DNA of 64,000 nucleotides, from contig CAMXCT020001780.1 in NCBI GenBank assembly GCA_947184155.2, forward strand, positions 1-64,000, written 5' to 3'. Within the stretch, counting starts at the first letter, position 1. Every line of letters starts with the position of its first letter. The notes beneath the pieces were generated by a model. It was not told the origin of the DNA. It saw only the letters and a program-made list of their open reading frames with translations, and did no database searches. Made by a program: the position numbers and the translations under genes. This document shows, piece after piece, positions 1 to 64,000 of this stretch. Source of the stretch: Cladocopium goreaui (Eukaryota > Sar > Dinophyceae > Suessiales > Symbiodiniaceae).

Positions 1-823
1 ACCAACCATGGTTACCGTTGCAGGGCCCTAATAAACTAACACACAAAAATCTGGGAAGCACCGCAACACCACCTTTTGGGTCGCGGCCGGGCAGCTCTTT
101 GGAGCTGAAAGTGGAGAGGCTAAAGTTTGGAGCCTTCCATGGAGATGTCCTGGTAGTATTTCTATATCAATATCATCTGAATATCTATCATATATATATA
201 ATATGATATATACATAATAATTATATATATATGATATATACATAAATAAATATAACTATATGTATATTATGTATATATATATATATATATACCCACTTGC
301 TAGTGTGTGCCAGTGCCAGCGTGTGCCAATCACAAACCAATCATGAAGATGCCTAAGTGATCATGGATGTCTAAGTTATCACCACCGGAGAACAATGATT
401 TTTCGCGAAAAACTATGTGTCTTTGAGGATGAAACGCCAGAGAAAATGGCACAAGATGATGTGTCACATTTTATGTATATATGTCAGAATATCTATAATT
501 ATCTATATATCTATATATGTCAGATAAAATGTCAGAATGTCCGAATATGTGTCAGAATGTCAGAATAGTTGTGATTTTTTGGTGGTTAAATCTCCATAGT
601 TTGGTAACGATGGGTAACTGCTTTCTGCAGATTAAGTTACCAAAGGGTAAACCAATTGTGCTTGGGTTAGATCCTCATTGCGTGATGGTTAAAGCGAAGC
701 AATGACGGTTGATTTCCTGCCTCAATAAGATCCGCGGAAGCTATTGATGGCAAGTCTTTTGAAGTGAGCTGATCCCACTAAAAGGGCTCATAGACATACT
801 TATGATCCGCGGATCCTAAAATG
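1..823. other. AT-rich spacer with TA microsatellites
   Basis: No gene is visible. TA-rich microsatellites occupy about 190-290 and 475-530. A single TTTCGCGAAA palindrome lies near 401, like those clustered at 51-52 kb. Short open frames here have no coding character. Confidence 0.6.
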
Positions 824-972
824 TCAATGGGAATTTCAGGATCCGAAAATGGAGGTACGTTAGTACCATTTTTCAGGCAATATTTTCTGGGGATATTCCC
901 TGAAATTTAGGCCTAAAAAAGGCCTTATATATGATGGGTATCTCCAGTTTAGGTTCCTGAAATGGCCATTGA
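824..972. mobile_element. MITE family C, full copy
   Basis: The ends are inverted: TCAATGGGAATTTCAGGATC at the left and the GAAATGGCCATTGA end at the right. The core carries the GGAGGTAC and GGCCTTATATATG blocks found in the other copies. The element is flanked by a direct AAAATG repeat at 818-823 and 973-978, which fits a target-site duplication. It is too short (149 bp) to encode a transposase, so it would be non-autonomous. Confidence 0.75.
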
Positions 973-1405
973 AAATGTTGGTGAGCCAAAAACAAACCAA
1001 AAACTTCCCAACCGGCTGGCACTTAGATGTACTTACTATCTACTTCTTTGTGGATGACACCATGACATTTTTGGAGGGGCTGAAAATCCAAGTGAGTCAA
1101 AAAAATGGTTGAGCCCGAAAATCCCATGGTAACTGTTATCATGATGTTCACATATGTTTCCCCATTAGATGAAAAACATGGGGTCCATGGATGGGTCTTG
1201 TTGGGAAGATTTATGAACCGGTTGAAAAGCCCCATATGAAACATTGGTGAAAATCGGATTGGTTTCCGGTGTCGATTTTCCCAACGAAACCAATCCCAGA
1301 TTAGCTCACCATGGTGCTGGCATATTTACCTACAAAGCTGGGTCATTTTTGGGGTAAATGTAGGTAAATATTACATACATGGAGCATCTGGGACTCCATT
1401 GATTC

Positions 1406-1516
1406 TGGGTAAATTATAACAACCTCACTGCGACCTCACTGGAAATCATCGTTAGTAAGGAGAATCATCCCAAAATGGCCTTAATTCAGGTTAGTGAATT
1501 ATTATAATTTACCCAG
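1406..1516. mobile_element. MITE family K copy
   Basis: Inverted ends CTGGGTAAATTATAA and TTATAATTTACCCAG enclose about 110 bp. A diverged copy with the same internal AATCATCC...GGTTAGTGAATTA blocks lies at 60833-60965, nearly 60 kb away. Confidence 0.6.
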
Positions 1517-1943
1517 ATTGATTGGGATATCCCCAAGTACCATGGCATGTTCCTTTCACGTGCCAGGTGCCAAGTGAAAGGAAGGGTCTCATCAGCAGCG
1601 CTGCGGGGATGTACCGCAAGGGTGTTGGGGAGCCCAGCCACGGGGCTTGCTGGATATTTCTTTATTTGGTTCAAGATTTTCCCGTTTAGATTTTGCAGCT
1701 CCATATGCAATTATATATATATATACACGTAATTATATATATATATATATATGTAATATTATTTATGTAATTATATATATGTAATTATATATATATATAT
1801 GTAATTACAGTATATACACATGTTTGACTGCCGGAGGATATCTCCTGTATTCGTATCACCAAATTTCTTGCAGATTCTGACATAATGAAAATCACCAACC
1901 AAGGAACAATAGGTATCCAACTTATGCTACCTACAAATCCATA

Positions 1944-2055
1944 TACCCTCTGGTAAACTTACAAAAAGCTATTGAAAATGGCCATAGAAATAGTTGATTT
2001 ACCCGTTAATAGCATGGGGATTTTCCATAGTTGTTTGTATGTTTACCAGAGGGTA
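1944..2055. mobile_element. MITE family B (TACCCTCTGG type)
   Basis: Inverted termini TACCCTCTGGTAAAC and GTTTACCAGAGGGTA enclose 112 bp, with TA repeated immediately outside. A TA target duplication and short inverted termini fit Stowaway-like MITEs moved by Tc1/mariner transposases. The core contains an ATTGAAAATGGCCATAGAAA block shared with other copies. Confidence 0.75.
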
Positions 2056-2410
2056 TATGGATTTTAGCCACAGAACATGCAGTTCACCAGTTCAAGTTCA
2101 CCTTTTTGGGGGATTCACATACTTTTTTTGCGAGTCGCAACTCAATTCAGAACAGCAGAACGAAGAAATTAGCAAACCCAAAGTAGATGGACAAGTGGAA
2201 AAACTGGAAAACTAGGAAGGATATAAGATAACATAAAATAACATAAATACATATAATTCATAGCTGTAACATCCTGGAATCACAACTCTCTATCTATAAA
2301 TGGTCCCATTTCACTGCCAAGCAACCACCACTAAACGCTGTCAGATTAGCGAACTCAATGGACCATCGGACCATTTGAGCCATGAAAGTTATACCCGGTA
2401 GTTGATTGGT

Positions 2411-2529
2411 TACCCGGCCTGGGAAACGTTTACAAAAAGCGAACTGGAAAATTACCATCTTTAAGTTCGGTAAATCAACTATTTCTATGGGCCATGACTT
2501 CAATAGCTATGTTAAATTACCAGAGGGTA
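2411..2529. mobile_element. MITE family B, diverged copy
   Basis: The left end is altered (TACCCGGCCTGG) and the right end is the standard TTACCAGAGGGTA. The internal GTAAATCAACTATTTCTATG block places it in the same family. Confidence 0.6.
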
Positions 2530-2984
2530 ATTTGTTGGGACTTCTACCACTGTACCTAATTGGGGATGATGACCCATGTTAGGGACACCTATTAACCAAC
2601 TAGTATTTCATGAGATGGGATGGGGGTATTTTGATCTCACACTTGAGTTGGATCTGGGTAAGAAGATTGTCTTGGTTCATTTCAAAATAGGCTGCGCCGA
2701 ATTCCATGGGTTAACCGGTTAACCATCATCATTGCTATTAAAATGGCCATAAAAGGGTGGCACTCAGAAGTCAGATACTGCGGCCATACACGAAGTCAAG
2801 GCACAGTACAGCGCAATCAGCCTGCGAACCCTCTTACTGTACATATGTTATATATATATATACACACATACATACATATGTCATGTGTACTTTTTTGGGG
2901 GGGGAGGGGGGAGTATTGCAAAATCCTATTGTTTTTTTCAACAAAATTCTGGATTACAATATCGTACAAAACTCTTCCCACTGA

Positions 2985-3137
2985 CATGACATTTTCCATG
3001 GCTGGTGTGGGGCTTCGTCGCGAAGTTCACCGAGGTCTCTTTAGCGAGTAGTTTTGTCTGGGACAAGGCGGAAGAAGGCCTGGGCATGGTGGAGCCACTC
3101 CCGAGAAAGCTGGGATTTCACAACCACCGTAGGTTAA
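2985..3137 (+). CDS. possible terminal exon, unknown protein
   Basis: One plus-strand frame starting near 2995 reads about 45 codons of protein-like sequence (GFVAKFTEVSLASSFVWDK, then EEGLGMVEPLPRKLGFHN) and ends at a TGA at 3135-3137. Codon third positions are richer in G and C than the AT-rich surroundings. A stop closes the frame just upstream, so a splice acceptor near 2990-3010 would be needed. I recognise no family. It may be the last exon of a gene whose other exons were not found, or a fragment. Confidence 0.3.
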
Positions 3138-4190
3138 TAAGCTGAGAATAAGTTTCAATAAAGATGAATAAACTCAATAAAGGTCCAGAACCCGGGTTGA
3201 TTCTATCAATAATAACCTCTCTAGTTTGAATTCAATAAACCTTATTTCTTATATTTCTTACTATTAGTCATTGATAAACCAGGTAGCTTATATAAGAATG
3301 AATCAGCCACGGTTTTCGGTTGCTCAGCTGTCCGATGTTTGACTGTAGTCTACCAACCACTGGGGCCTCAACTTGGCAAACCATATTATGTTTTTGTTTG
3401 CTTAATCTCTCTGAATCAGCCTTACTTAAGCATTATTTGGACACACATACATACATATAACAGACATACATATGATCATACATACATATAATCACATATC
3501 ACTGTATATATATATACACAAGTGAATGTATAGGTATGACCATAACTATATAGTTATGATATATATATATACATGTGAGTACATACATTATATATATATA
3601 ATACACAAATATACTGTATACACACGTGCGTTTGATCCCTACTCTTCCTTACGGCTCAAAATAATGTATCCGCAAAGTTCGCCGGAATTGCTTCTGCCTA
3701 CCAAGTGGACAATTTCTTCAGTGCCACCCAGATCAATTGAGGTTCCCGGGTGGATAGCCATACACTTACCCTAGGGTTTTTACATACGATGTGGAAAATC
3801 CCATTGGTACTATGTAAACCACCAGAATTCAAAGCTTTTAGCAGGGGCTCAACTTTCACAGCGTTTGATCCCGTTTCTGTGTGTGTTCTCTTTCCTCTTG
3901 AGAATTTTTCGCATTGCCTCATTGATTGGTTCCTTCCTGCTTTCCTGGTTGAGTTGTTACGTGCAACTGTGCAACGCATGTGACGGGCTAAGAAAGATGG
4001 CTGGGTGGTAGATCAGTGGACAGTATAGTTTGGATTGCAAGGCCCTGGCCCAGGCCCATAGTCCAGAGCAGTCGGTGAGAGGGCCGTTTTCCATGAAATA
4101 AACCATCCAGCTATGGGTGTAGCCACATTTTAGGAAACCTCCATATTGAACTTTCATAACTTTCATTTGCTAGGATTTTCACGCTTCAAT
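3138..4190. other. AT-rich non-coding stretch
   Basis: TA/CATA microsatellites occupy about 3450-3620. The segment 4078-4142 carries the GTAGCCACATTTTAGGAAAC end typical of MITE family E. No convincing exon was seen. Confidence 0.45.
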
Positions 4191-4194
4191 ATGT

Positions 4195-4286
4195 GGGATT
4201 TTCCATTATAAACCATAACTTTCTGGGATTTTCCATGAAATAAACCATAACTTTCTGGGATTTTCCATTATAAACCATACATTCTT
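4195..4286. repeat. 30-32 bp tandem repeat, 3 copies
   Basis: A unit beginning GGGATTTTCCAT and running through AAACCATAACTTTCT occurs three times in a row; the middle copy carries GAAATA in place of TATA. Confidence 0.6.
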
Positions 4287-4594
4287 TAAGTTTCACGCTT
4301 CCCCATTAACGACAGACAAGGCTTACGAGAAAAATGCGGTAGTCCAGGGGCTTCACCAATGTGAAATTGATCGTGAGTCCCCCAGAATGTGGTGCCCAGG
4401 TACGTTGATTGCTTCACGCCGGCTTGTTCTTGTAGCCTTTTTTCTTAAGCATTTTGGTGCTGTACGGTGCAGGTCCAATTGGCCGGAGGCCGGTGCTGAT
4501 GTGTTTCCTTTTTCGCAGGCTGCTCAAATGTCTTCAATTCTTCATAGATCAATGAACCAATCAACCTCGTGGATTCATCAAGGTATGCAAAAAA

Positions 4595-4870
4595 ATCAAT
4601 CTATTTTCATTTATCTATTTATCTGTCTCTCGAGCCATCTATGTATTGAGTTATCTATCTATTTAGCTACCTATCTAGTTGCCTGTTTATGTATCTTTCT
4701 ATATAAAAAATATCTGTTTATCTATTCATCTAAGTGTATAAATAATATATAAATATATATGTAAATCTATGTATATGCAATTCTAAATATATAGATATTT
4801 TTTTGAAATATATTACTGAGCAAAAAAAGTCTTGCGATCTTTGAGAGGCAGCCTTCAAAGTTAAGGGCAT
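4595..4870 (+). repeat. CTAT microsatellite plus shared unique module
   Basis: A degenerate ATCTATCTAT tract is followed after about 60 bp by an AAAAAAAGTCTTGCGATCTT segment and GAGGCAGCCTTCAAAG. The same order, tract then AGTCTCTTCGCTTTTGGGAG and GGCAGCTTTCAAAAG, recurs at 19016-19500. This indicates a duplicated stretch rather than two independent microsatellites. Confidence 0.5.
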
Positions 4871-5148
4871 AAGTCCTGTGACCAGTCGTTTGCTCAGTTT
4901 CTTTTGTGATCATTGTTTTTTCTCAGGTCTTTGCTGTATAGCTGTTGTCTTTTTGTGCTTTGTCTGTGGTCGTGAATGATTCATGTCTTGTAAGGATTTT
5001 GACGTTTTTCAAACGCTTCGGTCGTCGCGTCACGTTCTCAGTCTCTAGCGCTGCAGACTCTGTAATGGCAAAGTGCTTTGCTTACTTGTACCTCTTGTTG
5101 CGAAGGTTTTTTTCAGATGCATATCAGTTATCAGTGAATTGTTTGCAG

Positions 5149-5345
5149 GTCAGGTGCAGCTTCAGCGACGAAGAAGGTTCACTTTTGCTGTTCCTCTTTC
5201 TTTGTAGGTCAACTGGAAAGAAGTGAGTTTCGGTGGTCCTGCAAATCTTTTTCTGTCTTTGTCGTTAGATGCATTGTTAGATGCCTTTTACCCGATTTGG
5301 TCGCATGTCTCAGGTGCGCAGAGAATCCTTGGATGCTGCAGCGCA
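5149..5345 (+). CDS. possible exon cluster, unknown gene
   Basis: Three short pieces follow pyrimidine-rich tracts and AG|G acceptors at 5149, about 5210 and about 5313. They read VRCSFSDEE, a short QLER-type piece and SAQRILGCCSAAG when joined in phase through a GTGAGT donor near 5222. The frame survives the joins, but the pieces are too short to be sure of. No family recognised. Confidence 0.25.
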
Positions 5346-5999
5346 GCAGGGTTAAAAAAAGAATGCGAGGTAGCCAGCTTTGTTTTCAGTGAAGTTAAAT
5401 GGGTGGTAGAATCTTTTTGAAGTATGGGCACCTTGAAACAACAGCAGGTGAATGTATAGACCCTGGATTAGGCTTCTGAAAAGGTTAGCAGAATTTTGAG
5501 GTGAAGGCAATATTGAGGTTAGAAGAAAGGTTACCATGTTATTTGAGGTTAGCCGAAAAAAACAATTTTCGGAAATTTCTGCAACAGTCCAGAATCCATT
5601 CATTGCCGAGCTGCAAGTCTCGGTTCAATCCGTATGACAGGCAACACGGACTTCATAGATTTTTCACGTGCTTTAGACAAGGGTTTTAGTTATCTCGTTC
5701 ATTACCGTTTGGCAACGTTCCAGAAGCTATTTTGTACCAGTTCTCATGTCGGTTTAACCTCTCATATTAAACTTTGTGAAAACCGATTCGCTAGGATATT
5801 CTTGCGGGTTCATTTCTGACATCATGGTGGGAAGCGGGGGGCCAAAGTGCTTCTGCGGAAGATGGTTGACTTCGCTGCGGTCCCAAGAGCTCGGAAATGC
5901 CTGGAAGGATCGGATGGGAAACCATCTTTTCATAGTGGTATGCTAATTTGTTAACTAACAAAACCATGATGCCAATTTGCATTTTTATTGGTCTTGCAG

Positions 6000-6261
6000 C
6001 TTTGTTCCTCGCTTCAGTCGTCTGTGTCAGGAGGAAGAAGGCTTCAAGTGGCGTCTTCACGGCGCCTTGAAGTACTGGAACCACTGTCTTGAATGCCATT
6101 ACAAGGCATTTGGAGTGGATGGGCGCACGCGGAACCGCTGGTGCGTTCCGCGGTCCTTGCCTTGCCCAAGGCTTCCAGTAGGAGAGTTGTTTCTTCGTCA
6201 GCCTCCTCCCGAGCTTGTCTCTTGGCACATGCAGTTATTTTTGCTATACCACATGATATAG
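6000..6261 (+). CDS. terminal exon, unknown protein
   Basis: After a GGTCTTGCAG acceptor, a plus-strand frame runs 87 codons to TAG at 6261. It reads as a globular sequence rich in aromatic and charged residues, for example FKWRLHGALKYWNHCLECHY and RNRWCVPRSLPCPRLPVGEL. Third positions are GC-rich compared with the flanking T-rich DNA. It lies in the MITE-free island among other plus-strand exon pieces and could be the 3' end of the 5.1-6.3 kb gene. The overlapping minus-strand ORF (5791-6228) is read as a shadow. I do not recognise the family. Confidence 0.5.
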
Positions 6262-6571
6262 TTTTTTTTGATACCCGATTTAAAAAAAAATGCAGTAAAT
6301 ATCTATGTAATATATTATTTGGGCTGGTTTACAAAAAAAATGGTGGCGTATTTGATCTAAAATCATTATAAAATAACGTCAAGAAATCCAGTTATACGGG
6401 CACGTGGGCAACTTCATCGGGGGCGGTACTACTGGTAAACCACATAAGTATAGATATATCAATCATCAACCATAGTTATTGGAGTTAAAAACAAACTTAG
6501 CCAACTATGGGGTACCACTTTGTAGGTGTTTGGCTTCATGTTTACTACGCTCGGTTGCTCTTTCACAGCCC

Positions 6572-6645
6572 TGAGGAAGCGCCGGCGCCGGCGCCGCCTC
6601 CAGCACCGGCGCGGCGGGCTTCTAGGAAGCGCCCTCAACAGGCAG
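6572..6645 (+). CDS. possible Pro/Ala-rich exon
   Basis: Behind a TTTCACAG acceptor one frame reads PEEAPAPAPPPAPARRASRK, an Ala-Pro linker running into a basic cluster, then a CAG|GC boundary. Such linkers join domains and the basic cluster could act in nuclear import. A second frame reads an Arg-rich stretch, so the phase is uncertain. Confidence 0.3.
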
Positions 6646-7149
6646 CGCGCTACATTTCTTATTTCTTGGGAGGGACCTGTTGAGCATTGGTCAGCGTACA
6701 TCTTCTGATTTTATAAGCGTAAACTGTTTGTGTCCGAAGATGATGAACAGTAGACTCCAGACCCATTCTGTAAATCTTTTTTTTTGTGGCTCTGTAGCTT
6801 TTCCGGGTTCAGTGATGTGAGTAATCTTAGAGTATCCGACATGAAACATACCAGTCAGACGGACATGAATATGCTTTGAGCAAGCGGAAGTTTTAGCGTG
6901 GCAGTCTGGCTTTTGTTGAACCATGATCTGAATATTGCCAACACGAAATTCATCAGCCGGCTGGCTTTTCGATGGGTTTTGTGGGTCGATCGGTTTTAGA
7001 TTGGGCGGATGTATTGCTGTTCTTTCTTAGACATTGCATGCTGCACTGCTTTGTTCTTTCTTTTGATCGAATTTTGTGCCTTTCAGAGACAAGCTGTACA
7101 GAATGCAGGTTCTTTCCTTTGGGTAAATTTATGCCAAAACTGGGTGCCA

Positions 7150-7310
7150 GGAGCTGGTAGCCGCTGGTCCTGTGGTAGTGCGACGAGAAGACCCCGACCA
7201 GGTTCCATCAGCGTTTCCTAATCAGAACCAGGCCCCAGGGCCAAGCCTTCTTCGAAGGCAGCAGAGGAATCTGACGGGGCTTTTGGCTTGGGAGACCTGT
7301 GGTTTATCTG
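7150..7310 (+). CDS. exon, unknown protein
   Basis: After a GTGCCAG acceptor the plus strand reads ELVAAGPVVVRREDPDQVPS and continues with SLLRRQQRNLTGLLAWETCG. The codon pattern is even and GC3-rich, and a long T-rich tract follows, as expected for an intron. A similar start (LASKETGAVAVSSPRRE) occurs at 19.8 kb, also behind a GTGCCAG. Confidence 0.4.
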
Positions 7311-7324
7311 TTTTTTTCGGATTA

Positions 7325-7460
7325 ATCACGTATGGCCAGAGAGAGAGATATATATATATATATAGTATTTCCATATATGTGTACATGTATTTTAGGTTTT
7401 TATATCTATATATGTATATGCATGTATGCATGCATGTATGTATATTTGTCAAAGGAATTT
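7325..7460. repeat. TA / ATGC microsatellite
   Basis: Mixed TATATA and GTATGCATGCATG tracts. Open frames here are products of the repeat. Confidence 0.7.
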
Positions 7461-7929
7461 TCATAGAAGAAACTCCGAGTTGTGGTGCTTTGGCAGCAGA
7501 TTTGTTCGATGCAGGTTCGCAAAAAGAGCAGCTGCAATCGCCTGCTTGAAGGTTGAATCTTTAAGTACTCCTTTAATACCTTCAATGCTTGGACATGACA
7601 CGAAGATGATAACCGAAAGAAAAAATAAGCAATTCATTTGAAGAAGAAAGTTTGCAACTGAGTCACTTCGACTGGGTTGAGAAATTTGCACAGGTGCGAG
7701 TGATGCTAATTCGTTCAACACCAGTGGACAAGACTTGAAATGAGAAGAAACAGATGACAGGAACGCGGAAGAATGGTCACAAAATCTGAAACAAGAATTC
7801 AGAAGTTTCGGAACGATGATGGAAGCCTTTCATAGCTCCTATAGGAAAAACATTTTTTTGGAATCCTATAGCAGTATGTTTCTTACTTACAACTGGAAAC
7901 TACCGCCGACCGGCTTGCTGGGGATCTAT

Positions 7930-8050
7930 TTGCATCTATGTATGTATGGATGTATGTATGTATGTATCTATGTATGTCTGGATGTATGTATGTATGTATG
8001 TATGTATGTATGTATGTATGTATGTATGCATGCATGCATGCATGTAAATA
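7930..8050. repeat. (TGTA)n microsatellite
   Basis: A near-perfect TGTATGTATG tract ends in GCATGCATGCATG. The Tyr/Val/Cys/Met-rich ORFs over it are artefacts. Confidence 0.85.
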
Positions 8051-8125
8051 TATGATTGTATATTTTTATCTATGTATATATGCGTACATAATCCTGACAC
8101 TCTTTTATCTAATTGGATATCTGCT

Positions 8126-8428
8126 TTTCCTTCATGATTTGCAATGCGTCATGGAACTCTATGTCACGCCTGCCTCTGGAGGCCTGCGGCTCTTTCGGTT
8201 GTCTTCGTCGAGCCACCAGCGGTGGTCCCGGTTGCAAGTCAGAAAGGTTTGTGGCGCTGCTCGCCGCCGGCTTGGAATGTTTGCGACCTTCGGCCGCGAC
8301 AAGGAGTTTGCTGCTGCTGTAGGAGTGCCGAGCTGCTTCGCAATGTTTACGTGCAGCGTATTATGGTGCCCTACCGGCTGAAGGACAAGTTTCTGCACCA
8401 TCATGGTTTCATTGCATTTGGCTTGTAA
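8126..8428 (+). CDS. possible 3' exon, unknown protein
   Basis: One plus frame is open for about 95 codons, with an ATG at 8144 and TAA at 8428. It contains VVFVEPPAVVPVASQK and, near the end, ELLRNVYVQRIMVPYRLKDK. Internal AG|G sites could split it into two exons. It faces the minus-strand ORF at 8409-8860, so the two would converge tail to tail. Function unknown. Confidence 0.35.
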
Positions 8429-8860
8429 AACACACGATTTTGTGAACTTGAGATTTGGAAGGGAATAGATCAAAAAAACGATTACAAAACAAATCCTTTT
8501 CCGACAGGAAGCCACCTGGGTCTGTGGGAGCTGTTTGCAGCACCTCGCCACGGGCAACGCTGGTTGGCTGCAAGACTTGGACGCTTATGTCCGGTTGTGG
8601 CACTTCGTCGCTGCTTGAAGGCACTTCCCGGGGAGGGTCCGGGTTAACATAGGGGGCCGCAGAGTTGGACACTGTGGCAGCATCCTTTTCACATGCAAGT
8701 GCAATGGTGAGGGGGGCTGATCGTCCCGGCGTCACGCCAAAGATCGGGAGAGCCGTTGGGATTTGAAGGATGAGCTGCTCTGGCCCAAAAGGTTTCAGGA
8801 GCAAAGTGAAGGAAGGACGGGTGGGTTGGCACTGGCTCTGAAGGAAAATTCGTAGATACT
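8409..8860 (-). CDS. minus-strand ORF, unknown protein
   Basis: The minus strand is open for 176 codons (to 8939), long for this composition. The best part reads PTRPSFTLLLKPFGPEQLIL, then a Ser/Pro/Glu-rich segment (PREVPSSSDEVPQPDISVQV). Its third positions are rich in G and C. A plus-strand frame (EATWVCGSCLQHLATGNAGW) is also protein-like here, so the strand is not certain. The upstream end runs into a 28-bp direct repeat (8911-8938 and 9003-9030), which may have truncated it. Confidence 0.4.
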
Positions 8861-8910
8861 GCGCCTTGTTCGGGTGTTCGCTCCAGTGGTAAATTTGGAG
8901 GTCTGTCTTG

Positions 8911-9030
8911 GTTCGAAGGACATGGATCTCTAGGAGCAATGCTTTGTTTTTTTGGTCAAATGTTTGTAAGGGAAGAATCTGTGGAGACCGAAGTGAAGAC
9001 TAGTTCGAAGGACATGGATCTCTAGAAGCA
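8911..9030. repeat. 28-bp direct repeat pair, 92 bp apart
   Basis: GTTCGAAGGACATGGATCTC followed by TAGGAGCA at 8911-8938 recurs with one change at 9003-9030. The second copy abuts the start of the 127-bp satellite, so this may mark where the array was inserted or expanded. Confidence 0.65.
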
Positions 9031-9034
9031 GGGC

Positions 9035-10675
9035 GGTTTTGCAGACAGTGCGCTGTGAAAGGGTGTTTTTGGCTTATGTTGGGGTTACATTTGGCCACGT
9101 GGACGGGCCGTCATGTGCCAAGAGGGTTGCATTTCTAGACACCGTGCTCGGTCTGGTGGCCATTTTGGAAGGCATGTTGAAGGGCAGGTTTGCAGACAGT
9201 GTGCCCTGATAGGGTCTTTTTGGCTTACGTTGGGTTGCATTGGGCCAAGAGGGTAGCATTTCTAGACACCGCGCCCGGTTTTGATGCCATTTTGGAGGTA
9301 TGTTGGCGGGCAAATTTGCAAACGATGCGCCCTGATAGGGTGTTCTTGGCTTACGGTGGGGTTGCATTGGGCTAAAAGGGTTGCATTTCCAGACACCGCG
9401 CCCGGTTTTGAGGTCATTTTGGAAATATGTTGGCTGGCAATTTTGCAAACGATGCGCCCTGATAGGGTGTTCCTGGCTTACGTTGGGGTTGCATTGGGCT
9501 AAAGGGGTTGCATTTCTAGACACCGCGCCCGGTTTTGAGGCCATTTAAAAGGTATGTTGGCGGGCAATTTTGCAAACAATGCGCCCTGATAGGGTGTTCT
9601 TGGCTTACGGTGGGGTTGCATTGGGCTAAAAGGGTTGCATTTCTAGACACCGCGCCCGGTTTTGAGGCCATTTTGGAGGTATGTTGGAAAGCAATTTTGC
9701 AGACAGTGCGCCCTGATAGGGTGTTCTTGGCTTATGTTGGGGTTACATTGTGCTAAAAGGGTTGCATTTCAAGACACCACGCCCGGCTTTGAAGCAATTT
9801 TGGAGGTATGTTGGCGGGCAATTTTACAAACAATGTGCCCTGATAAGGTGTTCTTGTCTTACGCTGGGGTTACATTGGGCTAAAAGGGTCGCATTTCTAG
9901 GGACAGCGCTCGGTCTGGTGGCCATTTTGGAAGGATGTTGAAGGGCAGGTTTGCAGACAGTGCGCCCTGATAAGGTGTTCTTGGCTTACGTTGGGGTTTA
10001 AATTGGGCTAAAGGGTTGCATTTCTAGACACCGCGCCCGGTTTGGAGGCCATTTTGGAAGTATGTTGGCTGGCAATTTTGCAAACAATGCGCCCTGATAG
10101 GGTGTTCTTGGCTTACGGTGGGGTTACATTGTGCTAAAAGGGTTGCGTTTCTAGACACCGCGCCCGGTTTTGAGGCCATTTAAAAGGTATGCTGGCGGGC
10201 AATTTTGCAAACAATGTGCCTTGATAGGGTGTTCTTGGCTTACGGTGGGGTTACATTGGGCTAAAAGGGTTGCATTTCTAGACACCGCGCCCGGTTTTGA
10301 GGCCATTTTGGAGGTATGTTGGCGGGCAATTTTGCAGACAATGCGGCATGATAGGGTGTTCTTGGCCTACGTTGGGGTTACATTTGGCCACATGGACGGG
10401 CTGTCATGTGCCAAGAGGGTAGCATTTCTAGACACCGCGCCCGGTTTGGTGTCCATTTTGGAGGTATGTTGTCGGGCAGTTTTGCTGACAGTGTTTCTTG
10501 ATAGGGTGTTCTGGGTTTACGGTGGGGTTACATGGGGCCACAAGGGTTGCATTTTTAGACACCGTGCTCGGTCTGGCGACCATTTTGGAGGCATGTTGAA
10601 GGGCAGGTTTACAGACAGTGCACCTTGATAGGGTTTTCTTGGCTTAGGTTGGGGCTGCATTGGGTCAAGATTCTT
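9035..10675. repeat. 127-bp satellite array, 12-13 units
   Basis: The unit contains CCCTGATAGGGTGTTCTTGG, a GTTGCATTGGGCTAAAAGGG block and TTTCTAGACACCGCGCCCGG. Unit starts near 9205, 9331, 9457, 9584, 9711, 9838, 9966, 10094, 10221, 10347, 10497 and 10624 give a period of 126-128. Two junctions are about 150-153 bp because of a 22-bp insert containing GGACGGGC. Because 127 is not a multiple of three, the roughly 73-codon ORFs inside it shift frame unit by unit, which argues against translation. Confidence 0.9.
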
Positions 10676-11873
10676 AGCATGTCATAAAGCAGGAGCTCAT
10701 GTAGACTTGTAGAAGCTCCTTGCTTTATTTGCTTTGGATACAAATGTTCAGTACAACTAGATTCACCTTTGCTGTGATGATGTGCAAGTGCTGCGTTCGA
10801 GGCGGTTCTTGGTGGAGGTTTCCTGTATACAAGCGTCTGATCCGCAAAATGTTGCAGTCGAGCAATGCGCAGTCCACAACGCTGTCTGCTGCGAGCCATA
10901 GTGGCTACTTTTGAGGAAACTTTGCATGTGACTGGGAGAACGATCTTGCAAAGAAATGGCAACAGCGGGCTTTGGTAATTGTAAACCTGGTAAATTGTAA
11001 ACTTTGCTTGTTTGAACTTTGGACAAATTCAACCGTATTGGGAGGGTTAGCTGTCAAAGTGAGTATGTAGTCCTAGCAACGGGTTATCAGCTTGCTAGCT
11101 TTGTCGCGTTCTGGTTCTGAAATCAAAATTCAATGATATTGGGCGTTCTTCTTTTGTGCCGCTGCTTTCTGTATTTAGCTGCTCAAGTCTTAGCTGCCAA
11201 CTTTGTTTTTTCACGGCTTAGTGAGTGGACTTTGTTTCTGGCTTTGTTTCAGCAGCTTGTTTCTATTTTTGGGCTTTTGCTTGTGCTGTTTTTGCTCTTC
11301 TTAGGGTGATAGAAGACCTTATGGAGCAATCTTGAAGGCTACTAGACCATAGGCGGGCTCTGATGCCTTTTCTCGAACAGTCGGCGGCAGGCCCGCTCTG
11401 ATGCTATTTATGGGACAGTGGGTGCGGCGACCGCGTGTACAGGGTTGCCTCCTGTAGCAGGCAGGTGAGAAGCAATGCGATGTGGGCAATAAAAATGCGT
11501 TCTTTTTCCTTTATGATGGGTTGGTTTTTGTTGAAGATGCATGTGTATCGCTGTTTGGTGCAAGCTTGTGATTTTCACAGGTGTGGAGGATATGCAATCT
11601 TTCAATGCATTGATGTTAACTTAGCTAGGATGAATTTTGTTGGTGTGATGCATTCGTCGTGGATTGTGCTGAATGATCAATTCAATCTTTTCGTTCTGGA
11701 AAGGTTTTCTGTTTCCGCATTGATGGCTGTTGCTGTGACGTTTTTCCTTATCAGGCGGGGACAAGTGAACAGCAAACACGTTCTGTATCTACCATCTGTT
11801 TGGGACGCATATGAGTTTGGGATTATCTTGACCTTTGGCGGTTGAATTATCATTGGATATATCCTTGCCCGCG
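10676..11873. other. T-rich intergenic or intronic stretch
   Basis: Long T and pyrimidine runs with scattered CAG|G sites resemble the introns of neighbouring genes. A weak coding patch lies near 10785-10900 (RSRRFLVEVSCIQASDPQ). A 136-codon frame at 11435-11845 lacks an ATG start and codon bias, so I do not call it. Confidence 0.4.
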
Positions 11874-12434
11874 ATGAACACTTTGGACCAACTGCCTCAT
11901 GCGCCTTTGTCGCTTGTCGTAGAATATCTTGGATGGCCCCTCGGGCTTCGTCTGCAGTGCAACCAGAGCTTGCGAGCGTTTCTGATTATCATTTTGTTGG
12001 CTGCCTGTCAGCGAGAGCACGTGCCAGCTTCTTTTATTCGAAGTCCAGGTGGCTTGCTGCGTCAGCTTTGGTTTTTTGAGGGCTTCGCAGAGATAGTGCT
12101 GCTGCAAGAGCTTCGCATGTCGCGGGCTCGGCGCCTCTTGGGGCGGGAGGTCAACGTGCGTCACCTTCGCGGAAATTGGCGTGAGATGCCACCTGCTGCA
12201 AGAGTTTTCTCCGAAGACTGGGAACGGCTGGAAGCCGTTGGCTTTCCAGTTCCGCTTTTCCAAGAGCGCGCAGCGCAGGTGGAGTTTTTCATAGAAATTT
12301 GGCACGACCGGGTGATTGCAAGACACATCGTTCGCACCAAAAGGACGACCTGTAGAATGGTGCTGGCTGGCTTCGAGCTTGAAGTGTCTTACACGAAAGA
12401 AACAATTTACCGGGAGGAGAGCTCACCAGAATAA
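11874..12434 (+). CDS. intronless ORF, EYLGW-motif protein (F-box-like?)
   Basis: An ATG at 11874 opens 186 codons to TAA at 12434. The N-terminus LPHAPLSLVVEYLGWPLGLR has the spacing of an F-box (Leu-Pro start, then hydrophobic positions and a Tyr-Leu turn). If real, it would bind a Skp1-type adaptor. The rest is charged and globular with no known motif. A second ORF 780 bp downstream (13213-13812) shares the EYLGW core and a similar length, so the two look like diverged tandem paralogues. No intron is needed, unlike the genes around it. A longer frame begins at a TTG at 11835, but the ATG is preferred. F-box membership is an inference from spacing only. Confidence 0.55.
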   Translation: MNTLDQLPHAPLSLVVEYLGWPLGLRLQCNQSLRAFLIIILLAACQREHVPASFIRSPGGLLRQLWFFEGFAEIVLLQELRMSRARRLLGREVNVRHLRGNWREMPPAARVFSEDWERLEAVGFPVPLFQERAAQVEFFIEIWHDRVIARHIVRTKRTTCRMVLAGFELEVSYTKETIYREESSPE

Positions 12435-12899
12435 GAATGGTCCAGTAGCAAGAAACGCTGTGCGCATGGGCTTTGTGACTTTTGCAACCCTTCTGGCAGC
12501 AGGCGCTCACGGAGGCCCATGCGCATTTGCACACTAGGCGCGCTTGGACAGATGGCCTCGGAACAGCACACGGCAGGAAAAGAGCCATTGTGCTGTGCAA
12601 GTGCTTGCTGCTTGAGGTAAGTTGGCAACGTCGTTGTCCTTTGTGTGCAGATGATGGCGGTAAACATCCATTGGGTACATTATTATTATTAGGTCATACT
12701 TAACTGCGAGACCCTCTGAAAGATGTGGGTTGCTTCAGACGTTTCTATAATTTCATATGAAAATCTTTAATTTTTAAGCCTTCAAGTCATGGAGTCATTC
12801 CTGCTAGCGATCTGCATTTTGCATGTGAAAACGAGATTCTACAGTGATCGTGTGCCAACTTTGTTTCAGGGCGCTACAAGCACCTGCTAGCAAAGACAA

Positions 12900-13015
12900 T
12901 GTAAGATGGGCAAAGAGGAGGAAAGAAAGTAGGAGAGAGAGAGAGAGACAAAGAGAGTGAGAGAGAGCAAGAGAAAGCGAAATAGAGAGTCCGGAAAGAG
13001 GGAGAGGGAGAAAAA
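12900..13015. repeat. GA-rich low-complexity tract
   Basis: Runs of GAGAGAGAGA and AAAGAGAG lie between the two EYLGW-motif ORFs. Confidence 0.75.
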
Positions 13016-13212
13016 CAATCATTCTGAGTTTATTGCTGAAGCATATAGCCAAAGAATCGGACAGGTGCAAAAAGCGCACGCATTAAAAGATGTTAAACTT
13101 TTACTCCTTGTGTAATTGACCCGTTGACATGACATATCTGGCTTTCAGGAGTTTGCTGTTTGAATCGTTGAACACGGATTGGGGACCTCCCACTGATTCG
13201 GGCGCGTGAGCC

Positions 13213-13812
13213 ATGCCAACATTGCTGGATATTCATGTTGTCTACGTGATCATTGAAGAGTACCTTGGATGGCTGCCTTGCTTGGCTTTGCGGGCAACGC
13301 GCGCGTCGGCCTTGCATCCTTCTGTGCTCCTACGCATGCGGGAAATTCTGCGACTTTTTCCTGGCCGAATGAATCCACCTTTCCCATCCCTGACCTTCAG
13401 GTCCCAAGGGTCGGCACTTTGGCGCGTCATCATAGAACCATTGCGTCGTTCTGAAACGCCAGCACGCATTGGAGGTTACCAGCTCCCGGCACTGTTCGGA
13501 AGGCGGTTGGCTGAACGTCGGGTCATCGTCCGATACGACAGGCGCCGGGAAGTTTGGTATCATGGTCCCGGGCAACTTCTTCAGCGGGAAGATATCGCAC
13601 AGGCGTTTCCAGATGCCAGCTTCAATGAGGCCCTTGCGATGGTGCAGGAGCATGGAAACTATTTCGTGGCGCGGCAAGCGTCGGCTTTTCGAGATGTCCG
13701 TGAAGGTGATGTCTTGCTGACCGAAGTTTTCGCGCTGGACTGTACATATCTCGGCTTTGAAATCTCTCTCAGGATGAGTTTTCGAAGCATTATTCCCTAT
13801 GCGCAGGGCTGA
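13213..13812 (+). CDS. intronless ORF, EYLGW-motif protein (F-box-like?)
   Basis: ATG at 13213 to TGA at 13812 gives 199 codons without an intron. The start (VVYVIIEEYLGWLPCLALRA) matches the upstream ORF at 11874 around EYLGW and in its hydrophobic pattern; the rest is diverged. It is rich in Arg and acidic residues (FGRRLAERRVIVRYDRRREV) with a Phe/Ala C-terminal half. No catalytic motif is visible. Third positions are strongly G/C, so translation is likely. As for its partner, an F-box role is only suggested by spacing. Confidence 0.6.
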   Translation: MPTLLDIHVVYVIIEEYLGWLPCLALRATRASALHPSVLLRMREILRLFPGRMNPPFPSLTFRSQGSALWRVIIEPLRRSETPARIGGYQLPALFGRRLAERRVIVRYDRRREVWYHGPGQLLQREDIAQAFPDASFNEALAMVQEHGNYFVARQASAFRDVREGDVLLTEVFALDCTYLGFEISLRMSFRSIIPYAQG

Positions 13813-14051
13813 GACCTTGGAACCCAATGGTTTTCCCCGATAGCGTTTTGTGCGGTGGGAGGTTGCTAGTATGGACACTTGAAATTTTCCCGAGCGCGGA
13901 GAAACGCTCTGTACAGAACGTTTGCAGGTCTTGCTATGATGTTGCATCAGCTCGTGAACAAAGAGCTAGAATTTATGTTGTTGCCATTCTGTTGCATTGT
14001 ATCATGTCACTTAGGTGATTCAAAATACGATTGTTGCTTCCATGTGCCAGC

Positions 14052-14238
14052 AGGTTGCATCTTCATGCCCGGGGCTCTGCACAGTGTACAGGTGAAGCCC
14101 CGGTATAGGAAGACAGTCCTAGTAATCGTGGGCGTACAGCCAAATGCCTGTCTGTCGACGGCAGATATAGGGCGTTGGATTAACCCAGAATGTCATGCCG
14201 TTTCTTGCCTGCGTGTACCTTGTCTGTTTGGAGACTGA
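14052..14238 (+). CDS. possible terminal exon, unknown protein
   Basis: Behind a GTGCCAGCAG acceptor the frame reads CIFMPGALHSVQVKPRYRKT, then VLVIVGVQPNACLSTADIGR, and stops at TGA 14238. Codon use is coding-like. The upstream exons were not resolved. It may belong with the EYLGW ORF 240 bp upstream or be separate. Confidence 0.4.
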
Positions 14239-14639
14239 AAGAAAAAAATTGCGCAGTGCTGCCTCTTTTGGAGGAGCGGGCACGGCGGCATCAGTGTAGC
14301 ATAGGCCGGAGGCGTAGACTGAACAGAACTGGCTTTGTCTATCATTACGCAAGTCGTCTTGGTAATCATCCTATAGTTGCTAGGTTTATTTTCTTTGGGG
14401 TTCCAGATGATTGTTGCAATATGTAGGATATGCTGTCTTTTTTCGTGTAGAAAATGCTAGCTGACTGTTGTGCAGCTATTTCATTGCTCAATTTTGGCTG
14501 CGTCTACTTTTTAGCATGTTCCAAGTCAATGACTCTTTGGTCTTTGGGGAAAAACACGGTAGCAATTGGATGATGCTTTTTTCATTCACTTTTTTCTCAA
14601 CCTTGTGGGATGCTGAAAGAGTAAGTCGATTGTATTGCA

Positions 14640-14825
14640 ATGATGTTTCGGTGGAGCGATGCGATGACCAGTTCCGACGAGGGCAGTGACATTCGCAGGC
14701 GTGATGCCGCAGAGGAAGGTTCTCCAATGGTTGTTCGCTTGTGGGAAATCGAAACAGAGGATGCGGACCCCCCGCCAGTTTTAAAGCCAAGAAGGCGAAG
14801 GATCTTGCAATCTCCGGGAAATAAA
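14640..14825 (+). CDS. likely first exon of an acidic protein with basic cluster
   Basis: Two ATGs at 14640 begin a frame with an acidic Ser/Asp start (MTSSDEGSDIRRRDAAEEGS), a central VVRLWEIETEDADPPPVLK and a basic cluster PRRRR. The last fits a nuclear-localisation signal. An exon end near 14825 is likely because the frame then enters a T-run. Pieces near 14972-15060 (VESLKADTNR, EYSDALYLFDALFAMCMG) behind CTGCAG acceptors may be later exons. Family unknown. Confidence 0.45.
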
Positions 14826-15104
14826 GACATAGCGAATGCGTTTTTTTTTTCGGGAGTGTTCATTCTGTTCATGGATTGTCTCAAATGTCTTGTTCATGCC
14901 ACTTGCTTCTTCAAAGGCCTTGATTCATTGATTCTTTTTTTTTGGTTCCGTTTCGGCATCCACGGCTGCAGGTGGAAAGCTTGAAGGCCGACACTAACAG
15001 AGGCATGCATTGCTGCAGGAGTACAGTGATGCTTTGTACCTCTTTGATGCTTTGTTTGCCATGTGCATGGGAAGTCCGGTTTTCTTTTTGGGCAGTACGC
15101 CAAA

Positions 15105-15445
15105 TCGAAAAAAAAAACAAGAAACGACAAACGACAAACGACAAACAACAAACGACAGACGACAAACAACAACAACAACAAGAACGACAACGACAACGAC
15201 AACGAAAACGACAACAACAACAACAACGACAACAACAACAACAACAACACCAACACCAACACCAACAAACAAACACACAAACAAACACACAAACAAACAC
15301 ACAAACAATCACACAAACTATCGCACAAACAATCACACAAACAAACACACAAACAATCGCACAAACAAACGAACGAACAAACGAACGAACGAACGAATCA
15401 ACGAATGAGTGAACGAACAAACGAACAAACCATCAAACAAACAAA
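15105..15445. repeat. ACAA/CAACGA/ACAAAC microsatellite tract
   Basis: The plus strand is A/C-rich throughout, passing from ACGACAA through AACAAC to ACAAACAAAC and ACGAACGAA blocks. The long low-complexity ORFs in every frame are artefacts. With 15562-15772 it brackets a short unique stretch containing two related GGTAAACAC segments. Confidence 0.9.
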
Positions 15446-15561
15446 TCACGGTAAACACAATCGGGGCTTTCGGGCCTTCGCGCGCCTATGTCAGCTTGCT
15501 GTCTTTAGGGTGGTCGATGGATAACCACGGTAAACACCATCAGGGCTGTCGAGCTTTCGCA

Positions 15562-15772
15562 CGTTGACACACAGACACAAACAAACACACAAACAAACAC
15601 ACAAACAAACACACAAACAAACACACAAACAAACACACAAACCACACAAACCACACAAACCAACACACAAACAAACACACAAACAAACAAACAAACAAAC
15701 AAACAAACCAACCAACCGACCGACCAACCAACAAACAAACAAGCAAACAAACAAACAAACAAACAAACCTAC
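15562..15772. repeat. (ACAAAC)n microsatellite
   Basis: ACACAAACAAAC repeats grade into AAACAAACAAAC and ACCAACCGACCG. It ends 30 bp before the 283-bp tandem repeats. Confidence 0.9.
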
Positions 15773-15800
15773 AAAAGGGGTTTTGATTGTTTATGGGACC

Positions 15801-16618
15801 ACCAACAACGTTGGACATGACCACCCATCAAGAATCATTTGAAAGGGGGTGAATGATTTAGTGACTTGGGATTTCCTGTGTTTCAAATGGTTGACGTTTG
15901 AATTTTCTTAAGACTTGTTATCCTTGTAACGGTTCGGGTATCCTCTGAAAAGAATTTTTTCAATGGGTTTTGACTGTTGAACAGGGTTTTGTTCTGTTTC
16001 CTCCAGTTTCCCAAGTTTGGTCCGATCCAGTGGGTTCACATGACACGAGGGTTCAGAATGGGTTTTGTTTTCGAAATAAGGTTACCAACAACATTGGACA
16101 TGATCACCCAGTAAGAATCATTTGAAAGGGGGTGAATGATTTAGTGACTTGGGATTTCCTGTGTTTCAAATGGTTGACGTTTGAATTTTCTTAAGACTTG
16201 TTATCCTTGTAACGGTTCGGGTATCCTCTGAAAAGAAATTTCTCAATGGGTTTTGACTGTTGAACAGGGTTTTGTTCTGTTTCCTCCAGTTTCCCGGGTT
16301 TGGTCCGATCCAGTGGGTTCACATGACACGAGGGTTCAGAATGGGTTTTGTTTTTTTTAGTAAGGTTACCAACAACATTGGACATGATCACCCAGTTTGA
16401 ATCATTTGAAAGGGGGTGTATGATTTAATGACTTGGGATTTTCTGTGTCTCAGATGGTTGACGTTTGTATCTTCTTTGAACTTGTTACCCTTGTAATGGT
16501 TCGGGTACCCTCTGAAAACCACGGTTTCAAAGGGATTTGTACGGTGGAATAGGGTTTTGTTGTGTTTCCTCCAGTTTCCCGGGTTTGGTCCGATCCAGTG
16601 GGTTCACATGACACGACA
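15801..16618. repeat. 283-284 bp tandem repeat, 3 copies
   Basis: Copies begin at 15801, 16084 and 16368, each starting ACCAACAACRTTGGACATGA. Each contains GTTTCAAATGGTTGACGTTT-like and TTGGTCCGATCCAGTGGGTT segments. Copies 1 and 2 are nearly identical; the third is more diverged and loses its end at CACATGACACGA. No ORF is shared. Confidence 0.9.
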
Positions 16619-16687
16619 TGAATCACACCGCAGCTTTTGGCTGAATGGGTCTCTCGTTTCTTTTTTTTGCTTCCTCTCTGTATCTCG

Positions 16688-16786
16688 CAATGATGCGCAT
16701 CCTTCGTGACGTGGCGGCGCGCGTGGTGTTTCGCATGAATTGCCTTCTGCAGTTTTTCACTCCGGAGGAACTCCATCGTCTGGAGG
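16688..16786 (+). CDS. probable exon, unknown protein
   Basis: An ATGATG at 16690 opens a frame reading MRILRDVAARVVFRMNCLLQ and FFTPEELHRLE, followed by a GTTAGA donor. A second piece at 16908-16960 behind TGTTTCAG (VALAFVLPQPFHFVASL) continues in phase zero. A later exon (17178-17447) may belong to the same gene, but the intermediate join is unresolved. The FFTPEELHRLE segment resembles a short helical domain start; I do not assign a family. Confidence 0.45.
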
Positions 16787-17177
16787 TTAGATGGGACACA
16801 ACGGTTTTTAAGTTAGTCAGTTTACGGGAACGATTTTGAGACCAAAGTTTTAAAGCTGGTTTAAGTAGCGTTTGGGTGTTTTGGTTGTATCTCCAACCCT
16901 GTTTCAGGTGGCCCTGGCTTTTGTTCTTCCTCAGCCGTTCCACTTTGTTGCGAGTCTTGGTTTTTTTCAATTGCCTTTCTCCGCTGTGCCTAGGCGTTTT
17001 TGGGAATGTTTTGTGGTTTGTGTTTGCGGCTGGGTTCTTTTTGTGACCCCCAACAAAGGTAGACAAGTGAAATATATCCTTTTACCCCTCTGAAAATATA
17101 TCTCGGGTATAATTATGTGGGGATGATAACATTTGTTCCTGTTTTTTTTTGGTGTTGGGTTGCTTCTTGCCTTTCAG

Positions 17178-17447
17178 GTGGGTGTCTTGCACCACTACGG
17201 CGGGGGATGGCTACCAAGATCATCGCGGTGGACGGTCTTGAGCGCGGAAGCCATTTTGGGACACGGCGCAGCAGAAGCTGCGTTCCGAGCAGCCACGGAG
17301 TGGCCGGAACGCTATCAGGTACAGATCCCAGCCATAAGAGCTGGGACGGTGCGCCAGCGCCAAATTTTAAGGGCCTGGCTTCGCACCGATAGAGGAATTT
17401 TTTTTGTCGAATTAATTTTTTTCCGCGAGAGACCTTTATCAGTTTAA
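17178..17447 (+). CDS. terminal exon, unknown protein
   Basis: After a GCCTTTCAG acceptor the frame is open to TAA at 17447. It reads VGVLHHYGGGWLPRSSRWTV, an Ala/Glu-rich segment (AILGHGAAEAAFRAATEWPE) and RQRQILRAWLRTDRG. A CAG|GTAC site inside, near 17318, could be a donor, in which case the exon ends there. Strong GC3 against a T-rich background supports coding. Function unknown. Confidence 0.5.
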   Translation: MGVLHHYGGGWLPRSSRWTVLSAEAILGHGAAEAAFRAATEWPERYQVQIPAIRAGTVRQRQILRAWLRTDRGIFFVELIFFRERPLSV

Positions 17448-17777
17448 TTCGTTTTTTTCTTTGCGTGGCACCCCCCAAAAGAGGGGGTTTTTAAGATCGG
17501 TGGGGGACCGATGGAACAACCCCCCCACCATAAGCGGGGCATTTTTCCAGCACTCGGCGTCCGCCGCCCTCGACAAAAAGCGCTGGAGTGAGGAGGATGG
17601 TCTCGGGTGTAGGACCTGGAGGGGATTGGGTGTTAACGGTTGACCTGTGTTTCTAACTTGTAAGTTCAGGGACCACCAACTGAAGAAAGAACACAGTTAA
17701 TGACAGACAGTTTTGTTTTTACCAAGTTTTGTGTTCCAAGAAGAACAGGGGTGGTTACGGGGTTGTACTTGTTTCAA

Positions 17778-17999
17778 GTTTTCAACCAAAAGGGGAAGTG
17801 AGTAGAGAGAGGGTTCCACCAAGGGGTTTTCAGAAAGACTTTTCAAATCAGTTTTCCACCAAAAGGGGAAGTGAGTAGAGAGAGGGTTCCACCAAGGGGT
17901 TTTCAGAAAGACCTTTCAAATCAGGTTTCCACCAAAAGGGGAAGTGAGTAGAGAGAGGGTTCCACCAAGGGGTTTTCAAAAAGACTTTTCAAATCAAAG
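17778..17999. repeat. 73-bp tandem repeat, 3 copies
   Basis: The AGGGGAAGTGAGTAGAGAGA segment occurs at 17791, 17864 and 17937, each followed by GGTTCCACCAAGGGGTTTTC. The copies differ by only a few bases, implying recent expansion. Confidence 0.9.
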
Positions 18000-18057
18000 T
18001 TTAGTTTAGTTGCTTCTCGTTTCAAAAGTGCACACACATCGCAGAGATTGCAAGACA

Positions 18058-18445
18058 TGGAAACAAACAAACAAAGAAACAACCACACACACAAACAAAA
18101 GCAAACAAACAAACAAGCAAACAAACAAACAAGCAAACAAACAAACAAACAAACCAACAAACAAACAAACAAACAAACAAACAAAAGCAAACAACCAAAC
18201 AACCAAACAACCAAACAAACAAACAGACAAAGAGACAAACAAACAAACAAAAAAACAAACAAAAACAAAAACAAATACACAACCAAACAAGCAAACAAAC
18301 AAACACACAACCAAACAAGCAAACACACAAACACACAAGCAAACACACAAGCAAACAGACAAGCAATCACAAAAGCAAAGACAAAAACAAACACACAAGC
18401 AAACACAAAGCAAACGAACAAACAAACAAACAAACAAACAAACAA
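18058..18445. repeat. (CAAA)n microsatellite
   Basis: About 390 bp of AAACAAACAAAC with CACACAAG and AAAGC interruptions. All ORFs over it are artefacts. It ends at an ATATAT tract. Confidence 0.95.
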
Positions 18446-19009
18446 TTTCATGAATATATGCAATATATGCGTATATGGCATATATATATATAAATAGAGG
18501 TATTTGTAAAAAATGAAGGTATACATAGATATATTTGCATTTTTATATATAAATATATATATATATATTCATAAAAATGTGTGTATGTGAGAAAATAAAT
18601 AGATTTATTATCCAAGAAAACATGAATATACATAAATACTGTGTTAAGATATGTGCGTAGGGTATTATATATGTATATACGCAGACGTTGATCCAGGACT
18701 AGTGTTCAGTGACAAATTTATATCAAGAGTTTGCCCCTTGGGAAAGTTACAGGTAAATGTAGCTCAGGACATTGTCCTTGGAATGATATATACATATGTA
18801 GATTTGCACATATAGTCCAGGACTTTGTTCTTGGAGTTAAAAACATATACATATATAAATACATACATATAAATTTCTTTGGCAGGCTTTTGCTGAGAAT
18901 GTGCATTGATATATTACAGATGTGGTTGCTTGTATCTAGCATTCACTTTCTAGTTAATCATGTCGTGATCTCGCAATTAATCAATTTATCAAACTATCTA
19001 TATATCTAA

Positions 19010-19345
19010 CTAGTCTATCTATCTATCTCTTTATCTATCTATGTAAATATCTATTTATGTATCTTTCTATCTAGTTATCTATCTATCTATGTATCTATCT
19101 ATCTACCTACCTATCTATCTATCTATCTATGTATCTCTGTATGTATCCATCCATCTATCTATCTATCTTTCTGTCTATCTATCTACCTATCTACCTATCT
19201 ACCTATCTGCATCTTCAGGATTTTTTTTCTCTCTATTTACCTATGTATATATTTATGTATCTATCTATCTATCTATCCATGCATCTATTTATCTATCTGT
19301 CTATCTATCTATCTATCTTTCTATCAATCAATCAATCAATCAATC
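19010..19345. repeat. (CTAT)n microsatellite
   Basis: ATCTATCTAT is repeated over 320 bp with GTAT, CCAT and AATC interruptions. It is followed at 19440 by the module also found after the tract at 4.6-4.8 kb. Confidence 0.9.
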
Positions 19346-19799
19346 AATCTATTCAGATTTATTACCCATGTATTTAGTTGTGTTGATTTGTCGGTATGTC
19401 TATAAATACAAATATATATTTATTTTTTATTTGTATATGTCTAAAAAAAAAGTCTCTTCGCTTTTGGGAGGCAGCTTTCAAAAGAAAAGCTGTAAGGCCT
19501 GAAGTATGTCTGCAACTTAGGTTGTTTGTTTGTTGTTGTTTTTGTGTTTTAGGATGCTGGATTTGTGCAGGTGCAGCTTTGCTTTATGTATTGAAGTTTC
19601 TTGTCAGCAACCATATGTTTTTTTTTTCCATTGCCAGGAGATAGCCTATGTCAAATCGCCTTTGTCGCGCAGCTGGGTTCTCAGTTTTATATGTTTTGAT
19701 GCTTTGGTGCACATATGAAATGTTTTTTTTTTTGTGTCGTTGTTTCAGTGTTTGACGGTTTTAGCTCTGGCCGTGGTCTTTCTTTGTAGCGTCGTGCCA

Positions 19800-19857
19800 G
19801 GTGCAGTTAGCGAGCAAGGAGACCGGGGCTGTGGCAGTGTCTTCTCCTCGGAGGGAA
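19800..19857 (+). CDS. possible exon
   Basis: Between a TCGTGCCAG acceptor and a GAAG|GTTTGC donor the frame reads VQLASKETGAVAVSSPRRE. It is short, but both splice contexts and codon use fit. Confidence 0.3.
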
Positions 19858-21107
19858 GGTTTGCAGTTTAATGCCAGTGGAGTATCCTTTTTTCATAAAC
19901 TGAACGGGTTCGGATTCTAGTTTCGATCTGTTGCATACGGAATGTAGGTGAATTTTCTGTTTTGCACTATTTGCGATCTTGCGCGTAGATATGCGCATTG
20001 AGGTTAGCTTCGAGCGTGCCGATTTTGAATGAACAACCTGGTAAAAAGAAAATTGCTGACCCTTTGCAGCAGTTGATGTGCTTCATTCTTGTAGAATATC
20101 TAAGGGATGCATTCATTGTGACGTTAAAATTGTTCTAATTGTGGCAACATCTGGTAAAGCACAGTATCTTTATATATGTTTTCCTTATTACTATGTAGCA
20201 TCAACCTCCAAGATGATTAGTCATTCGATTTCAGCAAACATGACTTGTTGGACTTGGCTAGGATCAGTAATCGAATGAAGCAATATGATGATGTGCGTTT
20301 TTTGTTTTGTAACGTGTTGTTTGTCAAAAAGCTTCATGAGCATATCTTTCAGGATTGGACTTGCAACAATGTGCAGTGTGAAGGTACAAAAGATAAAGCT
20401 GGACTTTCAACCCCTTGAACTATAACAGAACTTAACATAACTTTACGTTAGCTTCCCTAAGGTCTTTCGTAAAGCTCCTAAGTTTCTCTCAACACAAGGT
20501 ACATTTATGGAAGCTTACATTTTTGGAGTCTGGTTTGTTTGGAACTTATATGAAAGCCTCTAGGTATTTTGCGATGTTTTGCAATATTGTGTGTTGCTTA
20601 TCCGCAGTGTGTTTCTTCAAGCGCTTTGAAAGGGTGTTTTTGGATCTCTCTTTGCTCCGCATTTCGCAATGGCCTCAGCAGAGTGTTTTTTTTTCCGCGT
20701 GTTTGCTTCTGATGTTTTGGTGTCTCGAGCAGTTGTCGATTGCCTCTAAAGTTCTAGCAGTCAAGTTTTACATTGTATTTTTTGATGTGCGTTTCTTTGT
20801 TTCGATCTTGTGCTTGATGTGCAAGTGTAGTGTACGGTGTGTTTTCTCAGGTCGAGGAAGATGTCTTCTGAGGCGGGACATGATCTCTTGCTTGTTGTGT
20901 TTTTTAATTTATTTTTTTGTTTTGCGTTGTTGTTTTCCGTTATTGTTGCAGTCTTTTTTTTGGCCACGTGGTGTGAGGCTGTTGTTGTTCCTGAGGCTGG
21001 TTATGGGCGGACAGACATATGTTGTTGTCGCTGTAGCTTGAAGAAGTTTGCTTTTTTCTTTAACGCATAGCATGTTGCATTGTTGTGAAATCTTGTTGTC
21101 TTGGAAG

Positions 21108-21159
21108 GTTGGTGCCTATCCTGCGGGTGGGCGTACTTTTGGTCGCCTCTATCCTCCAG
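21108..21159 (+). CDS. unknown gene, exon a of seven recovered
   Basis: This is the most upstream exon I could join to the gene that ends at 22266. It reads VGAYPAGGRTFGRLYPP and ends after one base of the next codon, before a GC donor (GCTGGATTG). The acceptor is TTGGAAG|G. All seven exons keep phase over 519 nt (172 residues plus stop). Upstream exons surely exist in the T-rich sequence before 21100 but were not resolved. Confidence 0.55.
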
Positions 21160-21259
21160 GCTGGATTGTTGTTGTTCGTTTGGCTTTTTTCGTGTGTGCT
21201 TTCTGTGTGTGTGCGTTTTTTTTTTCTCCTTCCTCTGTTTCTTGTTTTGCTTGACTCAG

Positions 21260-21375
21260 GTCCTCTGTTTCGCGGCGCGGCGTGCTTGGATTTCTGCGTG
21301 AAACCCAAGGGCGCCCGTCCGACGCACGTTTGGGAGCATGTGGCGCTAAACCCTCGGGCTTTGCTCTTAGGCTGT
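21260..21375 (+). CDS. unknown gene, exon b
   Basis: Acceptor GACTCAG|G. The split glycine codon completes exon a, and the frame reads PLFRGAACLDFCVKPKGARP then THVWEHVALNPRALLLGC. I place the donor at GTTTTG (21376) because this gives phase zero for the next exon. The other two frames hit stops or lose phase. Confidence 0.6.
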
Positions 21376-21450
21376 GTTTTGTTGTGTTGGTGATTCTGTT
21401 TCTTGTCGCTTTTTTTTCTCCTCTCTCCTCCCTCTCTTGGTTTTGCTTAG

Positions 21451-21523
21451 GATTCGCCCTGGCTTTCGTGGTCTAAGAGCGTTGAAGTTGCATTTTGGTT
21501 TGCGGTGGCGCAGGCCAATGCAG
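21451..21523 (+). CDS. unknown gene, exon c
   Basis: The pyrimidine tract and GCTTAG|G acceptor are followed by DSPWLSWSKSVEVAFWFAVA and QANA, ending one base into a codon before a GC donor (GCGGGTG). Three tryptophans in 24 residues recur as a trait of this protein. Confidence 0.65.
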
Positions 21524-21598
21524 GCGGGTGTTTTTTTTTGGTACGGGGGCCTTGCCTTGCAGTTCTGTTCTTTTTTTCCATACTTTTTCCTTGCGAAG

Positions 21599-21657
21599 GT
21601 GACCGCCGTGTCCTGGCTGTTCTTCGGCCCGGGAATCATCTTTGGAACCTTGCTCAG
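21599..21657 (+). CDS. unknown gene, exon d
   Basis: The GCGAAG|G acceptor completes a glycine codon, then DRRVLAVLRPGNHLWNLAQ runs to a GTGCTC donor. A different frame here reads as a membrane-like segment (SWLFFGPGIIFGTLL), but only the chosen frame joins exons c and e in phase. Confidence 0.65.
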
Positions 21658-21747
21658 GTGCTCGTTTTTCATGATAAGAAATTTCTTCATCTTTGCATTG
21701 TTTGCGAGTAATTTTTGCTTTGGTGTGTTATTTTTCCTTGGTTGCAG

Positions 21748-21867
21748 GACTGGTGGGTCGATCAACATGGAAGTTCCACTTGGCATGTACCAGCAAAGCT
21801 CTGGTACAAGGCCAAGAGGTACACCGACTGGGCGCAGGAGTCTCTTTCCGGCCCAGTCGGTGTTGAG
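21748..21867 (+). CDS. unknown gene, exon e
   Basis: Acceptor GGTTGCAG|G; 40 codons reading DWWVDQHGSSTWHVPAKLWY and KAKRYTDWAQESLSGPVGVE. The best exon end is before GATCTT, a GA donor. A GT site 15 bp further (21883) would also keep phase and add five residues. The Trp/Lys/Tyr pattern suggests a folded soluble region; I recognise no family. Confidence 0.7.
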
Positions 21868-22055
21868 GATCTTCTTTGCCATGTTGTTACTTGCTGGCAT
21901 TATATATTTTGTTTGCTTGGGGTCGGTTTGATACTTTTGGTCGCTGTAGCATTTTTTTTGATGGTCTTTTCTTCTTGCTTGTGCTGTTCATTTGATAATT
22001 TTAATAGCTGTAACATTTTTTTAGTGATCTTTTTTTCTTGCTTGTTGCTGCTCAG

Positions 22056-22097
22056 GACTTTGAGGTGACCGCCGAGGACGTGGTGTGGGCCAACAAG
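22056..22097 (+). CDS. unknown gene, exon f
   Basis: The GCTGCTCAG|G acceptor is followed by DFEVTAEDVVWANK and a strong GTGAGA donor. Phase zero at both ends. Confidence 0.7.
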
Positions 22098-22209
22098 GTG
22101 AGATCTCACGATGTGCTGTTCCCAGTTGTTTGTTTGCTTTTTTTTGAGGGTTGCTTTGTTTTTGCTGGGCTTTTGATTGTGTTGTTTTTGGCATCCATCT
22201 GTTTCTGAG

Positions 22210-22266
22210 GTCCTTGAGCCACCGCCACACCGTAAGGGTTTGTTGCAACAGGCGGCAGCGTATTAA
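22210..22266 (+). CDS. unknown gene, last exon with stop
   Basis: Acceptor GTTTCTGAG|G, then VLEPPPHRKGLLQQAAAY and TAA at 22264-22266. The MITE-free island ends here: a family B element begins only 80 bp downstream. The complete joined tail is hydrophilic with no signal or membrane segment. Confidence 0.7.
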   Translation, partial: VLEPPPHRKGLLQQAAAY

Positions 22267-22345
22267 TGGGATTATCATAGGAAAACCATAGGAAAACCAT
22301 AGGAAAATGGTGGTTTAATGGGATTTAATGGGATTTAATGGGATA

Positions 22346-22462
22346 TAACCTCTGGTAAACTATACAAAAAGCTATGGAAAGATCCACCCATTTTCAATGG
22401 GAAAATCCACTATTTCGACTGGGCCATTTTCAATAGCTAACTGTTAGTTTACCAGAGATGTA
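22346..22462. mobile_element. MITE family B, diverged
   Basis: The left end is TAACCTCTGGTAAAC and the right end GTTTACCAGAGATGTA. The AAAATCCACTATTTC block is family-typical. It is the first element after the gene ending at 22266. Confidence 0.6.
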
Positions 22463-22469
22463 TCTACCA

Positions 22470-24285
22470 TAGAGCCAACACTTCTACTTCGACCAAGTTG
22501 GCACTGTGCCTAGCTCACTAAGGCACGACGGCACGTAGCTACTATGGCATGGTTATAGTTATAGTCATCCCCGAAAAGATGGACACACACATATATATAT
22601 ATATATTCCCATTAAAGTTAAAGTAGTGAAGATTAACTTTTGTGTATTTTTTTAGGGTTACTACAACCATCGAAAACATACTGTATATAGTAGTTCATCA
22701 ACATTTGGACGGATTAAGAATCTAACCAAGAAACATATATATATATATGACAAATATGGTGTTGAACGGATTGAATCGGGAAAATAGATGAACATAGACA
22801 TAAATAGACATATGATTCGGTTCCGCACCTTCCTTTCCTGGGATAATCCTTTGCCAGGTATCAAGAAGATCAGCAGCATCGAGGAGCATTTTGTGCTTTG
22901 ACCATGGGGATTATCGCATGGGGTCAATCCAAACTGATAGCAGATGTAACCATTCCCTGAGAATCGATGTCGGCATATAGATCAAAAATAGCAATGTAGT
23001 CAAAATACGGCTACATCTCCGTTAATGCTTGATTTTGGTGACATTTGTCGAAACCTGTCGGTGACATTTAGATATATTTATAGAATTTGTTGGTGTTTTC
23101 TGTTTAAATAGATTGAAACATGACATATGTATGTATATATATATACATATATATATACATATATTGTACATTGACATTGTAAAACATGGGCATTATATCT
23201 ATCGTACATGGAACCAAATATCATGATAAGTTTGGTGCCGCGGCTGGCTCCTTTGCCGCGACTTTGCGGAGCAAACTTTGGATTTCTCAACCAGTGACCT
23301 TTCAATGGATTGGTTGAAACGGATCACGAAGAAAACATAGATCTACCGAAGACAATGTTTTTCAGTGATGTTTGTTTTCTCCAAATATAGAAGTGTAGTG
23401 TAATTGTTTCATATTGTTTCTATCATTCAATTCTATATGGTATATTTTTTAAGTAATAGGCATCCTACGAGCATGGATTTCAATAGTTACTGACATGTTG
23501 TCGAACATTTGGGATGACTTGAGGGTGACCCCATGTTCTGAAATGATGATGTGGGGGTGCCGCTGTTTTAAGAAATGGGAATACACATGTGGATTCATCC
23601 AAGTTAGTCGTCCATTCGTGGTAATTGGCACCGGAATGTTCCAAAACATTCATCCCCTTGAGCCTTGAGCCCTTCCATCTCCAAATAATCATTAAAGAAA
23701 TGGATGATTGGAAAAGGGCGAAGCTAAGCAATATCAGCGAGTGCACTCTTTGCCCCAGGGCTGAGGGTGTGCTCCTCTTTTATCAAGCAAATAGTTTGTT
23801 TCAGGTTGGTTACGTACTTACATATATAGAAAATTATATATATATATTATATATACATAGAATACATGTAATCCAGTTAATTAATCCAGCCAATAGCCAG
23901 ATGTTTCAGGTTTGATAGCGGTTTCTTCATCCAACTCCGTTCCAAACAGCGGTAAGGTGGTACCACCGAGGAAAAAAAACAAACGAGTTTAGTGAGTTCA
24001 ACCGCCAGAATTCAGCAAAAGAATCCCATGAATTCCTGATTTTTGTATATTTTTGTTGGTTCGATCAGCATTTTTTTGGATGGTTTCCTATGGTTTCCCA
24101 TCAACATCACCAATAAAATCCCATGAAATCACCATTTTCCCATGGTCTTTCCTAAGGTCTCTTACCGTCCTGTTTTACGCGTTTTTTTGTCACAACTCGG
24201 CGTGCCAGCAAGGTGCTGAGTGATCAAGTTCAACCGCCCTCCAATGAACATGTCAAGGTGCAGCGTTGGGAATTGACAAAATGGT
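22470..24285. other. AT-rich spacer, no gene seen
   Basis: TA tracts lie near 22585, 22735, 23130 and 23825. No exon with coding character was found on either strand. Confidence 0.5.
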
Positions 24286-24291
24286 ACAGTT

Positions 24292-24393
24292 ACTTACTGG
24301 TGCTTAGGAGGGAATGAGGGAATGATCCACAAGAAATATGAATAATAATCCCATTCCCCCATTCCCATCCATTCCCTACTAAGCACCAGTAAG
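24292..24393. mobile_element. MITE family H, single copy
   Basis: Long inverted ends TTACTGGTGCTTAGGAGGGA and TCCCTACTAAGCACCAGTAA enclose a 60-bp core; overall 102 bp that could fold into one hairpin. Confidence 0.7.
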
Positions 24394-24504
24394 GTTATGG
24401 CCGGAAATAGCAGTTATAGATGGTGAAATAACTGGTTATTTCCATGGGATACATTCCATAAATGGGGTGACTTAGTACTTATGACCTGTAAAGGTGGATA
24501 ATTA

Positions 24505-24600
24505 AAACAATGCCATAAACCACCCATATGGGAATGGTTTATGCCACCTATTTATATAGTGATTTGGGGAATGGTTTATTATTGGTTTACCCACATTGTT
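24505..24600. mobile_element. MITE family G copy
   Basis: Contains the CCATAAACCACCCATATGGG and TTTACCCACATTG blocks of family G (best copy 28941-29054). Confidence 0.55.
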
Positions 24601-24971
24601 GATGGTGTTTTGATGTTTTTTGTTACGGCATTCAGGGTAATCTCTATCCAATGATAATCTCTATCCAATGGTTAATCCGATGGTTACCACATATAAAATC
24701 CAGATAGAGATCCAATGGGCATGGTATTAAATCCAGCCATCATCAACAGGGATTTCAATGCGGTTTACTTCAACTTGGCGAAGAAGGCCACAAAAAATGA
24801 ATGGTATAGTGGCCATACTGTAAATCCAAGGATTATGTTTCAATGGCATTTAATGGCAATCCAAGGATTTACCAGTAGTACCCGCACGAGGCGGGGCGGA
24901 AGTTGCCTTAAAGATATATATGAGACCTTTCTCATCTATAGAACTTGCATGCGCCGTGCGCCAGCCAAGCC

Positions 24972-25071
24972 NNNNNNNNNNNNNNNNNNNNNNNNNNNNN
25001 NNNNNNNNNNNNNNNNNNNNNNNNNNNNNNNNNNNNNNNNNNNNNNNNNNNNNNNNNNNNNNNNNNNNNNN
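24972..25071. other. assembly gap, 100 N
   Basis: Exactly 100 N. The 30 bases before it (GAACTTGCATGCGCCGTGCG, then CCAGCCA) recur at 25280-25308, after the CACACTTCACA tract. The gap therefore probably hides more copies of a tandem repeat. Confidence 0.95.
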
Positions 25072-25175
25072 TCACACTTCACACTCCACACTTCACACTT
25101 CACACTCCACACTTCACACTGCACTCTTCACGCCCCACACTTCACACTACACTCTTCACACTCCACACTTCATCT
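25072..25175. repeat. CTTCACACTCCACA minisatellite
   Basis: Repeats of CTTCACACTCCACA start directly at the gap edge. A CTCATCTCTTCT tract follows to 25235. Confidence 0.85.
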
Positions 25176-25417
25176 CATCTGAGCTCTTCTCACCTTATTC
25201 CAGCTCATCTCTTCTCATCTCATCTCTTCTCATATGTCACCTAAGCTTTCATGAATCACTTCCCAGTACTACTACTAAGGAACTTGCATGCGCCGTGCGC
25301 CAGCCACGCCCGTGCGTGCGTGCTTTGTGCGAAGCTGTTGCAGTGTTGCTGTCCAAGAACATGACCTGCGCGCGACCCCGGTAGAATGCAAACACTTTCC
25401 TCACACTTCACATTGCA

Positions 25418-26170
25418 CCAAAATTGAGAAAATCTGCTGACAAATCACTTTCGCAGCCTTGAAGCAGCCATTCCAATACGATTTACGATCTTCAGCTACA
25501 GAAGACAATAGTATTACGCATGCAGCCGCTGCACCAAGCAACCTTGACGCAGCCACTACAATGCGATCTGCAGAGACTGAGTTGCAAAACACAATAGAAC
25601 TACGTGCAATGGCGTCGGAAATTGCAGCTCCAAAACCGGATGGATCTCGACGTCAAAGCGACAAAGAGACGATTTTGAAGCACTTTTTAAAAGGAATTTT
25701 AAAAGGAAAATTATTAGCGCCAAAATTGAGAAAATCTGCTGACAAATCACTTTCGCAGCCTTGATGCAGCCCTTCCAATACGATTTACGATCTTCAGCTG
25801 CAAAAGACAATAGTATTACGCATGCAGCCGCTGCACCAAGCAACCTTGACGCAGCCACTACAATGCGATCTGCAGAGACTGAGTTGCAAAGCACGATAGA
25901 ACTACGTGCAATGGCGTCGGAAATTGCAGCTCCAAAAACCGGATCTCGACGCCAAAGCGACAAAAAGATGATTTTGAAGCACTTTTTCAAGGGAATTTTA
26001 AAAGGAAAATTATTAGCGCCAAAATTGAGAAAATCTGCTGACAATTCACTTTCGCAGCCTTGATGCAGCCGTTCCAATACGATTTACGATCTTCAGCTGC
26101 AAAAGACAATAGTATTACGCATGCAGCCGCTGCACCAAGCAACCTTGACGCAGCCACTACAATGCGTTTC
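25418..26170. repeat. 300-bp tandem repeat, about 2.5 copies
   Basis: CAAAATTGAGAAAATCTGCT starts units at 25419, 25721 and 26020 (periods 302 and 299). Units contain GCATGCAGCCGCTGCACCAA. The last unit runs directly into the 324-bp array. Confidence 0.9.
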
Positions 26171-27640
26171 GCAGCATCCCGTAGCAAACCTGCACCTATC
26201 TACGGACGTGGCAACATCAAATGACGACAATGAAGCAGCCATTCCAATGCAATCTGCAACTAGAGATTCAAGAACCGCATGGAACTACGCACACAGACAC
26301 AACCACTCGTTGCAAAACACATAGGAGGAACAATTCGCGCACAAAACGACCGCAGCCGCACCCGTCGCACAGACGAGGTACCTTTCATCGTCGGCTGCAG
26401 CCACTTTACACGGAAAAACACAAGGTTTCGTGCTCCGGCTTCCTCCCCAAAACATAGCCCATGCAACATTCATGCCGCCATTACAATGCGTTTCGCAGCA
26501 TCCCGTGGCAAACCCGCACCTATCTACGCACGTGGCAACATCAAATGACGACAATGAAGCAGCCATTCCAATGCAATCTGCAACCAGAGATTCAAGAACC
26601 GCATAGAACTACGCACACAGACACAACCACTCGTTGCAAAACCCATAGGAGGAACAATTCGCGCACAAAACGACCGCAGCCGCACCCGTCGCACACACGA
26701 GGTACCTTTCATCGTCGCCTGCAGCCACTTTACATGGAAAAACACAAGGTTTGGTGCTCCGGCTTCCTCCCCAAAACATAGCCCATGCAACATTCATGCA
26801 GCCATTACAATGCGTTTCGCAACATCCCGTGGCAAACCCGCACCTATCTACGCACGTGGCAACATCAAATGACGACAATGAAGCAGCCATTCCAATGCAA
26901 TCTGCAACCAGAGATTCAAGAACCGAATAGAACTACGCACACAGACACAACCACTCGTTGCAAAACACATAGGAGGAACAATTCGCGCACAAAACGACCC
27001 CAGCCGCAACCGCCGCACAGACGAGGTAGCTTTCATCGCCGGCTGCAGCCACTTTACACGGAATAACAGCTCCGGCTTCCTCCCCAACACACAGCCCATG
27101 CAACATCATGCAGCCATTACAATGCGTTTCGCAGCATCCCGTCGCAAACCTGCACCTATCTACGCACGTGGCAACATCAAATGACAACAATGAAGCAGCC
27201 ATTCCAATGCAATCTGCAACCAGAGATTCAAGAACCGCATAGAACTACGCACACAGACACAACCACTCGTTGCAAAACACATAGGAGGAACAATTCGCGC
27301 ACAAAACGACCGCAGCCGCACCCGCCGCACACACGAGGTACCTTTCATCGCCGGCTGCAGCCACTTTACACGGAAAAACAATGAAAAACACAAGGTTTCG
27401 TGCTCCGGCTTCCTCCCCAAAACAAAGCCCATGCAACATTCATGCGGCCATTCCAATGCGATCTGCAACCACAACTTCAAGAAACGCATAGAACTACACA
27501 CACAGGAACCACCATTGTTGCAAAACACATAGAAGGAACCAAACGACCGCAGCCGCAACCGCCGCACACACGAGGTACCTTTCATCGCCGGCTGCAGCCA
27601 CTTTACACGGAAAAACACAAGGTTTCGTGCTCCGGCTTCC
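26162..27640. repeat. 324-bp tandem repeat, about 4.5 copies
   Basis: AATGCGTTTCGCAGCATCCC-type starts lie at 26162, 26486, 26810 and 27121, then a shortened copy from about 27440. The period is 324, shorter in later units. Shared blocks include GAAGCAGCCATTCCAATGCA and GGCTGCAGCCACTTTACACG. 324 is a multiple of three, so ORFs of about 90-106 codons repeat on both strands, but every unit has stops and no start or codon bias favours translation. Confidence 0.9.
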
Positions 27641-27642
27641 TC

Positions 27643-27945
27643 CCCAACTCACCACTTCCCTTCCTCACCGCTTCCCATCGTCACCACTTCCCATCGTCAC
27701 CACCTCCCTTCGTCCACTTCCCTTCCTCACTACTTCCCTTCCTCACCACTTCCCATCGTCCCCACCTCCCTTCCTCACCATTCCCCTTCATCATCACTTC
27801 CCTTCGTCACCACTTCCCATCGTCACCACTTCCCTTCGTCACCACTTCCCTTCGTCACCACTTCCCATCGTCACCACTTCCCTTCGTCACCACTTCCCTT
27901 CGTCACCACTTCCCTTCGTCACCACCCGTCATTATCACCACCCTT
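27643..27945. repeat. 16-bp pyrimidine minisatellite
   Basis: The unit CTTCCCTTCGTCACCA is repeated with TTCCTCACC and CATCGTCACC variants. The plus strand is almost pure C/T/A. Confidence 0.9.
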
Positions 27946-28103
27946 CATCACAGTCAATTCCACTGCTTCTTATTCTTTTGTTATGTATTGTTATGTTATG
28001 TATTGTTATGTGATCTACCACCCTGCATCATGTCAAGTCGCAGAATTCTATTTGTCCGTAACACGGAAGTATTGCTTCCCAACTTCCTTTGATAATGTTA
28101 ATA

Positions 28104-28225
28104 TTAGGTCAATCTTGGATGAGTCAAAACTAAGCCTTTGGTCTTTTGGTATCAATGTGATTATCTACGTTCGCACTCGCAAAAAAATTGGTCCATTTTT
28201 TGCAGGATCTAAGGTTGGCCATGAA
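28104..28225 (+). repeat. duplicated intron-3'-end-like segment, copy 1
   Basis: AGGTCAATCTTGG, then GTCTTTTGGTATCAATGTGA and TTTTTTGCAGGATCTAAGGT. The same order recurs at 31447-31560 and, in part, near 63628-63675. Each includes a pyrimidine tract with a GCAG|G acceptor, so a splice-acceptor region appears to have been copied. Confidence 0.6.
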
Positions 28226-28373
28226 TATGCATTATCCTGATTAATTCTATATATATATATGAGGGAAATGTCGTCAGGATGGACACCCTGCCCGGGATGA
28301 GTTTTTCCGTGCCCGGATTGACCACTGGGCTATGAAGAACATGAGGGGATAACCATCAATCAATGAGGTTTCC

Positions 28374-28491
28374 TAAGTCGTAGGGAAATGGGATGAAATG
28401 GGGCTACCCCCAAACTCATCCATGTCAATGGTAATTATGTTCCATGAAATAAAGCATCAATGGGGGTAGCCACTATGGAAAACCCCATTTT
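28374..28491. mobile_element. MITE family E copy
   Basis: TGAGGTTTCCTAAGTCGTAG left end and GGAAAACCCCATTTT right end, with the GGGGCTACCCCCAAACTCAT internal block. Confidence 0.6.
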
Positions 28492-28940
28492 GAGTACCAG
28501 AGGATCACTTTTTGGGAATGCGGAATGCCCTAATCAATCAAGCAGAACAATCCGAGGGTGACACTACTTGGGAGTATTGAAATTGTTGAATCTGAGACCA
28601 ATGACAATTTTTGTGGGTTGAAGTGCTGAGCAACAACTTTTGCTTTAAAAATCAGTCCCGCTTGATATTACTTCAATCCCTGCTCAATTGTATGTCTCAC
28701 ACACCACAAATTTCTGGCCCCTTCTAGAGCAAGTTCTGGTTGCGTTAACTACGCAGTAGACAGGTCTTGGTGCCTGATTATCAAGGAATCCTCAGTATAT
28801 ACTACGGAGATACTGCATGAACAAGTGCAAGGAAAGGGCTGGTTTCGATAATATATTAAAAAAAACGGTATCAGTATGATGATTAATATTCTGAATTATT
28901 CTAATCCAATTGTAATGTTCATGACAGTACCATTTTAGAG

Positions 28941-29054
28941 TAATGTGGTTAAAACAATAATCAACCATCCCCCAAACCACCATTTTTATATATTTTCATA
29001 GGTGGTATAAACAATTCCCAAATGGGTAGTTTTGTTATTGTTTTAACCACATTA
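28941..29054. mobile_element. MITE family G, best copy
   Basis: Perfect 20-bp inverted ends TAATGTGGTTAAAACAATAA (28941-28960) and their complement (29035-29054). The 114-bp element can fold into a single hairpin; the perfect ends imply a young insertion. Confidence 0.85.
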
Positions 29055-29083
29055 TTATGAATCATCATCACTGGTTGGCATAA

Positions 29084-29173
29084 TCCGTGATTCTCAAAGC
29101 CTGGGCATTTCATTCGGATGGGTTCTGCGGGTCCGCCGAAGGTGCTACATGCAAGAACTGCGGGGGTGCCCAT
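29084..29173 (+). CDS. possible CCCH zinc-finger exon
   Basis: The plus frame reads KAWAFHSDGFCGSAEGATCK and NCGGAH. The spacing C-x7-C-x2-C-x3-H matches CCCH zinc fingers, and short SDG..C..G..C..C...H fingers are common in dinoflagellate proteins as I recall. A GTTATT donor directly follows the His. It lies 2.1 kb upstream of the first kinase exon on the same strand and might be an upstream exon of that gene. A second frame (GSAGPPKVLHARTAG) vaguely resembles a kinase glycine loop; I prefer the zinc-finger reading. Confidence 0.35.
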
Positions 29174-29254
29174 GTTATTGCGAAAGATGATTGGCAGAAA
29201 TTGGAGTTGATGAAATTGAGATTAAAGCTGCTTTTTCTACTAGGAAACTAAGTG

Positions 29255-30800
29255 GAAGCATAGTAAATATAGTAAATCGGGCATCCAGATCACCATTGAC
29301 TACGGTAAATCCATCAGTGAATGGGCCATCATAGCTGCCATAGCTTCCATAGCCAGGATCGTGCAGCGAAACTGCCAACGCCCTGTTGGTTGACTACGGA
29401 TTATGGATTATTATCGATTATATTCACCAAATATTGGGGATGATCATGATTAACAATATATGGGGGGATTATCATGATTCTTTACATGGGAATCTGTTTT
29501 ACACAAGCTGTATTTTTCGGAATGACAGAAGGTTTTGAACACTGCTGTGGGGTTAGTTAGCCCAGTTATAAATGACAGAACCCCGTTGGAGGACTTATGA
29601 TTCCCCTGGTTGCTGACCAGTTTATTGTAGACTATTGTTGTTGTATCCAGACTCAATGCTGAGATGTTGTATCATGCTTCATCCGAGGATTTGTAGTCAA
29701 GTGTTTCCTCCGGAGTGCATAATTGGTCCACTTCATGTTGCTGTCCCCTTTCAAAACCTCTTAATTGACACTCCTGAGGATTTGGTTCTCGGCTTCTCTA
29801 CATGTACTACATAGGTTTCAGCATTTCTTTTTGAGTCCCTTCTCTTCGGGGCTTTTTTCTGGGCTTGGTTTGCCCTGCAAAGTAGCTATTGTTGGCCAAA
29901 TCCTGGCTTAAAAGTTGCTCACATATCATATTTTCCGACGGTAAACATGCCAAGTTTCTGGTAAAAATCACTGACCAGCTGAGTGGTGACAAGGTGGCGA
30001 ACGGCCAGCAGGTGGTGTTGAAGGCAGGGTAACTGGGCCAGGTATTGGGGCCAGCATGCTGACCTGGGGAGCTACTTGGGCAGCTGAAAATGGGTACAAT
30101 CATTGGTAATAACATGTAATAACATGTAATAACATGTAATAACATATAATAACCAATAAATCAATTAGCTCCAGGGCTCAAAATAGGTACAATAGGAAGA
30201 ACCTGTAATAACCGTTTTTTTTAGTTTTAGAAGTTGGGATAGCCCTTTTTTCGCCATGGCCACCATGGCGGTCCCGCCTGGTGTTAGTTGGTGATAATAA
30301 ACCTGTGCTAATGGTTAACCAATTAATGGAAAATAAATGTAATGGCAGTTGATCATAACCAGTGTTAAATGGTTAATCATTTCGAAACCTGGTGTTAGTT
30401 GATTAATGGAGTATCCAAAGTTAATGGTTAATCGTGCCCAATGGTACACCAATGGTACGGTTTCCAATGTTAGTTGAAAAACACCGTGCCCTTTGTGGTT
30501 AGTTGGTTTATCCAAAGAGCTGGGATACTCATGGAATCTCATGGATACACGATATCTACCAGAAACCGTAGTTGTGGTATGTTATAGCAGTGTGCATTTC
30601 ATCTAAACCAACTGAGCCAAGGCTTAGTAGTAGCACCAACCGTACGTCGTACGTCTTTGTCTGTTTAGGCTGGTGGTTTGAAACATGGCGAAATCACCAA
30701 CCGGATGACTACCAGAACTATCAGTTTTTTTTTGTGACCATCCCCAACTTTCATCCTGTACAATTTTAGTTTTTGATGTGTTTTTGCTAAATAGAGAGTC
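29255..30800. other. AT-rich stretch with short repeats
   Basis: Four 10-bp AACATGTAAT repeats lie at 30111-30153. Repeated TTAGTTGGTGATAATAAAC and ATGGTTAATC phrases at 30270-30510 suggest a decayed element. No exon found. Confidence 0.45.
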
Positions 30801-30808
30801 ACCACAAC

Positions 30809-30919
30809 CAGAAAAGCAGGTCATTCAGAAGACCTTCTTCGCCATTCCGGGCGAAGAGCATCCTGGCAGAAGCTGCATGCTATGTGGGGCTCCTGCATGT
30901 GGGGCTCCGAGCCGATAGG
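30809..30919 (+). CDS. possible exon with CxxC motif
   Basis: After an AAAAGCAG acceptor the frame reads VIQKTFFAIPGEEHPGRSCM, then LCGAPACGAPSR and TAG. It contains a C-x2-C pair. It lies just upstream of the kinase exons; whether it belongs to them is unknown. Confidence 0.3.
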
Positions 30920-31278
30920 TAAGTAACATTAGGTGACCAAATGAATGTGGATTTAATCTCGCTTAATATTTTGGTAAGTGATATGTGTTGGCTATGTTTT
31001 AAGAATCCAATATCACCATAGCCGATCAAACAATGTGGATTTTAAGCAGTGAGGATACTAGTGATAGACACGGTCTGGGGGAGCATGTTCAATCTGTTTT
31101 TTTCACTATTTTGGGAAGCCAATTCAATAAATCAACCAGTGTGCATTAAAAAAAGGGTTTTACATGTACAACATTGGGGATACAAGCAGCAACACCTGGG
31201 AATACAGTACTGATATAAATGACCCGCCAGTAAATTAACGGGTCGCGACCGTGGGGCCCAATATTTTTCCCACGCGAG

Positions 31279-31381
31279 GAAGGACTGGAGAAGAAATGCT
31301 GAGCTGATGTTGAAGCTGAAGAGAAGTCGCTTCATCTGCGAGATCTATGGCATTTTTGAGGATAAGACGTCCTACTACGAA
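31279..31381 (+). CDS. protein kinase exon 1 of 14 (alpha-C to beta-5)
   Basis: The frame reads KDWRRNAELMLKLKRSRFIC and EIYGIFEDKTSYYE. The Glu in AELM sits where kinases carry the alpha-C glutamate that pairs with the ATP-binding lysine, and EIYGIFED fits beta-4. The acceptor is GCGAG|G, with two codon bases carried from an unseen earlier exon. The likely donor is GC (GCTCGT) after GAA. The frame stays open to TAG at 31449, so the exon could be longer. No glycine-rich loop or VAIK lysine precedes it in what I could read. Confidence 0.75.
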
Positions 31382-31446
31382 GCTCGTCTTGAATATCACC
31401 TGGGCTTTGTAGACAGTGGTTGGTCTGTTGGGGTTCAAGATGCTAA

Positions 31447-31560
31447 CTAGGTCAATCGTAGATGGGTACTTTGATCCTTTAGTCTTTTGGTATCAAAGGG
31501 AATATCTACGAACCAGCAAAGAATTTATTTTTTTGCAGGGTATCTAAGATTGGCAATGCT
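31447..31560 (+). repeat. duplicated intron-3'-end-like segment, copy 2
   Basis: AGGTCAATCGTAG, TAGTCTTTTGGTATCAAAGG and TTTTTTTGCAGGGTATCTAA match the segment at 28104-28225. This copy follows kinase exon 1 immediately, and no coding sequence continues after its GCAG. Confidence 0.6.
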
Positions 31561-31665
31561 AAAAGGAATACAATAACTATCTCATCGAAAGTCCATGAGT
31601 GGTTGGTGCTTTCATTTTGTTCAACCATATTTGGAAAGATTATGAAGATCGACTAGTATGACTAG

Positions 31666-31719
31666 CTGGTTGGTGGTTTGGAACTAATATGTTTCAGAGT
31701 GGTTGAAACCACCAACCAG
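31666..31719. mobile_element. MITE family A, minimal copy
   Basis: Only 54 bp: CTGGTTGGTGGTTTGGAAC at the left, GGTTGAAACCACCAACCAG at the right. It is flanked by a direct CTAG at 31662-31665 and 31720-31723. The short core shows that the ends alone define the family. Confidence 0.8.
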
Positions 31720-31774
31720 CTAGTATGCTGATGAAATCAGGGAGTTGTACCCACCCATTAGATGAGCTTCCTGT

Positions 31775-32210
31775 ATGTTTATTCTTAATATCTGTCCCAT
31801 ACCTGCTGCATTTGCGGGACATGGTCCCCAAAAACTTCACTCTCATTACAAGCTGCATCATGCGGTTTTTCTGGAGGGAGTTTGGACGAAATCAGCGCAA
31901 TTAGGCCGCCTTTTGCAGTTGGGGAGCCCTTGCTGCCTGTGTAACAAGGAGTTCAAACGCACCCATAGCTGCAATGTCCTTACACAAGTAGCTTTGTTAT
32001 GGCTCAATGGCCTTGACACAATCGACAGGGGCAGACAAGCACTGATATGCACGGTATGCCTTCAAAGCTTTGACCAAATCTCTGCCTTGCCACACCTACG
32101 TGATAGCCACAATATGCCTGGAACCTGGGAGTGATGCTGCTTGCCGACACTGTGGGGCCACGTTTCAAACCGATGGCCTTCGTCAGCACATCATGAGTGC
32201 CAGATGCCTG
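31775..32210 (+). pseudogene. C2H2/C2HC zinc-finger remnant with frame break
   Basis: A 119-codon frame to TGA at 32134 holds two zinc-finger-like units: CCLCNKEFKRTHSCN and ICTVCLQSFDQISALPHLRD with SH (C-x2-C-x11-H-x4-H). After the stop, a shifted frame (about 32130-32211) reads ACRHCGATFQTDGLRQHIMS then ARC, a C2HC finger ending in TGA. One base shift separates the parts, so this looks like a broken gene. Serial fingers at a protein's end are, as I recall, seen in dinoflagellate non-LTR retroelement ORFs; that origin is only a guess. It lies in a kinase intron. Confidence 0.5.
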
Positions 32211-32654
32211 TGACCAAGGGACCTCAGAAGAGATGGACCAGGATTCTACACAGTGCTTGCGCGATAAGCTTGAAAACCCAACAGTGAACCTAAGTTTCAT
32301 ATCTTCAGAGAACTTACATTCTATCGGAATTTGGGAAGCCCAAGGCTAGCCCGTTTGAATTTCCACCAAGTAACAGCATCTGTTGTGCACATCAGGGATT
32401 GTCTATAGTCTATAGATGTCTATAGCAGCTGGGTTTGCCAAAACATTCATATGCGTGTATACATTTACAGTAGCCCCCAAAAAGATAGAAACGTAGGGCC
32501 TTGCCCTCCTCCATTGTGTTAGGCGGTTTTGCAATTCCCATGAATACTAGTGCGTTATATCCGCCTGATCAACCCAAGAGTTATGCAAGGCAAATGCGCG
32601 TCAACTTGGCTATCTAGGGACCCTCACCTTGCAGGATGCTTCTGAGGGTCCAAT

Positions 32655-32769
32655 CTGGTTGGTGGTTTGGAACCATGAAATTTTTTTTGACTTTCCATTC
32701 AGTTGGGAATGTCATCATCCCAACTGACGAACTCATATTTTTCAGAGGGGTAGGTATACCACCAACCAG
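32655..32769. mobile_element. MITE family A copy
   Basis: CTGGTTGGTGGTTTGGAACC ... ACCACCAACCAG, with the GGGAATGTCATCATCCCAAC hairpin core and TTTTTCAGAGGGGTAGGT. No clear target duplication. Confidence 0.75.
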
Positions 32770-33258
32770 TATACCAACCAGAAACATCTGCCACAGTCAA
32801 CTTAGTGAAATGTATTGTTGGTAGTAACAATACGCCCAGACGATTCGACTTGCCCAACATCACTTTTAGGGTTTTAGAGTTTTTGGGCTTTTAAGTGTTT
32901 AGCATGTTTTTTTTTTGATTTTTGCCATGGTTTCTAGATTCTGATGGTTTAGGGTTTACGGCTTCAGGGTTTGCGGACAGGTCCCCTACCTGTGCTTTTC
33001 AGGAATGCAAGAATGACCCATATACTTTACAGTGTCTTGAGAGTGCCTCCGGCAAAACGATGTGTTTAGTCGTAAGAATACAGGAAGCCCCAAATTTGGA
33101 CACAAAAATCAACATCCACCAATTTATATATAATTATACAATATATACTTACTAGCGCTCATATTATTACATATTTACATCCGGTAAACTCACCACTATT
33201 GCTGGTACCATCCCAAAGAAAATCCAGCCCCACGGGGCACATTCAGCACCATTCTGAG

Positions 33259-33315
33259 GTGAGCATGGAGAAAGTCACAGGACAAGACCTCTATGAGGTG
33301 CTCAGTGTCAGGGAC
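33259..33315 (+). CDS. protein kinase exon 2 (hinge, subdomain V)
   Basis: Acceptor ATTCTGAG|G, then VSMEKVTGQDLYEVLSVRD. MEK.xGxDLYE is the hinge and alpha-D start typical of Ser/Thr kinases. I choose the GTCCCT donor at 33316 because it keeps phase zero with exon 3. A MITE of family E begins about 20 bp after the exon, at the very start of the intron. Confidence 0.75.
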
Positions 33316-33334
33316 GTCCCTAAGTATTGTTAAA

Positions 33335-33452
33335 TGGAGGTTTCCTAAGTCATGGGGGTACCCGTAAATCATCCAGTCATTAGACTCCATCCTTAGTATT
33401 GAATCATATTGAATCTAATGGTATTGTGGATCCCCCATTTTAAGAAAACCCC
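33335..33452. mobile_element. MITE family E copy
   Basis: TGGAGGTTTCCTAAGTCATG at the left and CCATTTTAAGAAAACCCC at the right. It sits just inside the intron after kinase exon 2. Confidence 0.65.
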
Positions 33453-33714
33453 GAAGTTGAGTGACATATGAGTTAGGAACACAATAGCCTGGTTGATTGG
33501 TTAATGTGTTGGGATTCATACTGCCGCTGCTTATTGGGGATGGTGATAACCCGTACTGTACGAGAGAAGCCGTTTTCAACCAACTGCAGTAATTTTTAAT
33601 GGCTCATATGAGCCATGGTCAAATGGTCATCGATCCATCAATTGGAATTTATATTTCTTATCTTACCTTATCTTGTCTTATCTTACTGTCTTACTTGTAT
33701 CTTATCCTTTCTTA

Positions 33715-33965
33715 TCGTATTTTATCTTATCTCTCTATCTCTCTATCTCTCTATCTCTCTCTATCTATCTAATTATCTATCTATCTATCTATCTATCCAT
33801 CCATCCATCCATCCATCCATCTATCTATCTATCTATCTACAGTATCTATCTATCTATCTAGCTCTATCTATCTAGCTCTATCTATTTGAATCTATCTGAA
33901 TCTATTTGAATCTATCTGAATCCATCCATCCATCCATCCATCCATCTATCTACCTATCTATGTAT
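33715..33965. repeat. (CTAT)n microsatellite with ATCC block
   Basis: TCTCTATCTCTC passes into CTATCTATCTAT and CCATCCATCCAT. ORFs over it are artefacts. Confidence 0.9.
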
Positions 33966-34061
33966 ATATATATAAGCAAAGTTTTTTAAGTCATAAAAAA
34001 GGTGCTGATTGGGGGTTCAGCATTTTTGTGGCTTTGCCAATTCTTTGACCATCTTCGACAG

Positions 34062-34103
34062 GTGCTTACTGGGAAAGAACGTTTGTGTGAAGATGATCAG
34101 AAG
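34062..34103 (+). CDS. protein kinase exon 3
   Basis: Acceptor CTTCGACAG|G, 14 codons VLTGKERLCEDDQK, then GACCTG: a GA donor. The acidic CEDDQK leads straight into EVIRQIL of exon 4, as in the L.E..A..I..Q stretch before the alpha-E helix of Ser/Thr kinases. The frame would otherwise run on to a TAA 27 bp later. Confidence 0.65.
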
Positions 34104-34507
34104 GACCTGGGACTGGAAGTGGTCATCCAGGGCTAACGGTGGGAGGATCATTCCGAAAGACTATCACCAGGGCTCTAAGGCATCTCTAAGGCATCTCTGG
34201 AACCATTACCTGGGTTTGTTTAGTCGGTGATTTTGTTATTTTCCCAATGGACAATCCACCATTTGGGGAATCCATAGTGAATATTTTTTATTTTTTGGGG
34301 ACCCCTTAAGCAAATCCAAGATTAGTATGATCATTCTTGGGAATCCATGTTTCAGGTTACATGTTGAATTTAGGAGGTGTAATTTCGCTAAATGTGACGG
34401 GCTCTATGGCTTTGGCTCATGAACAATCATGGGTATTTTTATGGGAAATGATCCCACAGCAGGCTTATTCCAGGTTTGGGACTTAAAACCTATAACCTAT
34501 AACTGGA

Positions 34508-34628
34508 CTGGTTGGTGGTTTGGAACCATGGAATTTTGAATGACTTTCCAATTCAGTTGGGAATGGAATAATCATCCCAACTGTTACTCACTCCGTGATT
34601 TTTCAGAGGGGTTAGCAGCAACCACCAG
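34508..34628. mobile_element. MITE family A, diverged right end
   Basis: CTGGTTGGTGGTTTGGAACC at the left; the right end has decayed to ACCACCAG. The core GGGAATGGAATAATCATCCC and TTTTTCAGAGGGG are kept. Confidence 0.7.
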
Positions 34629-35058
34629 AACCGGTGGAATCTTCGGCTCCGGGATTATCCGAAGATATAGCAGATAGAATGCCAGAATAGAATGTCTGAA
34701 GATTATACCATATATATATATATATTCCAGATGATATGTCAGAAACTATGACAAGTAAGTGTCAGGGTGGGGATCACTCGAAGTAAAGTAATTTGGCACA
34801 ACTAAACCTTCAGATTGAAAAACAAACTGTCCAACAAATTGAGCAAATATCTTTCAAAACCAGCATTTTTTGTGAATTCTGATGACGTCACCACGATGTC
34901 GCCAAGCTGGGGATGGATCCAAACTGCGCGATATCTGATGCAAAAATGCCAATCCTAGCATCCCGAAATTTCCCCCATATGATCCCCCAAATGAAGAGCT
35001 CTGGAGGTATTTACTATTAGCTGGATGGGATTGTTGAATAGGGTATTTGGCTTTTGAT

Positions 35059-35251
35059 ATGGAGGTTTCCTAAGATGCAAGGCTACCCCAAATCAGCCAA
35101 GTCAGCCAGGACCATTTTAGTATACCAGGATCGCCCATTTTAGGAAACCCCATGGGTCCATAGGTGGCAATGATTCACCGTTTTGACTCGGAATCCCCAA
35201 TTCCTTTGAAACCCTTGCTGGCTTGGGGTACCCCCAGGTTAGGAAACCTCC
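35059..35251. mobile_element. MITE family E, compound copy
   Basis: ATGGAGGTTTCCTAAGATGC at the left and GGTTAGGAAACCTCCA at the right, with an internal CCATTTTAGGAAACCCC end at about 35131-35147. It may be two overlapping insertions. Confidence 0.6.
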
Positions 35252-35324
35252 AAATACAACATTAATCCCCTTGGTAGTAGGTGATTGGGGAATATGAGCC
35301 ATTGTACACACATATTAAATCATA

Positions 35325-35326
35325 TT

Positions 35327-35358
<32 letters not shown>

Positions 35359-35520
35359 ACCCATAATATATATATAGTTCAATATGTATATATACAATAT
35401 ATATACATGTGTATATATATATAGTTCAATATATATCTAACATGTACATATATATATATATTATATATATATAACCCGCATATAATATAATATATATATA
35501 TATATAACCCCTATATATAT
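35325..35520. repeat. TATA microsatellite
   Basis: Nearly uninterrupted TA dinucleotides with AACCC and CATG interruptions, ending about 50 bp before kinase exon 4's pyrimidine tract. Confidence 0.9.
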
Positions 35521-35576
35521 TAACCCATGTTTCTGGGGTCTGTCCAACCTTTGCCCACTTTGAATTTTCATCGCAG

Positions 35577-35635
35577 GAAGTCATCCGACAGATCCTCTGT
35601 GGCATTCGGGACCTTCACTCCTCTTGCATCCACAG
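35577..35635 (+). CDS. protein kinase exon 4 (alpha-E, subdomain VIa)
   Basis: Acceptor TCATCGCAG|G, then EVIRQILCGIRDLHSSCIHR up to the second base of the Arg codon, and a GTGCAG donor. I-x-x-L-H-x-x-x-I-H-R is the alpha-E helix leading to the catalytic loop. The split codon AG|G is completed by exon 5 at 37632, giving HRD. Confidence 0.9.
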
Positions 35636-35945
35636 GTGCAGCATGGGAAGCCTAAGAAAACATGCAGAATTTAGATGATTTTGATGGGTGATAATGGGTT
35701 AATACTGGGCTATTAACGGGTTAATAGTGGGTTCATGATGAGTGATGAATGGATGAATAGTGAATTCATAACGAGTTAATCATATTTCAAATATTGGGAT
35801 ATATGATATATATATATATATCTATCTATATACATATGTATGTATATAATTCATTACACTGCATATAACTACGAATATGATAGTCGGCATTGTCCAGTCC
35901 AATGGGGCACCCACGGCGGGCAAAGGTCCGAATGCCAGATAAAAC

Positions 35946-36087
35946 CAATGGGAGATCTTCAGGATCCTGAAATGGAGGTACTGTACCATATAAGGCCATA
36001 TTTTGTGGGGATATTCCCTTACATAGCCCTTACATAGGCCTTTATATGGTAGGTACCTCCATTTTAGGATCCTGAAATTCCCGTTGA
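35946..36087. mobile_element. MITE family C copy
   Basis: GATCTTCAGGATCCTGAAAT at the left and TTAGGATCCTGAAATTCCCG at the right; the GGTACTGTACC and ATTTTGTGGGGATATTCCC core blocks match the copies at 39134 and 46642. Flanked by TAAAA on both sides. Confidence 0.75.
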
Positions 36088-36265
36088 TAAAAATGTCGGA
36101 TAGAATGCCAGAAAAATTATAGATCAGAAGTAATGTCAGAAGTAATGTCAGTTGGTGGTGGTGGGGGTTGATACTGAGTGAATAATGGGTTGTCAATGGG
36201 TTATTTTTATGGGGTAATCAGAAGGATTTATTAGGATGTATCTACTGATATATTTGTATTGTATA

Positions 36266-36370
36266 TACCCTCTGGTAAATTAACATAGACCCTGAACATT
36301 ACCAATTTTTGGTGGAAACTAATCTTCCAACCCCTATCTGCCAGGGTCTATGTTAATTTACTGGAGGGTA
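36266..36370. mobile_element. MITE family B, subfamily 2
   Basis: TACCCTCTGGTAAATTAACA at the left and TTAATTTACTGGAGGGTA at the right. The core GGAAACTAATCTTCCAACCC is shared with 53982-54088 but not with the other family B copies. CATAGACCCTG and CAGGGTCTATG extend the inverted ends. Confidence 0.8.
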
Positions 36371-36404
36371 AATAGTTGGGATTTTCCAACAATGGTACCC
36401 GGCG

Positions 36405-36515
36405 AAAGTCCCCGGCTGATTTTGACATCACAGTGACTTGGTCCCAACGTCACGCACTTGGGACCAGCCTTGCGATCGCTGGAGCCCATACAGCGTTTGA
36501 GCGTATGTGGCAATG
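36405..36515 (+). CDS. coding-like island in kinase intron
   Basis: A plus frame reads PADFDITVTWSQRHALGTSL and AIAGAHTAFERMWQ to TGA near 36515. Codon bias is coding-like and a splice site near 36400 is possible. The kinase needs nothing between exons 4 and 5, so this is either an alternative exon, a trapped fragment or another gene. Confidence 0.35.
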
Positions 36516-36517
36516 AG

Positions 36518-36650
36518 TCAAAAGCTTGGTAGCTTGATAGCTAAGTTGGTGCAAATAACTCCAATAACTATATATGGTTTATGGTACTTATAACTATAGT
36601 TACTGGGCTTTATAAACCAACTTATAAATCTTATAACTGGTGGGCCTCAC
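36518..36650. mobile_element. MITE family F copy
   Basis: GCTAAGTTGGTGCAAATAAC at the left and GGCTTTATAAACCAACTTAT near the right, ending GGTGGGCCTCAC. Confidence 0.55.
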
Positions 36651-36675
36651 ATCTTAGGTACCCCCAAATGGCTGG

Positions 36676-36788
36676 CTGGTTGGTGGTTGAAATATGTTTT
36701 TCATTGTTTTTTCCCATCATATTGTGACTCTCACAATCCCAACTGACGAACTCAGATTTTTCAGAGGGGTAGGTCAACCACCAACCAG
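36676..36788. mobile_element. MITE family A copy with CTGG duplication
   Basis: CTGGTTGGTGGTTGAAATAT ... CCACCAACCAG, flanked on both sides by CTGG (36672-36675 and 36789-36792), a clear 4-bp target duplication. The core has the TCCCAACTGACGAACTCAGA block. Confidence 0.8.
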
Positions 36789-36956
36789 CTGGCTTATGGA
36801 TGATTATTCTCCAAAATATGGTAGCAGGTTTTGACCCATCCCCATGTGAGGATGCCAATGAAATATGTCGGATGTCAGGAATTTCATGTCACTTTGGGGG
36901 CATCACCTGAAGGGAGTGTTCTATTCAAAAAAAGACGCAACATAATATTGTTGCAT

Positions 36957-37012
36957 GGGATAATGATGGGATAATGATGGGATAATGATGGGATAATGAT
37001 GGGATAATGATG
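36957..37012. repeat. 11-bp tandem repeat, 5 copies
   Basis: GGGATAATGAT repeated five times without change. Confidence 0.9.
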
Positions 37013-37078
37013 GTTAGTACTAGGAAGATATGGTTAAATAGAACCATTAATAACCAATAAAGATGTAGTTAGTAATGG

Positions 37079-37226
37079 TTACTTGGTGGTTCATCTCACG
37101 AATCCTAAGTAGGTTTTAACCCTGCTGATTTCACGATAAGTACGCTACTGTATTCATCCACTGAAAACACTGGGGTGAACTAACCTACTGTAGCTACTTA
37201 CTAGGTGGGATGAGCCACCAAGTAAC
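37079..37226. mobile_element. MITE family D copy
   Basis: GTTACTTGGTGGTTCATCTC at the left and TGGGATGAGCCACCAAGTAA at the right, with GGTGAACTAACCTACT inside. Confidence 0.7.
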
Positions 37227-37445
37227 CACAATATTGAGCCACCAGGTACTTGTAGCCATTATCAACCAAGTATTAATCCAATTATCCCAGATACACCTTT
37301 TACACCATCTATAAATCCTCATCATTAAACCCCATTCATAGCCTATGAAATCCCGAGGCCATTGACTATCTGCAGTTGACAGCTACTGGCTTACAACACC
37401 ATTTAACTGAGATGTAACTATATCCATTATCATCCCATGTATAAC

Positions 37446-37549
37446 CTGGTTGGTGGTTTTGGAACATGAATTTTATGAATTTCCATTCAGTTGGGAATCA
37501 TGATCCCAACTGGACTTTCAGATTTTTCAGAGGGGTCAACCACCAACCA
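37446..37549. mobile_element. MITE family A copy
   Basis: CTGGTTGGTGGTTTTGGAAC ... CAACCACCAACCAG. The right end is about 80 bp upstream of kinase exon 5. Confidence 0.8.
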
Positions 37550-37631
37550 GTGTGCCATGGCACTGCCACTCTGGAACAACTCACCAACTTTTTGTCCGTT
37601 GCTTTCAACGAATTTCTGGAATTTCTGGCAG

Positions 37632-37665
37632 GGACATCAAGCTGGAGAACATCATGTTGGCGCGG
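37632..37665 (+). CDS. protein kinase exon 5 (catalytic loop, VIb)
   Basis: Acceptor TTTCTGGCAG|G. The first base completes Arg from exon 4, then DIKLENIMLAR. Joined, this gives HRDIKLEN: catalytic Asp, the phosphate-contacting Lys and the Mg-binding Asn are all present, so activity is expected as far as this loop goes. The donor may be GTGCGC at 37666, or a GC site at 37681 that would add VRRGDIF. The frame otherwise stops at 37703. Confidence 0.9.
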
Positions 37666-38038
37666 GTGCGCAGGGGCGACATTTTTGCCCCTCGTCGTTG
37701 ACTTGACTCGTCGCAACACGATGTTTCAAAGGCGGCCTGTTTTTTCACCAGCAGGTTGAAATTTCAACACTTACGAAGTAGCTTATGAGCCTGATTATAA
37801 GATGTTATAAGTGGGATAAGTAGGGTGAATCCACTTATAACTAAGGTTATAACCTACTTAGGATTCGTGGGATGAGCCACCAAGTAATATGCCAGAGTTG
37901 ACCATCACATATGACAGTCAATGATTGGATTAGTTTGTTAAGAGTAAACTTGCAGCAAACGGTGTTTCGTTCTACCCCAAAGATTTTCGATTCCTGCGAA
38001 CTGGCCTTTGATGTCTGGGAATTCCATTCCTAATGACA

Positions 38039-38150
38039 TACCCTCCGGTAAACTGTCCCATAACCATGGAAAATCACCATGCTATTAATGGGTAAATCAA
38101 CTATTTCTATGGCCATTTTCAATAGCAAACTGTGAGTTTACCAGAGGGTA
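38039..38150. mobile_element. MITE family B copy
   Basis: TACCCTCCGGTAAACTGTCC at the left and GTGAGTTTACCAGAGGGTA at the right; core GGGTAAATCAACTATTTCTA. Confidence 0.8.
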
Positions 38151-38862
38151 AACAGAAGCAAAAGAAGTTGGAGAAACGTTTTGGAACGTATCAGGAGCCT
38201 CCACTGGCCGGATTCTGCACATGTGGGACGTTGAGTTGGATATAACCATGAAGAAAACGGTGATAGTTGTGCCGGCAAAATGGAGGTTTAACCAGCAGAG
38301 TGCTTTGACCACTCGCATTTTCGAGAATTTAATACTTGAATTTTTATGTAAACAGACCTGAGAGGGCAATCTAGTACAGTTCCTAATTTACAAGGCGAGG
38401 ACCCGGAGTCGTAAGTTGGTTTATAACCACCATTAACTATAGTATTATAGTTACATCTACCATAAACCATAGATAACTTTAGATAACCTAGTTATTTGCA
38501 CATCCTTAGCTATCGTGTGGGCATGTTGAGGAACCATTTCTTCCTAAGTCCCTGATGCTTTTGGTACCGGGTCAGAAGTTGGTCGTAGGCAATGGTTGCC
38601 AATCAATTGCCTGTCTTTATGTTCGTTCAAGCGTTCAAAAAACAACACCTTTTCTCCAAAAAGTAAAAAATAGTTGTTGTTTCTGTGTAAAATATGTTTC
38701 CAAAAAGCATGTTTGGTATGTCCAACCAAATTTCATTACATGGAACAAACCACACGTTCGTTGGATTCAACCCCCCACTGCAATGCTAAGAGTTCTCTCC
38801 TGGATGTGCAGCTGAGATAGGATCACGAAGTTTATAGCGGATATTATAACCGTAAGGCAATA

Positions 38863-38975
38863 TACCCTCTGTTAAACTAACAGTTTGCTATTGAAAATGG
38901 CCATAGAAACAGTTGATTTACCCATTAACAGCATGGTGATTTTTCATAGTTATGTAAACGTGTACCAGAGGGAAA
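38863..38975. mobile_element. MITE family B copy abutting family E
   Basis: TACCCTCTGTTAAACTAACA at the left and TGTACCAGAGGG at the right; seven bases later a family E element begins. Confidence 0.7.
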
Positions 38976-38981
38976 CCTACA

Positions 38982-39100
38982 TGGAGGTTTCCTAAGTCAT
39001 GGGCTAATGGGGGTACCCCCAGTTATCATCCATTTTTCTTGGGGATTTTCCCGTAAATCATCCAGCTATTGGGAGTACCACCATTTTAGGAAACCCCCAT
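38982..39100. mobile_element. MITE family E copy
   Basis: TGGAGGTTTCCTAAGTCATG at the left and CCATTTTAGGAAACCCCCA at the right, with GGGGGTACCCCCAG. Confidence 0.75.
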
Positions 39101-39133
39101 ACCATATATACCCTTCTATAGATCAACATAGAC

Positions 39134-39306
39134 CAATGGCCATTTCAGGATCCTAGATTGGAGATACCTACCATATGTAAGGCCTATGTAAGGCCTATGT
39201 AAGGCCTATGTAAGGCCTATGTAAGGCCTATGTAAGGGAATATCCCCACAAAATATGGCATTATATGGTACAGTACCTCCATTTCAGGATCCTGAAATGA
39301 CCATTG
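39134..39306. mobile_element. MITE family C with internal 11-bp expansion
   Basis: CAATGGCCATTTCAGGATCC at the left, CAGGATCCTGAAATGACCAT at the right. In the core, GTAAGGCCTAT is repeated about six times (39176-39236), where other copies have it once or twice, so the element has grown by internal slippage. Confidence 0.8.
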
Positions 39307-39414
39307 ATGTGGGAAAACCACCATCAATGTAGATCATTGTCCGAATGGGACACCTTTTACATGATTTTACCACATCTATATCAACGTTTACTGTACCCCA
39401 TTTATAACCCATAC

Positions 39415-39528
39415 AGTGATGGCCCTTAAGAGTTATAGATGTTATTATAACTCCAATAATTATCGATAACTAAGGTGATAAATCATTGTAAGCCCATTTA
39501 CAACTGTTAAGGGCCATAAGTGTATGTA
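39415..39528. mobile_element. MITE family F2 copy
   Basis: GTGATGGCCCTTAAGAGTTA at the left and AACTGTTAAGGGCCATAA at the right. Confidence 0.65.
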
Positions 39529-39535
39529 ACCAAAA

Positions 39536-39639
39536 CTGGTTGGTGGTTCGGAACATTTTATATTTTTCCATAGATTGGAAATAATAAATAATCCCAACTG
39601 ACTTTCATGTTTTTCAGAGGGGTTGAAACCACCAACCAG
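39536..39639. mobile_element. MITE family A copy
   Basis: CTGGTTGGTGGTTCGGAACA ... GAAACCACCAACCAG; core with AATAATCCCAACTGACTTTC. Confidence 0.8.
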
Positions 39640-39803
39640 GTATATATATATAATATACCAGTGAAATCCAGTGAATCTCAATTCAAAATCACCTAACTCC
39701 TCCTCACTCACCAGGAAATCCCTAAGTTCCATCAACAAAATCCTGGGGTATGATATGGTTAGTATATCCACGCTCCGAGAGATTCCTTGGATGTACCGCC
39801 GAG

Positions 39804-39857
39804 ATCAAAATTATCGACTTCGACACCATTCAGCCGCTTTCGAAAGCTGGACACATT
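39804..39857 (+). CDS. protein kinase exon 6 (subdomain VII, IDFD)
   Basis: The frame reads IKIIDFDTIQPLSKAGHI before a GTGAGC donor. The Mg-binding Asp is present, but the usual DFG glycine is replaced by Asp (DFD). The acceptor is either GCCGAG|A at 39803 or slightly upstream; the latter would add a few residues. The next exon continues GTDQY in phase, as the activation loop should. Confidence 0.85.
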
Positions 39858-39970
39858 GTGAGCCTTGGCCGACGATTTTCTTTCGGTCTAACAGTGTGGG
39901 GCCCCGCAGTTACAAGTTGGTTTATAAACTATACATACCATAAACCATAGCATTCAGCCACTTTTTTCAG

Positions 39971-40057
39971 GCAACTGAACGCGATCTTGGGGGCCCCCAT
40001 CGGGGATGGATTTCGTGGCTGAACCATCCCAAGATTGGTGGCCACAAGTTTGCAGGT
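39971..40057 (+). CDS. coding-like island in kinase intron
   Basis: Behind a TTTTTTCAG acceptor one frame reads ATERDLGGPHRGWISWLNHP then KIGGHKFAG and ends at GCAG|GTTGG. Another frame reads QLNAILGAPIGDGFRG to a stop. The kinase does not need it between exons 6 and 7. Possibly an exon of a nested gene. Confidence 0.3.
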
Positions 40058-40191
40058 TGGTGAGTTATTGTAATTTATATAGCCAGAAGTAATGGGGAAG
40101 ATGTGTATCTTTAGGGAAGGCTGAATATGAATGCAATTGTGGCTCTTTACCAGGCTTATAATCCCATTGAAGTATATTTAAGTAATGTATT

Positions 40192-40319
40192 ACAATGTGG
40201 CGCCCCCGCAATAGCTAAGTTAATTTATAGCTTAAAACTCCAACTATGCTTTATGATACTTCCAACTATAGTTTATGGGCTTTATAAACCAACAAACATC
40301 TCTGGGGGGCCACATTGTA
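40192..40319. mobile_element. MITE family F, best copy
   Basis: ACAATGTGGCGCCCCC and GGGGGGCCACATTGT form the ends; AGCTAAGTTAATTTATAG and TTTATAAACCAAC are the subterminal blocks. Confidence 0.75.
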
Positions 40320-40490
40320 GTTGCAGCATTTATAATCCTAGGAACTTATAACATTTATAATAGTTTATAATAGTTTACAGCTGTTATAATAGTTTATAAC
40401 TGTTATAAACCCCGTATAAGTTGGTTTATCCAATTGTTGTTTACAACTGTTTTCAGGGCCATAACTCGTTCCATGAATGAAAGTTCACGT

Positions 40491-40615
40491 GGAGTGGTGC
40501 CCGTTCGATAGCTAATTAAGTTGGTGCGAATAACTCCAATAACTCTGGTTTATAGGCAATATATCTATAGTTTTCATGGGCTTATAAGCAATTTATAACT
40601 GGGAGACACTACCTT
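40491..40615. mobile_element. MITE family F copy
   Basis: GTGGTGCCCGTTCGATAGCT at the left and GGGAGACACTACC at the right. Confidence 0.55.
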
Positions 40616-40802
40616 GCAGCAGAGAACCACTTTGATGTCATGAATGAAGCAACTTGACACTCCAGTGAACCATCCCATTGTTTGATTATTTGGTTGGTTG
40701 AACATTGAATCAGCAGTGACAGATCTTTCTTTTTCCGGTCTAGAGTCTAGGTCTAGCGTCTAGGTCTCGAGTCTAGGTCTAGAGTTTAGAGCTCAATTTT
40801 CA

Positions 40803-41060
40803 AACGTCAGTCATTTGCCACTCACTGGCTAGCATTTGGAGATATTTCGGGTACTGGCTTAGGCACTGAGCCTCGAAGCCGCGTAGAAAGCTGATTGCTG
40901 CTTGACAGAGCTCAACATCTACCACCCAAACTTCCAGCAAGCCTACGAGTCGTTTGTGCTGGCAAAGTCTTGCAGCAGTAGCTACAATGGGAAACAAAGC
41001 AGCCTTCTTGCCAGCTGGGATGGTGCCTCGAGTTTGCAGGAGGTTGGACATGGCCTCGTA
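40803..41060 (-). CDS. minus-strand terminal exon, unknown protein
   Basis: The minus strand reads about 85 codons of helical, Ala/Leu-rich sequence (NRAYEAMSNLLQTRGTIPAG, then KKAALFPIVATAARLCQHKR) and VVDVELCQAAISFLRGFEAQ, ending in a stop near 40800. Codon use is clearly coding-like on this strand, while plus frames are choppy. It lies inside a kinase intron in the opposite orientation, so it would be a nested antisense gene or a fragment. Family unknown. Confidence 0.5.
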
Positions 41061-41179
41061 AGCCCTGTTACTAAATGCATATTTTGTATACACCCATATA
41101 CACCCCAATGCTTCACACTTAATGTGGTAAACTCAACGTATACACTCTCCAAAATTGGATGTTTACTTTAGGGTTTACC

Positions 41180-42490
41180 ACACAAACGTTGTTTCAGGTA
41201 TCAACCCGAAAATGGGGTGTGTTAATAGTGCTCTTAATATCTATAATGATATATAATATGCGTTTATATGTTGTAAGCTAACAGACTATAGATGTAATAT
41301 CAATAGTATATATATATACGTATGTTTCAAGAATACACTGTAGCGTAAGACATATCAACACAAAATAACATAATACAATATGTATGTATATATATAACGG
41401 TATAATATTATATTTTATTTTAATATAGCATAGAATACTATCATATGTTAAGTTATCATTTTTCCAATAGGGTCGGTGTCACAATAATAAGATGACGTTT
41501 ATCATGTGACATTGCATAATAATATAGGAAAACATATGTAAATTCAATACAATACTGTTTAACCTAAGATAATAACAATATGACTTGATATATAACATGA
41601 TTTGTATACAATCTAACATCCATATATAATCTACAATATGCAATCAATTTATGATAGGAAATAGTGTTGCGTTTCTATTGTTGTTGGTATACGTCATTTT
41701 TTGTTGATGAAATGTAACATAAACGGATACAATCATATTACTTTCATATTTTATATACAGCTCAGTTTGATACAACATATAGTCAACATGGTTTAACATA
41801 GTTTTAGATATTATATATAATTTGATAATATATAACAATATAGCTTACTGTGATACACTATGATATGATATAGCATTTTGTGATACATATACACATATAA
41901 TATGTTATGATATTATGGTATTGAACCAAATTGATTTCTTTAACAATATCATATCGTCCAATTACACACGGTAGAATATATGGACATACTGTGGATGGTT
42001 GCGAAATCCTGCACCAGCTTGGATGGTTGAAACCCAAACAACATAAGGAGATTAGCCACCTATCAACTGGTATTTTAATGGGATTTTCCATGCAATAAAC
42101 CAACCATTTTTGGATACCTCCATTGACAGACACCTCCATACATGTTCATTATATTCACTGTATAGATATATTATTGCATTAGTGAATATAGTGATAATAA
42201 ATATATCTATATATTAGTGATATAATATTATATTCTCCATATAATTTCCACTGTATAATATGATATTATATTTCAATATTCTTAAATTGAACCGAATTGA
42301 TTTATTATAATATTCTTAAATTGAACCGAATTGATTTATTATAACATCATATTGTTCAATTACACACGGTAGAATATATGGACATTGTGATAATAAACAT
42401 ATCATATATATATATTAGTGATATAATATGATATTCTGCATATATTTTCCATGAAATAAACCAGGAATTTTTGGATACCTCCATTGATGG
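41180..42490. repeat. AT-rich block with ~395-bp offset duplication
   Basis: AATTACACACGGTAGAATAT with its 5' TTGAACC..ATTGATTT context occurs near 41930-41987 and 42325-42385. An AATAAACCA...TTTTTGGATACCTCCATTGA segment follows each (42085-42127 and 42440-42487). The second copy lost about 45 bp between them. No gene seen. Confidence 0.65.
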
Positions 42491-42526
42491 AACCACCCAT
42501 ATATTTCATATTCATTCCATCTCCCC

Positions 42527-42625
42527 AGGAAAGATCGAAAGGTCACAATCGTAGCTGGACCCGAAAACTGGGTCAAAGGGCTTGGCTGGTCGTTGGAGAC
42601 GGTCCTGCCATGGAAATATGGCTTA
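42527..42625 (+). CDS. coding-like island in kinase intron
   Basis: After TCTCCCCAG the plus strand reads RKDRKVTIVAGPENWVKGLG then WSLETVLPWKYGLA. Codon use is good, but the island is not needed by the kinase, whose exons 6 and 7 join directly. Function unknown. Confidence 0.35.
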
Positions 42626-43077
42626 GCAATGGATCAACAATGGTCAATAATAGGTATTTATTGGGATTGTTTGATGATAATAATGGTTAATAACCCTACT
42701 TGGTGGTTCATCCCACTTACAAAGTAGCTTAGTACTGGGAAACTTTTGGGAAAATGTTGGGAAAATGTTGGGAAAATATGGTTTAACCATGGTTCATGAT
42801 AGTTAATATTGTGGTTACTTGGTGGTGAACTAGCCGCGAATCCGAAGTAGGTAGTTAGTTCACCCTGGTGATTTCAGTGGGTTTTCAGTAGGCTATTCAT
42901 CCACTGCACCAATAACTTGGATATCTCACCCCATCCAAAGAGTGTTTTCCTGGGAAACAAAGTAATCCCTTCCTCGGTTCATATTAAACACCCCCTCAAC
43001 GAAACCATGGTTTAGTAGGGAATTTCCACATTCCATTGGGACCATTGATGGGGTGCTTCATATTAGGCTGATGGGAT

Positions 43078-43188
43078 TACCCTCTGGTTATTTAACATAG
43101 CCATGGTATAGATGGCCCATAGAAATAGATGGTTTACCTATTAATAGCATGGTGATTTTCCATGGCTATGTTAAATAACCAGATGGTA
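43078..43188. mobile_element. MITE family B copy, extended ends
   Basis: TACCCTCTGGTTATTTAACA at the left and TGTTAAATAACCAGATGGTA at the right give long inverted ends that differ from GTAAAC-type copies. Confidence 0.8.
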
Positions 43189-43295
43189 ACTTATATAAAT
43201 TGTTGTTGTTTTTGAATCTGGTGCCCTCCTGGCATCAGTTGTCTTTCTTAATCCCTCCTGGCATCGATGGACTTCTGGAATTTCGACCACCTCAG

Positions 43296-43334
43296 GTCGG
43301 CACCGATCAGTACATTGCTCCAGAAGCTTATGAA
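43296..43334 (+). CDS. protein kinase exon 7 (subdomain VIII, APE)
   Basis: Acceptor CACCTCAG|G, then VGTDQYIAPEAYE. The T-x-x-Y-x-A-P-E signature ends the activation segment. The donor is GC (GCTGGG); read-through would stop at TAG 18 bp later. The preceding exon ends AGHI, so the joined loop is AGHIVGTDQYIAPE. Confidence 0.9.
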
Positions 43335-43846
43335 GCTGGGACATGGTAGAGGAACTATGTGGTTGGTTTACACCAAAATTTGGTCGACAAATTATATGTG
43401 GTGGTTTGACAGTTTGACATATGTGTTTTTTATGTTTAAAGATCATGTCCACCCATATTTGGAAGGATTTTCCCAGCCAACAAATATTTCTTGGATGGGG
43501 TGGAACCACCAACTGGAAATTAGTGATTGGGGCTAATGAATGCTAATTATAGATGTTATATTCCACCATCATTGCGATAGAATTTCTTTGAAGTCCAGTG
43601 TGGTTTCAGAGATTCATGACTACTGGGCGAATTTTGAGGACCAACAACCACCAAGAAGTCTGTTGACATGGTTCAATCATTGATGGAGGTATCACCGGGG
43701 GTTTGAATCCCATCATGTCGTATGTTTTCGTGCATATGGAAAATATTGGGATATAATTCTGGAATATATTATATGGAACCCCAAAATCAGTATTTAGATG
43801 TGCATTCCAGGGATTGAAAGTTATTAAGAACCGTTATACCCCAAAA

Positions 43847-43941
43847 CTGGTTGGTGGTTTGGAACATGTTTTTCCATATATTGGGAATAATAATCCCAAC
43901 TGACTTTCATATTATTCAGAAGGGTTGAAACCACCAACCAG
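43847..43941. mobile_element. MITE family A copy with AAAA duplication
   Basis: CTGGTTGGTGGTTTGGAACA ... GAAACCACCAACCAG, flanked by AAAA on each side. Confidence 0.8.
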
Positions 43942-44194
43942 AAAAAATCTAATCAGGGCCCTTTCATGTGCTTATTACGCACTTTTGCTTTGTGGGATGT
44001 ACCTCCAAGTATTGCGCTCCAACCTTGCTTACTTATGAGACATTAAGACACCCCTTTGGTTTATAGTATAGGCACACTAACTATGTTACGCAAGTATGAA
44101 TACACCACTGTAACATGACAATTCAACGCATTGATGATTATGATATACAGTATAGAGTTCATGTTTGTCATGAATAATATCTTAAATGACTATC

Positions 44195-44308
44195 CTAAGG
44201 TAAACTAAAATAGATGTGGACGAAAAATGATAAAAAACACCATTTGTAGATCATTTTCCGAGGGAAAACATGGGTTTTCCACATCTACGATAGTTCACCC
44301 TAGCGTAC
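44195..44308. mobile_element. MITE-like element
   Basis: CCTAAGGTAAACTAAAATAG with ATGTGGA at the left and TCCACATCTACGATAGTTCA with CCCTAG at the right are imperfect inverted ends. Single copy in the window, with a loosely similar stretch near 39300-39395. Confidence 0.45.
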
Positions 44309-44331
44309 GATATACACCAACCACACATACA

Positions 44332-44529
44332 GTCATGGCCCGACTAACAGCTGGATAGTTAGGATTTACAATTCCGATAACTAAGGTTATAAATTCTGGT
44401 TGGTGGTTTCAAACATGTTTTATTTGCCATCATTTCTTGGGAATTTCATTTTCCCAACTGACGAACTCACATTTTTCAGAGGGGTAGGTTGAAACCACCA
44501 ACCAGATAACTTTTAAGGGCCACGACTGT
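44332..44529. mobile_element. MITE family F2 interrupted by family A
   Basis: ACAGTCATGGCCCGACTAAC opens and AAGGGCCACGACTGTA closes the element, but its 3' arm is split by a complete family A copy (44396-44505). Removing the insert leaves about 88 bp, close to the uninterrupted F2 copies. Confidence 0.75.
44396..44505. mobile_element. MITE family A nested in F2
   Basis: CTGGTTGGTGGTTTCAAACA ... GAAACCACCAACCAG. It lies inside the F2 element, so A was still moving after F2 had inserted. Confidence 0.8.
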
Positions 44530-44578
44530 AGGATTCTGTAGGTTTCATGGACACCTCTGCGTGTTTGACCTGGTTTTC

Positions 44579-44733
44579 TCAATGGGAATTTCAGGATCCG
44601 ATTCATTGGAGGTACCTACCATATATTTGGGACCTATTTTTCAGGCCAAAAAAACAGTGAATATCACCAGAAAATATGGCCCCAAATATGGTACGTTTAC
44701 GTACCTCCATCTGTTGGATCCTGAATTTTCACC
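44579..44733. mobile_element. MITE family C copy, degraded right end
   Basis: TCAATGGGAATTTCAGGATC at the left; at the right TTGGATCCTGAATTTTCAC lacks the final CCATTGA. It ends about 100 bp before kinase exon 8. Confidence 0.65.
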
Positions 44734-44838
44734 ATATTAAACCATATTACAACCATTATTGACCATATTATAACCATATTATTACCATGAAGATCTCCCA
44801 TGGGCCGAAAACCACCGAAAAATGCCGCGGGTTCCGAG

Positions 44839-44886
44839 GAAGGCATTTTCACCACCGCATCGGATCTCTTCGCAGTGGGCGTCACC
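44839..44886 (+). CDS. protein kinase exon 8 (subdomain IX)
   Basis: Acceptor GTTCCGAG|G, then EGIFTTASDLFAVGVT. S-D-L-F-A-V-G is the invariant Asp-x-x-x-x-Gly of the alpha-F helix. The donor is taken as GC (GCGTGA), so that GVT joins LYLEL of exon 9; without splicing, TGA follows one codon later. Confidence 0.85.
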
Positions 44887-45084
44887 GCGTGATCCATGGG
44901 CCGAACGGTGGAGAGCCGACCAAGTGAGATAGAATTTCAACGGCAAATGACGTTAAAAAAAGGAATAAAAAAGGAATAATGTGGTGTTTTATCCCACAAT
45001 ATAGGGATTATAGGATGATTAATGGGATTATATAGGATCATATAGAGTTTATATTAGGGATTATATGGTGATTAATGGAATGAT

Positions 45085-45168
45085 TAATGTGGGAAAAACA
45101 CATGCCACAAACCACCCATTTGGGAATGGGTGATGCCACCTTTAGAAATTATTGTTTTACCCACATTA
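45085..45168. mobile_element. MITE family G copy
   Basis: TAATGTGGGAAAAACA and TGTTTTACCCACATTA ends around the CCACCCATTTGGGAATGGGT palindrome. Confidence 0.75.
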
Positions 45169-45357
45169 GTGGTAATCCATAGAAAATATAACAGTGTTTG
45201 AAGGGTATTGGATTTCTGAAAGGTGTGAGGAGCATTGTAGTAATTACCGTGGCACCAACATATATAATGGTATGTAGTTGTCAGCAATCATGGTCCCTCC
45301 GGTAATCGAACGTGGCAATTGCAAGTTTCCCCATTCATAGATTGATGATTTTCCCAT

Positions 45358-45488
45358 TTGGAGGTTTCCTGAAATAGGGGTACCCCTAAATCATCCATTT
45401 TAATAGGATCTTCTCTTATAAACCATCCATACCTCCATTTATGATGATTTTCCCATTTATAAACCTCCATTTTGAAGGGATTTCCCTA
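45358..45488. mobile_element. MITE family E-like copy
   Basis: TGGAGGTTTCCTGAAATAGG at the left, AACCTCCATTTTGAAGGGAT at the right. Confidence 0.5.
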
Positions 45489-45779
45489 GCCATGTTTACT
45501 CCAACATGGGCGTGTCCGGAAATGATGTTCCAAACGGCCACATCAATGGCCAGGTCGGGAAAAACCATGTGATGGAAAACGTAGCGAACTGGAATATCAT
45601 CAAAATGTCTAATGGTATGGGTACATCATCTTGTTTATCAATGTTTATCATCAATTTTAATGATTTTGAATGGCAATTTTAACCATAGTCAGCTGTTAAA
45701 TAACCAGAGGGTAACTTCGGTACCCTATTTCTGGACAAAGCCATGCGTGTAACACATTGATGATGGGATCAAACAGATT

Positions 45780-45890
45780 TCAATGGGAATTTGAGGACTT
45801 TAAAATGGAGGTACCCCCTTTTTTGAAGCCAAAATTTCTAAAATTTAGCCGTTAGATTTAGGCCTTATATATGGTAGATCCTTCAGGTGC
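45780..45890. mobile_element. MITE family C, truncated
   Basis: TCAATGGGAATTTGAGGACT at the left; the right half stops after GGCCTTATATATGGTAGATC. Confidence 0.55.
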
Positions 45891-45950
45891 TGGTGAGGTT
45901 GATGACTTGGAGTTGCTGACTCCTCAGATTCACTAGATTCTGGCGACTAA

Positions 45951-46295
45951 AATTCGGACATCTGCCGACTGTCACCAAGTGACATTATCACTGACCTGTC
46001 ATGGAAAGGCCTCAACGTGCGCCCTGCGGGCCCTGCGGACCCTGCATTCGCTGACGAAAGACATCATGTTCCTCATGAAGACAAAAGGACATTCAAGGCA
46101 TGCACTGCCGTGCATCCTTGGCGTCATCAAATTTGTGCCCACTCCAGGCAGTACAATTCCTGTGAAGAGTTTCATGCGGAGCGTTATTGCCACCTCATCT
46201 GTGAGCGGAGTGAGTTCGACTCCCCAATCACCCTACAAACTTTATGCATGGTGGGTGAGATCTGTGATTCCTCCAGTGATCCACATGCTCAATGA
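45951..46295 (+). CDS. Cys/His-rich ORF in kinase intron
   Basis: A plus frame is open for 114 codons to TGA at 46295. It reads SDIITDLSWKGLNVRPAGPA, then a Cys/His-rich part (TFKACTAVHPWRHQICAHSR, FHAERYCHLICERSEF). The even spacing of Cys and His suggests metal binding, but matches no finger I know. No ATG precedes the coding-like part, so it is an exon or fragment. Another frame has a 111-codon ORF that I read as the shadow. Confidence 0.5.
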   Translation, partial: NSDICRLSPSDIITDLSWKGLNVRPAGPADPAFADERHHVPHEDKRTFKACTAVHPWRHQICAHSRQYNSCEEFHAERYCHLICERSEFDSPITLQTLCMVGEICDSSSDPHAQ

Positions 46296-46318
46296 GAAGA
46301 TCTCTAGAGGGTAGCTAC

Positions 46319-46473
46319 AGGATGGGGGCCCCGTTGGATAGCGTGCTAAGTTGCCTTAGAAAAGTGGCTGAATTCTGTGGTTTATGGTAGATATAACGAA
46401 CTAGGTAACTAGTTCATGGGGTTTATAAACCAACTTACAACAGTATAACATCTTATAACTGGGGTCACCATCC
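46319..46473. mobile_element. MITE family F copy
   Basis: GGATGGGGGCCCC and GGGGTCACCATCC ends; GGGGTTTATAAACCAACTTA near the right. Confidence 0.6.
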
Positions 46474-46641
46474 TATATCATCGGTCTTGATTTGCGGTGG
46501 GCCCTCATTGATTTTGGGGAGTGTGCTTTCTTCAGCATCTCGCATGACTGGGGTCTGCTTAAGAAACAGTGATTTCTCAAAATCTGTTGAATCGGCATCG
46601 CGCTTTACTTGCGTTGGGACATGTCAACTGTCCCCATCACA

Positions 46642-46792
46642 TCAATGGGAAATTCAGGATCCTAAAATGGAGGTACGTTAGTACCATATTTCAGGCCATA
46701 TTTTGTGGGGATATTCCCTTACATAGGCCTGAAATTTAGGCCTTATATATGGTAGGTACCTCCAATGAGTCGGTTCCTGAAATGGCCATTGA
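46642..46792. mobile_element. MITE family C copy with TCACA duplication
   Basis: TCAATGGGAAATTCAGGATC at the left, TCCTGAAATGGCCATTGA at the right. TCACA lies directly on both sides, a 5-bp target duplication. Confidence 0.85.
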
Positions 46793-47182
46793 TCACAAAG
46801 ACCTTGGTCGCTGAGATAGTTTCCCGCTGCTAGGTACATTCTTTGCAGTCGAAAGTTTCCTTTTCAGTGCCGCAGCGGCATTTTGTGGGGCCGGGCCACG
46901 GATGAAGAATGAGCACAACCACCATTGATGGCACTGTTGATGGCACTGTTTTTCAGAAACTGTATTCTTCCTGCGGATGATCAAAGGTACATGGAGGGTC
47001 TAGGTATATATTATATATATATATTATATTTATATGTGATTATGTATATATATAATTGATTAATTATAGATGTTCTTATATATATATATATATACAAGTG
47101 TGATTATGTGTACATATATATATATATTATATAATATACTTAATGATAGGTGTTCTTTCTTATCTACTTCACAATTTTCAAG

Positions 47183-47228
47183 CTATATCTGGAGCTCCAA
47201 ATAGGATGCCATCCGGCCATCACTAGAT
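47183..47228 (+). CDS. protein kinase exon 9 (subdomain X), tentative ends
   Basis: Acceptor TTTTCAAG|C, then LYLELQIGCHPAITR. L-Y-x-x-L-x-x-G-x-x-P matches the alpha-G region (LYxLLTGxxPF). It joins exon 8 in phase zero. Its end is inferred from exon 10, which starts two bases into a codon; a GC donor at 47229 satisfies this. Less certain than its neighbours. Confidence 0.6.
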
Positions 47229-47480
47229 GCCATGACGATCCGGGGCACCACCCCAGGGGACCTTCCACTGCCTCAATAGTATCAAGAATGAACCCAATGA
47301 ACCCATCATACATAATACACTGGTTATGGGAATGGATGATTATTGATAGCAATTGATGGACAATAATGGCTATATTTACTGCTTGGTGGTTTGGAAATTG
47401 GAAATATGGCTTTTATTTTCCATAATATATGGAATTTAACCAACAAAAATGGTGATATAATATATATATATATATGTATA

Positions 47481-47580
47481 TGGTTGGTGGTTTGGAACAT
47501 TTTTTCTTTTTCCATTCAGGTGGGAATAATCATCCCAACTGACTTTTATATTGTTCAGAGGGGTTGAAACCACCAACCAG
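47481..47580. mobile_element. MITE family A copy
   Basis: TGGTTGGTGGTTTGGAACAT ... GAAACCACCAACCAG, 80 bp upstream of kinase exon 10. Confidence 0.75.
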
Positions 47581-47660
47581 TACAAAACCGATGCCGATAC
47601 CCATATAAGACATAATGATATTATCATACATATCCATGTGAATATATTATATATATACAG

Positions 47661-47734
47661 CTTTTCCAGCAAAAACCGTATCTCACAGCATCTTGAGGCA
47701 CAAGATGTTTGATGACAAGCCCGGGGAAAACTAC
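47661..47734 (+). CDS. protein kinase exon 10
   Basis: Acceptor TATATACAG|C. After two codon bases it reads FPAKTVSHSILRHKMFDDKP and GENY, then a GTCCAC donor. I recall F.DDKPGEN-V-GSPKM as a recurring stretch in alveolate kinases after subdomain X; exons 10 and 11 together reproduce it. Confidence 0.8.
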
Positions 47735-47896
47735 GTCCACGCCTTAGCTGACAAATTGATACGGCATCAGGGCTAGCCGGGAGCATTGCCATTTTGGGAG
47801 ACTTGCCATTTGAACAAGACAACGAGACTTGATTGTTTCAGAAATCAAAGTTATCCAAAATTAGAGTCTTATTTTTGTTGGCCCATCATTTGTTTT

Positions 47897-48023
47897 CAAG
47901 GTGGTGCCCCCCAGTTATAAATTGGTTATAAGCCCATGAAAACTATAGACATATCACCTAGAAATCTCATAGTGAAATTGGACTTATTGGCACCAACTTA
48001 GCTGTCTTGGGGACACCACCTTG
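47897..48023. mobile_element. MITE family F copy
   Basis: CAAGGTGGTGCCCCCCAG and CTTGGGGACACCACCTTG ends. Confidence 0.75.
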
Positions 48024-48605
48024 TTGGAATATGTGAAATGAAATCACCAGGCTGCGAGGCTGATATAACCCTTCCCCCTCGCGCTCCGAATAGGGTTGAC
48101 AAGATCGTTTCGTTTACAAAGCACATGTGTTGTGGGAAAGTTTATGCAGAAATGTCGCATGTTCACAATTTCTATGTTTTATATATAATATGTATATTTA
48201 ATTCTACTAGTTTGTGATTTACTGCCAACCGAATCTGCCCAAGGTTGCACGCACCCATAAAGTGCCTTTGAATTATGTTAAGAGAGAATATAGAAAACCC
48301 CTCTAGGACTTAGTTTGCTCTTAAAAAGGGATAGCGGTGTATCTACCAGCAAAGAACAACCATCTTAGGGCCATGTATTAAAAAAACACATTGAACAAAA
48401 AAACATGGGGACACCAATGGATTACAGCATTCCATTTTGAATCACATTGATCATTTTTCCTAACTAATACATGTTTTTTTTTAATAACAAAAAGTTAGTT
48501 TTTCCTAACTCATACTATTGAAAATGGTGATTTATAGTGGATTTACCCATTAAAAAGGTGTTTCCAATCTGCTTGTTATCTACAGCAGGGCGTCTGCGCG
48601 CTTAG

Positions 48606-48650
48606 GTGGGATCTCCTAAGATGCACGAGATCGCCAACCGAGTTCGTGAG
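48606..48650 (+). CDS. protein kinase exon 11
   Basis: Acceptor GCGCTTAG|G, then VGSPKMHEIANRVRE and a GTGCAG donor. It continues exon 10 in phase (GENY-VGSPKM). The ORF otherwise runs into non-coding sequence. Confidence 0.8.
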
Positions 48651-49024
48651 GTGCAGCAACATATGGGGGAAGACCTTGTGATAACATGGGATTTTGGTGA
48701 TATGGATATGGTGGAATCTAAAAAATCATTACATCCCATGATATTCCATGATATTCCATAATATTCCATCCAAAAAAATAGATAATACATAAAGTATGCT
48801 TTATGAGTGCTTTCTGCAGCATCTAAAATGGGGATTCAACCATAAGAACATTCGGTGATTCATCATTGAGAATCAAAAGGATCAATCGAAAGGATGGGTC
48901 TCCAAGATTACGTAAACATAGGCCATGGAAATCGAATATGGATATATGGTTAATGCCGGGAAACTGTTGGGAACATATGGTTTAACATTGTTTAACAATG
49001 GTTAATGATGGTCAATATTGTGGT

Positions 49025-49155
49025 TACTTGGTGGCTCATGCCACTTAGTAAGTAGCTACAGTAGGTTAGTTTACCCTGGATATTTCAGTGGTGGATGAAT
49101 ACCCTACTTATCCCACTGAAATTACCAGGGTGAACTAAGCCCAAGCAACAAGTCA
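49025..49155. mobile_element. MITE family D, degraded right end
   Basis: TACTTGGTGGCTCATGCCAC at the left. Internal GGGTGAACTAAGC is kept, but the GAGCCACCAAGTA end is lost. The AT-rich phrase upstream (GGTTTAACATTG...) also precedes the family D piece at 42811. Confidence 0.5.
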
Positions 49156-50313
49156 TGGGTTTAGCCCACGGCCCAAATCATTGGAGTGGGTTTTAGGATG
49201 TTTTAGGAGGTTTTAGGGATCCCCCATTTTAAGAAACCCCGTCATAGAATCGTATGGACACAAGGCAATAGTTTCGTTGGGTGAGCTCAAATTGCAGATT
49301 TACTGCAATGTATGACACTTTTAATGCGACAAATGATGAAAAGGAATTGGATTTTGGGGTAGCCAAATTCTAGACCAACCGACAAAAAAATGAATGTTGG
49401 GAAATAGCCTTTATATGTGCACAGGTCAAAAGAAAACAGTGTTTCACATAGCTTCCAGATGCATTTGTCGTATGCGGTTCAAGCAACGGACATTCCCATG
49501 TAAAGATTAGATCAGGAGCCTCGCTAGTGAGAACGGGGGTAGTTGGGGCCGGGTTGGAATATATATGAATATATGCCAGTAAAGGTTACACTAGGAGCAT
49601 ACATGTTTTTTAGTGACATCCGTTGGATATGTGTAGAAAACATACACCATGCGTGGATGATGAAACACCATCTGTAGAAAATATGCACCATGGAACGGGG
49701 CAACCAAATGGGTTATATGGCTAAACAAAGTCTATAGACGTCTATAGAATTGCATGGGGGACTGACCAATATTGAGGGTTTTGAAGGCTTGACCAACAAC
49801 CAAATGTCCAGTTTTCCAAGAAAAGCAATAAATCTGCTTTTTGTGGTGCTTTCTAGATATAAATTAACTCTATTGACTAGTTCGATATCAAAGAACCAAG
49901 CTAGTGACTGTAGTTATTTCATCCGTAACTTCGCTAGAAAGCACGCGCATCAATCCTCCAAGAGCTGATTGGTTAAAAAAACGAAGCAACCACACAATAA
50001 CTGGCCGTTTACAAATTATAATAACTGGTTATTTCTATGGGATTATACAGGGCTTGGTAAATGTCCCATGGCTTCCATGGCTTGGAGATTTGTTTCACAT
50101 CACTTGAAAATGGAGCCCAGTTGGAGGTTATATTACTATATATCCCCAGTTGGATGATGTTCAATTAGGACATTTACCAACCCCTGTCATACATTCCATA
50201 AATATCCATAAATGGGCTTTGGTTAGTGCTTATGACTGGTAAAGGCCAGGGGGCCGAAAAAAGGCATCGCCATGATCTCTGCGATGATCTCCGCGATGTT
50301 TGCTCCGAGAAAG

Positions 50314-50368
50314 GCAGACCTCAATTGGGAGAAAGACTTCAAAGACAACTCCCTCGCCTGTGACTTAT
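50314..50368 (+). CDS. protein kinase exon 12
   Basis: Acceptor CGAGAAAG|G, then ADLNWEKDFKDNSLACDL and one base, before a GTGCCT donor. The W....F...S..A.DL pattern is the run-up to subdomain XI. Read-through stops at TGA 24 bp later. Confidence 0.75.
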
Positions 50369-50715
50369 GTGCCTCGCCACGATGACGGAAAAACGTGACG
50401 TTGATGGGATGATATGATTTGGAATTTCACGATGAAATATAGGAGCTTGAGCTTTTTCTGGAAAAGTCACCATATAATGCCATATTGGTTATACTAATGG
50501 TGAATCTAATATGGTTATATAATAGTCACCATCCATATAAAAGTCACCATATTAATCACTTGATACACGTGATAATAGTGATGAATCATGGTTGGTCGAT
50601 GAATGTAGCTGATGGGGATTCCCATACTGGATGATGATGGTGGTGATGATGATGGTTAATCATGGTTAATACGTGTTAATATATGTTAATATTGGATAAA
50701 TAGTGGCTTAATAAT

Positions 50716-50830
50716 CTGGTTGGTGGTTTGGAACGTGTTTTATTTTCCATCCAGTTCCATTCAGTTGGGAATTTCATCATCCCAACTGAAGAACTCATAT
50801 TTTTCAGAGGGTGGGTCAACCACCAACCAG
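50716..50830. mobile_element. MITE family A copy with TAAT duplication
   Basis: CTGGTTGGTGGTTTGGAACG ... CAACCACCAACCAG, flanked by TAAT at 50712-50715 and 50831-50834. Confidence 0.85.
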
Positions 50831-50943
50831 TAATGGTTTATATCGGATATTTCATGGGCTTTACCCTCCGGCAATTTTTCACGTGGCTGGGAAATCCTCA
50901 ACAAATAGGGGATTTTTTTTTCGCTGAGAAAATCATCAATGAA

Positions 50944-51060
50944 TACCCTCTGGTAAACATACAAAAAACGATGGAAAATCATCATTTTTAACGGGTAAAT
51001 CGGGTAAATCAACTATTTCTATGGCAATTTTCAATAGCTATGTTAGTTTACCAGAGGGTA
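50944..51060. mobile_element. MITE family B copy
   Basis: TACCCTCTGGTAAACATACA at the left and TTAGTTTACCAGAGGGTA at the right. An internal GGGTAAATC is doubled. Confidence 0.8.
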
Positions 51061-51280
51061 GATGATTTTCCAGGAAGCGTTTGAGTACTGGAGGGTAATA
51101 AGATGAGTCATGTGGTAAGCCCAATGCCATAAACCATTCCATTCGTCAACCATGACTGGGGGGTCATATCGTGGGGTATACAGTATATGTCATGGACCTC
51201 CAAATTATTTGTAAGCAACAAGAAGGAGTTTTAATTGCGAAGACCGTTCATGTTTTGAAGGGAACCCTCACGACATTTAT

Positions 51281-52180
51281 TTTGCGAGTTCGCGAAAATA
51301 GATTGTTTATTCGCGAAAGTTTCGCGAAAGTTGGATATTATGAATCATTATTATTGTATACGTTACAGCTTGTTAAGGGCTACCACCTCCACACGGCTGT
51401 TTGCAACGTGCATTTCTTATGCCTCGCCAAGTGTCGACCATGGATATTCGCTCGGCTGTGCCGCGGAATTTGGACTCACTGTTGCTGCCCACGGTGTCTC
51501 AGGGTGAACTTACCTTTTCTGACGAGCACAGCATTAGGTTGGCTCATGGTGACTGTCTTGTGATCACACCGGTCCTTGAGCCACGCCCCTCAAACTCAAA
51601 CCTGATCGAGGATGAGCCGCCTGATCCTCTTGTAGCAGATGACAGCACTCTGCTCCAGTTGCAAGCTGTCCAAGTGGTTACACAGAAAACTGAAGGGTAC
51701 CGCACATTTACCTTTCCCTTCATAGGTAGCAGCCAAATACCATGGTCTTGAAGCACATCCTTGGACCTGCTGCTGGTACTGCTTAACTGAAGCTTCAAGA
51801 AACAAGCTCCAAATGCACCACCAAGTTTCCAAAAGTGAGGCTTTGCGAGAGCCAAGCGCCAGGGGTATTTTCGCGAAAGTTCCGCCAAAGTTCTGCGAAG
51901 GAGCGGGCGAAAGTCAAAGTGCATTTTGAAGGGAGTGGCCCAGTAAGCCTTGCAAAAAAAAAACCAAATCAGCAACAACCTGTCCTAAGAAGGGGATTCT
52001 GTCATGCTAGTTGCATGTTTGCAAGGTTTTGAAGAAGTTGTCCGTGATAATTTGGTGTGATTTTGCGCAGGTGATGAATGAATCTTCATAAGAGGAATTG
52101 TTGCTCAACATGACAGCATGGGTTCCGTAAAAGATAGACATGGAGGTGGCGAATCCGCGAAAGTAATTTCGTTTCGCGAA
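51281..52180. promoter_or_regulatory. TTTCGCGAAA palindrome cluster
   Basis: TTCGCGAAA or TTTCGCGAA cores occur near 51290, 51310, 51320, 51868, 52155 and 52172, bordering the ORF at 51434-51751. The palindrome resembles E2F-type sites (TTTCGCGC), but a regulatory role is only a possibility; it may equally be a repeat unit. Confidence 0.3.
51434..51751 (+). CDS. ORF in kinase intron, unknown protein
   Basis: From an ATG at 51434 the frame reads MDIRSAVPRNLDSLLLPTVS, then SDEHSIRLAHGDCLVITPVL and an acidic LIEDEPPDPLVADDSTLLQL, ending TGA at 51751. The earlier start at 51401 is less coding-like. Both sides carry TTTCGCGAAA palindromes. It lies in the intron between kinase exons 12 and 13 on the same strand. 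No family recognised; a retroelement or nested gene is possible. Confidence 0.45.
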   Translation, partial: STMDIRSAVPRNLDSLLLPTVSQGELTFSDEHSIRLAHGDCLVITPVLEPRPSNSNLIEDEPPDPLVADDSTLLQLQAVQVVTQKTEGYRTFTFPFIGSSQIPWS

Positions 52181-52352
52181 GAACGGCCGTTCCCAGATAA
52201 AAAAAAATTGATCAACAACCATATGTATGTATACACTGGAAATAGGTTGAGCCAGGGCCGTTTATTCTACATGCCGAATATTGCATAGGGTTGTTCAGGA
52301 TCATCTCGGTAATGTTGAAATTCAACGAGACGATTTCAAGAGTCACAGTTAC

Positions 52353-52500
52353 AGCTCGTGGCCCCCTAGCTAAGTTAGTTTATAATTTCAATAACTATGG
52401 TCTATGATGTTTAAAACGTCTTATAACATGTTATAACTGTAGTTATTGATAATTCATGGGGTTTACAAACCAACTTATAACTTGTTGGGCCCACATTGTA
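52353..52500. mobile_element. MITE family F copy
   Basis: GTGGCCCCCTAGCTAAGTTA at the left; GGGTTTACAAACCAACTTAT and TTGGGCCCACATTGTA at the right. Confidence 0.65.
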
Positions 52501-52795
52501 CCTTCCAGTAAGTTAAAAGTTTGCGCGCTGGGTTTGATATCCCAGTTAGTTTGATGATTTAACGATTTACCCATCAAACATGTGGGTTTCCATAGTCAGT
52601 CAATTTACCAGGGGGGACTTCCAGCTCATGAAACTGAAAACCAGTTGGACAAACTCTCCACTCGTGGTCATTTTCCTGCAAGGTGGTGCCCTGTAGCTAG
52701 TTAGGTTGGTTTACAACATTTTACAACTAGGGTTTTACGCTGGTAGATGTATCCCTGGTTACTAGGTATATAGGGGTGTTGCAAACCAACATGTA

Positions 52796-53130
52796 ATGGA
52801 GGCCGGAACACCAACTTGTGAGATGGCAAGTCAAATCTTCGCCACCAGCTTTTCATGGGCCGGCCAGTTGATGAAATTTCAAGATGAGACGGCCGTGAAC
52901 AGGGACCAAAAATGGGTCATTTCCATACAATTTTTGGGGCGAAATCTATTTGTTAGTATCTGTCCTTCTTCAAGCACCAAAAAAAAACAGTTCTTCAGAG
53001 AATTGGGTTGGACATATGGCGGATCTTTTGCTGGCGACAGTCACGACATCATCGCTGGTCTAGAAGAATCCCCTTTCCATCCGTATACCTGGAGTCCAAA
53101 CGCTAGGGGCAAATGTAGAATAAAAAACAA
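52796..53130 (+). CDS. ORF in kinase intron, unknown protein
   Basis: An ATG-started frame (140 codons to 53218) reads EMASQIFATSFSWAGQLMKF, QDETAVNRDQKWV and later GGSFAGDSHDIIAGLEESPF. The last 30 codons look non-coding. Codon use is only moderately supportive. Confidence 0.3.
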
Positions 53131-53981
53131 TAACATAAAACGAAAACACAGTTTACCATATCCAGGTTCAGAAATCATTGTTTTTCTTTATGTAGGTTCT
53201 TTAAAAAAGGAGTTGTGAACATGTCGGTGTTTCTGGAAAATTGGGTTACCCCATTTTACAAGTGGTTTCTCTAATAAACAGAAAACCATTGGAGTGGATG
53301 ATAACTTGTGCGACGCTAGTGTTAAATATCCAGTTGTTTGTTCGTTGAATAGTTAATTTTCAATTTGCATTAAATTGTTTGGGGGTCTGGGGGTGTATCC
53401 AACCTCTTGCATCCAGATGACCATGTTTAGATCAGCATTTTTTTTCTGGATGCGCCATACTCGACAATGCCAAATGCTGCGTCGTTGAGCCATCATTGGT
53501 GGCAACTGGATCATGGTAATCATAGCATGGTAGTCAATTTGTGAATCATGAATTCTTTGAGGAAAATCATGTTTTTGCATTACCATGCATTTTTCCTTGT
53601 ACTGAGAATGGGATGGGTGGAGGATCACCTGCTCAAAAAAAAACTAATTTCGGTTTGTTTGAATATGGCACACCACAACCCCAAAGTCTATTTGTTTAGA
53701 ACACCACTAGATGATCTTTTTTTGATTCAAAACTATAGATATAATTTGGATCGTATAATATCTCATTTATCCCACTGATATTCACCAGAAATAGCAATAC
53801 CCTGATGGGTTTCAAACATTTTGGTTTGCACCTTTGCTATTGATGGTAACAACCCCAGTTTGTTTTGTTAAAACACACATTAAGTAAAACACACATAAGA
53901 ATTATGTCCTCATTGACCCATAGAAACATCGTTCATAAACACATGTAGATCATGATTATATCAACTATATTCTATATCAAC

Positions 53982-54088
53982 TACCCTCCGGTAAATTGAC
54001 ATAGACCCTGAAAATAGCCTAGTTTTAATGGAAACTAATCTTCCAACCCCGATGACTGCCAGGGTCTATGTTAATTTACTGGAGGGTA
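53982..54088. mobile_element. MITE family B, subfamily 2
   Basis: TACCCTCCGGTAAATTGACA at the left, TTAATTTACTGGAGGGTA at the right, core GGAAACTAATCTTCCAACCC; close match to 36266-36370. Confidence 0.8.
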
Positions 54089-54385
54089 TATTAGTTATCA
54101 TTTAACACATCCATACTGTCGGGTTCAGTCGCCATCGGCGACGTAAATTCACTCCGTTTGCTACATATGTTTGCTGAGGTAAACAGCTTATGAGCAACGA
54201 TCCGAGTGAGCGGCCCAGTGTCGTGGCTTAGATGGTGTATGGACCAACTATTGATTACTGCTGGTTGGTGGTTTGGAACATGGCTTTTATTTTCCATAAT
54301 ATGTGGGATTTAACCAACAAATATATATATATATATGGTCAATAGCTATATTTGTTTACCAGAGGGGAAATGGAGGTTTCCTAAT

Positions 54386-54489
54386 CTGGTTGGTGGTTTG
54401 GAACATGGCTTTTATTTTCCATAATATACGGGATAATCCTTCCCATTGACGAACTCATATTTTTCAGAGGGGTTGAAACCACCAACCAG
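54386..54489. mobile_element. MITE family A inserted in a family E end
   Basis: CTGGTTGGTGGTTTGGAACA ... GAAACCACCAACCAG with TAAT duplicated on both sides. The left TAAT belongs to GGAGGTTTCCTAAT, the start of a family E element, so A landed inside E. Confidence 0.85.
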
Positions 54490-54513
54490 TAATAGTAATG
54501 TATACTTAATGTG

Positions 54514-54659
54514 TACTTGGTGGTGAACTACCCACGAATCCTTTAGGTAGGTTGTATCATGTTGTATCCCTGGTGATTTCAGTGGGATAAGTAGGGTTAA
54601 TAAAATGAAATAACTAGGGTGAACTAACCTACTTACTAAGTGGGATGAGCCACCAAGTA
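54514..54659. mobile_element. MITE family D copy
   Basis: TACTTGGTGGTGAACTACCC at the left, TGGGATGAGCCACCAAGTA at the right, with GGTGATTTCAGTGGGATAAG and GGTGAACTAACCTACT inside. Confidence 0.75.
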
Positions 54660-54886
54660 GCACTGACATACTTGGTACTATTAACAATTATTAACATCTG
54701 TCAAATTTATCAAACATCAAAGGGTACTGTTCACAGAGTGGGTAATTACTATTAACATTTATCAATGTTAACAGACTGGGTAGTGTCTTGCAGAGAGGAG
54801 TCCTCATTGGCGATGGGGTACTCGTGAGCCGAAATGGGTGCTATTGATAAATCAGTGGACTCCCGGTTAGTACCTGGTTCGTCAAG

Positions 54887-55005
54887 TACCCTCTGGTAAT
54901 GACTAACAGTTTGCGACATAGAAAATGGCCCATAGAAATAGTTGGTTTACCAAACATAAAGATGGTGATTTTCCAGTTCGCTTTTTGTATGTTTACCAGA
55001 GGGTA
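54887..55005. mobile_element. MITE family B copy
   Basis: TACCCTCTGGTAATGACTAA at the left, TATGTTTACCAGAGGGTA at the right; core CCCATAGAAATAGTTGGTTT. Confidence 0.8.
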
Positions 55006-55351
55006 AATGAGATTATAATCCACTGATATTCGATAACCCACTGAAAACTTCCCATCACCGTTGTTCACCAATTACTAAGTCGGATGACCTTTGCTGTTGG
55101 ATGTGGGCGTTGGTTAACTGTATGTTCACACTAGTTATATTCCAGTTATCACATATCTACCAGAAACCCAAGAGTTCTACACTCAGTACCAGCGACATCC
55201 AGTTCTAACTGTTAGGGGCACCACCGAAGGGTCCCATGGTTCCATTGGATTGGTTTGTTGAGACAAAATACAACTGGTTGCTGGTTTGGAACATGGCTGG
55301 AATATTTTCCATAATATATGGGATTTAAGCAACAAAAAATGTGATATATAT

Positions 55352-55460
55352 ATATGATTGGTTGTTTGGAACATGATTTTTTTTCCATATATATATATTG
55401 GGAATAATAACCCCAACTGACTTTAATGTTTTTCAGAGGGGTAGGTCAACCACCAACCAG
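55352..55460. mobile_element. MITE family A, damaged left end
   Basis: GATTGGTTGTTTGGAACATG at the left, GGTCAACCACCAACCAG at the right. An A-like left half (CTGGTTGCTGGTTTGGAACA) lies 80 bp upstream. Confidence 0.65.
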
Positions 55461-55593
55461 AGATGGTTTTGCGGAAGTTCGAGGAAAAATCTATTGGAAT
55501 GGAATGGTTTTGTTGGGAACATCTGGAGTTCTTTTGTTGGAAACTCACATCATTTCAGGGAAAATCGAAGAAGGAAACCCAGTTCTTCCCCAG

Positions 55594-55640
55594 ATATGGC
55601 TTTAAGCCTCGATTTCCGCGCCAATGCTCGGAAGGATTTA
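55594..55640 (+). CDS. protein kinase exon 13 (toward subdomain XI)
   Basis: Acceptor TTCCCCAG|A. Two bases complete a Tyr codon, then MALSLDFRANARKDL. With exon 12 this gives A-C-D-L-Y-M-A-L-S-L-D...R, the ARDLxxxLLxxDPxxR element that holds the conserved subdomain XI Arg. I place a GC donor at 55641; without it the frame reads AQILQAILKGSL to TAG at 55679, which could be an alternative end. Confidence 0.7.
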
Positions 55641-55749
55641 GCCCAAATACTTCAAGCCATTTTGAAAGGGAGTCTATAGAAATCATTGGATCTGGAGGTA
55701 TATACATCCAATATTTTGATGTAAATGAAGGGATTTACTTATAGGACTT

Positions 55750-56945
55750 TGGATAGATGGGGATATAGCCATCAGTCGTTAGTCAGAATAAATCATAACA
55801 CATGGGGAACTATGGGTATGTGTCTATAGAATTGTGCCTAGTTTTATCTTTGATATCCAATGATGATATGTGGGTAGGAAACGTGGGAGGTTGCCCGTAC
55901 TGCGTTTGTGTTTGGTCAATTCCCATCTTCCAGGAACATCCCCTCTATTGACGACCGTAATGAATGTTTCCTAATATGTTTAGTCCGAGACATGGTTCAG
56001 GGGAAGATTCATGTGATTCATGTGACAAAAACCATCCCCAAGTTTGAGGTTCATTATTGGCTCTACTTCTGTTTGGGATAATGGAACGTGACGCCCAAAT
56101 GGTTTTGGTGAATGGTATGGTTTATTATTGGGTTTACCACATTACCACGGAACAACTTCCGTACTTTGCAGGGTCAAACTAGACACTGTATAGTGTATTT
56201 TTTGATTTTGTTCCGGAAGAATCATCCAAATAATGAGCCAGCGGCATCCAGACTATCTGTTTAGACTATCTGCTTGGATGCGCATCCCATTTAGAAAGTG
56301 AACAATAACCATGTTGTATCCCAGTTAGATTAGTTGATTAGTGGTATTCATCGGCAGTTGTATAATATAATATGAACGATGTATGGCTTAGAACCAACTT
56401 ACGAGTACTGGAACCCGCACATATGCCGAACTATAGTGCCCCTCCCCGCATCCTATCTGCTTACTTCAATAATGACATATAATTGAAGTCAAACATTAAA
56501 TGAATTAGATACACATTATATATATACACACTGTATCTATCTATCTATATATATATATATATATTCATACACTGTATGTATGTATATATATATATATATT
56601 GAAAATCCATCATTTCACTCAAACGTGGTTGGAACATCCCCGTGGCCTAAATGGCGGTTTTTCAATTCGAGTCACTCAACGATCCGTCAGAGTTTACCAT
56701 CTGTCAGACAATTCATAGTGTTGATGAATTTCTAGGAGTTATTGTTATGATACCTGGTTGATTAATGTTGATTAATGTTTTTTTGTATGATATGATATGT
56801 ATATATAATTATGTCTATATATATACACGCCATAACTTGTGAATACTTATTGTAGCCAGTATTATTAGATCTTACAACTCCGTGATATGAAATTTATATG
56901 TGAAATTTACATATCGCCCTGGCTTTAACCCACCTCATGGCTTTC
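55750..56945. other. intron or spacer, no exon seen
   Basis: TA microsatellites lie near 56515-56605 and 56790-56825. A half family G element is at 56095-56150. Otherwise featureless. Confidence 0.45.
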
Positions 56946-56950
56946 CGCAG

Positions 56951-57055
56951 GTGCTGAAGAAGCATTGGACCATCCATGGCTTGATCAAGGTCCGGCTTTT
57001 GGAAAAGCTTTGTCCATGTTTTGAGCCGTCACCCGACGGAGTCGCGTCACGGTGA
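56951..57055 (+). CDS. protein kinase last exon (HW motif)
   Basis: Acceptor GCTTTCCGCAG|G, then VLKKHWTIHGLIKVRLLEKL and CPCFEPSPDGVASR to TGA at 57055. V-L-x-x-H-W corresponds to the AL.HPW end of CAMK-type domains, and joins RKDL of exon 13 in phase. The tail after HW has a CPC motif and no visible EF-hand, so this is not obviously a calcium-dependent kinase. Confidence 0.7.
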   Translation: MLKKHWTIHGLIKVRLLEKLCPCFEPSPDGVASR

Positions 57056-57828
57056 TTTCAAGGTCAAAGCTGGAATTTCTGTTGCGAGGATTTTTTTTGG
57101 TTCCGGGTAAACCGGGGTTACCTTCAAATGATGGACCCCAGGGCGGAACCATCTTGCCACTGTCATGGAGTGTGCGCCGTGTCGCCTTTTCCACTGTGCA
57201 ACTGGGGTTTGTTTGGCATGACTGCAAGGCCAGATGTGTTGAAATAAGAGTCTGATGAGACTATCTCAACGTCACCAATAACAAATAGATCGCTTTTGGT
57301 CTGAAATTCGACCTCTGAGTTGCCGCTAATCAAACATGGCATTTTTGATCGGAACATTTTCTATCAATGAGGAATCTTCCAGCAAACCATGTTTGATTAC
57401 CGCAGGGTGATGGGTGATATGCATGTAGATTGTTTTGTTGCCACACTGAAAGAAAATTTCTGCAGACCCTGTCAGACTGGATCCCATCACAGCTTGACAT
57501 TTCTCTCGCGCTCTCGCACTGGTTGGTGGTATTTTCAACATGAGTATGTCTCAGGATTATTTGAACTTGGATTCACTGGATCTATCTTCGCAAATATTTC
57601 AAAACTGTGTAAAATACTTGAAATGCATTGAAACTAACGATTCAATTAAATCCTAGAGTAGGGTTTGGGTTTAAGCATGGAGCCGGATTTTCAGCAGCAA
57701 CAATGGGATATATGTATATATAGATATTACAAACAGAAATGTTTTGTTTTATTGAATTAGAATCCTTGAGTCATCCTAATAACTGGGTCCATTGATACCC
57801 CATACTTGAGCCAAAGCCTTAGCCACAT

Positions 57829-57946
57829 TGAGGTTTCCTAAAATGGAGGTAAACCAGTCGTCACCACGGCTTTCAATACTAAGTCATGGTTTAATGACTT
57901 GGATGACTTGGATGATTTGGGGGTAGCCCTATTTTAGGAAAGCCCC
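57829..57946. mobile_element. MITE family E copy
   Basis: TTGAGGTTTCCTAAAATGGA at the left, TATTTTAGGAAAGCCCC at the right; GATGACTTGGATGATTTGGG inside. A GT dinucleotide tract follows. Confidence 0.6.
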
Positions 57947-57987
57947 AAAGGTGTGTGTGTGTGTGTGACAAATAGTTTCAATCAAAA

Positions 57988-58087
57988 TCAATGGGAATTT
58001 CAGGACCCTAAAATGGAGGTACCGTACCTTTTAAAGCCATGCGGTATGTTCCTCCGGTCCAATAAATCGGTACCTGAAATGGCCAGT
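57988..58087. mobile_element. MITE family C, short copy
   Basis: TCAATGGGAATTTCAGGACC at the left, GGTACCTGAAATGGCCAGTG at the right; core deleted to about 60 bp. Confidence 0.65.
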
Positions 58088-58189
58088 GTTTTCGCTATGG
58101 AACATCCGTGTTTTCTAATAGGTAACTCATGGTCAGTAATACAGTAATCGTGTTTTATCATCTACAAATGGCCCAATTTCGATAGCTAT

Positions 58190-58296
58190 GTCCACAGTTA
58201 TGGCGCTTAACAGGTTTGTAAAGGGGCTTATAATGATGTACAATTTTACTTATCGGAGTTATTTCATTCCATTTGTAACTGTTAGCTGGGCCATGA
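58190..58296. mobile_element. MITE family F2 copy
   Basis: CAGTTATGGCGCTTAACAG and CTGTTAGCTGGGCCATGACTG ends. A lone family A right end (CACCACCAACCAG) follows at 58300. Confidence 0.65.
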
Positions 58297-58749
58297 CTGC
58301 ACCACCAACCAGAAGTTTTTTTTGCTGGACCTGTGACCAAAGTTATGGCCGCACCGCCGGTTCTTAGTCGGATGCCTTCCTGGGAATCCACGGTTCGGTT
58401 CGAGAAAGAATGTTGGTTCATAGCTCTTTCCATAGCTTTTTGTTAGTTTACCAGAGGGTATAACCATCAGTCTCCAATGTTGGTGAGGTCATTGAGTTGG
58501 GAGATCCTCCAGGGACTTGGAGACTAGACAAGCTGTACTCGTCGCTGCTGCTGCTGCTGCTGCCAACAATAATATAGAGCCTGCCTCATATATATATATA
58601 TATACATACATATGTATATACATCTGTAAATATTTATGTATATATATATACACATGTATATATATATATATACGTATCTATACATATATATATGTATGTA
58701 CATGTATACATATATACACTATATCTATATTTTCAACTTTGTCTGAAAA

Positions 58750-58879
58750 TGCTCAGTATACTCCCATAATGATGAACCGGTGGAAAAATGGGGCGCCCTA
58801 TTGGCAAAGCCATGTTGACTTGTTGGCCTCCAGTTTTGGCAATGGCAAATCCCCTTTAGGAAAGTCATCATCGAATTAA
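58750..58879 (+). CDS. possible exon, unknown protein
   Basis: The plus frame reads ENAQYTPIMMNRWKNGAPYW and QSHVDLLASSFGNGKSPLGK to TAA at 58879. It lies downstream of the kinase; no family recognised. Confidence 0.35.
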
Positions 58880-59646
58880 TTTTTAGAGGATTTTCCAGCT
58901 AGCCATGTAAACGATGGCGAGGGTATCTTTAGCAAAAAAACTTATGCGGCGAGGATTTGGATATTCCCAGAACTGGTTGGAACCAGCCCGCTGAGTTGCA
59001 ATTGTGAGCGGAGAACACCCTACTTACGCCACTGGGATAGGCCACCAAGTAGACATGTTGCTGCTTCACCATCCCTTGGTTCAACCTCGCAAGATTGTCC
59101 CTGCAAACATCAGAAATTAATGGCAAAACAACTGAGATAATTATGTGCTATTGTTTGAAACGTTTTCAGATATTTCAGTTATTTTCCTTGGAAACCTTGA
59201 TTAGCTGATCTTCCTTGCTTTGAAACGTTTTCATTAATTAGCCGCCCCCAAAAAAGCAGCTGGGAAGTTGGTTTTTGTATCCGGTCATGGAACGGGTTTC
59301 ATCAGCATTCAGTAAACCACAGCTGTTCACATGAAGGATTTCCAGAGCGGCAAAGTGCTGAACGGAGATCTTCTGAAAATGACAATCACCAAACACCAAA
59401 AGTGACTTGTGATGATGGTTTCGATACACGAACCATTATATCCCCAGGACATCCTTGTCTCTGTTGATTAAATTCCCCCTGTTGATACATAAATAGCAAA
59501 GATCTTCTATCTGCTGGTTTTGGTGTTTGTCTCCTGCACCCTTGTGCCCTGCAGCTGCAAGTCGGTTAGTAGAGATGGAGGTGTTTTAATCCATGGTGGA
59601 ATAGTACTCTGTTGTATAAAATCCCATTACTCTCAGGCCAAACATG

Positions 59647-59673
59647 GTAGTAGTAGTAGTAGTAGTAGTAGTG
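59647..59673. repeat. (GTA)n microsatellite
   Basis: Nine GTA units. Confidence 0.95.
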
Positions 59674-59867
59674 GAAAATCCACTGCTTACAAATGATCGT
59701 CCCATTAAACTGGGGTTTATGGTGATGTTGATTATACTTCGATGGGCAATAGCATACTTACGTGGGCAACAAACCAACTAATTATCTACCAGGGGTCACC
59801 ATTATCGTATGAGTTGGTTGAAGGAAGAGTTTGGATCAGATCATGACTTTTATCATTCAATAGATGA

Positions 59868-59967
59868 CTGGTTGGTGGTTTGGAACATGTTTATTTTTCC
59901 ATAATATATGGGATAATCCTTCCCATTGACTATCATATTTTTCAAGATGGTTAAAACCACCAACCAG
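59868..59967. mobile_element. MITE family A copy
   Basis: CTGGTTGGTGGTTTGGAACA ... AAAACCACCAACCAG. The flanks (ATGA, TATA) do not match. Confidence 0.75.
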
Positions 59968-59993
59968 TATATTATTTGCCTTCATGAAATTCA

Positions 59994-60137
59994 GGAATCA
60001 CAGAACTTAGTGTGCGCCGAAATCAGCAAAACCACCCTTGTAGAGTTTTTTGCAAAACGGGGAGGGTTTCCCTGCAGATGTTCCATGGTTTTCCCTTCGA
60101 CCATTGCATTGAACAAATTAAAAAAGTTGAGGTGAAC
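59994..60137 (+). CDS. possible exon, unknown protein
   Basis: After GAAATTCAG|G the frame reads ESQNLVCAEISKTTLVEFFA and KRGGFPCRCSMVFPSTIALN to TGA near 60135. A possible second exon (60132-60228, ELAAQADMRRNGAVMEFSKY then ASDAMSLSRDRY) ends at a GTAGCG donor. Confidence 0.35.
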
Positions 60138-60280
60138 TAGCCGCACAAGCGGACATGCGACGCAACGGTGCGGTAATGGAGTTCTCGAAGTACGCCTCGG
60201 ATGCTATGTCGTTGTCAAGAGATCGATATGTAGCGCCAAAACACAATTTTACAATTTATACATATATGCCTACATACATA

Positions 60281-60388
60281 TGGAGGTTCCCAATAATGGG
60301 GGTGCCCCAAAGTCATCCAAGTCATAAGACCATTTTAGAATTGAAACCTATGGTGACTTGGGGATCCTTCATGTTACGTAAAACCCCG
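60281..60388. mobile_element. MITE family E copy
   Basis: TGGAGGTTCCCAATAATGGG at the left and TACGTAAAACCCC at the right; AAGTCATCCAAGTCATAAGA inside. Confidence 0.6.
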
Positions 60389-60484
60389 ATTGATATTGGG
60401 CAGTTGATTGCTTGGACGGGAGATGTAGCCACCCAATTATAGACTTGTGGGGCTTAGCATCAGATAGGAAAATAACATGTTGAG

Positions 60485-60605
60485 TACTTGGTGGCTCATC
60501 CCACTTACTAAGTAGTTATACCCCTGGTTACAAGTGGGATAAGTAGGTTATCCACTTACAAGCAGGGTTACAACCTACTGACTAAGTGGGATGAGCCACC
60601 AAGTA
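60485..60605. mobile_element. MITE family D, best copy
   Basis: TACTTGGTGGCTCATCCCAC with TTACTAAGTAG at the left; the complement CTGACTAAGTGGGATGAGCC with ACCAAGTA at the right. TA borders both ends, which could be a TA target duplication. Confidence 0.8.
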
Positions 60606-60832
60606 TATGGATTTTGGATGCTTTGGGGTTTTACCATTGACATATATCATATATCATATGCATTCATGTCGGAAACTCCTATATTTGGGAAAAACACAAT
60701 ATGTTCCTGTCTTTTTAAATCAATCCATTGTCATATTTATTATTCGTCGGCTTCAGTCAGCTCTATCACTGTTATGCTGAAATCCCGTTTTTTGCTCAAT
60801 TCCACTCTTTAATGGTTTAAATCCACCGTTTT

Positions 60833-60965
60833 TCTGGATGAATTATAAATGACCTCACGTCGTGACGTCACTGAAAGCATGCTTAAAATTCGGAATCATC
60901 CTCAATGGCCCTATTTCAGCTATGTTCAGGTTAGTGAATTACTAGAATTCAGCCAGATATATCCC
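60833..60965. mobile_element. MITE family K, diverged copy
   Basis: CTGGATGAATTATAAATGAC at the left and GGTTAGTGAATTACTAGAAT with TCAGCCAG at the right. It matches 1406-1516, so the ATG-started frame here (MTSRRDVTES...) is not a gene. Confidence 0.6.
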
Positions 60966-61048
60966 ATTATAATCCATTATACATTAACCCCCATGAAATC
61001 CCATGAAATTCCATTAAAACCCATTAAGTATCGATCATAGCCAGATTT

Positions 61049-61201
61049 TTGGTGAGCTGGCAATTTCGTCGTCCATCCGAAGCAGGCTATAGGATCCGTC
61101 GTGAGACGTATCTGTTTTACAGGCTCTACCGTAGCCGGCACAGTTGGCTGGGGCAGCTTGCTGGAAAAATGTTCAAAGCAAATTGGTTTACATTTCATTG
61201 A
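61049..61201 (+). CDS. probable terminal exon, unknown protein
   Basis: The plus frame reads VSWQFRRPSEAGYRIRRETY, LFYRLYRSRHSWLGQLAGKM and FKANWFTFH to TGA at 61201. It is highly basic and aromatic with coding-like codon use; the acceptor upstream is not clear. The minus ORF over it is a shadow. No family recognised. Confidence 0.45.
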   Translation: MVSWQFRRPSEAGYRIRRETYLFYRLYRSRHSWLGQLAGKMFKANWFTFH

Positions 61202-61653
61202 AGAAATGCTTTACCTGGAAATATTGGTTTAGCTAGATTTTTTCAATAGCAAGAGGACAATCTAATTTCGGAATAGTTTTTGAGTCATCAGTTTTTTGTC
61301 GATTACTGGTGCACGTGATGCTACCTTTGAAGCAGGGAGTTTTGACCATGGTTTTGAGCAGGGAGGAATCGCATTTTTCTGATGTGGTATGTCAGTCCCT
61401 TGAGATTAGCTTAGAATGGGCAGTTAGTACGGTAGACTATATGCCATCTATATCAGTCAGAACAGGGTTATACTATGTTATACTCCCGAATGGATATAGT
61501 CTACCGATGGATATAGTCTCTAGTCGAATGGATATAGTCAACATATCTATATCATCAAACATCAACTCTCAAACCGAATGGATGGTAATGTGTGCTTCGC
61601 AGATATGCTGCAGTGGATGGACAGATTCTCAGAGCATGGAACTGCCAGAAGTC

Positions 61654-61790
61654 TACCCTCTGGTAACAAAAAGATTACCCGGCCTGGTAAACATACAAAA
61701 AACGAAATGGAAAATCACCATGCTATTAATGGGAAAACTCACTATAAATATGGCCATTTTCAATAGCTATTTTGACATAGCCAGAGGGTA
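61654..61790. mobile_element. MITE family B copy with insertion
   Basis: TACCCTCTGGTAACAAAAAG at the left, GACATAGCCAGAGGGTA at the right. A second TTACCCGGCCTGGTAAAC start lies inside, as in the copy at 2411, suggesting overlap of two left ends. Confidence 0.7.
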
Positions 61791-62100
61791 ATGGGATGTA
61801 ATGTGTATATCCTCTATGATTGATTGATATGAAATGGACCAGAATGGTCGGCCGTGCTAACCATGATTTCAAGGCAGGAGTCACCACTCCAAAAAAAAAC
61901 AGGAGGCATAGTTTCCTAAAATATGGGGTACCCTACAATTTATGGCCGTGCTGGTTGTTTCAATGCTATTTCTGTGTCTTTGTGATGAAATAAGGGGTAG
62001 TCTTGAAGAAAAATCCATATACACCACTGTATAGTACCTTGACTGATCATCTTAGGATCAGTGAAAACTTTTGAGTCGGAAGTTTTCATGCGAGAAGGCC

Positions 62101-62430
62101 CTACAAATGGCTTAGTGCGTTCCTTTTTGTTGGTAAATGTTCCATACATAGTGCAGCACTGCCCGTGTCTGTTTCTTCGTCGAATCCCCAGCTGTAGCAT
62201 TGGATAAGAGTCGTGACATCCCCAAAGAGGAAACGGTGACAAAAAATCTGCCAGTTGCCCCTTGCCCCAAGTCTCCGTGCCTTTTTTGATGCGGTAGGGC
62301 GTTGAAGAAGTTCCTGGATATCTAGCTTTGAGAGGGCCAGTCTGAATGAATCCAGGAACAGCCCGTGCCGCGCACCATTGCAACGGTGCTGCGGCACTGG
62401 GAGTGGCCGGCAGCTTTGGGCGAGTGAAGT
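62101..62430 (-). CDS. minus-strand terminal exon, unknown protein
   Basis: A minus frame of 124 codons (to 62475) ends in a stop at 62101. From about 62430 it reads QSCRPLPVPQHRCNGARHGL, FLDSFRLALSKLDIQELLQR and later YSWGFDEETDTGSAALCMEH. Codon use is coding-like. It is oriented against most genes in the window. Family not recognised. Confidence 0.5.
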   Translation of the reverse strand, partial: TSLAQSCRPLPVPQHRCNGARHGLFLDSFRLALSKLDIQELLQRPTASKKARRLGARGNWQIFCHRFLFGDVTTLIQCYSWGFDEETDTGSAALCMEHLPTKRNALSHL

Positions 62431-62479
62431 AAAGGAGTATAGTTGAAGAATTGAAAGTAAAAAAAAGAAAAGCAAAGCT

Positions 62480-62527
62480 CAATAATGATAATGATGATAA
62501 TAACGATAATGATAATGATAATAATAG
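62480..62527. repeat. AATGAT microsatellite
   Basis: ATAATGATAATGATGATAAT repeats. Confidence 0.9.
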
Positions 62528-62529
62528 TA

Positions 62530-64000
62530 TACCGTATACCCCAAAATATATGCAGTTCAATCATGAATAGGAAAGCTCATGTCTCATGTCTTTGATATTG
62601 TTGTGACATGTGTGTTTTTTGAGGTACAAAAAAGCACATGGTTTCCTATATATAGATGTGTCCATTAAATCATTCCACCAATTGCCAATGTTTCCAATAG
62701 CCATGAGCCAGGACGGCCAGGCCAACAGTTTTGTCATGTTTTCGGGGTGTATTGGTCTAGTTTTCTCGATCCAGGAGGGCTAACATTCTGAAACTCTTTT
62801 TTTTAATGGGGATGGGTCAAAACCTATTACAACTTACAACCATATTTGGGGGAACCATCCATTAACCAGCTATTTTAGGGTACCTAGGGTACCAGGGTTT
62901 TGACTCATAACCTAAATGATGATCAAAATTCTATCCACATTGACATGACATTCCAAGTTCTGCTGTAAAACAGAAACCATTGGGTGGCTCCCTAAATGGT
63001 GATAACCCAAATCATCCCGCATGAAATGGGATTGAAAAGCCCACCATTGTCTATCTTGAGGGAAATATCAACCAACCAGACAAGAACACATCTCAAAGAT
63101 TTTGGTGGTTTGAAACCGATATTTGTGATGGCTACCCTTTGCTCATTTAACATAGCTATGGAACATTGCCGATTCATAGATGATTTATTCAAAAGTCTCA
63201 CAGTTTGCTATGCTCATATCTTAGATGGTAAAAATCAGGATTCCTATAAACATTGTGATATTCCATAGCTACGTTAAACAACCACATGGTAGATTATACT
63301 ACTGTACCTTGGGGAAACCCAGTAGATGCTGAGCTAAGGGACAGTCCCAGAAGCGAACATTCGCCGCAGCTATTCTCTTCGATCCACAAGTCGCAGGACG
63401 ATAAAATTTGCTGAAGTGGTTCATTCCCAGCCAATTGAAATGGGAATAAGAAACTAATAATTGGATATCTATATCAAGGGAAGTAATGTTCCACAATATA
63501 TGTATGGTTTCCATAATCCTATCATATCCTATCTATATAATATAAAATTCCCAACCATTTGAATGGGTAGGGGGCATTCCTGGATAGTTGTTTGTTATAC
63601 ATGGTAAACAGACCGCCAACCAGTCGAAGATATTTTTTCTTGCGGGCTACCAAAGATTGACCATGAGTGTTTGGAGATTGGTTCACATGAGAAAAATGTG
63701 GTTCGTCACGTGATGTAGTATCCATATAAAGCATAGAAGATGCAAAAGATAGAACATCTTCTATGTTTTATATTCATACATCTTCTATGTTTCTTTTTTA
63801 ACAAAATAAGTATGCAAAAGATACATATCTATATAACTGCTTCTTCATCGGGGGGAGTTATGAACCAGGAGTTGGTAGCTGGGGCTATCCCACGAGAGTA
63901 TCCCATGATTTATAGGGTTTCATAGTTACCACTATACGGGGATTTCCAGACATGGCAGATCCCCAAAATGGTTGGTTTATAATGGAACATCCTATCAAGA
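62530..64000. other. MITE-fragment-rich spacer
   Basis: A diverged family B-like element spans about 63133-63290 (CTACCCTTTGCTCATTTAAC to ACAACCACATGGTAG). A third, partial copy of the 28.1/31.45-kb segment (TTTTTTCTTGCGGGCTACCA) lies near 63628-63675. No exon was recognised. Confidence 0.4.

Follow-up and report, generated by a model that had tools for sequence, protein, structure and literature searches.

A dinoflagellate kinase domain divided among about 14 short exons, with a MITE family of one orientation in its introns

Results

Layout of the kinase locus

The window is a stretch of 64,000 nucleotides from Cladocopium goreaui, positions 1 to 64,000 of contig CAMXCT020001780.1 (here C1780). 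Between positions 31283 and 56988 it holds 14 plus-strand exons of 25-96 nt each, which sum to 696 nt, or 2.7% of a gene span of 25,706 nt. When joined, they give a single open frame of 232 codons without a stop. The 13 introns are 0.7-3.8 kb each, and their donors are GT (8), GA (3) and GC (2). A second copy of the gene is found on another contig, C301. The exons, including a tentative one further upstream (E0), are listed below; "blind" means that an exon was recovered by the spliced-profile alignment described in the next section.

29979..30028, plus strand: E0, tentative (beta2-beta3, LSGDKVANGQQVVLKAG, possible VVLK lysine); spliced alignment, same in C301
31283..31378 (start may be 31279), plus strand: E1, alpha-C/beta4/beta5; donor GA; blind at lower intron costs
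33259..33312, plus strand: E2, hinge VSMEKVTGQDLYEVLSVR; donor GA; blind at lower intron costs
34062..34103, plus strand: E3, VLTGKERLCEDDQK; donor GA; blind at lower intron costs
35577..35635, plus strand: E4, EVIRQILCGIRDLHSSCIHR; donor GT; blind (start 35574 there)
37632..37665, plus strand: E5, (R)DIKLENIMLAR; donor GT; blind
39780..39857, plus strand: E6, RFLGCTAEIKIIDFDTIQPLSKAGHI; donor GT; blind
43296..43334, plus strand: E7, VGTDQYIAPEAYE; donor GC; blind
44839..44888, plus strand: E8, EGIFTTASDLFAVGVT(A); donor GT; blind
46834..46866, plus strand: E9, YILCSRKFPF; donor GT; blind in C1780, missed in the C301 run
47689..47746, plus strand: E10, (H)ILRHKMFDDKPGENYVHAL; donor GC, end uncertain; by eye, never matched blind
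48621..48645, plus strand: E11, MHEIANRV(H); donor GT; by eye, blind at the lowest intron cost only
50318..50368, plus strand: E12, LNWEKDFKDNSLACDL(C); donor GT; by eye, blind at the lowest cost only
54179..54217, plus strand: E13, KQLMSNDPSERP(S); donor GT; blind
56951..56988, plus strand: E14, AEEALDHPWLDQ; end uncertain by one base; blind

An AG|G acceptor is present at 9 of the 13 introns, and it should be kept in mind that the AG rule was built into the exon search at this locus. Further, E10-E12 and several exon boundaries were placed by eye, and E11 is the weakest exon of the model. Splicing at these junctions is predicted from the sequence, and additional exons probably follow 3' of E14.

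A sequence-only reading of the same DNA had proposed much of this model. Its 14 same-strand exons stand, with the sizes corrected from 34-105 nt and a total of about 800 nt, and its coding share of about 3% is close to the measured one. Of the motifs it named, HRDIKLEN lies across the E4|E5 junction, IDFDT in E6, GTDQYIAPEAYE in E7 and SDLFAVG in E8. The other two are not borne out as written: in place of LYxELxxGxxP the kinase frame gives AYILCSRKFPF (E8|E9), and HW belongs to another frame than the one that continues the kinase, which reads AEEALDHPWLDQ. Junctions of the AG|G type, which it had assigned throughout, do not extend to the remaining 4 acceptors.

Homology to protein kinases

The joined translation matches the Pfam Pkinase profile (PF00069) with E=1.5e-39 and 136.5 bits, against a curated cut-off of 31.7, over profile positions 47-263 of 263; the kinase call made from the letters alone is thus upheld. 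The closest PDB chains are 4ieb and 3dfa (calcium/calmodulin-dependent kinases) and DAPK1, with E-values down to 5.9e-22; 4ieb is a CDPK1 that we take to be apicomplexan. HRDIKxEN, IIDFD, GTxxYIAPE, SDLFAVGV and AEEALDHPW are common to our kinase, the profile and these proteins, in the same order and spacing. In contrast to 4ieb, 3dfa and DAPK1, our kinase has DFD in place of DFG, is divided into about 14 exons, and has no EF-hand signature found downstream in a test of low power. The catalytic loop (HRDIKLEN), the DFG aspartate (IDFD, with D instead of glycine) and APE are all in the joined frame. A kinase encoded by a single ORF, L065, is aligned over residues 9-230 of 232 (27% identity, 31 gap positions, 79.7 bits), with LNWEKDFKDNSLACDL of E12 placed against its IDWSHPTFREIPDSKDFC. 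To compare the exons with the protein typed from them would be circular, and the evidence consists only of the matches in C301 and to unrelated kinases. In a search for relatives in viral contigs three stretches fit a pattern, and none was confirmed.

As the exons are short and were initially chosen by eye, one might suspect that the motifs were brought together by chance out of 26 kb. A blind spliced alignment with a generic kinase profile scores 53.6 bits on the plus strand of C1780 at 28-60 kb and 54.4 bits in the C301 copy. The controls are far lower, with 24.9 bits for the reverse strand and a mean of 20.8 (sd 2.2, maximum 29.3) for 40 dinucleotide shuffles; three loci taken from a kinase search (L078-L080) served as positive controls, one strand each. 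Other natural stretches in which no kinase is known score 18.4-39.6 bits, so the margin over natural DNA is smaller than that over the shuffles. When the exons are masked the score falls to 19.6 bits. Under the strictest intron cost, 8 exons of the 14-exon model come out of the blind alignment; with lower costs the number rises to 11-12. As regards the kinase domain, the blind alignment, the controls and the masking together refute a chance assembly, which we regard as extremely improbable. An additional exon that the blind alignment chose at 51891-52000 was rejected, as were small ones that came up when the intron cost was low.

The kinase domain is incomplete between 31279 and 57055: profile positions 1-46 (beta1-beta3) are absent from this span, and a search for the N-lobe upstream gave only E0, with VVLK. 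Of three intron costs, one picked this exon in C1780 and all three did so in C301; in a further run 3 of 4 costs picked it. At cost 11 the best path with E0 adds 7.3 bits, whereas the gain in 6 shuffled upstream sequences is 2.3 at most; at lower cost other paths are better. A glycine loop was found neither in the joined frame nor by the upstream spliced alignment. With no such loop found and only a tentative catalytic lysine, the kinase may be inactive.

The EF-hand pattern has 0 matches in the plus-strand frames of 37 kb downstream in C1780 and 28 kb in C301, and motifs split by introns would escape such a search. The power of this test is low because shuffled sequences likewise gave 0; further, 7600 of the 94,000 bases of C1780 used are N.

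The second copy

In C301 all 14 exons are kept without a gap. Only 3 of the 696 exon bases differ (two synonymous differences, both in E1, and one replacement, in E10), compared with 646 of 23619 aligned intron bases (Fisher p 1.3e-5). Divergence is accordingly 0.43% in exons and 2.74% in introns, and the C1780 bases that face a gap in C301 number 0 in exons and 885 in introns. The DNA around several exons is also identical between the two contigs. Both copies retain HRD, APE and the aspartate of DFD.

The conservation of the exons suggests purifying selection. This estimate depends on three differences, and gene conversion between C1780 and C301 could likewise have made their exons more alike. 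A duplicated gene may leave one copy free to decay, and the N-lobe exons are not firmly located, so that the locus might be a decaying pseudogene that still has its kinase exons. Against this stand the 232-codon open frame, the lack of exon gaps, the low exon divergence relative to introns and the catalytic motifs intact in both copies, and we find a pseudogene quite improbable.

Comparison with other dinoflagellate genes

Exact dinoflagellate spliced leaders occur 172 times in the genome, with 0 matches for the reversed control. Together with the GC and GA donors, found here beside GT donors and AG acceptors as in dinoflagellate nuclear genes, this bears out the dinoflagellate origin assumed from the window.

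According to the portion of PMC10666404 used here (Table 2 for the sizes), P. cordatum, A. gibbosum and P. glacialis have mean genes of 16-26 kb, introns of 1.4-4.7 kb, GT/GC/GA donors and AGG acceptors. The kinase gene resembles these in its size, introns, donors and AGG acceptors. However, in the same source exons average 106-240 nt and AG|G is found at 80-97% of acceptors, while our exons average 50 nt and have AG|G at 9 of 13. As far as this source goes, about 14 tiny exons over 26 kb are fairly normal and indeed typical, not exceptional, for dinoflagellates, with exons on the short side.

Repeats in the introns

Sequence that recurs within the first 94 kb of C1780 makes up 24.5% of the gene span and 0 of the 696 exon bases, which is a lower bound for repeats; "MITE-filled", as the introns had been called, is somewhat strong. 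One family, M1, is a MITE of 95-115 bp with the terminal inverted repeat (TIR) CTGGTTGGTGG and 10,042 exact 22-mers genome-wide, against 0 for a reversed control. A 43-base M1 word matched itself only. The copies at the locus are as follows.

32655..32769, plus strand: M1, intron 1, sense, TIR CTGGTTGGTGG
36676..36788, plus strand: M1, intron 4, sense, end repeat CTGG (4 bp)
37446..37550, plus strand: M1, intron 4, sense, partly missing in C301
39536..39639, plus strand: M1, intron 5, sense
43847..43941, plus strand: M1, intron 7, sense, end repeat AAAA (4 bp)
44396..44505, plus strand: M1, intron 7, sense
47480..47580, plus strand: M1, intron 9, sense
50716..50830, plus strand: M1, intron 12, sense, end repeat TAAT (4 bp)
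54386..54489, plus strand: M1, intron 13, sense, end repeat TAAT (4 bp)
31668, 34510, 47381, 54263, 55276, 55356: M1 partial copies

An exact 4-bp flank match is seen in 11 of 30 copies, a count that includes orthologous copies and some low-complexity matches and has neither a random control nor an empty site. On the sense strand, 12 of 21 copies have a stretch that resembles a branch point followed by an acceptor. The acceptor-like site reads TTTTTCAG.

Introners are common in dinoflagellates according to the parts of PMC11453091 and PMC10666404 used here, and are described in Amoebophrya (PMC7789003, in part) and by Roy et al. 2023, as cited in PMC11453091. The 13 introns might thus be introners themselves, made by insertion, with MITE ends as splice sites. 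A direct repeat of 3-4 nt is present at the junctions of introns 3, 4 and 13 (3 of 13, with no control set), and M1 resembles dinoflagellate introners in its TIRs, the end repeats in some copies, the single orientation and the acceptor-like stretch. However, an inverted repeat of at least 8 nt near both ends is found in 0 of the 13 introns (longest 6 nt), compared with 1.75% of random pairs. Further, unlike introners, the M1 copies are not introns themselves here and lie within longer ones; the nine clean copies are at least 81 nt before the next exon and at least 168 nt after the previous one. That these introns are introners is therefore improbable, although old introners that have lost their ends may be among them. 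We infer that the introns predate the MITEs inside them.

Of 11 listed aligned differences of at least 40 bases between C1780 and C301, 7 were inspected, with a clean M1 insertion in 0. Those of 153 bp (37350) and 123 bp (54290) extend across MITE copies and have the look of deletions or recombination events.

Orientation of M1

With the M1 consensus, whole-element BLAST finds 20 sense and 0 antisense copies at the locus and 24 and 0 in the duplicate, in total 44:0, with orthologous copies of both duplicates counted twice. The left-end word gives the same numbers (20 + 24 sense, 0 antisense), and the right-end word 32 sense and 1 antisense at one mismatch, or 37 and 4 at two. An antisense match at 17085 is, on reading, not an M1 copy. 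Most other MITE families at the locus have mixed strands.

Genome-wide, neighbouring M1 pairs are on the same strand in 79 of 81 cases among the first 100 matches listed of 10,042, and a second M1 word gives 29 of 31 among the first 100 listed of 450. For the control family M2 the corresponding number is 19 of 36 (first 100 listed of 513). Among the matches listed, M1 agrees with the strand of gene markers in 16 of 16 cases (8 contigs) and M2 in 10 of 15 (7 contigs), by hand-typed tables of markers up to hundreds of kb distant. One of these, on C5981, is a weak kinase match (E 0.39), and a spliced-leader marker may be a leader gene and not an mRNA relic. C459, a contig that has leaders on both strands, was excluded, and on C769 two markers conflict; neither contig has a listed M1 or M2. 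A one-way orientation in the direction of the gene is unusual.

Discussion

Kinase homology, an open joined frame, exons conserved in two genomic copies and MITEs within the introns are direct observations at this locus. We are highly confident that it is a dinoflagellate nuclear gene for a Ser/Thr-type kinase, with about 14 exons, GT/GC/GA introns and a length swollen by MITEs; that the gene is functional is very probable, and its enzyme activity is predicted from the sequence. Spliceosomal introns, each with an AG acceptor and a GT, GC or GA donor, would interrupt the kinase domain and leave about 14 exons of 25-96 nt. MITEs of several families, together with other repeats, would have inserted into one another and so helped these introns grow to 0.7-3.8 kb. 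Within them M1 lies in the sense direction only, often with its branch-point-plus-acceptor-like stretch.

For this strand lock we tentatively favour insertion coupled to transcription and specific for one strand, for instance through R-loops or another single-strand intermediate, and not selection. The 44 sense copies against none, the neighbour pairs in two M1 words among the matches listed and the mixed strands that most of the neighbouring MITEs of other families show agree with this. Against it, 11 of 30 copies are flanked by 4-bp repeats such as ordinary cut-and-paste would leave, with no need of a choice of strand. A close second, which we hold to be possible, is that M1 enters both strands and antisense copies are purged for disturbing RNA processing, through 3' ends formed too early or spurious splice sites. 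In its favour, M1 among the matches listed stays on one strand along a contig with rare switches, a pattern that would follow if the direction tolerated were dictated by one-way gene arrays. However, 0 antisense copies in 44 demand very strong selection, even far inside introns, and the acceptor-like stretch lies on the sense strand, seemingly the riskier orientation. It is doubtful that M1 tracks the replication strand, with gene direction merely correlated: fork direction may coincide with one-way gene arrays, but the majority of the other MITE families do not track the replication strand.

It is a speculative and rather unlikely idea that M1 is a DNA transposon with insertion linked to transcription, or that the spliceosome uses its branch point and acceptor. 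If true, M1 would be a point of stepwise (recursive) splicing by which very long dinoflagellate introns are removed piecewise, copies landing in exons would be a reservoir of new introns, and the M1 strand along contigs would be a read-out of transcription direction from sequence only.

In general, a gene of 14 exons, each below 100 nt, that still encodes a conserved protein indicates that standard gene finding may miss dinoflagellate genes. The strand lock of M1 opens two testable questions, by what route introns expand in one-way gene arrays and whether a choice of strand is possible for a MITE that moves by cut-and-paste, and M1 may offer a cheap reading of gene direction from the raw sequence of this genome.

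Layout of the kinase gene

The unusual feature of the kinase locus is the one-way orientation of M1, a MITE family in the introns of the gene, while the gene layout itself is ordinary. Contig C1780 is 693,948 bases long, and the window takes up its initial 64 kb. The gene model runs from E1 to E14, with one tentative exon further upstream:

31283-31378, plus strand: first modelled kinase exon, E1
56951-56988, plus strand: last modelled kinase exon, E14
29979-30028: tentative upstream exon with VVLK

The 14 exons from E1 through E14 join into 696 stop-free nt and are separated by 13 introns of 749-3810 nt (mean 1924). Eight introns have GT donors, three GA and two GC; all 13 acceptors are AG, as imposed by the model, and nine read AG|G. 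The joined translation matches Pkinase in Pfam (1.5e-39), the check proposed by the sequence-only reading for its kinase domain in about 14 tiny exons, and its PDB matches are calcium/calmodulin-dependent kinases and DAPK. The catalytic loop is HRDIKLEN, and the activation segment has IDFD at its start and APE at its end.

That these exons are real is borne out by a spliced alignment of a profile to raw DNA, with introns permitted at a fixed cost each; the profile was built on 43 matches to kinase ORFs within this genome, of which some are one locus counted twice. The plus strand of 28-60 kb reaches 53.6 bits and a second copy, on contig C301, 54.4, well over 40 dinucleotide shuffles (maximum 29.3, mean 20.8, sd 2.2); the reverse strand of 28-60 kb gives 24.9. 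Genomic stretches without a known kinase score 18.4-39.6, and the two top-scoring paths there consist of sequence unlike a kinase. When the modelled exons are masked the score falls to 19.6. The weakest exons are E10-E12, positioned by eye: the blind alignment never matched E10, and it picked up E11 and E12 solely when the intron cost was lowest.

The reading frame across the exon junctions is supported because a single-ORF kinase, L065, aligns over residues 9-230 of 232 of the joined protein (27% identity, 31 gap positions). L065 (C5982:614407-615789 of this genome) carries LIDFD and RSATAEEALRHPW, sharing IDFD and the C-terminal motifs with the window kinase, and is possibly its retroposed relative. 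We infer that splicing uses the E1-E14 junctions, and the predicted protein would have kinase activity.

The second copy, on the minus strand of C301 (129442-145675), is collinear with the kinase region. Aligned columns are 94-98% identical, and multi-kb insertions and deletions separate the copies, which may represent either a segmental duplication or a pair of haplotypes. Three of the 696 exon positions are different, one of them changing a residue, and the exons are without gaps; the comparison is 646 of 23619 aligned intron columns (p 1.3e-5), and a further 885 C1780 intron bases lie opposite a gap. The locus is homologous to kinases and its exons are conserved. Upstream in C1780, 4417-22326 (~18 kb) and 24872-28088 (3.2 kb) are without a collinear C301 counterpart; tandem arrays occur there, for example with units of 127-381 and 299-324 bp.

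The assembly comprises 1.166 Gb in 6202 contigs. Its contig C1 (7,377,000 bases) holds many long intronless kinase ORFs and is perhaps a bacterial genome included in the assembly.

Comparison with other dinoflagellate genes

In PMC10666404, P. cordatum, A. gibbosum and P. glacialis have average genes of 24.5, 26.2 and 16.2 kb, introns of 4709, 3732 and 1408 bp, respectively, and GT/GC/GA donors; Symbiodiniaceae introns are shorter (486-869). In partial models of three other spliced kinases of this genome, exons measure 26-163 nt and introns 60-1924 nt. By these and the published gene tables, the layout is normal for dinoflagellates; exons of the window kinase are on average shorter, and its introns longer, than in those three kinases. 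The introner criterion includes an inverted repeat, according to PMC10666404 and PMC7789003. An introner-type inverted repeat occurs in none of the 13 kinase-gene introns, and a direct repeat of 3-4 nt at the junction in three.

Orientation of M1

M1 is 95-115 bp long with TIR CTGGTTGGTGG; of 30 clean copies, 11 have 4-bp repeats at their ends. A one-word search places 13 occurrences in the 13 introns. By whole-element BLAST, sense to antisense copies relative to the gene number 20:0 in C1780:1-94 kb and 24:0 in C301:90-180 kb, and the left-end word agrees (20:0 and 24:0). The right-end word gives 16:1 and 16:0; the lone antisense match was rejected, as it is not an M1 copy. In the same DNA the other MITE families give 8:5 (M2), 2:1 (M3), 4:3 (M4), 7:5 (M5) and 8:9 (M6), and the rare variant M2b 0:5.

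Further, the lock at the kinase locus is accompanied by strand coherence along the contigs listed. A 22-base M1 left word occurs 10,042 times genome-wide (reversed control, 0), and among the first 100 matches listed, 79 of 81 neighbour pairs (same contig, >1 kb apart) share a strand. Among the matches listed, so do 29 of 31 pairs for a right-end word and 19 of 36 for the control family M2. Taking kinases and spliced leaders, often far from the MITE, as gene-strand markers on other contigs, the M1 strand equals the marker strand in 16/16 places on 8 contigs and the M2 strand in 10/15 places on 7 contigs, again among the matches listed.

Among 21 M1 copies picked so as to omit orthologous duplicates, CTGAC is present in 12 and TTTTTCAG in 13. 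In 12 of the 21, CTGAC is followed by a T-rich stretch and CAG within ~20 nt, an arrangement that on the sense strand is a putative branch point plus 3' splice site, judged by sequence resemblance. GTAGGT is found in 5 of the 21. In the copy at 36676-36788 it lies four bases after TTTTTCAG, a putative acceptor-like then donor-like arrangement, as in recursive splice points.

M1 may pick its strand at insertion, or its strand may be filtered by selection. No earlier account of MITEs or introners biased in orientation or strand turned up among the papers listed or in the searched passages of PMC9860276; Roy et al. 2023, the principal study of introners in dinoflagellates, may contain one. Dinoflagellate genes are arranged in one-way clusters (PMC7557087), and M1 is thus most simply read as following transcription. 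The M1 strand would be coupled to transcription genome-wide.
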